Shown: positions 1 through 64,000 of the stretch, one piece after another
Layout: each line of letters begins with the position of its first letter
How positions within the stretch are numbered: the stretch's first letter is position 1
Assembly: GCA_012845835.1 (NCBI GenBank)
Contig: JABAKD010000025.1
Span: 214,001-278,000 of the forward strand
Direction: 5' to 3'
Source of the DNA: Undaria pinnatifida
Lineage: Eukaryota; Sar; Phaeophyceae; Laminariales; Alariaceae
DNA: 64,000 nt
Position numbers and translations under genes: made by a program
Notes under the pieces: model-generated
The model's input: only the letters and a program-made list of their open reading frames with translations
What the model was told of the DNA's origin: nothing
The model's database searches: none

Positions 1-483
1 TTCTGCGTTCCGCTCGGGAAGAGAGAACAACTGGACCAGAGGTGTCAATAGGAGATCACTCACGTGCCGCCCGAGTTGGAAACAGCCTTTGTTTTTTTGG
101 CGGTTTTCGTTTTGGTTTTCGACCCGGTACCCGCAGCGAGCCGTGCACTTGCAGGCAATACCATACCAGGTACCAATTACAGCCAGGTTTATCTCTTTTA
201 GGACCCCTTAAGACTATCGTATAATCGTTGTTGCCTGCGTCAAAATGGAAGAGCCACCGCCACCTTCCGCCCGCCCTGATTGTACCGCTCATCCCGCCGT
301 CCGGACAGAGACGAGGTCATGGCTAACGAGAGGAAACGCTGTGTTTGCGCTAGCACGCACGTTACGCTCATAGCACCACGCGTAGCACACCGCATCCATC
401 TCCGCAAAAAATCCTTGCCAAGGCCTTTGCCTTTGCTCGTTTTTCCTCCACGGTTGCGCTGCCGTGGAACCGGTGCCTCGCAG

Positions 484-635
484 ATACTGCAAAGGGCAGA
501 AGTCAGCGATCGGCAATCTTTGGTGGGAAATGCACGAGACTTGCATGGTCACATGCGCGGAGGCCCTGCTTCCCCTTGCAATCACTGCCATATTTACCAC
601 CGGTGGCGCGCACAGCTCACAGCATGCCAAGTGGG
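484..635 (+). CDS. Exon: b561-type transmembrane segment with possible haem His
   Basis: Enters in phase 2, leaves in phase 1 with a strong donor (GTGAGA at 636). It encodes WWEMHETCMVTCAEALLP followed by a hydrophobic stretch and the residues HAKW at the end. In b561/DOMON-b561 proteins the second core helix has W-x2-3-H and the third begins with H-x-x-L/W-G, which fits. Nothing upstream in 1-483 encodes the expected first helix, so that exon should lie outside the window. The assignment rests on motif spacing and phase agreement with the next exon, so it is moderate. Confidence 0.5.
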
Positions 636-3600
636 GTGAGAACAAGACAGTAGTAGGGCGGAAGGTTAAATTCAAAGGGGGTGGGGGAAGAGGTGAAGTA
701 CTTGCATCGATTAAAGGGAGTACCCAGAGCAATAGAGGGAACAAGGGAGTACGTATCAACGGAATCGTGCTATTGACAGCTGTGTGGGACAAAATATGAC
801 ACGTTGATTGCATTCGTACAGGCGGTACCTCTGGACCTGAGTAACGCAGATTTCGTTTGGAGCGTTACGATGGCTCTACTGGCACGACACCCAGGCCCGA
901 ACTCACTTCAACGTCTATACGCTCCAACCGTATAGCAGGTTCTATTTCCGGCATATACCGAACGAGTTGGTAAGAGTTCAGACCCAAGTGAAGTGTCTGC
1001 TTCCCTTCTTAGGTCTTCCCCGATGCTATGTAACTACTTAAGGGAGATAAATGTGTGTTGCGCTGTCTTCGGCGACGATGTTTACCATTATGTGGACAGA
1101 ACAGTTTCATGCAAGGCATAACTCAGCTTCATCTTGATGTGTACCGTATAAGCGTTTAACTCCCTCCCTGATATGCGCTGCTGCTGTACACTGTACGCTG
1201 CCTGTTTTTCTATAAGGCTTCTACATGATTGGAGCGATATGTGTACAGCTTGCAACGGGTTGGGCTCGAGCTAGGGCCCTGTCGGGCAAGAGCAGCAACT
1301 TCTCGTTTTTGCACAGGGTCAGTAATTCATGGTTTCTGCGAATAGCAGGATAAGTTTTCGGCAATTGTCCCCTGCAACTACTGCAGTGTGCGGCCTATTG
1401 CCTGTTGGAACCGCTGCGGTCGGCCGGCAAGCGAATGAAATGTCATATTTCTGCGTTTGCTCTACACGATGTATTCTCCGTTCTTGCCCTTGCGTGGCAG
1501 GTGAACAAGCATGTCCACATCTATGCCGGGTGGTTCGCTTATGTGGCCGGTTTTATCCAGTGCAATCGCGGGCTCGGGTTGGTCATGAGTACCGATCAGC
1601 TTGTGTTCACTATCAGCGACGTAAATGTTATGGTAAGTGTAGTCCGCAACGAAACCCCTGGCAGGCTGGTCATGAACACGGAACAGCCTGTCTTCAATAT
1701 CGGCGACGTACGGTACTCATTATGGTAACTTACTCTCCAACCCAAACCCAAACCCCTAATGGTTTGGTCATCGGTACGGACCAGCTTGTCTCTCCCATCA
1801 GCGACATATCTACTGTAATTTGGTAGGTCTCTCCCCCAATCCTGACACTAGTCCCAATCCCTCACGGGCTAGCCATGACTAAGGACTAGCTTGTCTTCAC
1901 CGTCAGCGACGTAAACCTTAGGGTCAGGTTATTGAGTTTCCATGGGTGCGTGCGCGCGTGCTGTGATTGTCCTTGTCAAGCATGAAATAATGAAATGATA
2001 TCGAGGCATGCGGGTACGTTGTTGTTGTCATTTCGTTGTTGTCGTTTGGTTGTTGTTAGTGGTGGGGGTATTGATGTTATTGTTCTCACATTAGTTTATG
2101 GCGGCCACTATCTAGTCCGCAATCTCTTTCAAGCTCCATGTATCTATATAAGAATAATGATAATAAGGGGCTGATATGGAATAAGATAATTGTGACAGAG
2201 GGAACTGTTCATCGGGGGTAGGTAGTGTTTGCATTGTGGGGACATTGGTAAATGGGTAAGCATTTAAGGCAGCGCTGGCGAGCGAATCTCGACGAGAGCG
2301 TATGAAACAATGACGGCATAGGTTGAGAAGGACACGGACAGTATTGGAATGCAATCAGGCCGACGTTGCCTTCGAGGCGATTTCGTTCGCGGGTCATAGG
2401 TGCGGTCCACACTACATTAGCGCTGCGCTTTTCTACAGGAACTACGTATACAAGGAGGGATGTATCCATGAAGAGAAAAGGCGTCAACGATATGCAGAGT
2501 CTGATATGTACTGTCATATTTGTGCTGCTGTGGTTTACTAGGCTATGTTTTTGACGTATCGTCGTGACCAGGGTTTTTATTGATCGTGTATTTCTATTTA
2601 AACACGGCACAGGCAACGAATGACCACCAACATATCCAACGTGTTATGTGTTTGAGTTGTTCGCTTCAATGATAGCATCGGTGATTGTGCAATCACATTT
2701 GTTCCCAAACCGTGCCGGTTTGACTGGATGAACTTTAGGCGTCTTTATTAGGGCGGAAATACCAAATTTACAGCAGCAGCAAGAATAGACGCGAAACTGA
2801 AGTGCCGTGGATGACGACGCGCCGAACGCACCTGACCAATCTTCTGCTCTGACACGCACCGTGTTCTTGCCTGTGGACGAGGAAAGCTGAGCAGCTTCGA
2901 GGTGGTCAAGTACACGATGCTTCCGATATGGCTTTCGGTGGTGCCTTTCCTCTTCATCTTCCTTGAAGTTCGCAAGCAGTTTAGAAGGGTGAGGCAGTTT
3001 GATAGTGTTGAGCTACGCAAGCAGTTCACTAGGGTAAGCTTCAGTGTCCATGCGCGCAGACAGTACGCACGGGAAAGTATTAGTGTTGACATACACAAGC
3101 AGCTGACCCTGGCAACGAAGAGCGGGCGTAGGCTACGTTGGCGGTGGTGAAGAAGAAGCGTGGTTGTAGCTCCGCTTTGCGGGCACTACCGTTTCTAGGC
3201 CACTGAAAATATTCCTGTGCGTAAAAGCCCAGCCAAGACGTAGAGTACGCAAGAAAAGGTTTGAAACATCGCGTTCGTAACGTGTTCCTATATGGCCTTG
3301 GTCGGTCGCCTCTTGATGCTGTTATTTTTACTTTTGCAGTATTTCAAGAAGGGGGCAGCCAACGTGTGCTGTGTGGTGCCGATAGTGAACCAGAATTTTA
3401 CCGACGAAGACGTCAACAACGGCATGGAAGACCGCCTTATGCCCAGAACGGAGGAGCTACCCCTCTACAGTACGTTAGAGTTCAACAACAAGGTATGGGC
3501 GGGGCGGGGGGCTACGGAAATTGGGGTTGGGTTGGGTGCTGGGTTGGGATGGGTCGATGAAACCACTGTAGCATTGCAAACAAAATGAACTTGCAATCTT

Positions 3601-6600
3601 ATGTTTTCGATCAAAAAGTGATGAGAGTCAACCCGTGTAGATCGCGCTGTTGTCGCCTTCGCTCGAATCGTACGAAGATTACACTACTACGTGCTGTTGT
3701 TGCGTGATCTCTGTATATCGTCGTTCCGCCATCGGATCATCCTGCTCGTCCTCACTTTACATGAGATAACGATCTACACTCATGAATTGCTGGACAAACA
3801 CACAGCCTGTGGTTTGCGCGGGGCGTGCACGCTGGTAAGACCCAACGTGTGGCCTCTGGTAGGCTGGACTGTCGGCAATAATACGTGGGATCGGGACAGA
3901 TTAGACGAAACAACTTTACCAAATAACATGCCAAGATACACACCATCATCTCGTTCACGGTGGCGGAGGAACAGGTGCAACACGATAACTGCCCATGAAA
4001 GGGCTCATCGCGTACGGCTGTCCAATTTTATACAGGATGAACATGGTGTTAGTCCCGGGATATTCAGATCGTACTTCCTCTGACAATTGTCGTTTGTTAT
4101 TCCATGCACTGTCGAGTCGGGTCCAGATCCCTCGGTTACTGCATTTTTTCCTGCCGCTGTGTGATACAGGATCGTGCGGTCTTCAATTGTATTTTTCTTC
4201 CACGCAAGGGCCATTGTTTGATATAGCTACGAGGGGGGCATTATTTCTTCCACCGCAACACTGTAGTGTGATTGGGTCGAAGTGGCCGGACATTGCCGAC
4301 GGCTCAAAATACTCATAGCCTTTGATGTTCCACGAAGTAGACTTCGCCGTTGCACACACGCGAAACAGTACTCGCAAAATAGCCATGAAGCAGCCCTCCT
4401 CCCCCCTCCAACAGCGCTGCCGCTAGTATGTCAACGCAGACGTTTCTATGCCGGAACAAGAAGTGAGACAATTAAAAGGCCACTACACCAGCACCTTCCT
4501 CCAGGAATCTAAACCGAAATCAAAAGGTCGATCCAACCATGGCATATCTTTCTCTGCAGGGGAAATAGAGAGAAGAATCATGGCCGTCCCATCTCCCGCC
4601 CCCCCCGCCGCGGTTTTTGCCATCTGCTCCAGATCTTCAATGGACGCGCTTGGGTCATTGTGGATGGTGCTGTTCTTGACGTTTCGTCGTTTGCCAGGCG
4701 GCATCCTGGTGGCACTAGGTTGATTATGAATGCCATGGGTACGGACGTAACGGCGGAGATTATAGGAAAGGATGCATCAATCGGCAACTCCGGCATGGCG
4801 TTTACTCCACACTCTCACACCAGCGTGAGTGCACTCATCCCGAAATGTGCGAAATTGGGTGGTCAAGACCTTAATGGGGGTTCAGAGGGAACGGGAAAAG
4901 GGGCTAGGTTTTATATTGTTGACGGTCTGGGCTTGTATAGGATTGTTTGTATCGAACAAAGGCTACCGTGTTATCATAGTTGGGGTTCGGGTCAGGGTTA
5001 GAAAAATCAAATCAACACTATGATGATGGTATGATGATGTCATGATAATCATAGTATGATGATGTTGTGATGACGTTGTTATGATGATGATGGTGCTATG
5101 ATATACCCCCATTTTCACCACAAACTTTGAGGTATCATATCATCATATCATATCATATCATATCATCATATCATTATATCGTATCATATCATATCATCAT
5201 ACCATCATATCATCACTACCATCATATCATCATATCAGCATACCGTCATATCAGCATACCATATCATCATACCATCATATCATCATATCATCATATCATC
5301 ATATCATCATATCATCATACCATCGTATCATCATATCATCATGTCATCATACCATCATATCATCATATCATCATACCATCATATCATCATATAATCATAT
5401 CATCATACCATCATATCATATCATACCATCATATCATCATATCATCATACCATATCATACTCGCATGAGTTGCTCAGCACCTGACGGACGCGAAGACTTT
5501 ATTCCACATTCCATGGCCCGGTGTACCTTATTATCCCATCGCGGAGCCACGTCGCAATAATTAGAACAGCACGAAAGCCGAGGATCGCAAAGCAACAGGA
5601 GGTCACTTGTGCGAGTGAATCCTAGCCACGGAAAAAACAAAAGTGTCCTTAAAAAGCGTCCTTAAAAAGTGTCCTTAAAAAGTGTCCTTAAAAAGTGTCC
5701 TTAAAAAGCGTCCTTAAACGGAGCCAGACCCTTACCGATGTCTTGGGCCTCGGCGATAATAATCATAATAATAGTCATAATAGTCATTATAATAGCCATG
5801 ATAATAATCATAATAATCATATACAGATAACTAATCACCGCTTTCTGGCTGCCGCCAGTTCATGGTGATTTGCACTTTGTTTTATTATTGCCCTCTTTGC
5901 GGGAAGGGAGCGAATCTTACTGTCGACGAGACTTGGAAAATCAAGAACGCCCAGCGACCCCATTCCTCCCTTTCTCACTAAACTTGTCGGACGAATGCGT
6001 GCGTGCGGTAGACCGCTCTCGAGATCGCGAGGAGCTTGGTGGTGGGGTACATCGAAGAGGAAGACGACATTGACTCGGACAGTATTCACGAGGGTGGGGC
6101 TGCTAGTGGTACTGAGCTAGAACCGTCCAGACGTTCCTACTCACGGTCTCGCCGGCTTGCGTCTCGGGTCGGCTTTGACAGTGGCCGTTCCGAGAGGCGA
6201 TCGTCCTCTCACTCTGCCTACAGGAGCCCCAGCGTCGGGCATCTGGCTGTTGGAGGGGGGCGGTCTGAGCGTCCCGGTCGTCTGACATTCGGCCCCGTCC
6301 CTGGATCCTTTGGGCACGACGTAAACATCACGAGAAGGACGCCCGTCGAAGAAGAGCACAAGGTGACGGTTTTTGACCCGATTGGCCACTCCGATAGGGT
6401 CGGTCGCGGTGGTGAAGATAGTCGTGGTGGTCACGGCGGTGGCCGTGGTGGTGGTGAGGGTGGTGGATTATTTATCAACAGGGGCAGTGTCGCCATTAGC
6501 GAGCAGAGTAAATCCTCTGACACCGACGGCACTACCGATGAAGAACAGCAGAGACTACCTCGTGTTTCCGTGCGCAAGAAGAAAAAGAAGAACAAGGGAC

Positions 6601-9600
6601 CAGGCGGCGTGGCTGAAGTGGCAGCAGCAATGACGTCAACCACCGAGGCATCGGCGATCGTGAACGCAAAGTCGCCGGCACCAAATGAGGCGATGAAATC
6701 GTCGCTGACAACGAAAGGGCGTGATGAGGAAGGGGAAATGCCGGACTTTACCCCGGAGCTCGCTTTGGAGGTCACCGCACCGCTTGCACCTTGGTCTGCT
6801 GCGCCCGTCTCGCCTGTGTTGGGCTGGACACAGGAGAAGCCTCCAGTGATGCGTACAACATCATCCGATATGCCGGTTGCATTAGACCATCCGGTGACGA
6901 GGAACACCGGATCTCTGTCCAGCAGGAAGGTATATTTTGTTGCCGGTTGTACCAGTGGCGGGCGACATGGGTTGGGGATGAAGAATCAGCGTAGATTGAT
7001 CGCAACATTGACCCCGCTTGTGCATTTATGCCTCATTGCGCAGGCGATCAAAGCATAACATAAATCTTCAATACGCACGGCCGGAATGGCCTCGCCAGAG
7101 GTAGAGCATTGCGAACCAGCTAACACTTACCCCGACCGTATCGTTATATGACATGCCTAGATTGTCCACTCAGAGCGTCTCCCGTCCGGTAGGAATTTTG
7201 TCCATGGCCTTCGTTTGGCATTGTTGACGCCCTCGCGGCCGTTTGGCAGTCTTGTCGCACGCCATGTATGATCACCCGCGATGTTATCCTATCGCACGAT
7301 CAACGAACGCTTTCGGCGGCGATAGCAACTTCACGCAAGGATTTGATGACAACGGACCACATGCCCCCCGCCCCCCCCCCTCCCTTCACCCGCAGTCGTC
7401 GACTTTTCGTCGTTTTCGTTCCTACACTGTTACGTTCCTTCTGCGCGGCAGTTTGGCATTCCTAAACCCGTTTCACGCCGAGCATGCTATTAGCGTCGTC
7501 GTTTCATAACCCTCGTGTTTGTTATTTGGGCAGCCGACGACGATGGAGACAAAGGTCAACCCGGTCCGCCGTATTCTGAGGCGTATCAGCACACAGATAG
7601 ATACCATCAGCGGAGCCAGTATCGACGATAGCAGAAGAAAACAGGTATACTACCGCGTCATAGTTCAGGATTGGAACGGAGTGTTAGAAGACGTCTAGTT
7701 GACCGCTGAACCAATGTTTGAGGAAGTTGGATCTCCCTCACTATTAATAGCAATCCCGTAGGCATGAGCATGCCACGGTGGAGCCGGACATATGTGGCTG
7801 GATTCGAATCGGACGCATGTGGTTGGATTCGAATGCAGAGATGTGTCACACAATTGTAAGAACATGAGAAGACATCGGGCACCCGAGCTCGGTACGTACC
7901 GTCGCACGAACGGCACAAACGTTAAGTTTGCGGCGCCACGGCCTTGCGATGATCCGCAGGAGGACAGGTCGACGAAGGCCTCACAAAACGTGATGGAGAA
8001 GAACCCGACATTGGACTTGTTCCACGTATGCCCGCTGCTGCTGCACGAAATGATGGGTGGCGGAACTGGCAGACCCATGCACAAGTTCGTTTTCTCATGC
8101 CCAGGAAGGGCGGGGGCGTTGGTGAGATATAGAAGAGGGATTCGTGAACTGCTTGTGTTGAGCTGTATGAGTGATCGACGTGCCTTGTTTGTTCTGTGTC
8201 ACTTGTGGGTCGTATGTGCATGCTTGTGGCACAGTTATGATTAGTGTAAGGTCGGGTAAACTAGTTTCAACGTTGGTGTCTTGGTATTTTGCTGGTTTTA
8301 TGTTTCGAGATCTGTAGACGGGAGGTGAAAAACATCATTGTAAATTGGCGTTTGGAATGGTACTGAAACGCGCATCGCATTCAATGGCCCAGTTGGGACG
8401 GAAAACGTCACACTTTGTTCACGTAAACGTACGATGCGGCACAACACCAAAACTAACCCTGGCCTTGCTGTTTTCGACGCCGTAGGCATGGGCCATCCGG
8501 GCACATATTGTCTCAAACGTTTTTCACCACTTGACAAATTTTGGACGGCGCCTGTCACCCTTTGCCGCCAGATGGATGCCATGGAGGGTGTTTGTCACTT
8601 CAACATGCGGGTAGTCAAAGAAGAGGGCATGGTGAGCAAATGTTACACAACGACAGGCCGACAGTATCTCACGCAGTAAGACAGGGTAGTGTGAATTCTT
8701 TCGTTTCTTGAGGGGCGCTTTTTGTGGTCTTGCGCTGTGTTGCGATGCGTTGCTTGGGCGAACGTTGGTCTCTAGTGGAGGTCGCTTTTTTGTTGTTTGT
8801 TGTTTCTCCTCGACGTTGTTGTTCATGTTTCTAATGCTTTCCGGTAGGTTCACCACTACTATCGCGTATAAAGTTCAAATTGACGGGGGTAGCTGAGTGG
8901 ATACAGACGAGCTAAACAACTTTCAACAATAGTTTCAAAGTTTCAACGCCACCTGAAGGCATGTTCCCGTGCTCGCGCACTACTGCAGCATGCCTGGGAC
9001 GGTCAAGGTCCAACAAAGTATCATCGGTCAAGCCCCATCCTGTCCCTTCCCCCAACCCCGTTTTGAAATGTGGCCGTCGACTCCTGGGGGAACGCAGAGA
9101 GTGGTACAGCGGTCCTACAACGCTTATGCTGTCCGGGTGCAGGGCGAGGAGGGGACCAAGCGGAGAGTCGTGCCGGCAGGTGACACGGACGAGGGAGACC
9201 TGTGCATAGAGATGAGGATAAGGCTTTATCCGGACGGACTTATGAGCAATCTCTTGCTGCAGCTCACTAAGGTGAGGAATGAAAGTGCCTGGCTCGACGT
9301 TAGTTGGGTTTGGTGCGTGGAGGAGATATTGTGACGGCCACGAAATGTTGCATTAGAGGTCCTTTGAGAGAGCACGTTAGCCGGTACTTGGGTATTCGTT
9401 GATGTTTTGTTACTGTGCCGTAGTTTTCCCAAGGTGTACTGGGGTGATTCATAGTGTACACCTACGGGGAGGCTTTCGTTTCCAGCACTTCAACGTTAAA
9501 AGTTATATTTAGGCAGTTGTGGCGATAGCTCTGACTGTGGATGGTATTTCCTCGCCGCGCCCGATTCCCTTGGTTGTTTCGATTGCGACCTTATAGCTTA

Positions 9601-12600
9601 AGGCCTTCTTAGTTCGACCTTCCCGTGCTTCGAACCCAAGAATATACAGCCCTCCTCCTCCTCCTCGCCCCCTGACCATGCGCCCTTTTGTACATTTCAT
9701 ATTCCATGCTTATCTGGCATCATCGATTTAGACGCATTGCCCAACCAAAACCCACAACCGACTGACCGGTTAACTGACGATGTCCAATTCATGTGGACGG
9801 CAAAACTACGCGGCCTGATGGCTGAACTACTGCGTAAACGTCGGCTTCGAAATAGCAGAACTCGGACAACCCCGCGGTTCAGCTGCAGGGGCCTTTCGTC
9901 CAAGATAGGCTGACACCACCGCCGGCCTACCGCAACGTCGTCATGATTGCAGCTGGAACCGGCGTCAACCCCAGTAAGTGGTCAGCGTGTAAATTGTACA
10001 TGTCGGCCCTTGCTTTTTTATCTTTGATGGCGAGGGCGTACGTTTTGTCACAGTTGTTTTTCGATTACCCGACAGAGGAGCCTCGTGTCGGCAAACGGTA
10101 GATTATGAATTCACCCAAACCCTACTCGGCCGTGGCGTCTAGGAAAGGGAAGCGGAACTGAGACCCTTGGGTCGCTCAAATGAGTTGCAACTGTCTCGGT
10201 GATGCAGAGCATACCATATGTTCGATAACAACGGAACAAGAGTACCGCCCGTCCACGCTCGTATTGAAAAAAAAACGCGTTCACAACTGAGTTTGTGCGC
10301 CACTTGGATCACTCCGACTATTTGTGGCAGGCTGAGACGCTAAATAGTAACCCGAGGGAGGATGTGGGGGGGTGAGGCAGGGTAGTCTACCCAAATCGCC
10401 AGCATTCTAGATCCAAGCTAGTACTTTGTATAGGAACCTAGTCCATCTTAGTGCCCGCATGTATGCTTAAAAGCGTTGCCTATCCACCTCGTCGATCTCC
10501 ATGCGACTCACCCGCCGGATCGGGGACCATCCATCTTGCCGGCGAAAACCATCAGTGGTGCAGATGATACGAGACTACCTAAACTCCGACCGGTGAGAGC
10601 TGTTGCCGGGTAAGACTGGATCGCGCCTCTCTATCTCCGTATCTTCCTTTATCCAATGCCCTGTCTCCCCGACTGTTTCTCTGCAAATATCTCTCTAGAA
10701 ATATGTCTCTAGAAATATCTCTGTTGATGACTGTTCTGATATATGCTTGCTTCTCGTGTAGGGCCTCGATATTGTTGTCGGGGTGGCTAATCGGCGGACG
10801 GGGATCTCCGCTGTTACGCGTGTCACGACTTGCGGCTATAAGCGATCGCCAAGCATGCTGTTTTTTGCAAATAGTGACCTTAGATCGGATGCAGTGTATA
10901 CGCCGTGTATACACCGTACTTATGTATTAACCTTCTATCTACCTGGGGGCCCGCCTGCGTCTCTATTCCCCTCTCCCTTTTCTGCATCTCCCATGCTCGC
11001 TCAGCCGCACCCACGACTCGCTGCTGAGCAAGCACTCGAGGTTGGTACTTCTGTGGCAAAATAGCGAAGAAGACGATCTCTTCTGCAAGGATGAGCTGAT
11101 GGCATTGCAGGTATAATCGCGCATGCTTACGAGAGATAAGTATTGGAACACGGCCCTGGATTCCTCTATCTGTTGCGCTGAAAAATGTTCCTCGGCTGTC
11201 ACTGCCGCTCTGCTGCTGCGACGGCAGTGGCGGCCTCGCCCACGGCGATGGCTTTGAACGTTGCGGCTGGGAACGCCCAGCTCTGGCAAAATCGTCGCCG
11301 TTGTAGTGCAACTTATTTCTGCGTAGTGCGGCCAAAGGTTTTGCAGTATAGTAGGGGGTAGTTCAACAAGCGGATTAAAGAAATTGCAAGACAATGCAGA
11401 AACAATGCAGAAACAATGCGGTTCGTCGATACCGTGGGAACGGGAGCAACAAGCCCAATCTTAAAAGCATATCGACTCTGTTGACCCTGGGGCTATCAGC
11501 AAGATTTTGCAACAACGCGCGTGGACGGCAATCAACTTACGTCAAACGATACGAAGTATACTAAGTCAACTGATTTGGTCGATTTAGACACTGTAGTTGA
11601 AAAGCGGTAGAAGGAACAAACCCTGTGATCCCACTGCTACCGCCTAAGCTTTCCGTTCGATATCATCGTGACTCAAACCGCCAGCGGCAATGTACTGTTT
11701 GACTGATACCAGTTACGGAAAAAATCCTTGTCATGTCAACCCCCCCCCCCTTCTTCATAGATCTCTCGGAAACACACGCATACATAGGGTACATGAGATG
11801 CACTGAGCCCGTGACGAACTGATAGTCACGTGCCGTCAACGATGCGGGGCACACCTTTTTCGCGCGCCCGTTAAGTCAAGTTTTTTTCTTTTTTCGAGGA
11901 GGTAGTTGACCCCGTGGTCGATAGATGGCGGGATTTCAACATATGCCAGTCCATACACCGTTCGTTTGGTGACCAAATCAAAACGCTTAACACGTACCAC
12001 GTCATGTTCCTGCCCCCTTTCCCCCCGACCCCTCTCTTCCACCTGCGCATGTTACAACCAAACCCCAACAAAAGGCGAAGGCAAGGGGCCTTCTGGAGGT
12101 AGTTCTTCAAATTAGCGGTGACAACACACGGCGGAACTTGCCAGGACAATCTTCCCGTCAGACGAAGGTGAAAGTCGTCAAACAGGGCCAAAAAGGCAGA
12201 CTTGGTCGAGGGGGGGGGCAGACGGTAGCGGAGGCATCAATGACGACAGAGGAGCGCTTGGCATTCATAGCTCAAGGAAGCATACCACCTCAGAGAAATG
12301 GGACGACAACGAGCTCGAGCAAGAAGACAGAGGCACGCTCGAGTGGCGCCAGCAGCGGGGTTCGCCTGCGACGGCACAATGTCCGGAAAATCCCTCTACC
12401 GCGTGGCTGAAAAGGGCAGCAGCAGCCGTGAGAACAGTGTACTTCCCGCAAGTTGTGGGTTTGGGGGCCGGTACGTAGAGACCGGCAATGGTGAAAGCTT
12501 CACAAATCCATTGACCTTGGCAAAGACGTGGAAAAGACAACTATATATGAAGCCTGGGACGGCAGCGGCAGTAGATATGTTCCGTTGTCGCCAAACCGCG

Positions 12601-15120
12601 AAGGACGGAAGGATGGGGGGGCGGAAGGCGATGATCGTGCCCTCAACCGGTGAAGTGATGAGAGAGGAGCACGAAACAAAGATCGTTTGGGAGGTGCAGG
12701 GGAATCGAGCGTTGCCACCCTCGACGACGATTCTGCAAGGGGTGTGGTAGAAGAAGGGAAGGGTCCCAATGTCAGCCTCAGTGGTGATGGTGGTGGCAAT
12801 GGGCCGAAGAGCGGTTTTATTTGCACCCCCAGCCTTCACGATGTGATCGGTCCAGTTGGAAACGACAGTGGCGAGGCCGCTCATCTTGTGCTGGAGGGTA
12901 CAAGCGCTGGAGGCGACAGCAATAGGGCTGCGACCACGAGAAACCTTTCCACCAACATGACCAAGCAAGTGAGCACTGGCAGTGGCCGCTGGTCCAAAGC
13001 CGTCGGTAAGGAGAAGTGCATCGGCAACCGAATTGGCGCGACCGCGGTAGTTGAAGCATCGACGGCGAAATGAAGGGACAGGCCGTCGAATCGTCCACCC
13101 GGCCACCCTCGGATCAACTGATCAGCTCCAAGATGAAGATGAGAGTGGTCGCATCCAGGGAAGGCAAAGAAATGCACGAAGACGGTTAACGCCCGTCACA
13201 TTTGCACGCGAGTACTGCATCCACGCTTCTCTCGGGTTCCTCACTGTGGCCTTCCTCCTCTGGTTGGCCTCGCCGGCAAGATTGGGAGAACTTTTCCCCA
13301 CAGCCTGGCTTGAATAGCCATTCCAACCCAAAGGCTAAGACAACGGGCGATGAACCGTCGAGACTGAGTGTGTCGGCGCATGAAAGGGTATCCGACGCGC
13401 TGACGGGATCACCACTCGCAAATGTGATCAACGTTTTTGTGCGTAGTACGCCAGACTTCAGGCAGCGTATTTGGAGTGTATACAGGAGCACCTGCCTGGT
13501 GCCGTCGACTCGTCCGAACCAAAGAATGTATTAACTGCAATACTCCGTTGGCGTTCAGTGTCATGTCTTGAGGCACGCATACTCGCCACTGTGTGCGATT
13601 CAGCGCGTGGATGCCCAATCTTGACTAGAGCAGCGGCCACGCTTAGAGGAGATGAGACTTTTGCTTCCACGCGGGTACCCTTGTGTGAGAATTCAACTGT
13701 TTTACTTCCTACATGGAAGCGTTGCAATCTCACCACAACGTGATTAACACAATTTCCATTTCCTCGCTCTTGTCCTTGTCGTTGTTTGTGTTTGTCTCGG
13801 CTGTCTCGTTCCACACCCCTTCGGTCGACCCGAAATTGCAACACGGTGCACTACGTGTTTCGATGCTCCAAATGTAAAAAAAAAACACAAAAAAAAAACA
13901 CCGGCGGCGTGGGAAAAGTTGGGAAGTGGGCTGCAACACGAAACGATTTCAAGGAACATGGTCGAAAAGGCCATCGGGCCAGAAGTAATGAGAGCAATAG
14001 CCTCCGCCAAGGCTAGTGCCGGATCTAGTACGACTGAGGGGCGACCGGAAGGAACCGATTACCTCCCGAGTTCTGCTTTGATCGACCTCATCGGCACGGA
14101 AACCACAGGAGGGGTGCTTCAGGTGACGGGCACGCAGCGAGAGCGAGAGAAAGGGTAGCGACGGAACGATTGCACCACAATACAATAAAATACCGTAATC
14201 CGCGGCTTAATAGCGTTGATTAGCCCTTGAGGGTTCGACGAGGCCATGTGTTTTTCTTTGTCGGCACGTCGCCGCTTCCGCTGACGAGAGCATCGGAGTT
14301 CATCGAGTTCAAGCGTATAGGAGAAGGGCTGAGCGGGGGTTGGAGGTATCCACAGATTTCAACTCACTCTCCTGCCTCGTTTGGGCTTGTCAAAGGCGGG
14401 TTTCGGCTGTCTTCGTGGGGCCTATAGCTATTAGGAGGCATGATACCTTCCAGTGCAGTAATCACAGGATGAAGGGAAGTGGTTCTATTGGTGCGCGTTG
14501 TCACGAACGCGTGATGTTCCGTTCATCAAGTGTGGCGGGACAGACGTTCACGATGCGGGGGCGGCAGGGGGAGGCAAATGCGAATAGCCGTACACAATCG
14601 CTTCGGGCTCGGTGGCGCAAAAGCGAGAATGCCGGTCTTGCCAATCAGAGATGTAGCAAGTAGAATACGACCGTCGGCGCTGCCGGTCTTTGTAGTTGCA
14701 GTTTACCTCTGCTAACGGTCAGCCGTTGCACCAGAATGAAGGCTCCAGCCACTGTACGTTGTTGTCGGCGGCGTGACGTCTGTGCTTTAGGCTGCCGTCG
14801 GCATGCTCACATCACGATCATATGTTCGTCTATCCGATCGCCCAGGTACCGCTACATGTTGTATATGTTATCGTGCCTGCCTTACTTTCTGTCGATTTGG
14901 TTGTTTCGGTTCGATCGCCCCTGTTCACGAGTACCTTGCGTTTTGGCCGTCTTGGCGTGCTTCAAAATCAAAACATTACTTATGCCAATGCTGTTCCTCC
15001 TGTACTGTTTCGTCATGTTCGCAGGTGGTTGTTTCGGGTCCGGCCGGCTTCGTGTTTCGTGTGGAGGGTCTTCTCGCAGAGATAGCCGTACCGCCCCAGG
15101 CAGTGGTCCTGCTGGATTAG
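484..15120 (+). CDS. Cytochrome b561 / cytochrome b5 / NADH-cytochrome b5 reductase fusion gene (5' end outside window)
   Basis: Whole-gene entry; exons are listed separately. The exons seen are 484-635, 850-929, 1501-1632, 2887-2988, 3340-3492, 4427-4462, 4633-4824, 6012-6929, 7534-7644, 7861-8121, 8572-8631, 9098-9271, 9856-9973, 10556-10592, 11005-11110, 13447-13527, 13919-14122 and 15025-15120. All junctions are GT-AG, phases match throughout, and the joined length gives 1003 residues plus a stop with no internal stop. Order of domains: four membrane segments of b561 type, b5 haem domain with HPGG, disordered linker of about 300 residues, then FAD and NAD lobes of a ferredoxin-reductase-like module. 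Known for these families: electrons pass from NADH through FAD to b5 haem, and b561 moves electrons across a membrane. Inferred: one polypeptide does both, perhaps as a ferric or ascorbate-type reductase. The first b561 helix and any N-terminal domain lie left of the window. The b5 and reductase parts are strong; the b561 part is moderate. Confidence 0.78.
850..929 (+). CDS. Exon: b561 third core helix and RP-like loop
   Basis: Phase 1 acceptor (AG at 848-849), phase 0 donor GTATAG. It encodes WSVTMALLARHPGPNS and then LQRLYAPT. The ALLARHPGP stretch resembles the conserved ...LRPxP loop that follows the third b561 helix. Choosing this internal AG over the earlier one at 820-821 is what makes the phase agree with the exon ending at 635. 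Confidence 0.45.
1501..1632 (+). CDS. Exon: b561 helix with paired His (haem ligand)
   Basis: Acceptor follows a clear pyrimidine tract; phases 0 and 0; donor GTAAGT. It encodes VNKHVHIYAGWFAYVAGF, then QCNRGLGLV. This matches the b561 pattern of a His pair at the helix start, Gly four residues on, and N-x2-x-GL at its end. The following 15 residues form a polar loop. It is the clearest b561 exon of the four. The exon overlaps the first unit of a degenerate tandem repeat that continues into the intron. Confidence 0.55.
1581..1925. repeat. Degenerate tandem repeat, four units of about 87-105 bp
   Basis: Units begin near 1581, 1668, 1766 and 1871, each starting with GGTCATG-like sequence and continuing through a CAGCTTGTsTTCA...TCAGCGACG core. 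The first unit is the 3' end of the b561 exon and its donor region; the other three lie in the intron. This looks like an exon end that was copied into its own intron. Confidence 0.7.
1933..2880 (+). other. Intron, no gene seen
   Basis: Intron of the b561-b5 reductase gene. It contains GTTGTTGTC-type low-complexity sequence near 2020-2060. Open stretches on both strands are short and lack family motifs. Confidence 0.6.
2887..2988 (+). CDS. Exon: last b561 transmembrane helix
   Basis: It encodes a strongly hydrophobic helix, MLPIWLSVVPFLFIFLEVR, followed by basic residues. The LE+R ending is typical of the final helix of b561-fused proteins. The start is either 2887 or 2902 (both phase 0; neither acceptor is ideal). 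The donor GTGAGG at 2989 is phase 0. A second donor 45 nt downstream is also in frame (see findings). Confidence 0.55.
2965..3112. repeat. Degenerate 40-45 bp tandem repeat over an exon end
   Basis: Four units start near 2965, 3010, 3049 and 3088; each contains a form of CGCAAGCAGTTyAnnAGG. The first unit is the 3' end of the exon with its donor. The second unit keeps a good donor (AGG|GTAAGC at 3034). The third and fourth have lost it. Confidence 0.75.
3340..3492 (+). CDS. Exon: cytosolic linker between b561 and b5 domains
   Basis: Acceptor TTTTGCAG, donor AAG|GTATGG, phases 0 and 0, 51 codons. It begins YFKKG, continuing the basic flank of the last helix, then a soluble stretch with NQNFTDEDVNNG and LPLYSTLEF. 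No separate domain is recognised. Its composition and phase place it in the same gene. Confidence 0.6.
4427..4462 (+). CDS. Micro-exon of 12 codons before the b5 domain
   Basis: Phases 0 and 0, acceptor CGCTAG, donor GTGAGA. It encodes YVNADVSMPEQE. This position corresponds to the start of a b5 domain (the EV-x-x-H region), so the exon bridges the linker to the b5 core at 4633. Confidence 0.55.
4633..4824 (+). CDS. Exon: cytochrome b5 haem-binding core
   Basis: Phases 0 and 0; acceptor CTCCAG, donor GTGAGT. It encodes GRAWVIVDGAVLDVSSF, then RRHPGGTRLI and AMGTDVT. HPGG carries the first haem His. The exon ends in TPHSHTS; the second His there lines up as the second haem ligand because the next exon continues TALE-x-A as in the b5 pattern H-x3-A-x-E. 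About 38 residues separate the two ligands, longer than the usual 24 or so, so the loop before the second His is extended. Confidence 0.9.
5020..5459. repeat. Short tandem repeat array built on ATCAT / ATATC
   Basis: More than 400 bp of imperfect ATCAT, CATAC and ATATC units; the left part is in the opposite orientation (ATGATG). It ends at the CGCATGAG terminus of the short inverted-repeat element at 5462. A closely similar array occurs at 59300-59370, beside a second copy of the same element. Confidence 0.9.
5462..5613. mobile_element. Short inverted-repeat element, copy 1 (MITE-like), between two tandem arrays
   Basis: Left end CGCATGAGTTGC, right end GTCACTTGTGCG: imperfect terminal inverted repeats of 12 bp. 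The interior near the right end (CAACAGGAGGTCACT) matches copies at 43690-43800 and 59379-59535. No coding capacity. Confidence 0.55.
5641..5717. repeat. 13-bp tandem repeat, about six copies
   Basis: Repeated unit AGTGTCCTTAAAA with a few T/C changes, directly right of the element at 5462-5613. Confidence 0.9.
5753..5828. repeat. AT-rich microsatellite (ATAATC/ATAATAGTC)
   Basis: Imperfect ATAATA and TCATAATA units in the intron before the linker exon. Confidence 0.8.
6012..6929 (+). CDS. Exon: end of b5 domain and long low-complexity linker
   Basis: Acceptor GCGGTAG, donor AAG|GTATAT, phases 0 and 0, 306 codons with no stop. The first residues TALEIARSLVVGYIEEEDD complete the b5 fold. The rest is rich in Ser, Arg, Gly, Glu and Thr, with an acidic patch, an SRSRR patch, a Gly-rich run (GGHGGGRGGGEGG) and a Lys-rich run (RKKKKKNKG). 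It is probably a flexible cytosolic linker. It is much longer than the hinge of ordinary b5/b5-reductase fusions such as nitrate reductase or NCB5OR. Confidence 0.85.
7534..7644 (+). CDS. Exon: linker continuation, 37 codons
   Basis: Acceptor TTGGGCAG, donor CAG|GTATAC, phases 0 and 0. It encodes NPVRRILRRISTQIDTIS and a basic tail. No domain recognised; it may form a short amphipathic helix. Confidence 0.65.
7861..8121 (+). CDS. Exon: start of FAD-binding lobe
   Basis: Phases 0 and 0, 87 codons; donor TTG|GTGAGA. The first part is polar; the end reads RPMHKFVFSCPGRAGAL. This lines up with the first beta-strands of b5 reductase (D-T-R-x-F-R-F-x-L-P). Confidence 0.65.
8572..8631 (+). CDS. Exon: FAD lobe, 20 codons
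   Basis: Acceptor CTTTGCCGCCAG after a pyrimidine tract, donor ATG|GTGAGC, phases 0 and 0. It encodes EGVCHFNMRVVKEEGM, the equivalent of the GxH-hydrophobic strand before the FAD motif. Confidence 0.6.
9098..9271 (+). CDS. Exon: FAD-binding motif (R-x-Y and Y-P-x-G-x-M-S)
   Basis: Phases 0 and 0, 58 codons; donor AAG|GTGAGG. It begins RVVQRSYNAYAVRV, the place of the R-x-Y-T/S flavin motif, and ends IRLYPDGLMSNLLLQL, matching the Y-P-x-G-x-M-S segment of b5 reductases. The usual Thr/Ser after R-x-Y is Asn here. An acidic insertion lies between the two motifs. Confidence 0.88.
9856..9973 (+). CDS. Exon: end of FAD lobe and start of NAD lobe
   Basis: Acceptor AAATAG, phase 0; donor GTAAGT, phase 1. 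It encodes VQLQGPFVQDR (the GP-x-G/F segment) and NVVMIAAGTGVNP, the nucleotide-binding G-x-G-x-x-P motif of the NAD domain. The Met of NPM is completed in the next exon. Confidence 0.92.
10556..10592 (+). CDS. Micro-exon of 37 nt in the NAD lobe
   Basis: Phase 1 in, phase 2 out, donor GTGAGA. It encodes VQMIRDYLNSD after a split Met codon, the helix that follows GTGxxPM in b5 reductases. Its fit in both phase and motif supports the whole gene model. Confidence 0.88.
11005..11110 (+). CDS. Exon: NAD lobe, N-x-x-E-x-D-x-L strand-helix
   Basis: Phase 2 in, phase 0 out. It encodes LVLLWQNSEEDDLFCKDEL, the counterpart of LLxANxTExDILLRxEL in NADH-cytochrome b5 reductase. Donor CAG|GTATAA. Confidence 0.92.
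12120..13440 (+). other. Intronic GC-rich block with coding-like but out-of-frame reading
   Basis: Within the 2.3-kb intron 11111-13446. Plus-strand reading is open from 12122 to about 12470 in one frame, then 12498-13074 in another with one TGA at 12651-12653. From about 13065 to 13186 it is open in a third frame, and from 13202 in yet another. The residues (Gly, Ser, Asp, Arg, Gln rich) resemble the linker exon at 6012-6929. G-runs near 12210 and 12615 sit where frames change. It may be decayed linker exons, sequence errors in real exons, or non-coding DNA. A long open frame also exists on the minus strand and is probably its shadow. Confidence 0.35.
13447..13527 (+). CDS. Exon: NAD lobe strand, 27 codons
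   Basis: Acceptor TTTTTGTGCGTAG, donor GTATTA, phases 0 and 0. It encodes ARLQAAYLECIQEHLPG and then AVDSSEPKN. It aligns with the F-x-hydrophobic-x-Y-x-L segment that follows the ExEL helix in b5 reductases. Phase and position fit, but the sequence match alone is modest. Confidence 0.55.
13919..14122 (+). CDS. Exon: NAD lobe, G-x-I-S-x-x-M-V helix, with insertion
   Basis: The long pyrimidine-rich stretch 13750-13830 has no AG until the AAAAG before 13919. The exon encodes LGSGLQHETISRNMVEKAIG, the equivalent of the G-x-I-x-x-E-M-I segment, then about 35 polar residues and GGVLQ before the donor CAG|GTGACG. Phases 0 and 0. Confidence 0.8.
15025..15120 (+). CDS. Last exon: C-terminal NAD motif and stop
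   Basis: Acceptor TTCGCAG, phase 0. It encodes VVVSGPAGFVFRVEGLL and ends PPQAVVLLD with TAG at 15118-15120. This is the C-G-P-P-G/M region of b5 reductases, with Ser in place of the conserved Cys. The reductase ends close to this motif, as is usual for the family, but without the common terminal aromatic residue. Confidence 0.88.
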   Translation: MVVSGPAGFVFRVEGLLAEIAVPPQAVVLLD

Positions 15121-17944
15121 ACGTTTACGCAAACCCTGCCACAGAGAACAGACGCATATAAAGGTGCCTGGTCGATAAGCAAAGCCGACGGTGGTCTTTA
15201 GAGGGGAAGAGGGCATTAGTTTTCGCGGGTTGATCGCGACTAGGGGGCTCTCGCGCTCGTTGCGTGGGGGACACGCGCCTTGATATCTTCGCTCTGCAAA
15301 ATAATGACAAGCTTGATCGGGGATAACGCCCTCGTGATAGCTGCCGTTGTTCGCTCTGGTACTACTATGGACATGAAACGGAGTTGGAGTCATTTATGGG
15401 TTCATATAGTGCAGGCATCACATCAGACAGCAACCGCTGTACTCAGTAGCTGCGAGTTGGTTAGTCGTGGGAACACGGGAATTCTATGCTGTAGTTGAGT
15501 GGGTACCCGCGCCCATGTGAGTTCAGGATGCTCATTGGGCCTTTTCACTTGTGCGCCTTCTTCGTCTCGTGTGCTTTGGGTGGGAAAGCGTTGTATTACC
15601 TGGGTGAATTTCATTTCAGTATGGTCTTCCGAGGGCTCCACCACCTTGCTATAACCACGGGCTCTAGAGTTCTGACCAGTGTTGATGTGAGACAACATCA
15701 ACAACAGCAACAACCACAACAACATCCACAACAATGGACACTCTCGAATCCATGCCACGGTACCGCGTGTATGTTTGAGCCAAACTGTGATGACAACCAG
15801 TCTGCTTGACGGGCAAGAAGAGCCCAAGGTGTTGTGGGTGCTCGAAGCGCTTTCCACTGCCTCGACCAAGCGAAAATGAGGGCTGCATGGTGCCAAGACG
15901 AAAGCATTTAGTGTCTACTTGTACAGCAAGCTTAGGGGAGAGGAACGCGTCGTGAAAGAAATATGTCCATTGAGTCCAGCAAATGGTGCCGTTCAGAAAG
16001 GTGCCAACGTGCAAAAATCTACCCTATAAACGAGGGACCTCCTGCTATTCGTAGATTTCGCTGCGGTGATCGTATTCTGGCGTTGTTCCAGACGGTGGCA
16101 GCCGGTACCTAGAAAGATGTACGTGCCGGAATGCAAGCAGCTGCCGGGCCAATGTGCACATGAGGTCTGATGCGCATGACAAGGCAACGGGACGTACGCC
16201 GCTACACCATATGTGGTGGCGGTGTGGCACCGCGAGCAAGAGCACGTGAAGCTGCGCCGTTGAATATACTCGCAGAACGTTCCTCTGGACGAGTATCGCG
16301 AAGGTCAGGCATAGACTATGTTGCGCGTATTAACCCATGGGCGATGAGAATGAAGCGATAAAGACGGTATTAGCCATCGGGGAAGCCACTGCCGGGCGGG
16401 GGGGGCAGCTGTAAAGTGTTTAGCGGGTGATCTATTATGGGAAATATAATTATCGGAGCCGCGACTGACGGAGTAAAATATACAGTGAACATATACACGA
16501 ACCGTGACCACAGGCTCCCGGTCAGTCCATGATTTTTTGCGCGGTAGCCTCCACCAACTGGGGTGCAGCTAGGCTGGTGCATCAAAGAGTCTAGGCTGGC
16601 GCCTCGCCTGCTACATCATATAGATCGGGCTGAAGTAGGTTGCCCAAGAACGTACACCGTTGGGTTTGTAACGCGAGAATTTGGTGCATAAGTGATACTT
16701 GATGCAACAGCATTGACGAAAATCAAAGTTTGGGACCTCTGTTCCCTCTGGTTGGAGCATGAAAGCTTAAATCCAGGATCTTAGTGTGCAAGGAGGTGCA
16801 GAACGCCATGTTTTTAACGATCGATCTCTCATTACGAAGGCAGGCGAAATGTGAGATGCTTCCATCAATCTCCTGTGTATCAGGCCTACACAGTGTACAG
16901 TCTCCCCGTACTGATAGGTATCAGCCGGGTTTATGGCTGCTACAGCCCACAAGGTGGTAGTATCGGATGGCCAAGCCTCCGAGCGATGCATCATCATTCG
17001 ACTAGCCCGGTGCGGCCCAAAAAACACAATAACGGAAGTGCATGGAACTCCACCTACCTCCAAGCTCTCCCTCCCTTCTCCCGCCAATGGAAAAAAACAA
17101 CGGGCAGGCAAGTGGAAAAGGAGGGGCACAATCGTCTGGCATGGTGCTTCATCCAGCAACTGTCCTATGTATGCTCAAGTTCTCAGGAAGAACCCTCTGC
17201 TCACTCGAGTTCGGCGTGGGCTGACTGATCTACGCGTGACGTCCTGCCCCAAGACTGGCCTGCTGTCTTCATATACATCCTCTCGCTCAAACCCAGACCT
17301 TCAATACAGACATGCCAAATGATCTACACCAGTAAGCTGTGGTTTATCCGCCACAGCGTTTGAAGAAACCGTTACCTCGTCTGGAGACAAAGCTATCTCG
17401 TACTCTGTGTATTTCAAATTGCATTATTCTTACAGCTTTTATGAGTAGCGGGAGGCAAGATTTCTTCCCTTTGTCAGATACACATTTCACAGCCGTTTGC
17501 AGCCTTCCGTGAATCTATCACACTCTCACAGTCCTAGTCTCGCTACTCTGGTTCCAGCTACTCTGGTTCCAGCCAGATGCCTAGCTACTACCACCTGCAG
17601 GTGTCACGGGTTATCAAGCCACCGAATTGCACCGCATTATTCGACACCTTCAGCATCAAAGAAAAATAGCACTACTACTGTTGCCGCAAGCTAGATTTCA
17701 TTCCCGGTAGGGTGACTTTATCGGGATGGCGGCCAACCATCACCTCAAACAACTGAATTTTTCGAAGAGCACAACCGCAACCCACCACGGAGACACGTCG
17801 TGCTCGGGAAGACCCGGGAAGTACAAAATCAACTCCAACCTAAGGGCAACGACACCACCGTTGGTCCTAAACGACGCCAAAGAACTGCATAACTCACCCC
17901 GTTCATTCTGTTCATGGTCACCCTTCTGCTCCATAAACGCACCT
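15121..17944. other. 3' flank / intergenic, no gene recognised
   Basis: Probably begins with the 3' UTR of the fusion gene. It contains a CAACAACA-type low-complexity stretch at 15690-15735. Short open frames on both strands overlap one another and carry no motif I recognise. Confidence 0.5.
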
Positions 17945-18591
17945 CTATCGTATGGACATGTTGCCGTCGCACGTATTCCAACCGTGTGACGTTGGCCTAA
18001 GGCTCGGCGTCAGCCGTGTCAGGCAATGAACGGGATTGGCCACCGGCGAATCGACGGCAAATACATCGTCCGAACTTGTCATAATAACAGACTCCGGATA
18101 CAATTGCAGCCACAACATCTTCCCTGCGGACGCCTTGAAGGGATGAGATACTTCCACTATAGAGCATACCAACCGCGAAAATAAATGAAAAATGGACCGC
18201 ATGCTGGTCTGCGCGGGGCGTGACGTGTAGCTGCCCTCCTATATTCAACCGCTTGAAATACTGTACAGCAGCAAGTTTTACGGGAACGTTATTCGCCAGG
18301 TTGCCCTCCGACACGCAACATCTCGAGGAAATCGCGATGAGCGCTCAGGCCTTGCCGCCGTTCGAATCGCTCCGGTCCAAACACTGAAGGTAACCCGTCA
18401 ACATTCGAAACGTTCTCCAAGACGGGCAACCAGATTCGTACGTGCGCCTCGACGGCCCCGCAACAGAATCGCCGACACACCGCAGTAACCGTAAATAACT
18501 CACGCGCAGTAAAGGGGAAACATCTTACAGTGCCACGGAGTGGCGCCTTTCTCCTTATCCTTCCGCCTGAGACGACGTCGAACTCGTGCAA
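17945..18591 (-). pseudogene. Possible minus-strand coding region, interrupted, family unknown
   Basis: On the minus strand two coding-like stretches adjoin: 18591-18289 (contains RELFTVTAVCRRFCCGAVE, faintly like an F-box helix pair) and 18314-17997 (contains NNVPVKLAAVQYFKRLN). Joining them needs a one-base frame change at about 18300. A third frame, 18202-17945, is also open. Composition is protein-like, but no motif is decisive. It could be a broken gene, two exons with a tiny intron, or chance. Confidence 0.25.
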
Positions 18592-18967
18592 TCGCCCATC
18601 GTGGCGGTTCTCTCCCCCCCTCCCTAGAGGTTGGCGGCAGCACCCACTCTGATGCCGGTTGAAGCGTGGACATCCCCCATGAGTCGATCATACGGCGTTC
18701 CAATGCACCCGCCGTTGCCGCTGCTGTCGGCGCCTCCCTGTCCGCTGCCCTGGCTTGGCCATAGCGCAAATATTACTCGTGCAATCGCCCATCGTGGCGG
18801 TTCTCTCCCCCCCTCCCTAGAGGTTGGCGGCAGCACCCACTCTGATGCCGGTTGAAGCGTGGACATCCCCCATGAGTCGATCATACGGCGTTCCAATGCA
18901 CCCGCCGTTGCCGCTGCTGTCGGCGCCTCCCTGTCCGCTGCCCTGGCTTGGCCATAGCGCAAATATT
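18582..18967. repeat. Exact tandem duplication of 193 bp
   Basis: The segment from 18582 is repeated from 18775. The conceptual translations of both copies are identical, so no or almost no change has built up: a recent duplication. It abuts the upstream end of the doubtful minus-strand coding region. Confidence 0.95.
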
Positions 18968-19737
18968 ACTTCTTCCTGGCAAGGTGAATGTACATTCGCT
19001 CGTTCCCAAACCGGCAATCACGACTATCCTGCAACGCGTCGCAGTCGCCAGATTCGCCGTGCTGTCTAAACAGGTCAGCTGGCCGCGCGTGTCGGCTCGC
19101 CGCATGACCACCGCAGTCAACACGCGCAGTTGTCACACTTGTGCCCCTTCTAGATCTCACATGACTGTCACGACGGCGCGTCACATCCGGATTCCGCACA
19201 GCCGGTGCCCTCCCACCTTGATAGTTGCCGACGGCATCTCGTTGCACCACATAATGCGTGTCCGAGGAACAGACGGAGATAGGGGGGGGGGGGGGACGTG
19301 AATTGTGTATAGAAAGGTGTTGCGACTGGCGGCCGACGCTAAGTCGTATTAGTCTGGGGAGTCGGATTCACGGTCAACGTACGTCAATCGGCCGTGTTAT
19401 ATTGAGCCGCTGGACAGAATACTAGGCGTACAAACGTTGTCATCACTGGCACCCCTGACCTCAGCACGTCGGTGTTTGGCTTGTATATTATATACCATCT
19501 GCGGTGCGAACGAACACCTGATGTGTTCAACCTCAACGAAGATTGGCACAAACGCAACAGTGACTCCGACATGGAATCAGGAAATTTCGACAAATTGCAT
19601 TATGTTACGCCCGATATCTTAACGGCATTCATGTACCGTGCATAACGGAATGGGTCGAAATTAAGTTTATGTCCCATTGGCCTTTAAGGGTGGACACAAC
19701 AACCGTTCCTTTGGACAGCAGACCAAACCTAATATAC

Positions 19738-19803
19738 AAGGTACAAGGTATAAGGTACAAGGTATAAGGTACAAGGTAAGAGGTATAAGGTATGAGGTAT
19801 ATA
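19738..19803. repeat. Short tandem repeat (AAGGTATAAGGTAC)
   Basis: About five imperfect units of GGTACAAGGTATAA. The rest of 18968-20731 shows no gene; there is a G-run at 19281-19293 and an A-run at 20169-20177. Confidence 0.85.
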
Positions 19804-20731
19804 CCGACTTGCCGACGCCAGGGGCGCCCGCGATGACACCATACGCCGCTCTTTGGCAGGTACACGGTTTAGAACATGTCTCGACAACTCAATAGAACAC
19901 GTTTGATTGAAGTAGACAGACCGTAGGCACGTTTTGCTGGGACGACGGTGGTCTTCGTCGCCCCCCAAGGATCGCCAACAACATAAATACCATCGAATTC
20001 GGAACAGTTTGGAAGTGCCGAAGTGCACTCTCTGATTCATGTCAATTCGGAGGCAGCAGAAGTTGTTGAGGTGTCAGGTATTCCAGGTTGCTTCGGGGAC
20101 ACGGGCTGAATTAAAAGTCGCCTTCAAGCGTCATAAAATAGATCCCAACAACGACCCGATATGTTTACAAAAAAAAAGGCAAAGACGCCTTATTGGCGTA
20201 CCACTGTTTAACTGATTTGCAAAGTGAAGTATTCTTTCGTGGACGATTGTCCTGCTATTAACATTAGCAATTAGACTGGTGGCCCCCCCATGGTCGACTT
20301 TATGTATTATCTTCCCTGAAATGAGATATTCTCACATCGGACAGCGAAGTTTACCGAACACTATCTGCAGGATACCTCGCGAAAGCGAAACAAAACAAAG
20401 CAAATATCCTTTGCAACGCGAAATTTCAGTGTTACTTGCTGTAGGGTATCGATTGAAAGATCGGAGGATGGATTGCTGTCTTGGCTCTTATGTGGTACAT
20501 AATAACAATTGGCGGTACATAGAAGAAACTAATGGAATCCTGAAAAGAGCACCCCTGCATATCCTGAGCCCGTTCACAACATCCGCGTGACCCCTTGGTA
20601 TGGTACTTCAGCGAGGATATAAATAACAAGCAAGGTATCAGCAGCTTTATCAGTAGGGTACCGGAATCGACGAAGGAATATGTCTGTTGCAAGTCAGTTA
20701 TATAACTAATATAAATAACAAGGTTACTTTG

Positions 20732-22481
20732 TTCGGGCACGGTATTGGGGCCAACCAGGTCGCAACTCAAGAGAGGGAAAAACAACCCCCCTCCTCTAAA
20801 CTGCAACTTGGGGGGGGTATATATGTATGCCCTCTCAAATCTGCCAAAATCAAGTATTACCCCCTGTTGACCATATTTTCCCTCCATTTGACCAAAACCA
20901 TAACCCCTATTCGACCCATTTTGACGCCCTCAAAACGAGTGTAACAAGGATGGCTACAGGTCCCCGCCCAACAGCCCCAAGAGACCACGAGCGGAACATC
21001 AAGTAGGTGCGAGTAGCTGCGATTGTTTGTCCCTAGAGAAATGACGACAAAAGAAAATGTATTCGCTTCTTGGGAATGAGAGAACCAGAACGCGAACCGT
21101 AGGTCGTGGGTACGTGCTGCTTGGGGCGCTCGGTGGTGTTGCTGTTCTTGGTGCTTCGTTGTCGGGTCGGAGGGAACAACACGTCCACATATCGAGTCAT
21201 TAACAACAAAGACGATAATCAACGGTATAGAAGCCTGTGTCCACGGCCGTCGAAGATCGAAGCAATGGTATGCTCTTATTCATCACCGAGAACGTTACGG
21301 ATGTTGTATTATACTGAGTATTATACTATACAATAGTATATATAGGAAGACACGTACTGCAGATGTTCCACAACAGGAGGGCCGGTTGAGTATTGCCGGT
21401 TGCCCGCTCAAGTGCCTGTTAAATCGCTTGGCACAGATGGGTACAAGCAGTGCGGGAAGCATGGGGAGTAGAGCCGATTGTCGCCATACTGCCCATATCT
21501 ACGGCTGGCACATATCGGCACTACCGTTGAGGGGCCGGTACAGTACTGGCATAGTCTATACGAGTACTGCTGCTTTACGGCCTCTGTTTGTTTCCCCTTT
21601 TCCCTTCGTTTTTGTGGCTTATATTGTGTTATTCTTCCTTGCCATGGGTTCGGGGGCAAGGGAGCATGCGTGTATGTGCGTATGTGCCAGCCGTAAAACA
21701 CCGGCACATTAGCGACAACCGGTTACTCCCCATGCTTCCAGTCAGTACTGGTTGTACCCATTCCGTGGCAAGCCATTTCACAGGTACTTGAGGGGGCAAC
21801 CGGTAGTACTGAATCGGCCTAATTGTGGGGAATAGAAACGCGTTTTCCTATATATAAAATACCGTATCATATCATACAGCATTCGTGGCGTTCTCGGTAA
21901 CGGATAGGAGCATATCAGACAACAATTGCTTTGATCTTCGGCAACCATTAACACACGCTTGCTACACCGTTGGTTGTTGCCTTCATTGTTAGTGCTTCGA
22001 TGTGTACGTGTGTTCTTCCTTCCGGTCTGACAACGAACCTACGAGCACAGCACCAACCACCCCGAGCAGCACGTACCCACGACCTACGATAAGTGTTCTG
22101 GTTATCCAATTTCCCAACAAGCAGATATATTTTGTCTTTATCGACAAAGATTTGTTTTGTTTTCATTGTTTCCTGTGCCGCATTTTATTCAGAGACTAAC
22201 GATCGCCACTACTTGCAACTATTACATGTTCCGGTCATGGTCTATTCGGGCCATTGGGCGGTGACGTGTAGCTGTTCTTGCTTTACTCGTGTCGAGGGCG
22301 TCAACTTTGGTCAAGAGGGGATATGATTTTGGTCAAAAGGGGGGGGGATGTGGTTAACAGGGGGTAGTACATACATTTTGGTAGACTTGGGGGGCATACC
22401 CCCACAAATTGTGGTCGAAAGAGGTGATTATGTTACCCCCTCCTGCCTCGCAACCCCGTCGGCCCCAATACCGTGCCCGAA
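20732..22481. mobile_element. Foldback element, 1.75 kb, imperfect inverted repeat over its whole length
   Basis: The ends are TTCGGGCACGGTATTGGGGCC (left) and its exact complement at 22461-22481. Arm homology is visible all the way in: the CAGCACGTACCCACGACCTA core at about 22070 is complementary to 21095-21115; CGTTCTCGGT at 21890 pairs with 21285; CTTGAGxGGGCAACCGG at 21790 pairs with 21395. The loop is near 21500-21700. Arms are diverged by substitutions and small indels. No transposase motif was seen and no clear target-site duplication. Confidence 0.85.
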
Positions 22482-22762
22482 AAAACCTAAAACGGCGTTT
22501 ATGCTCGGCATAGATCAATTTTATTAATAGGCAGTTTGGGGCAAGCGTGGGCATGTTCCGCGGGCGTCTTTCCCCTATATTCCCAAATGACCGAAAAATA
22601 CGGGGAAATACCGCCTTTGACCACTTCCCTGCTCAAACGTGTCACAAGGAGGGGGAAAAGAAATAACCCCTTGACCATTGCCTTACTAAAACGTATCACA
22701 ACGAGGGGCAAAACTAACAGCCTTTAGCAGGGCCCCGCCCCACAAGGCAAGGTTCCGGGTTT

Positions 22763-23173
22763 GTGTGTACGTTGCTAGACCTGCGTAGGCGTCGCCCTAT
22801 GAAGCTCAGCGCGCCGGGTAGTAGTTCCACGCTCGTTGTCGAGTCTGAGTCGATCGTGCATGGTTGTGCTACTTCGCCCTCGCAGGGAAGGAAAACTCGC
22901 TTCGCCAAGTCCCTCAATTTTTTAAAGAGTAGTATGACGAGTTTGAGAGTCGCGAGACGACAACAGCAACACAGCAGTCAGACGACATTCATGGCTTCAA
23001 GAGAAGCTGATGCTTCGTTTTTACTGGCACGTTGCTATTTAATAGGTACTTTAGGCCTGGGTGGATGTCGCATGGGACACGGGGTAGCCCTGCCCTCGGG
23101 TGGCAGGGCTGACCCTAAGCGGTGGTGGTATCGTTGCATTCTCTGGTCTCCGTTTTTTAAGGTGGGTGATTAA
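22763..23173 (+). CDS. Hypothetical open frame, unrecognised
   Basis: 136 codons without a stop; basic and Ser-rich, for example RKTRFAKSLNFLKSSMTSLR. No domain, no convincing splice context and no neighbour that suggests a function. It could be chance. Confidence 0.15.
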   Translation: MCTLLDLRRRRPMKLSAPGSSSTLVVESESIVHGCATSPSQGRKTRFAKSLNFLKSSMTSLRVARRQQQHSSQTTFMASREADASFLLARCYLIGTLGLGGCRMGHGVALPSGGRADPKRWWYRCILWSPFFKVGD

Positions 23174-23689
23174 ACCAAGCGAATGATATATACATCTACA
23201 TGAATGTCTCAGCAGCCCAGCAGATAAACGCGGATTCTTTCCACAAACTTGCTGAACCGTTTGACGATTTACACAGACGACAAAACCTGACAAAAGAAAT
23301 CGACGGCTTGTTTTATTAGGTCAGCTTTTCTTGGTCTATATATTGGTCAGGTTTTACGTAGAGATCCTTAAACCCTACAATTCCAAGAAAGAAGAACGCC
23401 GGGAGGGAGCCTTGGTGCTGATTTTAGTGTGGTCAGCAAAGCGGTTGGCGATCGAAGCGAGCCTAACGTTAACTTAACTATTGAGACCATTAATAGTTGA
23501 TAGTTATTTCAGCCATGGTCTTGAGATCGCCTCCACCAAGCGTTGCGTCGTAAGACGCATAGTCTAAGCCTTGAAATGGTATCTGTCTATTTTATGTTTT
23601 ATAAAACATATAGTCTAGTCTAAAACTCAAACCTGTTGTTGATGTTGTTGATGTTCATGTATGTCGAATTTTTTCACTTCCGATTAGTG

Positions 23690-24190
23690 TGGGGGTTTGC
23701 GGGCACGCCGCCCTGGGCCGTTTCGGCCCCGGATCTCGCCGTGGGTGCGACGGCATTTAGGTGCAGACCAGGGTAAACCGGCGCTCTCCCGCCTCGCGGG
23801 CGCGCGCTCGTCCAGGCACAAGGGAACGCGTCTAGGTGTGGTTAAGCAGGTGTTTATTTTCTTGCGAGATATTCTGGACGTGTACGAATGTAAGGACCGT
23901 TTTGAGTTCAACGTGAACATAAACGCCGGTATTTTATTTCCGGGCGGAGCGGATTTGAGCAGATTGAGAGGCTGCGAGCTGGAGGCCGAGCAGACGAGTG
24001 TTGGAACGAGCGCCACAGGGCACGGCTTGCATCTCTCCGCGCGGGCGACGGGGCTTACAGCCTTGAAGTTGGCGCCGAGGGGTGAGGGTGGCATGCATCG
24101 CTCGGGTAGCATGCACGAGCCTCCACCAGGACAAAGCAAAGTTTGGGGACAGAGCGATATATCATGGGTAGGGTTCAAGGATATATAGCA
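23690..24190. other. GC-rich block open on both strands
   Basis: About 500 bp is open on both strands (163 codons plus, 164 codons minus). The minus-strand reading is basic and ends in GRRARKPPH. Base composition differs from the AT-richer flanks, which suggests a repeat-derived or inserted piece. The coding strand, if any, is undecided. Confidence 0.3.
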
Positions 24191-24448
24191 TCCTTGTTAA
24201 CGATTGCCAAAATAGGGTATATACAGTGAATTTGTGGCCAGACTCGGGTATCTTTACATTTCAGTGTTCGCCACGCCCCCAGAACGCCATCTGATTGGCT
24301 GGGTGGATCGCTTCGGGTTCTGTTACTATTGTCGTGCACACATAAACACATTGTAGGTTTATGGGGAAGGTGTTGGTGGACTTCCGTTCTGTTGTGTGAT
24401 CTGCTGCACTACTGCTGTACAAGGTACTACGTCCTGCCGTAGCACAGG

Positions 24449-24645
24449 GTGGCACCGTTGTCGATCGCCCGCCGTCGCCCGATCGCTCGCTCCCTCTCTC
24501 GATCGCCCGCTGTCGCTCTCCCGCCGTCGCTCCCCTGTCGCCGCTGCCTTCGGGCGGCCTTTGACCGCTCTCGTTGCTCGCCCGCTGTCGTTCCATCGCC
24601 CGCCGTCGTTCCATCGCCCGCCACCGCACTGTTGTTACTTGTAAA
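24449..24645. repeat. Low-complexity minisatellite (CGATCGCCCGCyGTCG)
   Basis: Imperfect CGATCGCCC, CGCTGTCGyTC and CCATCGCCCGCC units for about 200 bp. Open frames across it are a by-product of the repeat. Confidence 0.8.
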
Positions 24646-24735
24646 CAAATAATAAAAACGTCACTTGTGATTCCACGACTATTAACAGGGTCGATACTCA
24701 TATTTGCAAGCGGAGTACTACACCGGTCGCCCGTT
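24645..24735. repeat. Dispersed repeat, copy 1 (second copy 44318-44405)
   Basis: Both copies share ACGTCACTTGTGA, GGGTCGATA, TTTGCA and a TACACCGG-CGCCCG-like end, over about 90 bp in the same orientation. Confidence 0.7.
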
Positions 24736-24835
24736 TTAAGTAATTTTTCATGAGTCAAAATCTAATATAAGAGTACGTTGTATTTCAATATTTGTCATGC
24801 ATGACTACTAGTGTAATAAAACAGCAGCAGGGGAC

Positions 24836-24995
24836 ACAGTAGAGGGGCCTATATAAGGCGGTGTGGTGCACCGAGATTTTGACCGCCCTATCTCGAAAGA
24901 GCGCCCTTTTGGAATTATGGCGGTTGACTGCCCTATTGGGCTTTTGGTGATATCCCAATCAGGCGGTAACCGCCCTATTGAAAATACACAGCGTT
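24836..24995. mobile_element. Partial MITE-like repeat with TAAGGCGGT motifs
   Basis: It begins AGTAGAGGGGCCTATATAAGGCGGT and carries several GACCGCCCTA motifs. It resembles the left part of the inverted-repeat elements at 56340-56530 and 58609-58826, but no right end was found. Confidence 0.5.
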
Positions 24996-25359
24996 TCAAG
25001 GTACAGCACAGAGTGCTCCTGACCCAACAGATGAGAAAGATGAGGACCTCACGAAGAGGGGTATCATATGTGTGCTTGGAGAAGGAAAGCACAGCATTGC
25101 AGCAGTACCAGTGCTAAAACCAGTGAACATGTATGATGCCAAACACACACCTAGAGCACAGAAGAGTAGACGCGACACTAGCACAGCAGAACAGACGCGT
25201 GAACACACACTTTGCATGTTGAGAAGTATAATATTACAATACTGTTGTAATTGACCTGCGGGCGGCAGAGCCTGCCGAAGACACGCGCCACCCGCTGAAG
25301 ACATACACCCGTACTTTCTTTAATTTCTTTTATTTTCTTTTTTTTTCTTTATTTTCTTT

Positions 25360-25530
25360 TTTCCAATAGACTTGAGTCTGACGTGCGTATGCGTGGTGAT
25401 AGGTTATATACGTGGTAGTCTTTTCTGGGTGGGAAGCGGTGTAGCCGGTTTTTTCAGGCGCGAGTAGTGAGAGGTATGTACCCGTATAGAGTATGGGCCT
25501 GGCACATCGTAGGCTGACTCCCGATTTCTT
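25360..25530. repeat. Dispersed repeat, copy 1 (second copy 29590-29800)
   Basis: Shared sequence includes CAGGCGCGAGTAGTGAG, GGTAGTCTT, and CGTAGGCTGACTCCCGATTT at the right end. Pyrimidine-rich (TTTTCTTT) sequence precedes both copies. Confidence 0.8.
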
Positions 25531-25999
25531 TCTTTTATACAAATCGGCGCGCTTCGTGCGCCTTTTTTCTTCCATTGGACTGCGCCACCGAAGATCGTAC
25601 CAGGTAGCAGGCATCTACGGAGAGAGGAGCAGTTGTGACAGTATCGAATGGGGGAATGGCCTCTGACGTCCCAGACTCGGCAGAGTGGTAGAGGAAGTGC
25701 AGAAAGCGGAAGGGGTGTGGAAGGCGTGTCGCTTCAGCGAGCAGCATCGACAGCCTCTCTTGCTTGAGACCCCATCTGAGAAATCGGTGGCGACGTCAGC
25801 GATTTTTCGCGGAGACAGCAGTAGTATTTGTGAGTATGACGAGATGATAGTCACTGATAGTCGCTGAACTTTCTGAACCGGTGCGGCGGGACGTGCGGGT
25901 TCCTCCGAGGGGCAACTCCCGCCGCGAGCGCCTCGCCCCCTGATTAGCCGAGGGCAAGCGGAGGGGGAACCAGTGATGGAGCCTCTCTGAGCTACTGCT

Positions 26000-26890
26000 G
26001 CCTGCTGCCGTTGTGGTATTCGGTCGCCGAACTTTGAAACGGATGCCGTGTCGGTGTGATTGCTGTGTTGTGTGTTGCTTCCTTGCTCCTTGCTGCTGCA
26101 CGCTGCTGTTGTCCGGTGGGTTTCTGCTGTTTCGATACTCAATTTGCGCTGAATTCTGCGACAACCCCTCTACTAGTGAATATGATATGACAGTTACTGA
26201 GATTGCTGAACCGGTGCAGCGGGACTGAATTGTACAATACTGTACTTTGAACCTGGTACATACATACAACAGGAATAACACAAACCCCCAGTGAAGTCCC
26301 ACAATCGATAACTCGTACGCGTTGCTCGCCCAGATCAGCGGGGGAGTTGTATCCTTTACTTGGAGGCCGAGCTCGATCCCCAAAACTGATATACGTATGG
26401 CATATCCCTGTTTGGAAACTGCCTCCGGATAACCTCGCTCTGCTGCCTCGCGTGGCGCGGGTCAGCTGTCACACAGCACTTTGGTAGGCAGATACCTCGA
26501 GGTAGCAGCAGCAGCGCTCGCCCATGTACGAAACGACCCCCACCCACCCACTCAACCACCCACCGACTAACTCGTCCATCCACCAAACACCCCAGCCACC
26601 AAGTATTATGTGCTACAGCTGTACAGCAGCAGGAAGTAAGTTGTGGTCTTTCGTCGGCTAACTGGAAGCGGGTGTCGTGTTGGTGCGGTTGCTGTGTTGT
26701 ATGTTGCTTCCTTGATCCTTGCTGCTGACCACCGCTGCTGTGCGTGGGGTTTCTGCTTCTTCGAGAATCGGGCTGCGCTGAATTCTGGAAGTTGAAGCTA
26801 TAACTACTCTATCAATGAGTATGATGGGATGGAAGATGGTAGTGACTGAACTTGCTGAACCGGTGCGGGGTGTTGGAGTTGTACAGATAC
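26000..26890. repeat. Diverged direct repeat pair, 26000-26235 and 26655-26890
   Basis: Both contain GCTGTGTTGTxTGTTGCTTCCTTG, GCGCTGAATTCTG and TGCTGAACCGGTGC in the same order. A shorter related pair is 25865-25990 and 27795-27890 (GGGGCAACTCCCGCsGCG). The region looks like nested, repeatedly duplicated repeat DNA. Confidence 0.75.
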
Positions 26891-27790
26891 GGAAGAATTT
26901 ATGATTCGGACATGGTCCCCGGATGGCGCTGGCTCTACGCGCTCCAGCAAATCACAGAATCGGCGATCGGCCCGTGGGATTGCGGCTTCCATACCATGCT
27001 AGGCAGTGTCGACCCGGGAGTACTCGATGTTCGTCCCTGAGTTGTCAGAGTTGTAGAAATATGAAAGGATGTCTGAACCGGGGATGGGAATATATGCTCC
27101 CCGCGTGGCCTTCGCCTTACGCGCCCCAGCCAACCAGCAGTCAGCCCGTGCGATTGGGGTTTCCACACCCTGCGGAGCGGTGTCGACCCGCGAGTACTCG
27201 ATTTTGGTCCCCGGGGTGTCGGAGTTGTAGATATGTGGAAAAATGTCTGAACCGGGGATGGGAACCTATCCTACCCGGACAGCCTTCGCCCTACGCGGCC
27301 CAGCCAACCAGATTGGGGTTTCCACACCGTGCTGGGCAGTGTCGACCCGGGAGTACTCGATGTTCGTCCCTGAGGTGTCAGAGTTGAAGAGATATGGAAG
27401 GATGTCTGAACCAGGGATGGGAATATATCCTCCCCAGGTGGCCTTCGCCTTACGCGCCCCAGCCAATCAGCAATCAGCCCGTGCGATTGGGGTTTCCACA
27501 CCCTGCGGGGCGGTATCGACCCAGGAGTACTCGATTTTCGTCTCCGGGGTGTCGGGGTTGTAGATGTATGGAAGGATGTCTGAACCGGGGATGGGTCCCT
27601 ATCCTCCCCTGGTTTCCCTCGCTCTGATGCGCCCCAGCTAATCAGTGATCGGCCCGTGGGATTGGGGTTTTCACACCGTGTCGGGGCGGTGTCGACCTTG
27701 GAGCCGGAAGTACTCGATTTTCGTCTACGGGGTGTCGGAGTTGTAGATTTATGGAAGGATTTCTGAACCAAGGATGGGGTCCTATCGTCC
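26840..27790. repeat. Tandem array of about 175-bp units
   Basis: CTGAACCGGGGATGGG marks successive units near 27073, 27247, 27405, 27580 and 27762, spaced 158-182 bp. Each unit also has TGGGGTTTCCACACC, GTGTCGACCC and GAGTACTCGAT. The period is not a multiple of three throughout, yet open frames run across units on both strands. I read it as a satellite-like array. Confidence 0.9.
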
Positions 27791-27954
27791 CCGGGTGCGG
27801 CGGGACTGGGGAGGTTGTCCCTAGGGGCAACTCCCGCGGCGCATACCTCGAGCCCTGATTGGGCGAGGGGGGCGGCGGGGCATCCGTCGGCCAATGGGGT
27901 TGGGGCTCGGAAAACGCAGGGATGAAAGCCATATATTAATATGCCTATTGAACT

Positions 27955-28115
27955 ATTTTTCTGGCGGAGGCATGAATTACGTCAGCTATGATATATGCGT
28001 GTACCACTTTTGGTTTGTTTTTGTTTTTTCCTGGGGTATTCCTCCACTCCAGAGTGACTGGAGCCTGTCCTGCGACAACGGACTTGATGACGCGGGTTAA
28101 TGTGAGAACAACAAC
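27955..28115. repeat. Dispersed repeat family F, copy 1
   Basis: About 160 bp matched at 29806-29965, in part at 56110-56230, and at its 3' end near 38826. It contains CTCCAGAGTGACTGGAG, a perfect 6-bp stem around AGTGA, and ends GTTAATGTGAGAACAACAAC. Confidence 0.85.
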
Positions 28116-28216
28116 AACTGTTGTACGGAGAGGGCTTTTTGCTTTGCTACACACTCACAAGAGAGCTCCAACCTATAACTACGGTACCGTACTAACTATC
28201 TGTACTGGCTACTGTA

Positions 28217-28985
28217 ATGCACTACAGTTTGTCCTCCGCTTACGGTCTCCGAGGCGAAAACAGAGATCATGTGCCTGCAAACCCAAGCCGTGGGAAGGTG
28301 TCGTTCAAAATCAATGCAGCCGGCCAGGTATACAAACAAACAATCGAGTTTGTGTACTTGGGCGGGGATATCACCGAAGACAGAGACCTTAGCATTGAGA
28401 TAACGCGGCGTCTTCAGAGGGCCTGGGCGTGCTTCCAGCGGTACAAGATGGAAATCTATGATCGCCCGGGTGTGCGTTTACGGTTGAAGGTGCGGTTGCT
28501 GCAAGCCGAGGTGATCGAGACACTACTCTACGGTTGCATGACGTGGAGCCCGAACAAGCCTAACTATGACAGACAATGATGGGTTCACCACTCCATGCTC
28601 CTCCGATGCCTCGGATGGCGGAAGCGGAAGCGCGACGACCACACCCTATCGTACGCCGACGCGCTTGCCAAGACAACTTCCGAGAGCATAGAGGCAATAG
28701 TGCGCAAACGGAGGATACTGTTTGGGGGGTTCGTAGCACGTATAGGGGAGGAGCGTCTGCCACAGAGGGTGATGATTGGGGAGCTTGTTGGGTGTAGGGG
28801 CTATTCAGGGGGCCAAGAGAAGGACTGGCTGGTTCATCTGAAGAAGGATATGTCGGTCTTTGGAAAGGAATTCGAAGGGTCGCGAAAGGTTACTCAGAAG
28901 GCCGGCAGATGATTTCGACGAATAGGGGAGGGAGCAGAGTTGTTTATGCGGAATTGGCATGAGACGGAGAGACGCAAAGCTGCAG
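28217..28985 (+). pseudogene. Non-LTR retrotransposon reverse transcriptase, C-terminal fragment, broken
   Basis: It reads EFVYLGGDITEDRDLS, ITRRLQRAWACFQRYKM, ETLLYGCMTWSP, SMLLRCLGWRKRKRDD and LFGGFVARIGEERLP. This is the typical C-terminal part of LINE-like reverse transcriptases (YLG motif, a Y-G-x-x-x-W segment, the HHSMLLRCLGW region). An in-frame TGA at 28577-28579 interrupts it. Upstream, VSEAKTEIMCLQTQ near 28245-28290 is in a different frame, so a frameshift lies at about 28295. The tail [14 protein letters not shown] near 28950-28985 is in another frame again. The catalytic part is missing: a dead, 5'-truncated copy. Confidence 0.85.
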
Positions 28986-29250
28986 AGGGGGGGAGGGGGG
29001 AGGGGGGGAGGTGGGGAGGGGGGAGGGGGGAAGGGGGGAGGGGGGGAGGGGGGAGGGGGAAGGGGGGAGGGGGGAAGGGGAGAGGGGGGAGGGGGGGAGG
29101 GGGGAGGGGGGGAGAGGGGAGGGGGGGAGGGGGGAGGGAGGGAGGCGGGAGGGGAGGAGGGGGGAGGAGGGGAGAGAGGAGGGGGGAAGGGGGGAAGGGG
29201 GGAAGGGGGGGGGGGGGAGGGGGGAAGGGGGGGGGGGGGGAAGGGGGGCG
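28986..29250. repeat. Purine tract (GGGGGA)n, about 260 bp
   Basis: Almost pure G/A with runs of 4-12 G on the plus strand, directly after the RT reading ends. It could form G-quadruplex or triplex structures. Long open frames across it (Gly/Glu/Arg or Pro/Ser) are artefacts. Confidence 0.95.
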
Positions 29251-29460
29251 TCATGCCCAAGGGGCTGAAGTCCGGGTCTGTTCATCATCGTCTTGAAATT
29301 TGTGGGCCTTCCAATGGTCGTCACAAGATAGCGTAAGACCGCCATGACTTCTTCGCCTTGTTGCGTTCTCTCCCCAGTGCCATTGATGATGCACTTGATA
29401 ACCTCTATGAACCCAATGCCGTCTTTAGTCAGTTCCTTGGGTCTGCTATTATAGTATGAC
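29250..29460 (-). other. Short minus-strand open stretch, unrecognised
   Basis: The minus strand reads [19 protein letters not shown] and [17 protein letters not shown], which is protein-like. It is bounded by the purine tract and a pyrimidine-rich stretch, with no start or splice context seen. Probably a remnant of a repeat. Confidence 0.2.
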
Positions 29461-29589
29461 ACTTTTTCTCTTTTCCTTTCCTTGCTCCCTCTTATTGTCT
29501 TGTCTTGTCTTGTCTTGCTTTTCTCATTTTTTTTTTTATTTCCTTTCCTTTTTTGTTTTTCGCTTTCTTGTCATTCCTTACCTTCATCT

Positions 29590-29800
29590 TCTCTTTTCTT
29601 CGTTTCTTTTTTTCCAATTGACTTGCGTCTGTCGTGCGTGTGCGTAGTGGTGGGTACTACGTGCAATATATACGTTGGTAGTCTTCCTTGGGTGGCAAGC
29701 GGTATAGTCGATTTTTCCAGGCGCGAGTAGTGAGTGACTAGTGAGACGTATGCACCAGTATGGACCTGGCACGTCGTAGGCTGACTCCCGATTTCACTTT
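29590..29800. repeat. Dispersed repeat, copy 2 (matches 25360-25530)
   Basis: Same order of blocks as copy 1; ends CGTAGGCTGACTCCCGATTT and is followed directly by family F copy 2. Confidence 0.8.
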
Positions 29801-29805
29801 AATAT

Positions 29806-29965
29806 GTTTCTGGTGGAAGCATGAATTGCGTCTACTGTGATATATACGTGTACCACCTTTGGTTTGTTTGTGTTTTTTTCCTGGGTATTCCTCAGCTCCA
29901 GAGTGACTGGAGCATGTCTTGTGACCACGGACTTGATTATGCGAGTTAATGTGAGAACAGCAACA
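29806..29965. repeat. Dispersed repeat family F, copy 2
   Basis: Close match to 27955-28115 in the same orientation, 1.85 kb away; the two copies flank the reverse transcriptase fragment. Confidence 0.85.
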
Positions 29966-29989
29966 ACACGTTTTCACAGCAAAAACAGG

Positions 29990-30095
29990 AATAGGGGTGT
30001 GGTACTGCCTATATGGTGGGGTGTGATGCTGCCCATCTATGTAGAGGTGTGATACTGCCCATCTACGTAGGGGTGTGATACTGCCTACACCTCTC
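29990..30095. repeat. Tandem repeat of about 28 bp (GGGGTGTGATACTGCC)
   Basis: Four imperfect units with GTGTGrTACTGCCyAT. Confidence 0.85.
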
Positions 30096-30349
30096 CCTTC
30101 AAAGTAGGACCAGAGCGAGAGGTTTTGTACTGATGTGGAGCCGAAAGTGGGCCGTGGATAGGGTGATAGCCGTCCTGAATAGCTGAATAGGGCGGTAGGC
30201 GCCCTGAATAGGGCGTGTACCGCCTTATATAGGGTCCGTTGCTATAGTCTACCCCATACCACTCTCTATGAAAATATAAGACACCTTTGTAAATTAATAT
30301 CAAAACACAACTTTGCTTAAATTTCCGGACAGAGTGATATACTAAAAAA

Positions 30350-30450
30350 ATAAAAAATAAACACTCCAGCTGTGAGATCGAAGATTTTGTCGAAACCCGT
30401 ATTTGCAAGCTGTGTGTGATACTCCGATAGCGCGTGTTACGGGTTGTGCG
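30350..30450. repeat. Half-copy of the hairpin element at 39800-40021
   Basis: It contains ACTCCAGCTGTGAGATCGAAG, TTTGTCGAAAC, GCAAGCTGTGTGTGATACT and GCGCGTGTTACGGG, shared with the left arm at 39800-39895. The purine/pyrimidine-symmetric right arm is absent. Confidence 0.75.
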
Positions 30451-30490
30451 TCATAGGTCGGCGACTCCCCTTGCAACTACAGTAAGTGTA

Positions 30491-30660
30491 GCATCAGGCC
30501 CAACAGGGTGATCTTGGTCTGTGCACGGAAACTATTTAGTCTATACTTCACCAGCCAAGGCGGTAGCGTTAGTGCAGCATCAGGGTCAACAGGGTGATCT
30601 TGGTCAGTGCGCGGAAACTATAGTCTATACTGTACCAGGCAAGGCGGTAGCCGTCCTGTT
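30491..30660. repeat. Tandem duplication, period 86 bp
   Basis: GCATCAGGsyCAACAGGGTGA begins at 30491 and again at 30577; both units end in CAAGGCGGTAG. Confidence 0.9.
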
Positions 30661-31300
30661 CGCATCTTCTGTCGTGTCAAGCCGATTTTGACCGAATTAT
30701 CTCGAATGACCGCCTTATGTAGACGACATTATATAGGCCTCCTGCTGTACCAGCTTGCTGTAGTTGGCGAAGTTTGGGGAAGAGATTGGCAGTGTATTAA
30801 CCGTTTGCGGTTACACGCACATATCTTACCGGGTGAGGTACCAGGGTATGATCACGTACTCTGTGCGTGATGCCTGCATTAACGCGAGGAAAGGCGGGTC
30901 GACAGGCGACTAGGAGCCCTGCACATTGCTCTTGTTGATGCTGTAGTCAAACAGTAATCGGTATGTAGCAAGCAGGAGCAGGAACAGGTCTGCATCTAGG
31001 ATCTACGTACAAAGCAGTTATGTGGTCCGTCAGCCGTTTCAAAATGCCAGAGGGAACTCGACGTCGACGTCTCACATGTTTCTTCCAGAGGCTTGCGTTT
31101 TGATCCCGATTGCCGCTCCTGTCCTTGAGCGCTCCTTCTGCAGCCGCTCTCCAGTCATTTCTACTGCCGCTAGGCCTTTTCCCACCGCGTCTGTGATCTA
31201 TGTTGGATTCCAGATTCTGGGGTTTGTGACGCTGGAGGGTTGGGTGTTGGGTAAGAGGTGAGAACAACCCCGGGGTAGGACGAGAAGATCCCCGAAGCAG

Positions 31301-31789
31301 AAAGCTTTCCAAGTCTTTAAAATACCATGTTCTTTCCGCACCTAACGACGACGAGGCCGTGCGTAGCACTGCAGTGCTCAGGCTTCTTGTGCACACGCTC
31401 AACAACACACCAGACTCCAAAGCTCCTGAACGAGTAGCCTGTCACCAAGCCATTCTCAGCACGCTAAGGTGAGAACCCGACCAAGTTGCAGTGAGCTTAT
31501 CCCGGGTTCGTCTTACTACTTCTGTTGCCACTCCTGCTGTTGTTTTGCTATTCGACCTTTCCTAAATTTAGTGCAACTACTGCTGGATATTACGAGTGAA
31601 ACATAGATGTACCACGCAGCTTGCGAAGTTGAGTTTCAACCATTCAATCGGTTGTACTCACAGCTGACGTTTTCAATTATTATAAAAACTACCTGCTGCT
31701 ACTGCTGCTACTACTCCTGCTGCTGCAAGGGCTTCTACGGCTGCAGCAAATGCTGCTACCTCTGCCGCTGGTAGTGGTGGTGGTGATGG

Positions 31790-31820
<31 letters not shown>

Positions 31821-32198
31821 GCTGCTGCTGCTGCTGCTGGTAGTGATATACTGCTGCTGTGGCTGCTGTTGCTGCTACACCAGTGAAATGTAGCAGCAGC
31901 AGTGCTATCATACGTACGTTGGTTCGCTGGTTCTTTCGCTGGTCCTTCTATTGCCACAACAGCAGCATGAACTAGTACTACTTGTATATACTCCGTATGT
32001 TCTAATAACTGCTGTATGTATGTTCTTAGCATCACACATCCATAGCTGTAAGACGTGCTCCATCAAATCTCTCCGCCGACTTATCGCAGAGTTTCGGTCT
32101 ACTGCCTACTGATGTGTGTGCTGCTGTTTGCTCTGGGCAGGACAACAGGCGCATAGCCGTCGGCGACATGGCGGATGCAGGAGGCACCCCAGAGCTCA
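31301..32198 (+). CDS. Two possible exons with armadillo-like sequence (31301-31468, 32141-32198)
   Basis: First exon: acceptor GAAGCAG, strong donor AG|GTGAGA. It encodes DDEAVRSTAVLRLLVHTLNN, then a second helix-like stretch ending AILSTL. Second exon: pyrimidine tract plus GGGCAG, donor A|GTGAGT. It encodes NRRIAVGDMADAGGTPELS, which resembles the NR-x-x-I-V-D-A-G-G-I-P-x-L segment of armadillo repeats. The phases do not join directly (2 against 0), so an exon is missing between them or one boundary is wrong. A minus-strand open frame (31420-30947) overlaps the first exon and is an alternative. It may be part of a gene, or a remnant. Confidence 0.3.
31683..31880. repeat. Triplet repeat (CTG/CTA then GGT then GCT)
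   Basis: Imperfect TGCTGC, GGTGGT and GCTGCT runs for about 200 bp. Open frames coding for polyAla/polyPro on the minus strand are artefacts of the triplets. Confidence 0.9.
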
Positions 32199-32599
32199 GT
32201 GAGTTCTGCTCTTTGTTCATTGGCGCTCCTCTTCAAATCCTAGACCACACAGGTCCGCTGCAAGGCAACTACCCCCCCGCCCTCTCCGCTCTTCTTTCTC
32301 TCCTTCTCTATTTCCATCCCTTGCCCGCGGTACACGCATATATCACAGCTGACGCAATTCATGCCACCAGCATGTCCTTCCAAACTGGTGGCAGATATTT
32401 ATAGTGCAAGTGATGTCGCTGTGGTATAATATTGATTGAGTTCTATCCCATGAGAACTCGCGCAGAATTATTGTTCGGGGTATCTATTTGTGACTCATGT
32501 ACTAAATAGTCGCAAACGTGCCTCGTAGAACTGCTTGCAGTACAAACTGGGCCGGCCAAGACGCTTAAAACAAGCCAATATCGCTGTGCTGCGCTCACT

Positions 32600-32834
32600 T
32601 TTTCGAGTTCGGATCTGAAATTTTGACACGTGATTTGGACCAAGCTCACCAAAACAGGACCCGACGAACTAAAAAAAAAAAAAAAACGTTGACTTTTTAT
32701 CAAATTCATTACTTTGGAAAACTTTTAACCGGCCATATGTCGACCTTTTTTTTTTTTTCTTGAGTTCGTCGGGTGCTGTTTTAGTGAGCTTGGTCCAAAT
32801 CACGTGTCAAAATTTCAGGTCCTAAATTCGAAAA
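32600..32834. mobile_element. Inverted-repeat hairpin, arms of about 85 bp (MITE-like)
   Basis: The left arm TTTTCGAGTTCGGATCTGA...CCCGACGAACT is complementary to the right arm AGTTCGTCGGG...TTCAGGTCCTAAATTCGAAAA. An A-run ends the left arm and a T-run starts the right, extending the stem. The loop is about 60 bp. No coding capacity. Confidence 0.9.
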
Positions 32835-34756
32835 TTGAGAGGTGTATGGCCAAGTTTCCACCGAAGGACCTCTGCATACATGCCTACATATATTTCAGGG
32901 ATTCATCCATAACTTTCGAACGAAAGTGACCCATGAAATGAAACGCTCATGTCTCTACTCCTCGTCCCAAGATGTACATGCCCAGCAAAATTGAGCCAAT
33001 TCCATCCACGTTGTATTTCGAGGAATTTTAAAAAATGCAACACAGAAAAATCATGAAAAAAATGCTTAAACTAGGAGACGTGAGTAGCAACCACTTTTTT
33101 CGGCACCAACTCGGCAGATTCTCAATCAAGCTGGAGGGCTTGAAATGACCACGGTATCTAGCTGATTACGAGGATATGCACGGTTAGCAGTGAGTCACTG
33201 CCGTTCAAAAGATATGCCCGACTGACGGATTATGGGTTTCTTGGCCGGCCCAGCTTGTATGTATGTGTATGGTGGACAACGCCGACAGCAGCAAGCCCTG
33301 ACACTAATAATAATTTTTTCGTAGTGCTCTTGCGCTCGTACGTATAGGCACGAGGTAAACTACCTCTGTACCTGGTATTACTTGTAGAGGGCGTGAAATA
33401 CGACTCCATATAGGATACCGGCATGGGATACCCGCTCACCTAGGTCTCCGTGCGCGCCGAGACGTTGTGACTTTGTTGCCACTGCGCTCCTTGGCATCAT
33501 GGTTAAATTGACATGAAGGCGAAGAAAATGGCCAGACCCTCCATGGTCCCCACTACCAGGTATGCCGTTGGGTGACTTTGTGCTTGTGGAACTTGTGCAT
33601 TGTACAACTATGATATCGATCGACTTTGAAAAGGCAAAATTGAATGGGACAATTCTTGATGTGCACGACAGCAGGCAAACACATGGGCATGCGTTTTTAA
33701 TTCTGGAGGTCATGGGTCATGTCAGGAGCTGAGAGTAGAGTCGATGCGATGCTATCATGTGCGGGGTGGTGTTGCGAATTGTATGAGTGCGGGCGCGGTG
33801 GGGTTGGGAGAGCGAAATCTAACCGCGAGGGTTGGTGGCGGAAAGTCCATACTAAATATTTCTTGAAGTGTAAGTACCACGAGAAAGTGCCTCGAAACTA
33901 ATAACTGCTTCAAAAATGTATTCCAGAGAGGGAGAACCGAAGACCAAACTCTTAGGAACTGCTGCAAACCAAGAACATCCGGTATCCGTATCCACCCTGG
34001 ATCCATACGAGCTTTCGTTCGCGACGTCAGTACGGGAGAGCGCGTGGGCACGACGTTTTTCGCCAGGGGCAGGAGGGAGGGAGGGATGGGCAGAAAGACA
34101 AGGGAGTCTTGTCTCACGCCTCGCCGTCACGCGATCGTCGAGGCAGTAGAGGACGACAACCATAGCTAGAGGGAAGCGTTTTCATGCTACTACATTGCGT
34201 CACGTACGGCTTTTTTATGTTTTACAAACTTGTGCACGGAGTAGTAGCCTCGAAACGTCAAACGAGCGCCTCACGGGCTCAGTGCCTTCCGCGCCCGGTG
34301 CGACAGGAAGTCAGATGCCTTCCTGCCACAGGAAAGACAGGAAAGAGCGGGGCGCTTTACCCCGATGAAATCGGAAACACGGTGGCCGCGGATGGGAGTG
34401 AGACGGCCACGTGGCCCACGGCATCACGCCACAGAGTTACTATTTTGGAAGCTACGTTTCGTATTCGCAGGAATGTGATGCTGTGCCGCGTGCAAAATCC
34501 CGCGTCCAAAATCTCGCGTGCAAAATCTTCTCTTTTAACGAAGTAGGGTTGTATTGCGGGCCTTCGAAGGATTACGGTTGGGGTTAGGGTCAGGGTCAGG
34601 CTTCCTAACCCAACGGTGTCAGCCTTCTCGCTTCAAAAAAGGAGACCTTTTTCTTGTTTGCGCCATGGAAATGGTAAATTCGCTTTCGCTCGTAGCATGT
34701 TGATTTTACCTATTTTTTATCTCATTTTCCTCTCGTGTTTGTGCTAAATCGTGCAG
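32835..34756. other. Region upstream of the ROCO cap exon; start exon not resolved
   Basis: The cap exon enters in phase 1, so a start codon exon must lie upstream. ATG at 34665 followed by a good donor (GTAAAT at 34674) was tested, but it ends in phase 0 and does not fit. An open frame at 34184-34546 has no motif. A telomere-like GGTTGGGGTTAGGGTCAGG lies at 34575-34600. Confidence 0.4.
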
Positions 34757-34984
34757 GTTCCGTCAGTCTTGACCGCGAGATTTTGTGCGCCTTTTTCGAC
34801 GCTACGAATAGTCCCGAAGGACAGATGAGTCGTGCGAAGTCTGGTAGCGTACTGACGCTCCAAGAGTGCTGGAAGCGTAAAGGCGGTTGGAAATCGTCTA
34901 AGCCTATGGAGGCGTGGCACGGCGTTACCACCAACGCGGAGGACAGGGTTATCGGCCTGAAATTGGACGAAAACAACCTCACAG
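34757..34984 (+). CDS. ROCO exon 1 seen: LRR N-terminal cap
   Basis: Acceptor GTGCAG, donor ACAG|GTAGAA, phases 1 and 1, 228 nt. It encodes SLDREILCAFFDATN, an insertion rich in Ser and Lys, then PMEAWHGVTTNAEDRVIGL and DENNLTG. The DRE-x-L...F-x-A-T...W-x-G-V-T-T pattern is the usual N-terminal cap of these LRR domains. The Cys-poor insertion between the two halves is longer than usual. Confidence 0.92.
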
Positions 34985-37900
34985 GTAGAACGTGATAGCA
35001 TGCGCCTCGTACGCAATACAAGCATCAGGTAGCTCGACATAAGTCTGCATACACCTCGTTTACATCGTATACAGCACCAGACACCCTCGTGCAGAGTACT
35101 CCTGTACGTGGTGAGAGACAAGAAAGCTGGTTCAGACAGGGTTTCTTATTTCAGAATGGGTGCAGTCTACGATATTTACGATGGTTTGAGAATAACGGCT
35201 CCTGTACTTTTGCTTTTCCTGCAAATCTCAGCCTGGGTTTCTTTTTTTGTACTATTTTTATTGGTAACGCAGGTGCCATGTACTGCTGTGTTTGAATAGA
35301 CTACTGCTGCTGATGTATAGTTGAGGTATGCGCGGGTTGTTCGCCTCGCTTTAAATTGTGCCTTCAATATCAATACTATGAACGAGTTCTGCGTTGACGC
35401 GCCTCGATTTACGACAACGGTCCCAAGACCATCGGACAATCGAAGGGTTAGCGGAATAGGATCTATGTTCGTGTAATCGTGCAACGTTTTCAATGAAAGG
35501 CGCCGATTTTATGAGGAAGGCCATGGAAACCTGCTGAAAACCTCACCTACACTCGTATGCGTGATACGTCCATCAACAAATATATGACAACGTAGACGAG
35601 TAGTCTCCTGGCCGACTCAAGAGCGATATTGCTTGGTCGCTTGGTCGCTTGGTTGCCGCCTCGCCGGCAATGGAATCAGGGCGAGTGGCGAAGGTGTCAT
35701 GACAGAGCTCTAGAGTGCTGTTCTGTGCCGGCCTGTCAGAGATCCAGAGTGCTCCTTGCTCTGTCCTACGGTCTATGATATGTGATTTTGTGTTATGTTG
35801 TGTGGTACGATAAATATAGAGAGGGACTACCTCAGACTCGTGCGTGACTTATGAAGCGGTGTACCAAAATGCTCATACACTTGATCCCCCGATGAAAGCA
35901 CATAATTTAGCAACGCAAAGAATTATAACACTCCCGGCCGTTGTTTGTCTTGTCTTCAACGTACGACCGGCTTGGTTTGGCCCCTGCTGCCATTGACTAT
36001 TAATCGACGACATTTTGACGGGAGGATTGCTCACGTAAAGATGATCGAGCCCAGCCAGCTCCAGGAAGCATTACGCAACGTTTGTGTGTTCCTCTTGTCC
36101 ATGGGAGCATTACTCAACCTTCCTTTTTTCCATGGGAGCTTTACTCGACCACATTTCCTCTTGTCCATGGGAACACTACTCGTTGTTTATGTCCCCCCTT
36201 GTCTATGGGAGCTTTGCTCAATCTTTCTTCTATCTTGTTGTCCATGCCCCTACTGTACCTGTAACCTCGTTTGTCAGGCGTCATACCCCCAGAGCTGGGC
36301 GGCCTCGTAGCCCTGGAGGATCTAAGCCTTCGGAAGAACGCGCTTAAAGGTGATCCTCTTTTGTGTTTTTTTTTCGATCTGCTGTGAATGAGATGCGACC
36401 CCTGGATAGGGTGATGCGTCAAAACTGTAAGTGCTCCGTGGTATTTGCAGCTATTGCAATGAACGCCAATCTGCGACACAATTCTTGCTTTTTCACACCT
36501 CGGTATTGCTGCTAACTTCGTCCCAGATCTATATTTTCCTGGGCAGTCGAACGCTACCAAACGGTGAAACGACAATATCAGCGAAAATCCCAAACTCTCG
36601 CCACCAAAAATTTGATATCCAATGTCGACGGAAACAAGGCCAAACAGACAATGCAGCCTTCGGCTGCGCCTCCAGCGGAGCATTTTCGCCAGCCGGGGAG
36701 GGACGGCCTGATTTGGACTCATCACCCTCTCACAATAATTTTCGGTGTTGAACATGATGCTAGCATTACGGCATACCCTACTTGAGACGAAATTATCCCG
36801 TGACAAGCCAATCTAGGTGGTATCATCTCCCGTGGGTAATACCAGGTATATATTATTGCAGCGCTACTTAGCCGGTACCACTTTGCAGTAGCTTTTTCAT
36901 GTCACGACGATTTTCATGGTATTATCTCCCGAAAAGTCTTGAACCGGAATGTCTTGAAATGGGTACACCACTCTACTTGTCTTAAACCGGCTTGTCTTAA
37001 ACCGAATTGTCTTAAAATGGGTACACCACGGTATAGGCAACACAGTGTAATCGACAAACGGGCTCCGCCGGAGCTTGATTATTGTTTAGAGCGTTTCCCT
37101 TGCACGCAGTGATGATAAAGCAGTGATGATACAGCATTCTACCACAGCAGTAGGAAGAGAGTGGTCGGCTTGGAGCGGGCTTCATCGCTGACCGTACGTA
37201 TACGAAGTATGATACGTGTTCGAGGATTTCCCCTTTATCTCGCTGCCGTTTGAAGTGTGTTGACTCGGAGACTACAGACTGGTGGTTGGTTTATAATAAC
37301 CCATTCACGGATTCCATGGGTCGTGCAAGAGCATCCAAAGATTAGCTGCAGCGCGATGTAATATACCTCCCTCCAGCTAATGCAATGTATATGCCCACCA
37401 ATGAGTATTCATTTTTGATTAGTGCAATATCACAACACTGTCCGGAAATATAATCAACGTTTGGCATGCGTATTTACACTCTAACGTTCCTTGTATTCAC
37501 GTACAGAGTGATAGGTTTTGCGTAATAGGCGATGGGCGGATTATACTATTATTTATGCCCGTCGTGATTATTGAGCACTTGCACAATCTAGCTAACGCCG
37601 AGCTATCATGCGCCGCTCAGCACGTTCGACACTTGTCGGAGTCGCTGACGTGCGAGGAAAGCCTTTCGAGGCGATGAAGATACTGATATGATGGCATGAT
37701 TGTATGATGGCATGATGGGATGATGGTATGATGCGATGGAGGGGGTACGTTTCGGTCAATGTTTATTTCTGATCGACGGTACGACGGGTACAACCCCTCC
37801 TCGCCTGAGGAGTGACCCAGTGTGTGTTCAGTCCTGTATGTGGTTTGGCCATTCTTGTTGTGTGCGGAGTGCGCGCACAGTTGAGCTCACGGAAGCTCAG

Positions 37901-40900
37901 CTCTTGGAATGAGGTATAGAGCTCCCCATGTTAGCGACTGGGCAAACTTTGGTACCGTCCCTCTACATTGGCATGGTCTATACAAGCCTGCTCTAGACGG
38001 TATGTAGCGTACATTCACCCGGTCTGGTGTTTGCCCAAATCTTCACTCAATGCCGTGTCACCCGAACAACCGTCTGTCGTCTATTAACAGGCGGCATACC
38101 TAAGGAGCTCGGGAAGCTGCGGGCGCTCAAGGAGCTCGATCTGTGTGCAAACCAACTTGTAGGTGAGTCTTTTTTTTATGTTTTTTCATCCGTCCGCTTT
38201 GATATTTCTGGAGATGTCGCATTCGGCAGGCGATAACAACTTCAACACAGTTGTGAGGAACTTAATACGACGTGTTGTGTAGCTGCTACTGTTTGAGGGT
38301 CTTTTGCGTGTATAGCACCAGACCGTTTGGTGCGTTGGATCTTTTCGCTCAAGACGCCAGAAGCTCTGCATTGGTGACATGTTTTTTCCTGGCGAAATGT
38401 CGAGAATTTTTTTTTCGCCGGCAATGGTCATCACACCATGGATGATACACTGTTTTTGCGAGCGAGGCTGTTTTACGATTGGCAGCAAAACATAGTGTTT
38501 CTACTTTGCGATTGGCGCAAGAGAATCGTTTCGATTGCATGATTGGCGCCTAAGAAATAGGGGCACCTTTCCACCCTCGCATGCGCGAATCTCCATGTTC
38601 CGTCCGACACCCTGAGATCTCCCCCAAAGAATAGCTAGAAAATGACATTTGTGACTACTAAAACAGCAGCAGCTACAGCAGTACTTGGTATATACTTCGA
38701 AGTAGTATAGTATAGTATAGTCTATAGTATAGTATAGGGTTAGGGTTGGGTTGGGGTTGAGTTCGCTCGGGTTCGGTTGGGTTGGCGATAGATACTAACC
38801 GATACTACGACATATCCACCTTCTTCGCGAGTTAATGGTGAGAACTACAACAGTTCATGGTACTTCATATCTGGCATTCCCTGAACCCCGGCAGCACGAG
38901 TGCCTCTGTGTGCACCAGTGCACCGATGCACCACCCGCTACTGCAGGATACACCCAGTAAAAAAAAAAAAAAACACCTTGTACATCGCCATTGTTTTCTC
39001 TCACACCTCGCCGAGCTGAAATTACTGCCGGAACGACATTTCCTTTGCAGGGCGACATGAGAAAACATACCGGTTTTCGCCTATACATTTTTTCCTCTCG
39101 TCATATATACGACTATCTGAATTGCGTGACCGTATATGCTACGTCGGCATCCATCGTTCACGTCCACGCCGTTCCGCCACAATCTAATCGCACGCACGCT
39201 ACCAGTACCGTAGCACGTTTTGACGGATGTTGTGGTAGCGGGGGGAAATAATGCCGGCGAACGGAAGTCACGAATGCTTCCCCTTAAGCAACGGAGGTGT
39301 TTTTGTGCGTCGGTATTTAAGGGGATTGGGGCTATCACTGCACGAACAGAGTTGTCTGCTTCTTTCGGAACCACTGGCCGTATGCGAGCGGTTTCGGAAA
39401 CTCGTCCGCCGGTTGTGTATCCTGTACTCCCGAAACGCGCTCGGTTTATCCTTTAATTGTCGATGGCCGAAGACCTGTGCTTCTCGAATATCACTTGGAC
39501 CCTGTCCGCCCGCAGACAGTGAGAGGTGCTGTCCGCGAACCCCGCAGCCGCCGCCTTTCTTCCCCCTCCCCCTCTTCCCTGCCCTTCCCCTGGCGTACAA
39601 CGGTAGCGTAAAGTCACCCCGTTCGACGTTGCCCAACGTTTCACTTTGTTATTATGCCACCAAACTCGCCTTCCAGGCGGCATACCGGAGGAGCTCGGGA
39701 AGCTGCAGGCGCTCAAGAAGCTATCTTTGTCTCGAAACCCGCTTGGAGGTGAGGGTTGCTGTTTTCGCGTCAGTCCATCACTGCTTTTGGTAAACCGTTA
39801 AAAATGCACTCCAGCTGTTGAGTCGCGTTTTTTGTCGAAACTCCTTTGAAGCTGCTGTGTCTGATACTTCGATCGCGCCTGTTACGGGGTATGTGTCCTC
39901 TTGAAGGATGTAGGTTTGTGGGATGCCGCGTAGGTGGCAATGCATAAAACACCAAGTATCACACACAGCTTGCAAATATGAGTTTCGACGAAATCTTCGA
40001 TCTCGCAGCTGGAATGTGTTTTTATTTTTTTCGAATAAAACATACCCGGTACCGGTATTGTAGTAGGTAGATAGAATGCGTGTTTTTCAAGGACAGGGTT
40101 TTGCCTGTATAACGCGCCATGTGTTGTTTTGCATGTTCCCTTGAGGCGCTGGAAGGACTGTATGCGCTAATAAACCACATTGCCTGGTGACTTGCGGGGG
40201 AATGCAATAGCTAAGGCCATCTCAGCATCAAATATGCTGCTAGCATTCCTAGAAACGGCAGTAGCGGCGCTTCAGGGTTGTTGTTGTTGGTGGTGGTGGT
40301 GGTGGTGTTGTTGGTGGTGATGGTGGTGTTGTTATTGTTGTTGTTGTTGGTGGTGGTGGTGGTGGTGATGGCGCTGGGGCTGGTGCTGATGGCGGTGCTG
40401 CTGTTGCTATTGTTGTTGGTGTTGGCAATACAGGCAGGCCCCAACAAACCCTAACCGTGGGTTTTAGTCAAGCATACCAACCATGTCAACCATATCAACC
40501 ATATCCCAAAAAGAAAATATTGCCAACAATGAATACGCGCGACTAAGGCAAGTCATACATCCACCACCCCAGAACCTGAGAGGTATCTTAGAGTGGTATC
40601 TTAGAGTGGTATCTTAGAGTGGTATCTTAGAGTGGTATCTTAGAGTGTATCTTAGAGTGGTATCTTAGAGTGGTATCTTAGAGTGTATCTTAGAGTGGTA
40701 TCTTAGATAGGTATCTTAGAGTGTATCTTAGAGTGTATCTTAGAGTGTATCTTAAAGTGTATCTTAGAGTGTATCTTAGAGTGTATCTTAGAGTGCAAGC
40801 GTTGTTGTTGCGATTAAGTTGCATCCTTACTTACTTGCTGAAACGCCTAACCCTAGGAATCCCATACCATATCCTACCAACCGAACCTACGAATTCACAG

Positions 40901-43900
40901 TAATTCACAGTCACAAAATTGCCGAAAAGGAAGTGTAGTCCGTTACTAACAGGTATAGACTACAACGGACAACATTGCTGAAAAGTAATCAGATCCGTTC
41001 GGGTGCTCCTCATTTAGGAATCCCATACCATATTGTACCGTGCTGTACCATATTGTACCATATTGTACCGAACCTAATCGTTGACTGGGACAAAATCGGG
41101 AAATTTGCCCCGATGCACAGTCGGGCAGCTAAAATAGGTACTGTCAGCTGTTAGGTATGCATGGAGTGATATAGGTACTGTTAGGTATGCAAGGAGTGAG
41201 TCATATTTGCCGCAAAAAGTAACGAGATCCGGTAGTTAGTTCCTTGAGGAGTCCCGTTAGTCAGATATATCTCAGGCCACAATCGTGCTACGTGTATCGC
41301 AGTACCCGGCAGTCACACTCGTCACTCGTCGCTCGTCACTCATCACGCGTCACGCGTCACTCGCCACTGGTCAGTACAAGACCTCCAATACAAACTTTGA
41401 CAGCCCATTGGTTCGCGATACGGCAGGTTAACTTACCGATAGAAACTTGTTTTGGTAAATGCCGTTTGTGAGAGTGATGTACGCCATCATAAAAATCATT
41501 GTACGTCGAAGGATGTGTCCTCATTACCCCACAACTTGCAGAGCGAAAACTGGTGTTATGTATAGACGAATATAATGTGGTCCAAGCCGAGTAGTGACCC
41601 ACGCTATAAATGCTAGTAATGCCACTAATGCTACGGCACAGGTGTGCACGCTATTAATAGCTACTGTAGTTCACACCCTTTTTGTTCCGGAGCTATTCAC
41701 TATAGGATCTCTATGCCCCACACCACACCACACCACAAAGAATGTAATTGATTTTGAGCAAACCTGAAGGTGCAACCAGATGAACAAATCCTAAGTGCTC
41801 TAGTGCTCTAGTCTATTATGAAGTGTATAGCGTTTTTCTTTTCTTTTTTTGCAAAACGAGAACGGCATAGTATGTCCAAGATTTTCGGTTAAGGTGGGTG
41901 GGTTAAGGAGCCCCATCGTTCAAAAATCAGTCTTGCCAAAAAGCGGTATACCTTAGTACTTTATTCTTCAATACCGCCATCCTAACCCTAGCCAATCAAG
42001 TCGCCGCTTTTCCGAGTCAAACGCTGATAAATAATCGTGCTTGTATGTAGGAGCTTGTTCTGGCGTCAAATCGACGAGCGGAAAGCTCGAGAGCGAGAGG
42101 TAGCAAATTCGACGAAAATCGAGGAGTACAAAAAGCTGAAATATAGGAATGCTGACCCCTATGTGCGATAGAAATGAAGGCACGTACCGGGGGGGAGAAG
42201 GAAAGACACCTGTGACCATGACCACGACCTTGTGGCTTGTCCAGAAGGTCGATGAGTGCAAAACCTCTTGCGAGTTGAGCTCGAGGGTAAGAACGGTAAT
42301 TAAAAATAAAAATGCTGATATATAGTATATGATAATAAATACTTAGTATATAATAAGAATGCACACGTGTTTATGAACCCCTGCCTATATTTATGCCCTT
42401 ATTTCCCACGGCTTGCGGCGCGAAACTTACTGGTGTACATGCACCAATACAAGCTGGTTCAAGCTGAATGTCCAGAGCCTGTTTTGGGTTCGAACCCAGT
42501 TAGTTTGAACATGTGTTTATGAGGCCCTGGCCGAACCATTACATCGTTTGAACATATGTTTTCGCCTGAAATATGATCGTTGTGGTTTTTTGTAGGTTGT
42601 CCGGAATGTGTGCCTTCTTTGCAATCGTTTTTGTTTTTTTCCCGAAGTCCACTCCCGCTCGATAGGAGCCCCCTCCTCCTCACGCGTATCACTCGTCAAA
42701 GGCTGCCTGCTTGCATTTGCCCGTTTGTGGTCGTTCCTTTTTTTGTTTTTCTGTGCTACTAGGTAGGTCAACCAATTTTCTAATATCCGCGAGGCATGTT
42801 GTTTACGAACCCAGTGATGTTACTTCTTCTTGCTCCCACGATCGTTCTTGCCAGGCGGCATACCCCCCCAACTGGGCAACCTTGGCGCCCTGCAGGAACT
42901 TCGATGCCATAGCAACAAGCTTGAAGGTGAAATTTATCGTTCTTCGCTGCGATCTAGTTTGAGTAGGAAATGGATGTGTACCAGTGATGCCAACCGTGAA
43001 CTCCCTCACCGAGCCTCTTTTGGCTTGGATCCTTCTCGATTATATACTTGGGGTACATGTTAAAATCTCAGCAACGCCTCACCGCCTTACCCTAGCCCAG
43101 GACAAGAAAAGCGCCATTGCAGATGACATTGCAGATAACATTGCAGATAACATTGCAGATGACATTGCAGATGATACGGTGTTCGCTCAGTGCTGGTTGT
43201 CCACGAGTACTCCCGCCGGAAGTTCAATGGATTTTTCCAACGGCAATCGCCTCGATTCTTTTCATCGTTTTTCGCGGGTCGGATTCACTTCTCGGATCAC
43301 TTCTGATGAAAGCTACGGTATTGTGGTACCATACCCCCTATTTCTACACCGGGTGTTAGCTCTCCTTAGAGCCTTGGCTCTCCTTGGCTCTGCCTAGGGC
43401 CTTAGCTGTTCGCAGGAGTGGCAAAAACACGTTGTGCGATTTGTTTGGCGCACCTTAGCTAACCTTAGCTAACCTTAGCTAACCTTAGCTAACCTTAGTT
43501 AACCTTAGCTAACCTTAGTTAACCTTAGCTAACCTTAGCTAACCTTAGCTAACCTTAGCTAACCTTAGTTAACCTTAGTTAACCTTAGCTAACCTTAGTT
43601 AACCTTAGCTAACCTTATCTTAGCTAACCTTATTTTAGCTAAGATTAGTTAAGGTTAGCTAACCATTCCTTTGGGAGTTCATACAAAAAACATCATACCA
43701 AAAGTTAAAATATCACGAAAGCCTGCGGCCGTGAGGAACAGGAGGGTCACTCTCGCGAGACACCCCGAGCCGCTGCAAAAAAAGCCGTGAAAACTAGATG
43801 AAACCCTTGTGGTACCGTACCCTTGGTCTTCTCCAGGTTCGGATCGTGTCAGGGTGACCCAGTCCGACCAATGGTATTTTGAAACCGCCTGACCAGACCC

Positions 43901-46900
43901 GACCCGACCCGACCCGACCCGACCCGACCCGACCCGACCCGACCCGACCCGACCCGACCCGACCCGACCCGACCCGACCCGACCCGACCCGACCCGACCC
44001 GACCTGACCCGACGCGTAAGACTTCGAACACCTCCTGGCCCGACAAGACTCTACCCGCGAGGTTTTGATAATCTCCCGACTCGACACGCGGGCCGGGTCA
44101 TGATGCGTAAAAATCCCTGGTTATGTCAAAACCGTGACCGACGCGCCCTCCATCGTACCTTGGTATTGTGATGCTTGCGCTTTTTATGTTCGGGTCTAAT
44201 GGCCAAGTGCCCTCCAAAGACACTTGTACACGTTTTGCTAAGAACAGAGATCTACGAGGGGTTGGTTGTACCCTTTTTACGGTCCCACCAACTTGTCACT
44301 ATTTTATGTTGGCAAAAATGTTATTAAAAATACGTCACTTGTGAGTTCGACAGTTTTTGGGTCGATAGTCATCTTTGCACGCTGCGTAATACACCGGCCG
44401 CTCGTTTTTTTACACATGTATTCTCCGTTGAATATGTATGAGTCCTATGAATGTTGCCAGGCTCAACATCAACAACAAAATGTTGTTAATAACATTTATG
44501 GAAGCTACTGTACGTACTTCATTTCAAGGTAGCAAGTTGATATGATTCGTCAGTGTTACGACCTGTGCTGGACGATCAAAACAACGAGGACGCCATACAG
44601 CGGTCAGTAGACATCGGTAGTCCGCGTAGCGCGACTGCCTTTCTCGTGCTGCGCGCATGCATATCCTGCTGTACAATAGTGGTCCCTCAATAGTGCCCCT
44701 CAATAGTGCCCCTCTATAGTGCCCCTCAATAGTTCCGGTGGTGTGTAGGTGCTTTTAATATGTACCAGGTAATATGTAATATGTAATTGTCGGAAATACC
44801 AGCACTATCGCGACAGGCACTACTCCGCCAAGTGCCGTTGCAGCCGTTGCAGCCGTTGCAGCCGTTGCAGCACTGGTTTTCCCCGTACCAGGCACGTGCC
44901 AAGAAATTTCACCGGAACTGTAGCGGGCAACCGGTACTACCATACTACAATGCTACAATGCTATACCGTCCGGATATAGTGGCGACTACTGTACGGTTCA
45001 GTTAAATCTTCCTGCGTGGTGCCTGCTGTAGTTCGGCTTGGGCTTGCAAAAATTGCGGGGTTTGGTGGTTTCAATCATACGGTGTTCATCGTGCTCGCAA
45101 GTTCAATTTTTGCCTATAGCACCAGGTAGTATCCGCGTTAGGGATAACAGGCTTGTTGCGTATGAAATGAAGGGAGTTTTTATTTCCTACGGCGAACGAA
45201 AGTAGCTAATAGGGCGCATATCCACCCTCGCGTGCACGTTTTTTTCTCTTCTTTTTTGGGCGCAACTTTTTGATGCACCCATCCCAACGCTTAATGGCAG
45301 CAAATCAGTTTGGTTGGGGTGAGTTTACGTTGGGGCTTGGTTGGGTTGGATGGGGTTGGGTTGGATTAGATTGGGTTGAGACTTGCGTGCGTCCCACCAA
45401 CGCAGATTATCCGTAGCGCTAACCCTCAACCGCTAGTTGGGTGCTGGCGGTGTTATTTGGAATCGGTTACGTGTGGTGTGCATTAAGAGACCCACATCGG
45501 TATCGAGCAAGTTCTTGATTTGAACTTGTTCTTGTCTTTTTTCCACGCGCCGATCCAGCGCACTGTGAAACTCAACACCGATGCACGAGCGAGGGCACTA
45601 TAGCACACGCCGGAATAGCATGGAGCATTTTTTGAACTTGTACTTGTCTTTTTTCCACGCGCCGATCCAGCGCACTGTGAAACTCAACACCGATGCACGA
45701 GCAAGGGCACTGTAGCACACGCCGGAATAGCATGGAGCATTTTCTTCAGCCATCGCGTCGGTCCACGTTTCCTTTTCCCTCTCGAGCAGGAAGCATACCG
45801 CGGGAGCTAGGCAAGCTGCACGCTCTGAAGAACGTTTTGTTGTACCGCAACAATCTCGACGGTGAGCTATTAATATGTCATGGCCCCAACCGACCAACCG
45901 AAGCTGGGTTGTGTGGGCTGGACATCAGTATATATATTTTATTTTTACATGTACCACCTTTCGAAGCACTCTTACCCGCGCTTGAGCGGTTCGTGTAGTA
46001 CTTCGACAGGCCACAGTAACATCAGACACGAGTGTATTAGTATGTATTAATATGTATTAGTAGAAGAATTCCCTATCGCGATGGCGATAGTAATCGTTAC
46101 GGGAGGGCTTTCCTAGGTATCTACGCGGTCGTAAACACCAAGCCGTGCTATTTTTAGAAGGTTTTGGCCTTGTCGCGATGACCGTCGTGATAGGTTTCGT
46201 TTGGTTTACCCCCTTTTTACGAGTGCGTAGTTTTACCCCTCATTCTGAAACGTCCCTACGGTATTGACAGTAGCTTTAGCTTCAATCGATGTTGCCTGTG
46301 TTTGAGGATAAACTTGTCGAAGTTGCTTGTGTTGCTTGATGTACGCATCTAGGCATAAGTTGGCAAAGCTCTTGAATTACGTCCAAGTTGTTCTTGCTTC
46401 GTTTTTTTGTCTGCCGTTACCACTGAAAACACGTTCGTGAACATACGACCGTTATTTTCCGCGGGCATCCGGGCATGCTGTAGAGCATGCTCCAAGACGT
46501 GAGTGTGTTTTTCTCCTTTGATGGCACCCTTCGGTGTCTTGCTTCTGACTTTTGGAGCTGGTATAGTCTGGAAAATTGAGTTGGGTTACCTCTGTCTCTC
46601 ACCATCGGCTCCATGTATTTATCTGCTCCACGGCTACATGTACTCCTACCAGTGATCATGACACATAAGGGCGTTAGTCAGGGTAGGCTCTACCTAAGGT
46701 GAATCCGTGTCGTTTCGCGTTTTTGGTTAGTCTGCACTTATACTTGGGGCATAAAATGTTAGTCGTGCTTATGTATACTCGACAAACAACCGAGTATGCA
46801 CCAGACGATTGGATACACCCGCTTGGGTTTTCTCTTCTTTTCAGCCGCTACCTCGTCCACGATGCTTCTTTCAGGAAGCATACCGGAGGAGCTTGGCAAC

Positions 46901-48977
46901 CTTGGCGCTCTTGAACGCCTTGGCTTGAGCAGCAACCAGCTGACCGGTGAGCTATGCCGTGAACATTGTCATATATCAGGTACCATACTGTAGCTGCAGC
47001 TTGTTGTGTTCTGCCTATCTCGCCGTTGAAGTTTAGTTCAGCATTGATTATCCTGTGCTTCCTGAAACAGTAGGAAAGCTCTGGAGGTGTTTCGTGCATA
47101 TGGCACGTGATCTGATCATGTTGCGGTTTTATGGTTTAGATGGCACCCCAGATGGCACACGCCTACCATTTCTAAACACCAGCAGTCGAAGAACTATGGA
47201 CGCCTTTTGAAAGACGTTTGGGTGCTGGTTCCCTACCTGCAACCTTCTTTGTGCTGCCCTTCTATTATTATTTTCTGCTCCTTACCTGATGCTTCTCGAG
47301 GCTTTATCACTGGTCCGATACTGCATTATGCCAACAGGCTAGTGCTTTATACAGCAGCACGTTGTTCTTGCGAGTGGGACCAGTGTCTGGTGTGACCGTA
47401 CCGCAGATTCCTGGGAGTGGCATCTCCATGTCTTCTTAACCGGCCGGATTTTCGGTTGGCGCAGAGCTATGGCTGCAGCTGCGATGTTGACAGTGCAACA
47501 GTCTCGGCAATACCGACGGGAGCAAAGTAGATTAACAGCGAAGTGTAGCTCTCCCTGGAGTATCGTGGCGTCGCCTCCATCTTGTCTTGTCTTGTCTTGT
47601 CGACGAACGAACAACCCCCTTCCGCGTGCGCGCTCTCCTGCAGTGCCAACGAACAAGCTAGTGTTTCAATATCTAGGTCGTGATAGATAGTGTACGACGT
47701 CACGGGATTCGGGTGTTCTCTGAGGGTATGGACGACTACAGTGCTTGAGCGGTTTTGCCTTACGTAATTTTGACGCCCGTGTTTTGTCCCTAATTTATTA
47801 CATTTAATAGCTGACGTTTTCATGGAGTTGTGTATCCTAAACGTTTAACGGCTGGCACTTGGGTATATTTTGGAAGTTAAGCGTGGTTGTCCGTCATCGC
47901 GTACTGAAGCCGGATCCTTTATTTTATTAATATACTATCGGCGCCGGCACTGCGCTGGCTGGACTTCCTTCCACGGCTTTGCGGGCGCCATGCGCCGGTG
48001 CCTTCTTGTTTTCTCATCATTTTTAGCTTGCTCTACGGTCGCTTTGTTTCACAGACCATGCCTCTGCTTTAGCACGCTCTACTACGGTAATGTACCGAAC
48101 TCATTCCCTTGTGATTTTAGACTTAAACTGCTGACCCTTTCATCGTCCGTGCGACAAAATCGCTTCGTTGTTGTAGTGCTCCTGCACCTGAGCTCTTGCC
48201 TTTTTTCGCTGCCGCTGTTTGGACGTTGGTGCGTTCACTGAAAAAGTTGTCGGCGTGTGAAAATGATTTCCGTTCTAAGTTTCAAAATACTGCACCTCAA
48301 TGCTGCAGGTACGTTCGCGAAAATCATTTTCAGCTTCTTCTCTAGTTTTCAAGGTACTGCATGCCGTGGGCAGCTTGTGGCTGGGGAGAGCTAACGCGTT
48401 GTATTTTCGTTGGCCATCGGGCTGAGATAACGCAGGCTCTCTCTAGGACTATGCGGTGTCGTATCGAGCATATTTTTAAACGATTGCTCAAGGCAACACA
48501 TATTACGGACTGTCTTGCGAGGGCGGCAGCCATCCGAGACTGCACGAGCAGGCAGTATGCATGTCGCTCAATTGGTCAGTGAAATTCTAGTTCGTTACCA
48601 CGTCCACACACTGCCTTTCAGGACGCATACCGGCGGAGCTTGGCAGCCTCGGCGCTCTTGTCACCCTCCAGTTGGAGAACAACCATCTGACCGGTGAGTG
48701 TTCGGACGGCCTATAACTTGTGCCAGCGGTTCCGCCTTGTACCTTCTGCGACACCTGCTTGATAGGTCCGTTTCACTTTCTGGTAGTCGCGGGCTTGTGT
48801 GTCTGAACCAGCGACGAGTGACACTTTTTTTTCCCGTTTTTTTTTTTTTATGCTCTTTTTTTCAATTTTGCAATATTTTAAGCTATTGATAGCTTTATTT
48901 GTGACTGTGTGGTGCACCACTCCTCGACAGCGACGCCGTGTTATGCGTGTCCCGTTCCTCTATTTGCGAGCGCACCG

Positions 48978-49009
<32 letters not shown>

Positions 49010-52000
49010 TGCTTTGTCACTCTTCTTTTTAAAGTTACTCTTCAGTCGAGCTGGTTTCATGGTTTGCTGTTGTAATATGCATGCGTACTTTGAGTACTCA
49101 TATGATATACCAGGTACACTTCGTGAACTTGTGGGCTCGTGCTAAACCCATTCCGTTGTGATTTTAGCTCTGTAGGATGCCGCAATCGTAAATCTGTGCG
49201 GCCCATCATTTTTTGTCGTGCTCTTGTAACCGGGCTGTGTTTTTTAAGAATCCACTGTACTGTAGATGCAGGATTACTAGCAGCATTGCCGGCTTGTTCC
49301 ATACAAGCCGTGAAAATCGACGAGCATAAAAAATCTAAAAGGTGGGAATGATGAAAACCCTATGCGCGATGAAAACGAAGGCACATACCGTGGCCACGGC
49401 TTGCTAATGATATAGCTGAGGGTAAACCCCGTCGTTTTTAAGTTGCTTAATGGCGTGTCCAGGTAGCAATTATCGTTTCTTTAGTTGCTGTAAAGGCGTG
49501 TCCGAGTTATGGTCGGACGCATTCATCATCTGTGTGGTCCATCGTTGTTTGCTGTCCTCCTGTAATCGGGCTGTGGTTATACAACCCTACCTTGATGTAG
49601 ATGGTCTTTTCCGAACAGCACTGCCGGCTTGTTCCATACAGACAATCGTGGTTTTGAGGTTACTGCAGTATGTATTCCGCTTAGGGTTAGCGCTGGCGTT
49701 ATATGATTCACTCACTGTTTTTGCCTTGGCCGTCTGGTTGGGAGAGCGCAGGCTCCTTCCAAAGCTACTGCTTTGTTGTGTTAGGCAAAGCTTCACGTTG
49801 GTGCTCAAGGTAGCGAATCATACGGGCGATTGTGCAAGGCGGCAAACAACCGAGGCTGTGTCAGCCCACCGTATGCACCCCCTCGGGTGTTCTGACGTCT
49901 TATACCGTTACTGTGTCCTGAATCTCTTTCAGGTAGCATTCCGCCAGCTCTCGGAACCATCGAAAACTTGTTCTCCCTCGACTTGAGCGACAACCAGTTG
50001 AACGGTGAGCTATGCGATCCACCGTGTCGAAAGAAACTTGGAGTATAAAATGAAGGGTACCACAGTGGCAGCTGCAAAGAAACTTGGAGTATAAAATGCA
50101 GGGTGCAATCGTGGCAGCCTGTGGTGTTCTATTGTACGTCAGGCGTGAAGGGTGTTGTTCACCAATCCTTCGCCTTTGCTCGCCAGTGGAACTCGGGAGA
50201 TGGTTTCTGCATGGATCCTCAATGCTGTGCTTGTTATGTCTCACAACGACACATGCCTAAAAGCAGCAGTAGCCGAAGGGCGGTGGACGATTACCCAAAC
50301 GTGGTGGTGTTTCCTCCGCGTTTACTGGACGCAATATCCGCTTGTGCGAAAGTTTTTCCTTTGTGGCTTTAGGGTACCGTACCGCATAAGGTTAACTCAT
50401 ACCGTACCGTACCGCGTAAGGTTAACTCATGCCGTACCGTACCGCATAAGAGTACTGCATACCGTCTTCGGGTCGGGGTGGAGGTTAACTCACTCCTTCG
50501 TATTTACTTTGTCGATGGGGTTGGGATCGTGCAGGCTGTACCTAGCGCTAAACGAGATCGTGTTGGGCATCCGTCGACTCTTTTTCTCAATAAAATGCAG
50601 CAAACCATCGGGCGATTCTGCTGAGAGCCAATGACTCAAGACTGCACCAGTTGGTAGCATGCGTTTTTTTCATTGTTCTTATTTCCGGACAACGATTATA
50701 CGGGTGGCGATCGGTTGGGGTTAGGGTTGGGGTTAGGGTCAGGGCTACATTCGTAGTTAAATTGGACACAGTTGTAATGGCGCTTTTATATATGTTTCCC
50801 ATAGTACTGGAAACGCACACGGGCTACACGACCTTTGGCGTTTACACGCTTGATTTCCATTTTTGCTTTTGCATGCCTTGCATATGCAGCTCAATTGTTC
50901 TGTGACCTCGTTGCACGCTACCATATCCACCGACTGCTCTTTCAGGCTGCATACCAGTGGAGCTAGGCAATCTCGGCGCTCTTTACTTCCTCAGGTTGGA
51001 GAAGAACCAACTCACCGGTGAGACTTGCCATGCACCGTTTCGAAAGAGGTCGGGCACAGAAAATGCAGTATACCATTGCGGTAGCCTGCTGTATCCTGTT
51101 GCAGCTTAGACGTGATGAAGTTGAGTATTGTACACCGTCCCTTGACCTTCGCGGACTAGAATGGCCGGAAAACGCTCGAAGGTGTTTATTTCCCGCATGA
51201 TACGTCAGCCTTCCCCCAATACTGGCTCTACTTTACGAAGTACCCTGTATACCTTATAGTCCATAATCGCGTTTTCAAGCATCTGGGTGCTACATTCTTC
51301 ATGCTGCAGTATGTGTATTGTTATTGTGTGAGTAGCTCGTTTCCCAACGCAACGCTATCCGGCAATCCGGCCATGCCTCGATTCTCTAGTATTTGCACTA
51401 TTCTTAGGCCACAACGCCACAAAGAAGCTACCACTCGGGGGAGTCACCAACCTAAACCCTTGACGAGGATCTACGCGCCCCGTAACACACGCGTATGCCC
51501 GGCGTGAGAGATAGCTCAAGGGTGACATCACACTCAAACGCATATTTGGAAAAAAATAGATGGACGGCGAGTTTCAGCTCATCCCGGGCCTTGGCCTGCT
51601 TAACGTAGCTGCCTGCGATAGAGCTACACCGATTATTTGCCGTTACACCTGGCGCGGGCTCGTCCTACGACGCACCGACTACCGTCGTGTAGCTAGCGTT
51701 TGCGGCATCCCGGTGATGATGTGGGGGGGGCGTTAATTGGTGCCACTATCTTTGCGGAACACATATCGTTGCTCGGTGAACGGTGCCCCCTGACGCTAAC
51801 GCTAACCCTCACCCCAACGACGACGCCAACCCTAACGCGATCGACTGCTGGGGAGTTAACGCGACATGAGGGGTGTGTTCTTCAGACATTGACCTGTATC
51901 AGCTTTGCTGCGGAAGCCGACGCGTTGATACTTCGTTTGTCCCTGAACCATGACCTTCCCGTGCAGGCCGTATACCCCCTCAACTGGGGAAGCTGAAGGC

Positions 52001-55000
52001 TCTCTACCAGCTGGGTTTGAGCAACAACAACCTTGAGGGTGAGCCGCGTCTCGCGTCCTCATCTCAGATGTTTCGTGTTCGAGTGTTCGAACACCTTCTA
52101 ACCCTAGTAAATGAACGTGAATGTAACCTCCAACACCAAAGAAAATGTTGCTGAGGATGTGGTGGTTGGTCGGTTGGAATTTAGTGCTCGTGGTTCAAAC
52201 GCCCTTTTCCGGCACTACAGCACCACGGTGCTACACAATAGGGCCCACTTTTGTTACAAAGCCGAGATGGCCTGTGGTGGCTTGGGAAAATCAGCGCTCG
52301 CTGAACCACGGATGAGGAATATTTGGTACGTTTTGTAGACGACCCGGGACCGATCAAGCTTCCGCTCTCTCCGGCTCACTGCAGGAGGTGTTGAGGAGGT
52401 GTTGAGGAGGTGTTCATGAGGTGTTAAGGAGGTGTTGAGGAGGTGTTCACGGGTTAGGGTGCCTTCAACTCCGCGGGGGTAGATGAGTTGCACGTGGGAT
52501 TCGAACTAACGTACATCAAGCTCGGGGCGCGGACGTGGCTAGTTGACATAAAAGGGCGGGAGCTGTTCTCCCCGGACGTCTTCTTCTCGGGTCGACCCTC
52601 GGTAGCGCGTTCCGCGCCCTCGGCTGCCTACGGCTGCCGCCCCGAGCACACCTCGGGCCCCGACGCCTGTCCCGACGGTACCCGTCCCGTCTGACCGCGA
52701 CCGAGGGAAGCCTTTGGATGCCCCGCTTTTAGGGCTCTCGACCCCTTCGGAGCTTCCCTCCGCGCCTACGGCTAATTTGGACGCCGAGCCATGTACGATT
52801 TTTTTAGAAATTGTTGTTTCGTCTTCTTTTTTTTTCCAAAAAACTTTAAATCACGTGTCGTAGTTACTGGCTCTTGTGCTTCCCACCCAACCACACTGAC
52901 TACAGATTGGGACAGCTCTTGGTTTTTGGGATGTGTGATGTTTTTTTGATTTCAATTTGCCTCTAACTGATGGATATGTGGGCAAAACATGGACTTTGAT
53001 TGTCGTTTCGTTTGCCTTCTGAATTGCAACGTGACAACCACCCGTACAAAATTGAAGATAAAAAAGATAGACGGTTCATCTTATCCACGGGAAATTGTGA
53101 AGGAATCGGTTCGTTCGAAAACGCGAAATTTGGCAAGACATTCATCATTTAACCAAAAATGGCCGATTTTGTTCGATTTTAGACACTCAGTTTTTTGTTT
53201 TGAAGTTTGTCCCCTAACTACTTGCAAATAGCGTTTATTTTGTTTTTACTTCTCACGCTCGGCATTGATTGCTTTTGTTTTTGCGGTGGCGAATATCGTT
53301 GCATCATCCCAAAAATGGTATTTTTCATTTTTCATTAGTATGACTACAAACGCGATTTTCGCAAAATTGCCCTGGGTGAACGACACTTGAGAGTATCTGA
53401 GTTCGTGGTAATGGGTTTATGCATATTTTTGAGCGGGTGTGGCGTTTCACACTTTTGGTCAAGGCAGAAAATATTACGGACGATGCTAAATAGGCGGCAA
53501 ACACTCGAGGCCGCACGAACATGCATTCGCCCGCTATTACTAGTCCGTTGTTCCGGACAACGTTAACGACGGCCTGAGATGGGCTGGTTAGCGTTATGTG
53601 ATGCCTGGCTAGAGGTTTTATTATGGTAGCTTAGCTTAAGTGAGTTTTCCTTCAGCTACTATACGCGAGCCACACCCAGCGTTCCACCCAGCCTCAAATG
53701 CGTGTTTATTCGTGCCTATCGCATGCGGCTTGGAAGGAGAGAGCGATTGATCTCTGGCGTTTTAGCTCGATAACGTGTCCACAATCCCTTTTTCCAGGGA
53801 ACATACCGGCGGAGCTAGGCAACCTCGGCGCGCTTCATTCCTTCCACTTGGAGCACAACCAGCTTACCGGTGAGGCTTACGTTGGACCGTTTCGAAGTAA
53901 GGCGGGGGTAGGAAATTCATGACACAACAACGGCAACTTCGTTTATCCTGTTGTATTCCAGAGTAGAAGTTGAGCACTGAGTGTGACTGAGTACACCATT
54001 ACTTGACCTTCGCCTGCAAGTCTGGTCCGAAAATATTGCAAGATGCGTTCGGAATGGCGCGTCAGCATCCTGCAGATCATGGCTCCAACTGGCACTTGCC
54101 TGATGAAACACAGCGGCTGGAGAGAGATAAAGACGTTGTCACACGCCCTGTGTAATATTTCTGCATTGAACACTTTTTGGTTTCTGCTCCTGGTGTTTGT
54201 CGGTATTTTTATTCCGGCATTATGGTGTCCGACAATGTGCCATTTCTCTGTTTTTTTACTATTTTTCTTATGGTGTCAGAAGGGCAAGCCGGTGGGAGAT
54301 TTTCAGTGGACATTCCCACTGCTTGGTAGGAGTCGCGTCCACGTACCTTTTTTTGTAAGCCCGGCTCCGGGTCGACGCGCACCTGCGTTTTCTGCAATGC
54401 CTCCACCCTACAACATTGTCGACAGAACCACCTGCGGTACATCAGCAGCATCGGTGTCCCCTGGCGTATGCCCTGGCGTATGTGGTACCGCCTTCCGCCC
54501 GCGTCTCGTGAACGCCACTAAAGGTCCGACTAGAGTCGGCGTGGCGTGTTGCGTGTTGCACAAGTCGATAATCATTTTGGGTGCACAATAAAAAATGCGG
54601 TAGCAGTATTAAAGCCAAGTAGGTTCAATCGCTCAATTTGCAGAATGTCATGGCGACAACTGGGGGCTTTACCGGCATAGAGGAAACGCTGTGTGCAGAT
54701 GATGCTTTGTCTCGCTTGAGCTGTGGAAGCGAAGTTGTTGACGTGTTGTCTACACGTAAACCCCTTGTGCAGGCAATATACCCCCCCAGCTGGGGAACCT
54801 CCATGCTCTCGGGCGGCTGAACGTCAACAACAATCTACTCAAAGGCGAGTTGTGTCTCGCAAGCTCGACTCCGATTTAGTTGTATGTTCCGTTCCAGTTC
54901 CTTGCTGCCGTAGTAGTACTCTGACGCGTAATTTGAGGTGAGCGTGGATTTTTGATAGCGTCTCATGCAAACGACGTTTTCTTGCTTTGAATTTGAATTT

Positions 55001-58000
55001 TATACAGACCCGGCAATCGTGGGTTTAAGCTCTGTCAACGAAAATAATACTTTCCGAAGCGATGACCGCGATGGCTGCATGTGTTTCTGGCGCATCCCTC
55101 GCATGGTACCAATGGTAGTTGCTATGGTTTGCCTTTTGTAGTGCGTTTTCTTTCGAGCGAATCGCCTTGCCCGTGCTGGTACAGCAGACAGGAAGTTGCT
55201 AACACGTGTTTGTTGAAATGATGCGGAAGGCAAAACCTCTCATGCCTCGATCATCGAATACTTCTGCTTGTCGAGCGCATCCGCACTTGTTGATTTGTGC
55301 ATCGATTTATGACGGGGTTCTGACGGTTGCGCATGAAATAGTCGCAGCCCTTGTTGCTTGATAGGTCTCTACAATGTACTTCGAAGTATATATGTACCAT
55401 ATCATACAAGATTTCTGCGGCTTACGCTGCCAGCCCAAGAAGCGATTACAAGATACATGACACCTGTATACACTTCAGGAGAAGCAAACTTGGCCTGCGT
55501 ATGCAGGAAAACGCACACGAGAGCTACGCACGCTTGAATACTACCACTACTAACCCATGAATGCGTGTGCAGTTTAGTCAGTAGTCTAGTCAGTAGTCTA
55601 GTCAGTAGTCTAGTCAGTAGTCTAGTCAGTAGTCTAGTCAGTAGTCAAGTCGGTAGTCTAGTTAGTAGTCTAGTCAGTAGTCTAGTCAGTAGTCTAGTCA
55701 GTAGTCTAGTCAGTAGACCTCGGTCCGTTTATGTGGACATTGCGGCGAGAAACTTGGCTTGCTGCTGGAGCCGCAATTGGAGCTTGATAGTAAGTTTTTT
55801 ACGGGGGTGTTGGCCGTGCCGCCTAACGCCGACCACCCCACCGGAGCCCTAACCCTTACGCTAACCCTATGGCTAACCCTATGGCTATGGCTATGGCTAT
55901 GGCTACGGCTGTGGAGTGACCTGTGCTTGTACGTTGTGGCTTGCGAAGGCTTTGAGGTTGTGGCTTGCGAAGGCTTTTGGATGCTGTGGTGGGAAGTATT
56001 ATAGTTTGATTTGGCCGGATCGGGATGCTGTGGCTTGAGAAAACTCTGGTGGTGGAGCCGCTTGTAAGATACCTGGTAACCAGAGTGGATAAATAGCTAC
56101 CTCAACAACATTTTGTATCATGTTTATGCTTCCACTCCAGAGTGATTGGAGCCTATCGTGTGACAAGCGACCTGATTGTGCTAGTTATTAATAGATATTG
56201 TGAGAGCAACAGCAGAACTATTGTGCTATCATAGTTATTAATAGTTGCTGTGAGAGCAACATAACTGCAGGAGGAAATTGCCTCCCCCTGAAAGTCTTCC
56301 CAGGGTGCGTGTTGTATTCGTGTTGTATTGCCTTGCACAGTAGGGGTCCCTCAGTAAGGCGGTCTGAGTAGGGCAGTGTGCGTATACAAGGCGGTCAAAA
56401 TCGCTGGGCGCGACTGGCGACTGGGAAATGGCACTCATATCCCAGAACGAATAAGGTGGCTTCCCCCGATAAGGCGGTCCTACTGCTCTATTGCTCTGGC
56501 ACACCACCGTTTTGCTGGGGAGCCCCTATAATACCATACATACTACTACTACAGGCATACATACTACTATAGTGATAAATGCTATCATACTATATCCATA
56601 CATACTACTATCGGAGTCATACTACGATAGTCACACTACTGTATACGGTATTTGTGAATACTATATCCATACATACTACTATCGGAGTCATACTACGATA
56701 GTCACACTACTGTATACGGTATTTGTGATGTTTTTGTCGGCTTCCGCCGAACTATTTTTGGCGTGGTTTATGAGCTAGTAATATACCAGGTAATAGTTAC
56801 TCCATGACGTGTTGACCTCAGGTTTGTCGTTAGCTATCGCGCTGTGGTGGCACTTGAACGTCGGGTTTAGGGTTAGACTATGTACTATGTACTATGTAAG
56901 CCTCGACGGTGTCGTATCGGGCACCCGTTCACAATTTTTCTCAAAACACCAAGTGGTGCGGACGATTCTGCGAAATGCGGCAATCAAACGGGGCCGACCG
57001 TCCTCTTGTTTTTTTCGGATGACCTTCATACGGACGGGCTGTAGGCTAGGGTTAGGGTATAACCCTTTTTGGTCTTGATTATATCTTGATTATAGTATAG
57101 GGAAAAACGACGAATAAAACTGGCGATTGCAGCAAACGTCACACGAACCAACCCGGGCTGCTAGATCAGACGACGACATTTTTTCTTTCGAAGTCCTACT
57201 TGGAAGTATGCAAGTACCTGTAAGACACGCGCACAGCTTGCACTGCGGTGTGCCATGCTGCATGAAGATAATAAAAGAGCATAAAAGAGCATGAAAGAGC
57301 ATGCTCGCACCATGATAAGAACGCGTCTATACTGTGCTTTATTGTTCGATGTGGGCTCCAAGAGGGTTAATAGTTCAGGATAAGTTTGGTGCTATTTTTT
57401 CGAGCAAACGTTGCCTTAATTATGGAGCCACGCGCAAACCGAACCACGCCTGACTTTTCACATTCATCCCCTGAGAAGTGTTTTGTATGCTTCGCGTATG
57501 CGGCTTCGAGGGAGACGGCGTGTGGCCCCTAACGCTTTTTAGGCCGTTGCCATCTCCACGTCCCCCCCCTCCAGGGACAGTTCCGGCGGAGCTAGGTCGT
57601 CTTGGCGCTCTCCGCACCCTCCGGCTGGAGGACAATCAGCTGACCGGTGAGCTATGCCATGCACCGTATCGAGAGGGGTTGGGGGTAGAGAATGCGGTAT
57701 ACCTTAGTGGCCACTTGTTGTATCCTCTGGTGCATGTCAAGCGTGGACGTTGACCTAACCATTCGTTACCCTTCGCTTGCAAAACTCGGCCGGAATTGGA
57801 TGAAAGATATCTCCTGCGTGTCACTCGAATCTTCTGCAGCCTAACGCTCAAAATCATCAAAATCATCGAAATCATCAACATCACACTCGTCCAATGAAAC
57901 ACAGCCGCTCAAGGATGATTAAACGCGCTTTCAAACGGCTTGGTATATACATATCCGCGCATACTGTTTTTTTTTGTGCTGCACTAATGTTCCCTCATTT

Positions 58001-61000
58001 TCCCGACTTAGTGCTTTCCGACCATCTCTCGATTTTCGGTTACTATACTAAACGTTGTCATGCTAATCATTCAATTTTACGCGGGAGCTCACGCCTGCGA
58101 TACATTTCGTGGGAGATTGTACCACTGTTTGGTAGGCGTGGCGTCCGCGTACTTTTCTTTTTCCGAGATGGAAATGCAGCCCATGTTTTTTTGGGACAAA
58201 CTAACTGGGATTAGTATAGAATAACCTGTGCAGTTGTAAACGACGGATTGACGCCCGGCGCTGGTTTGACGCAGAAATGCGTTGCCGAATGCTGCAGTGG
58301 CCTTGAAACAACATCGACCCGGCGACCTGCAGTAGATCAGTGAAGTAGATCAGTGCAGTAAATCAGTGCAGTAGATGAGAACAATACGAAAAGTCAGCCC
58401 ACCGGGATTTGTGAGTGTATGGTGCCTGGATGGTGCCTTCATGACGAGAACGAACGAACATGCCCCGCCCCCGCCCCTGCGCTTCTGCGTGTTTGAAACC
58501 GTGTTTATCGCAAGAAAGAGGTGAATACAGGTGAACACAGGCAATCTGTCATAACGCGAGATTTGGGAGTTGATGGACAGCTCGGACGATAAGTTTGTAG
58601 CAGGGGGACTGTAGGGGTCCGATAGGGGTCCGCCAATAAGCCGATCGGAGTGAGGCGATATCCCGATATTAGGCGACCAAAATCGCTCGGCGCGTCCGGA
58701 ATTGCAATACAATACAGTAGTACAGTACTCATTACCTGGAACGAATAAGGCGGCTTCCCCCGATAAGGCGGTCATATTGCTCTGGCATATCATACACAAC
58801 ACCGCCTTACCCGGGGACCCCAAGTACAACTAACATACTACTAGTAGTGCTAGTATTAGTACCACTGTAGCACGTAGGCGTTGTGAGATTCATCATTGGA
58901 GGAGTTGTATCCCTCTAATGCTCCACGGGTACACGCACATGAATGACCCATCTCATGGCCTAGTTGGAGGGCGAAAATAATTGTCGAACTCAAATGATGT
59001 TGAAACGATGGCGGACAGGAGACAAGAGACGAGAGACGAAAGCTCCTTCCTCGGCTGAGGAGCTTGCCTGCGTCACGATGCAGAAGCGTTTGGCGAAAAA
59101 GGGCTAACCTTAACCCTTTGGTGGCACATAGTAGCACGCATCCTAAGCTGTTTTGCCTTGACAATTGTCTAGTTTGTTAGCGAGCATTCTACCGTCCTTC
59201 ACGACCAAGCCTACGGCATGCTATTATTAAATATTAGGGGGGATGTTACGATGGTGCTATGATGGTGTTATGATATACCCCCATTTTCGCCTACGGAATT
59301 GAGCTATCATATCATATCATATCATATCATATCATATCATATCATATCATATCATATCATGTCATATCATATCGTACCCGCACGAGTGACACTCCGTACC
59401 TCACCGATGAAAGATACTTTTGGCGATTTGTTTTGCGCAGCTTTAAAAACTTTCCGTTTCATTACGGATTGGCATCGCAAAATAACGGCGCGAAACCTGA
59501 AAACTGCAAAAAGGAACAGGGGGGTTACTCGTGCGAGTGACCCCGAACCACAGCAAAAAAAAGGCCCCGATACCCTATCCTCCTACCCTACCCTCCTACC
59601 CTACCCTCATACCCTACCCTCCTACCCTATCCTCCTACCCTACCCTCATACCCTACCCTCATACCCTACCCTCCTACCCTACCCTCCTACCCTATCCTCC
59701 TACCCTACCCTCCTACGGTATCCTGCTTCTCACGTGAAAAATTACATCTATCTCTAGGCCTTCCGGCGTGGTTGTGTGTCCCAAACAGTGACGAGGGGTA
59801 CCCTTGGTTGCGTTTTGGGTCTATATTGGAAGTACTAGGTATAGTGTTGCTGTCTTATCACTCCGCTTGGTAGAACTACTTTATTCGCGTTTGAATATGT
59901 GGATGTACGGCGCGATACCAATCAGCGCCGACGTGAGGTATTCCTGCTCTTTGCCTCCTCCTCGTCGTCCTCCTCCTCGGTTTTGAGGGGGTGCCGGGTG
60001 TTTGCCATTTTTGCCATTGTTACTGTGGGGATTGATGTATAGTCTAGTCCACTTGTTTGCGGATGGTCTAAATGCACGCATACCTTATATGTAAAGCCTG
60101 TGCGCCAGTGTTGAACTCCTTCCATTGTGGTTCCCGACCCTTACGCGCCTTCGGCTTGTCCTTGTTGCTTGACAGAAAACATGTCAGGAGGCAGTGCTTT
60201 GACCCCTTGACAGGAAACAACCTTGCAAAAGCAACCCTTCAATGGCACTAGTTTTTCCTCAGTTTGCCCGACACCACAATACTCGGCTTTAGTGTGGAAC
60301 ACTCGGCCCTTCGTCCATCTTCACAGCGCGCGGTTTTCCTTGCTTGACTTGCCTCGTGACTTGTTTGCTTGACAGGGCTCTGGAACCACGCTCAACATGC
60401 GGAGCTCGGTCAGGAGGCTCAGGGCGCTTCAGGTACGTGTTTCACCGTGTCGTGCACGCTGTTGCGCAGGGATGTCTTGCGCAAGCGTAGGGTTGTGCGA
60501 GAAATGGTATTTCTAGTGGTTGGTTTTGTTTTCTTTGTACCGTTGTCTTCGCTTACGGCGTGATTACGTCGTGAATGTCGGATTCTTACGCCTGTTTCGT
60601 GTTCGGATTGCCGTTTTCCATCCGTTTGCCGAGTGTAGTTCGAGATTGAACCACAGCTTTCAACGCGGTTGAGGAACAAATACGTTTTTTTACGGCAAAG
60701 GTGGGCATGCTGTGTATTTGTAGCGCTTTGGTGCAACCATGTGCTCTATTGTTTTGTGGCTGCACCTATCGTAGCGCAGCTGCTGGCAGCATAACTACCA
60801 CCTACATGGTACCCAATATCCTCCAGCAAGTTGCCGGTACGTACAGCGCAATACTGCTTGCCAACTCAGGGGGTATCCTACTCTTTCGCTGAGTCGTACT
60901 TTCAAGGCAAAACCGCGTTTAACAGGATATACAAGTTTCGACAATCTGTGCAGTGTTGCACTGAAACTTCGAACAAGGCTGTAAAAATAGGCAATCATCT

Positions 61001-63545
61001 TTACGTTACTGGCTGATATGCCAGGCCTCCTCGGCGACGCTGGGCGATCGACAATGGACAGAGCCACAACATTACTTTCGTGCTTCTTTCCCATCGTCGA
61101 CTACCTTGGCAGGTGGCTCAGTCCCCGCCGAGCTGCGACATTTATTAGCCCTTCTGAAGTGTGTGGAGGAAAGGGGCTATCTTGGCTTTGACAACAACCC
61201 ATGGGCAGAGCCGCCCGAGGCTGTTGTGAAGAACGGCATGACGGCCGTGATGTCGTATTACGACGACCTATATTCTGAAGCCTGCATTGTTCGGCGTAAC
61301 AGTGTCAAAGTCGTGCTCGTCGGGCAAGAAGGGGCAGGCAAAACGAGGTGATACATCCGTTGTTTGGCATCGACGCTCATCTCCTAGCTCAAGAGTTGGC
61401 ACGATTTTTCAATTTACAATAACGTTACTCAGCGAGTTCACGCTGGTGAGACGCCCACAAGCCATTCAGAGCACGCACACGTTTGTATTTTTATTTTTTC
61501 CGGCCACGTTGCTGGGTTGACGGCACCGTAGGCAAAGCAACCTCCCCTCTCACAAATTGACTCAGGCCCGTTGCTGTCCGGCAATGATGCTCCATGGCAT
61601 TATTTTAATAGTTGCACCCGTAGGTTTCAAGATTGTCACAGCGTCTTGTACGTCTTGTTGGCAATGTCGAGGTGGACATCCACCTGGGACAGCTTCCCTT
61701 TGGGTGCCTCTATGTGCTACTTGTATGCATACCAGGTATTGCCTCAACTCCTTTGCATTTGGAAACCCATCTTTGGCGAAAAGTTACTTGCAATTTGTAT
61801 CGGGAGGGTTTGAGGGCTCGAAAGAGGTTGTGTCTCACCACATGCATACGGCACTTGCCGCGGACACCACTATTAAAAGGAAACAGTGTTTGGTTCATTT
61901 GATATTCCAGTATTTTCTTTATATGCTCGTGCCTGCAGAGACTTGTCGTATGGGCCAAGCGTCTTGGCCTTTCCACATGTGGCTGAATGTCACACAAGCT
62001 AATTTCTCACATCGAAACGCAAATCTTCACGTAATGGTGCACCTGGTACCGCTTAGTGCAGCCGTCACCTACTAGTGCTAGTACTAGTACAGTAGTGACG
62101 TTTTATGCTCCGCTTGGAAATGTAGGATTGACAAGTATTCTCACTGGCCTCGAACTCACGCAAATGTTCTCGCCGTTATGTTTCCGCTTCGGCCCCATCG
62201 GTCATGGTATGCTGGCGCACGTTTTGGGCAGCTTGTGCAGGAGTATGAAGGCCGGCCGAGCCACCCCCACCGATGGATCGACCGAGAGCACAGTTTTTGC
62301 AGATGTGGAGACCTTAGAGCTCAACGACGCCTCCGTTCGCGTGTACGATTGTGCTGGACAGGTATTCCGTTGTTGCGGCCACATGTATTGGACATGTCGG
62401 TTGATAGCGTTTCCCAGAGCTGCCGTGGCTAGCAAATTTACCTCATGGGTAATGCTTGTCTGACACCTAAGATCCTTGGGTTGTCTGGCTGGCGCCAGAT
62501 TCCTCTCGTTGGTATCTCATTGCGCAGAATGCTGTTAGTAAATAAAAAGAAGCGATTTGATCAGCTCAACGTATTCCCTGGTACTTTGATGCTTGCTTGA
62601 CGGCTTCGACAGGTTGCCTACACGGGGCTACTGCAGATGTTTCTGACGCCGCGGGCCGTGTGCCTCGTGGTGTGCAATGCTGGAGCGGTTGGACTGCGAG
62701 ATGGCGCGGCGGGTGGCCAGCTAGAGGAAGACATCGGCACCCTCGAGAAATTACGTGTATGTGATTGGATGCGATCCCTTTCTCAGCGCGTGCCTCGAAG
62801 CGACGTCATCCTTGTTGCCACCAAGTGCGACCTCGCGGGGGAGAACGCTGCTGATATAGCTCGGAGAATAGACGAAGCTTGTCAGACATGGTTGGCAGGG
62901 TGGGTTGAAGCCGGCATGGCGCCCGTGCGGCTGGAAGACGAGGTTTGTCTCACGAGCTGTTTCGCGGCAACCTCAGAGGGACAAGGGAAGCCTAGCAACG
63001 GTAGGATGGGGGAAGCTTGGGAGTGCGACTGGCGCGAGGACATGACATCGGAATCGCCGCCAAGCCTGCTCCATCGGGTCGTGAATAAGAGGGACGGAAG
63101 CGGTCTTCGTGGAGCTGAAATGATGCTTCCTAATAGCTGGAACATTGCCCTCGCTGTCCTCGACGCTCTGGAGCACGGGGTGTGAGTTTTGCCTCGAGAT
63201 AGGTCCAAAATGGTCTTATGATGCTGATTTAATCGCATAACTTAAATCGAAGGTTGAAAACAGTCAGGTAGTCACACGTTTCACATGGTTTCGATGCCGT
63301 CTGACACGCGCATTGGTCATTTTTTCATCATTATGCAGAGATCCCGTGGAAGCTGTGGTTGAACGATCACCTCGGCGCGATGGCGGGGTGGAGAGCAACC
63401 CGGCAGCCTCCAAGCCGGAGCCATTCAAGGGCATCACGGTGGAAGAACTCAAGTTGAGATGGCTGGCTGTCGTTAAAACGTTGTCGGAGAATGGCATCGA
63501 AGTCAAGAACCCGGGGCATGCTTTGGAGGGGGCGCTTTCTATCAG
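34757..63545 (+). CDS. LRR-ROCO GTPase gene (start exon unresolved, 3' part beyond window)
   Basis: Whole-gene entry; exons are listed separately. Order: LRR cap exon, thirteen 72-nt LRR exons, exon with last LRR plus P-loop, two more Roc exons, and one exon leading to COR. All LRR exon junctions are phase 1, so any LRR exon can be lost, gained or reordered without breaking the frame. About 768 residues are in the window. Roc motifs: G1 GQEGAGKT-S, G3 DCAGQ, G4 ATKCD. Known of the family: Roc-COR proteins are GTP-regulated dimers with LRRs as ligand or partner surface. In brown algae LRR-ROCO genes show fast exon turnover and are candidate pathogen receptors. The receptor role here is inference. 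Introns run from 157 bp to 3.5 kb. The gene continues right of 64000. Confidence 0.93.
36095..36245. repeat. Tandem repeat of about 35-40 bp (TTGTCCATGGGAGCwTTACTC)
   Basis: Four to five imperfect units in the intron just before LRR exon 2. Confidence 0.85.
36278..36349 (+). CDS. ROCO LRR exon 2
   Basis: 72 nt, phases 1 and 1; acceptor TTGTCAG, donor GTGATC (weak). One LRR: IPPELGGLVALEDLSLRKN. Confidence 0.92.
37678..37738. repeat. Microsatellite (GATGGyATGAT)
   Basis: Imperfect ATGATGGCATGAT units. The rest of intron 36350-38090 shows no gene. Confidence 0.85.
38091..38162 (+). CDS. ROCO LRR exon 3
   Basis: 72 nt, phases 1 and 1; acceptor TTAACAG, donor GTGAGT. One LRR: IPKELGKLRALKELDLCAN. 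Confidence 0.95.
   Translation, partial: AAYLRSSGSCGRSRSSICVQTNL
38698..38765. repeat. TATAG repeat followed by TTAGGG-like tract
   Basis: Imperfect AGTATAGTATAG, then GGGTTAGGGTTGGGTTGGGG, similar to the TTAGGG-type telomere repeat. The 3' end of dispersed family F is near 38826-38855 and an A-run near 38960. Confidence 0.85.
39677..39748 (+). CDS. ROCO LRR exon 4
   Basis: 72 nt, phases 1 and 1; acceptor CTTCCAG, donor GTGAGG. One LRR: IPEELGKLQALKKLSLSRN. Of the other LRR exons it is closest to exon 3 (shared GGAGCTCGGGAAGCTGC). Confidence 0.95.
39800..40021. mobile_element. Hairpin element, arms of about 70 bp (MITE-like)
   Basis: The left arm 39800-39870 (ACTCCAGCTG, TTTGTCGAAAC, GCTGTGTCTGATACT) is complementary to the right arm 39954-40021 (AGTATCACACACAGCTTGC, GTTTCGACGAAA, CAGCTGGAATGTG). 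A half-copy is at 30350-30450. It lies 52 bp after LRR exon 4. Confidence 0.85.
40270..40430. repeat. Triplet repeat (GTT/GGT)
   Basis: TTGTTGTTGG and GGTGGTGGTG runs. The polyThr/Asn reading on the minus strand is an artefact. Confidence 0.9.
40580..40796. repeat. 13-bp tandem repeat (TATCTTAGAGTGG)
   Basis: About 17 units of 12-13 bp, some lacking one G. Confidence 0.95.
40800..42854 (+). other. Rest of the intron between LRR exons 4 and 5, no gene seen
   Basis: It contains TATTGTACCATATTGTACC repeats near 41030-41065, a CACTCGTCACTCGTCGCTCGT repeat at 41310-41367, and the perfect palindrome TGGGTTCGAACCCA near 42486. Open frames are short. Confidence 0.55.
42855..42926 (+). CDS. ROCO LRR exon 5
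   Basis: 72 nt, phases 1 and 1; acceptor TTGCCAG, donor GTGAAA (weak). One LRR: IPPQLGNLGALQELRCHSN. Cys replaces the usual Leu of the core strand. Confidence 0.94.
43108..43175. repeat. 15-bp tandem repeat (CATTGCAGATrACAT)
   Basis: Four units in the intron after LRR exon 5. Confidence 0.9.
43452..43665. repeat. 10-bp tandem repeat (AACCTTAGCT), about 20 copies
   Basis: Nearly perfect AACCTTAGCT/AACCTTAGTT units; degenerate at the right end, where they read TTAGCTAAGG. Confidence 0.95.
43690..43800. mobile_element. Short inverted-repeat element, copy 2 (right part), between two tandem arrays
   Basis: It matches copies 1 and 3 in GAACAGGAGGGTCACTC-CGCGAG and CGAGCCGCTGCAAAAAAA. The left terminus is diverged. 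It lies between the 10-bp array at 43452-43665 and the 5-bp array at 43893-44020. Confidence 0.55.
43893..44020. repeat. 5-bp tandem repeat (GACCC), about 24 copies
   Basis: Near-perfect CGACC units; polyGly/Ser/Arg reading on the minus strand is an artefact. Confidence 0.95.
44318..44405. repeat. Dispersed repeat, copy 2 (first copy 24645-24735)
   Basis: Same orientation and block order as copy 1. Small repeats follow at 44690-44735 (CCCCTCAATAGTG) and 44835-44870 (TTGCAGCCG), and a TTGGG-rich tract at 45310-45380. Confidence 0.7.
45521..45743. repeat. Tandem duplication, period 112 bp, just upstream of LRR exon 6
   Basis: TGAACTTGTTCTTGTCTTTT at 45521 is repeated at 45633; both units run through GCGCCGATCCAGCGCACTG to CATGGAGCATTTT. 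Few changes: a recent duplication in the acceptor-side intron. Confidence 0.95.
45790..45861 (+). CDS. ROCO LRR exon 6
   Basis: 72 nt, phases 1 and 1; acceptor CGAGCAG, donor GTGAGC. One LRR: IPRELGKLHALKNVLLYRN. Confidence 0.95.
46875..46946 (+). CDS. ROCO LRR exon 7
   Basis: 72 nt, phases 1 and 1; acceptor TTTCAG, donor GTGAGC. One LRR: IPEELGNLGALERLGLSSN, ending QLTG. Confidence 0.95.
46947..48621 (+). other. Intron between LRR exons 7 and 8, no gene seen
   Basis: A short TTGTCTTGTC repeat is near 47580-47600. Open frames are short and lack motifs. Confidence 0.6.
48622..48693 (+). CDS. ROCO LRR exon 8
   Basis: 72 nt, phases 1 and 1; acceptor TTTCAG, donor GTGAGT. One LRR: IPAELGSLGALVTLQLENN. 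Confidence 0.95.
49933..50004 (+). CDS. ROCO LRR exon 9
   Basis: 72 nt, phases 1 and 1; acceptor TTTCAG, donor GTGAGC. One LRR: IPPALGTIENLFSLDLSDN. It is the most divergent of the full-length repeats (ENL instead of GAL). Confidence 0.95.
50030..50121. repeat. Tandem duplication, period 46 bp, just after LRR exon 9
   Basis: AAAGAAACTTGGAGTATAAA starts at 50030 and 50076. A further repeat of about 37 bp (TACCGTACCGCrTAAGGTTA) is at 50376-50470 and TTAGGG-like sequence at 50717-50745. Confidence 0.92.
50946..51017 (+). CDS. ROCO LRR exon 10
   Basis: 72 nt, phases 1 and 1; acceptor TTTCAG, donor GTGAGA. One LRR: IPVELGNLGALYFLRLEKN. Confidence 0.95.
51967..52038 (+). CDS. ROCO LRR exon 11
   Basis: 72 nt, phases 1 and 1; acceptor GTGCAG, donor GTGAGC. 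One LRR: IPPQLGKLKALYQLGLSNN, ending NLEG. Same subgroup as exons 5 and 13. Confidence 0.95.
52380..52450. repeat. 12-bp tandem repeat (GGAGGTGTTGAG)
   Basis: Six imperfect units in the intron after LRR exon 11. The rest of intron 52039-53797 shows no gene; 52800-53400 is AT-rich. Confidence 0.92.
53798..53869 (+). CDS. ROCO LRR exon 12
   Basis: 72 nt, phases 1 and 1; acceptor TTTCCAG, donor GTGAGG. One LRR: IPAELGNLGALHSFHLEHN. Confidence 0.95.
54773..54844 (+). CDS. ROCO LRR exon 13, with GC donor
   Basis: 72 nt, phases 1 and 1; acceptor TTGTGCAG. One LRR: IPPQLGNLHALGRLNVNNN. The donor reads AAAG|GCGAGT: a GC-AG intron in an otherwise strong donor context, the only one in this gene. Confidence 0.93.
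55570..55715. repeat. 12-bp tandem repeat (AGTCAGTAGTCT)
   Basis: About 11 units. A shorter CTAACCCTATGGCT repeat with telomere-like parts is at 55845-55915. Confidence 0.95.
56110..56230. repeat. Dispersed repeat family F, copy 3
   Basis: CTTCCACTCCAGAGTGATTGGAGCC and TGTGAGAGCAACAGC, diverged from the copies at 27955 and 29806. Confidence 0.7.
56340..56530. mobile_element. MITE-like element with TAGGGG termini, copy 1
   Basis: Left end TAGGGGTCCCTCAGTAAGGC, right end CTGGGGAGCCCCTA (inverted). Internal TAAGGCGGT motifs, CAAAATCGCTGGGCGCG and TATTGCTCTGGCA are shared with 58609-58826. No coding capacity. Confidence 0.8.
56589..56730. repeat. Exact or near-exact tandem duplication, period 71 bp
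   Basis: ACTATATCCATACATACTAC begins at 56589 and 56660. Confidence 0.95.
57575..57646 (+). CDS. ROCO LRR exon 14
   Basis: 72 nt, phases 1 and 1; acceptor CTCCAG, donor GTGAGC. One LRR: VPAELGRLGALRTLRLEDN. Confidence 0.95.
58609..58826. mobile_element. MITE-like element with TAGGGG termini, copy 2
   Basis: Left end TAGGGGTCCGATAGGGGTCC, right end CCGCCTTACCCGGGGACCCC (inverted). It shares the interior blocks with copy 1 in the same orientation. Confidence 0.8.
59300..59372. repeat. 5-bp tandem repeat (TATCA)
   Basis: About 14 units; the preceding sequence ATGATATACCCCCATTTTC is shared with 5098-5117, left of the other ATCAT array. Confidence 0.95.
59379..59535. mobile_element. Short inverted-repeat element, copy 3 (MITE-like), between two tandem arrays
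   Basis: Left end CGCACGAGTGAC, right end GTTACTCGTGCG: terminal inverted repeats with one mismatch. The right part GGAACAGGGGGGTTACTC matches copies 1 and 2. Confidence 0.65.
59566..59720. repeat. 15-bp tandem repeat (TACCCTACCCTCCTA)
   Basis: About ten units, some with CATA for CCTA; directly right of the element at 59379-59535. Confidence 0.95.
60376..60432 (+). pseudogene. Degenerate LRR exon (57 nt), probably a dead LRR cassette
   Basis: Bounded by TTGCTTGACAG and a usable donor CAG|GTACGT. The centre GCGGAGCTCGGTCAG...GGCGCTTCAG matches the nucleotide consensus of the 72-nt exons (GCGGAGCTCGGnnAGCTGCnGGCGCTnnAG). The IP and the second half (the L-x-L-x-x-N part) are missing. It remains phase 1-1 and 57 is a multiple of three, so inclusion would not break the frame but would insert a non-LRR AELGQEAQGA segment. 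Confidence 0.65.
61113..61347 (+). CDS. ROCO exon: last LRR, linker and Roc P-loop
   Basis: Phase 1 in, phase 2 out. It begins VPAELRHLLALLK, a degenerate LRR, then FDNNPWAEPPEAVVKNG as C-terminal cap, a linker with YYDDLYSEA, and VVLVGQEGAGKT, the G1 P-loop of Roc. The Ser after GKT is split by the intron. Confidence 0.95.
61348..62231 (+). other. Intron inside Roc, no gene seen
   Basis: 884 bp. An open frame 61557-62075 has no motif and breaks the Roc fold if retained. The correct junction is fixed by AG|C giving GKTSLCRS. Confidence 0.7.
62232..62361 (+). CDS. ROCO exon: Roc switch region and G3
   Basis: Phase 2 in, phase 0 out, 130 nt. It encodes LCRSMKAGRATPTDGSTEST and ends VRVYDCAGQ, the DxxG (G3) motif. 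Donor CAG|GTATTC. Confidence 0.95.
62613..63181 (+). CDS. ROCO exon: rest of Roc with G4
   Basis: Phase 0 in, phase 2 out, donor GTGAGT. It begins VAYTGLLQMFLTPRAVCLVV, contains VILVATKCDLAGENAADIA (G4 TKCD) and VCLTSCFAATSEG at the G5-like position, and ends in an ALDALEHG helix. Confidence 0.95.
63339..63545 (+). CDS. ROCO exon: Roc-COR linker / start of COR
   Basis: Phase 2 in, phase 2 out, donor CAG|GTACGC. It encodes DPVEAVVERSPRRDGG, a polar linker, then VEELKLRWLAVVKTLSENG, which matches the W-x-x-hydrophobic helix at the start of COR. No continuation was found in 63546-64000, so the next exon lies beyond the window. Confidence 0.88.
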
Positions 63546-64000
63546 GTACGCTTTTCGACCTCGCATGCGACCGTTGCGACTCTGAATGAAGGCGATCGAG
63601 GCAAGCTGGACGATGAAGCTGCAACGCATGAGCTGCGGTACGCTACCTGAGTTCGAACAGCGTGATGCATGAATGTATGTGGGAAAGGCTACGATAGGAG
63701 CAAACTATTGGGGCCTCTCGCTTGAACGGCTCAGAGCCACTTATGCAAGCGGCTAGCAATTCTTGGAAGTATGATCTGCAGCTTCGCGATATGCAATGCC
63801 ACCGAATTGGAATTTTTTCTTACCGGGGCCAACAAATTATTTTTTTAGGTCCCGCGCGAGTAGGCTAGAGTCGGCAGACTATACGGGGGTACCCCCCCCC
63901 TCCCCCTGCCATTGCCGTGGTCTGAGATTCGAACCCAAGAGCAAAGACATGTTTGCATGGGTGCTTCGGTACGTTCTGTTTGGCCGACGTCGAGTATGAT

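Follow-up and report, generated by a model that had tools for sequence, protein, structure and literature searches.

A probable LRR-ROCO GTPase gene of the brown-algal kind, with thirteen one-repeat exons, in Undaria pinnatifida

Brown-algal LRR-ROCO genes and comparable systems

Zambounis et al. are said to have described in 2012 the LRR-ROCO architecture of brown algae together with its variable concave residues, and to have proposed that the encoded proteins act as immune receptors. Exon exchange, or a choice between exons, has been put forward for the brown-algal ROCO and NB-TPR genes as a source of a receptor repertoire. In excerpts of Teng et al. (2024; PMC11378527), 111 ROCO genes are reported from four brown algae, with 15 more sequences containing such exons in Saccharina japonica; nucleotides 3-71 of the 72-bp exons encode a 23-residue LRR, and sites 14, 16, 18 and 19 (on the concave face) are predicted to be under positive selection. 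The same excerpts describe splice variants that differ in their set of LRRs (exemplified by two Ectocarpus genes), suggest somatic recombination while stating that somatic recombinant ROCO loci are unreported, propose an immune-receptor role for the brown-algal LRR-ROCO proteins, and give COR as found by profile in only 18 of the 111 genes. Since a 2026 kelp study links, in its excerpted text, ROCO genes to growth variation (PMC12913910), immunity is not the sole candidate role, and that of a receptor is a proposal of the literature.

We analysed a window of 64,000 nt (contig JABAKD010000025.1, positions 214,001 to 278,000; all coordinates below are those of the window), which very probably carries an LRR-ROCO GTPase gene of the brown-algal kind (groups 1/2 of Teng et al. 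2024), with tandem-duplicated one-repeat exons, a variable concave face, a Roc domain and a solenoid that would bind ligands. As in the published groups (as far as the excerpts describe them), there is one LRR per 72-bp exon in a constant phase (13 of 13 exons), the LRRs are N-terminal and the Roc domain C-terminal, and the published variable sites 14, 16, 18 and 19 correspond to positions 15, 17, 19 and 20 of our gene. The ‘phase 2’ of that publication is the phase 1 used here, the offset of nucleotides 3-71 showing an identical split. Unlike the published groups, the gene has a divergent stretch within one exon (exon 9), and positive selection on it is less firm. The preliminary description had placed this DNA among the brown-algal LRR-ROCO genes for which exon shuffling has been proposed; the architecture does match the publication, but the intron flanks favour old tandem duplication over recent shuffling. 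The locus is a further example of the published architecture and adds no new mechanism by itself.

The Roc GTPase domain is shared with ROCO proteins of the LRRK2/DAPK1 type, from which the modelled gene differs by the lack of a kinase match in the model, by 24-residue GxIPxxLG repeats and by the allotment of one exon to each repeat. The NLRs of the NLRP3 type belong to another LRR class with another exon length, and are without a Roc domain. In Dscam, exon clusters form tandem arrays that are a possible source of isoforms. The likeness to the former lies in an LRR domain built from modular exons (alternative splicing being reported for the NLRP3 type in excerpts of PMC6642158), and that to the latter, which is discussed in the excerpts of PMC11378527, in the tandem exon array; Dscam makes a choice between exons, of which our array gives no evidence.

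Exon anatomy and the Roc domain

The forward strand between positions 36278 and 57646 holds thirteen exons of 72 nt, all running from phase 1 to phase 1 and encoding one 24-residue LRR apiece (Table 1), with the first base of a glycine codon split off at both ends of every exon. An AG precedes all 13, and a GT donor follows 12 of them, the one exception being the GC after exon 13 (54845-54846); the introns between the LRR exons measure 903 to 3106 nt. The statement of the preliminary description that exons 2-14 are exactly 72 nt long and phase 1-1 was thus borne out in every exon by length, phase and splice borders, and so was that of a constant backbone: seven positions (G1, P4, L7, G8, L13, N21 and L23) are the same in 13/13 exons, three (I3, L10 and A12) in 12/13 and two (L16 and L18) in 11/13. 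In a six-frame search of the window with a profile made from a first set of 12 exons (whose own matches follow by construction), exon 12 (53798), which had been held out of the profile, was recovered at 33.8 bits, the best score among 40 dinucleotide-preserving shuffles of the window being 11.8 bits. The same search found no LRR exon beyond the 13 on either strand of the window (next match E 2.4).

Around the array, we modelled an upstream exon for the N-terminal LRR cap and six downstream exons, of which the first two (57 nt each and frame-neutral) are doubtful and probably spurious, respectively. Measured against 2000 open 54-mers drawn at random from the gene region (mean codon log-odds -0.21, sd 0.23, 95th percentile 0.16), the codon use of exon 15 is coding-like, lying above the 95th percentile, and that of exon 16 falls inside the background. 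The 20-exon model, these two included, translates into 805 residues with zero stops; splicing exon 14 straight to exon 17 likewise leaves the frame open and, by reading of the translation, keeps the repeat spacing within one residue. No start-codon exon was identified in the window upstream of exon 1. A first guess at an exon at 61632 was dropped, since it is the exon at 62232 that carries on the reading frame of the P-loop.

Pfam matched the 805-residue model with LRR_1 (123.1 bits) and with Roc (PF08477; 50.3 bits against a cut-off of 27; model residues 491-620). The model contains the stretches GQEGAGKT, DCAGQ and TKCD, which we take to be GTPase motifs. In a sequence search against solved structures the Roc part gave weak matches, the best being Rab-30 (E 2e-6), with the LRRK2 Roc domain lower (E 0.0017). 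The model yielded no COR match at E 0.01, the window stopping 455 nt past the last modelled exon, and no kinase match in Pfam; Rfam gave no match at gathering scores. Among the contigs searched, from which records close to the window's own genome may be excluded, the LRR cassette pattern had 0 matches in viral contigs, and the Roc exon gave peptide-pattern matches in 1 viral and 22 prokaryote stretches, none of them confirmed as a relative.

Table 1. Exons of the modelled LRR-ROCO gene
Feature	Position	Strand	Basis
Exon 1, N-terminal LRR cap (ends ...WHGVTTNAEDRVIGLKLDENNLT), phase 1 at both ends	34757..34984	+	open frame, AG/GT borders, phase fits exon 2
Exon 2, LRR (GVIPPELGGLVALEDLSLRKNALK)	36278..36349	+	profile match, splice borders, phase
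Exon 3, LRR (GGIPKELGKLRALKELDLCANQLV)	38091..38162	+	profile match, splice borders, phase
Exon 4, LRR (GGIPEELGKLQALKKLSLSRNPLG), 81% nt identity with exon 3	39677..39748	+	profile match, splice borders, phase
Exon 5, LRR (GGIPPQLGNLGALQELRCHSNKLE)	42855..42926	+	profile match, splice borders, phase
Exon 6, LRR (GSIPRELGKLHALKNVLLYRNNLD)	45790..45861	+	profile match, splice borders, phase
Exon 7, LRR (GSIPEELGNLGALERLGLSSNQLT), flank class A	46875..46946	+	profile match, splice borders, phase, flank alignment
Exon 8, LRR (GRIPAELGSLGALVTLQLENNHLT), class A upstream flank only	48622..48693	+	profile match, splice borders, phase, flank alignment
Exon 9, LRR (GSIPPALGTIENLFSLDLSDNQLN), class A flanks, divergent codons 1-16	49933..50004	+	profile match, flanks, silent sites
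Exon 10, LRR (GCIPVELGNLGALYFLRLEKNQLT), class A	50946..51017	+	profile match, splice borders, phase, flank alignment
Exon 11, LRR (GRIPPQLGKLKALYQLGLSNNNLE), flank class B	51967..52038	+	profile match, splice borders, phase, flank alignment
Exon 12, LRR (GNIPAELGNLGALHSFHLEHNQLT), class A	53798..53869	+	held out of profile, found by profile
Exon 13, LRR (GNIPPQLGNLHALGRLNVNNNLLK), flank class B, GC donor	54773..54844	+	profile match, phase, flank alignment
Exon 14, LRR (GTVPAELGRLGALRTLRLEDNQLT), class A	57575..57646	+	profile match, splice borders, phase, flank alignment
Candidate exon 15, 57 nt, frame-neutral, not LRR-like, doubtful	60376..60432	+	codon log-odds 0.37 per codon
Candidate exon 16, 57 nt, frame-neutral, not LRR-like, probably spurious	60780..60836	+	codon log-odds -0.02
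Exon 17, last LRR, linker (DNNPWAEPPEAVV...), Roc start with P-loop GQEGAGKT	61113..61347	+	open frame, Pfam
Exon 18, Roc continued (SLCRSMKAGRATPTDGST... VYDCAGQ)	62232..62361	+	open frame, Pfam
Exon 19, remainder of Roc (includes TKCD) and beyond	62613..63181	+	open frame, Pfam
Exon 20, downstream of Roc; gene appears to continue past window end	63339..63545	+	open frame

Joined in genomic order, the thirteen one-repeat exons would form a leucine-rich solenoid whose concave face varies, after which a Roc GTPase switch, and then (as expected by homology, beyond the window) a COR domain, would follow. Such a solenoid would likely work by binding a protein or microbial ligand, the binding changing the state of the GTPase. 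As each exon is frame-neutral, skipping may give rise to shorter, still foldable solenoids, and skipping or re-ordering would leave the reading frame intact.

Variation among the repeats and selection on the concave face

The three motif subgroups named in the preliminary description hold broadly (KLxALK in exons 3, 4 and 6; PPQLG in 5, 11 and 13; LGAL in 7, 8, 10, 12 and 14), with exon 9 belonging to none of them; the fuller NLGAL/QLTG motif ascribed to the third subgroup does not, as NLGAL is found only in exons 7, 10 and 12 (and also in 5) and exon 8 ends in HLT rather than QLT. The idea that subgroup members cluster along the gene found no support on either count: adjacent pairs of the same subgroup number 2 (2.9 expected, P=0.84), and the mean within-group distance by rank is 4.26 (4.66 expected, P=0.22). 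Overall, the farther apart two LRR exons lie in the gene, the lower their nucleotide identity, although the trend is weak (rho -0.26, P=0.017).

The solvent-facing positions, said earlier to differ between almost all exons, do so: positions 15, 17, 19 and 20 (the published four concave positions, numbered from the split glycine) combine differently in each of the 13 exons, and with a mean entropy of 2.79 bits they rank 19 among 10,626 four-column sets. We estimated omega over the 13 exons with a custom codon model, the fits ending after at most 60 iterations. On the main tree omega reached 1.79 at the four concave sites versus 0.27 elsewhere (2dlnL 52.7 over one omega), and on 8 bootstrap trees 1.29-2.26 versus 0.23-0.28 (2dlnL 44.2-65.4 over one omega), with silent sites near saturation (pS about 0.64). 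The concave omega was raised relative to the rest of the repeat, but its excess over omega=1 (2dlnL 3.0 for the main tree and 0.8-7.4 for the bootstrap trees) passed 3.84, and with it significance at 5%, on only 3 of the 9 trees. The M2a model fitted better than M1a, the gain being 13.8 for the main tree and 10.6-12.8 for the bootstrap trees, with the M2a class consisting, on the main tree, of site 17 alone. Relaxed constraint at the four concave sites is clear, and positive selection on them is likely but not firm; once the exon set had grown, purifying selection would have held the backbone, with the concave residues varied by relaxed or diversifying selection.

Exon 9 departs from its relatives in a part of its length. 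By their flanks exon 9 groups with exon 7, and for the pair 7-9 identity is lower within the exon (42/72) than in the flank (195/263; Fisher 0.013), the flanks being taken from best local alignments, which favours them. In codons 1-16 it shows 26/35 silent differences to the five other exons that share its flank class (exons 7, 8, 10, 12 and 14), as compared to 41/109 among those five, a count in which the cut at codon 16 was chosen post hoc and the pairs are not independent (they share exon 9); in codons 17-24 there is no excess (8/21 versus 19/53). When the first 48 nt of exon 9 were set against the 40-nt downstream flank, the outcome was mixed: exon 14 gave a result in the expected direction (P=0.017, uncorrected), exon 8 one in the opposite direction (P=0.018, same design), and exons 7, 10 and 12 were not significant. 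The divergent stretch would be accounted for by accelerated change, or by a short tract converted from an unseen LRR exon. We regard as improbable the more specific reading in which conversion tracts shorter than an exon swap stretches among the LRR exons, and in which a diverged LRR exon from outside the array was the source of about 48 nt of exon 9, leaving splice sites and flanks untouched and involving no crossing-over in the introns; if true, it would mean that shuffling in LRR-ROCO receptors acts at a finer grain than the proposed exchange of whole exons.

Intron flanks and the origin of the array

As a clean LRR array with readable flanks, the locus can be used for asking whether such cassettes spread by tandem duplication or by true shuffling. 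The flanks were compared over 118 nt and 300 nt on each side of the exons. Exons 7, 8, 9, 10, 12 and 14 have homologous intron flanks (class A), as do exons 11 and 13 (class B), the better flank pairs being about 60-78% identical across 65 to 270 aligned intron nucleotides. The upstream flank of exon 8 is of class A, and for its downstream flank no relative was found in the 300-nt comparison. Exons 3 and 4 are alike within the exon as well as in the upstream flank (z 8.6, by 60 single-base shuffles with simple repeats unmasked, as for all flank z-scores). Taken together, these homologies suggest that exons 7, 8, 9, 10, 12 and 14, and the pair 11/13, arose by old tandem duplications in which an exon was copied along with neighbouring intron sequence, and by which the exon set would have been expanded; plain tandem duplication is mostly what the flanks suggest at this locus. 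The duplication would lie long ago because no exon pair is more than 81% identical (exons 3 and 4 being the closest). Furthermore, exons 10 to 14 alternate in the order A-B-A-B-A, which would fit a duplication of two-exon blocks, and among exons 7-14 the mean exon identity is 0.66 for next-but-one neighbours (lag 2) as compared to 0.56 for immediate neighbours (lag 1).

On the other hand, the array could be one of active exon shuffling or splicing choice, in which genes trade exons, or different combinations of exons are selected, to yield a large receptor repertoire. We consider this unlikely, even though the cassettes are equal in length and frame-neutral, exon 9 has its divergent stretch within ordinary flanks, and the excerpts of PMC11378527 report the splice variants and suggest the somatic recombination mentioned above. 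The same ceiling on exon identity means that the array shows no sign of a recent internal exchange, and the exon 9 flank test, split as it was over its five partners, speaks against the shuffling reading as well. The flank trees bear on it in both directions. When 110 nt of flank are used for all six class A exons, the upstream data are at odds with the downstream tree (AU 0.012, as compared to 0.069 in the opposite test), but this conflict vanished in a five-exon set without exon 8 and without one copy of a 46-nt repeat after exon 9 (both changes having been made together), for which the upstream and downstream 110-nt trees agree. At 280 nt both sides of the five exons split 7 and 9 from 10, 12 and 14 (support 96 and 80) with no mutual rejection. 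At 200 nt a one-way conflict remains, the upstream data rejecting the downstream tree (AU 0.006; reverse 0.18), while in the other direction the five-exon sets give no rejection at 110, 200 or 280 nt. We thus abandoned flank discordance as a proof of shuffling: it is weak and is not counted as evidence for it, yet neither does it amount to a clean negative. Old tandem duplication of exons together with their flanks is the reading that we prefer for the array.

A decayed or partial gene that retains its LRR exons is a very remote prospect: the start exon not identified in the window, the single GC donor (GC being a normal minor splice-site type), the doubtful exons 15 and 16 and a 3' end beyond the window are the points in its favour, and against it stand frame, length and splice borders kept in 13/13 LRR exons, Roc exons that are open too, and an omega of 0.23-0.28 outside the concave sites (which reflects the history of the repeats and not that of the gene alone).

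Several tandem repeats lie in the introns of the gene. Just past exon 9, positions 50030-50118 hold a near-duplicate of the 46-nt unit (1.9 copies, 88% matches), which disturbs short flank alignments. A 112-nt tandem duplication (45519-45743, 97% matches) that ends 46 nt upstream of exon 6 is recent, and two perfect 71-nt tandem copies (56587-56728) are found in the intron before exon 14. Elsewhere in the window, a 193-nt unit is present twice in perfect tandem (18582-18970), which suggests that it was duplicated recently or that the assembly is responsible, and a 174-nt unit (26978-27797; 4.8 copies, 76% matches) overlaps a minus-strand open frame without a Pfam match. Pfam was also run on 12 other open frames, out of the 165 frames of at least 100 codons on both strands of the window. 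One of them, on the forward strand (4513-4998), encodes a cytochrome b5-like domain (Cyt-b5, 45.7 bits against a cut-off of 23.7) and belongs to a different gene, which lies upstream of the ROCO gene at a distance of about 30 kb.
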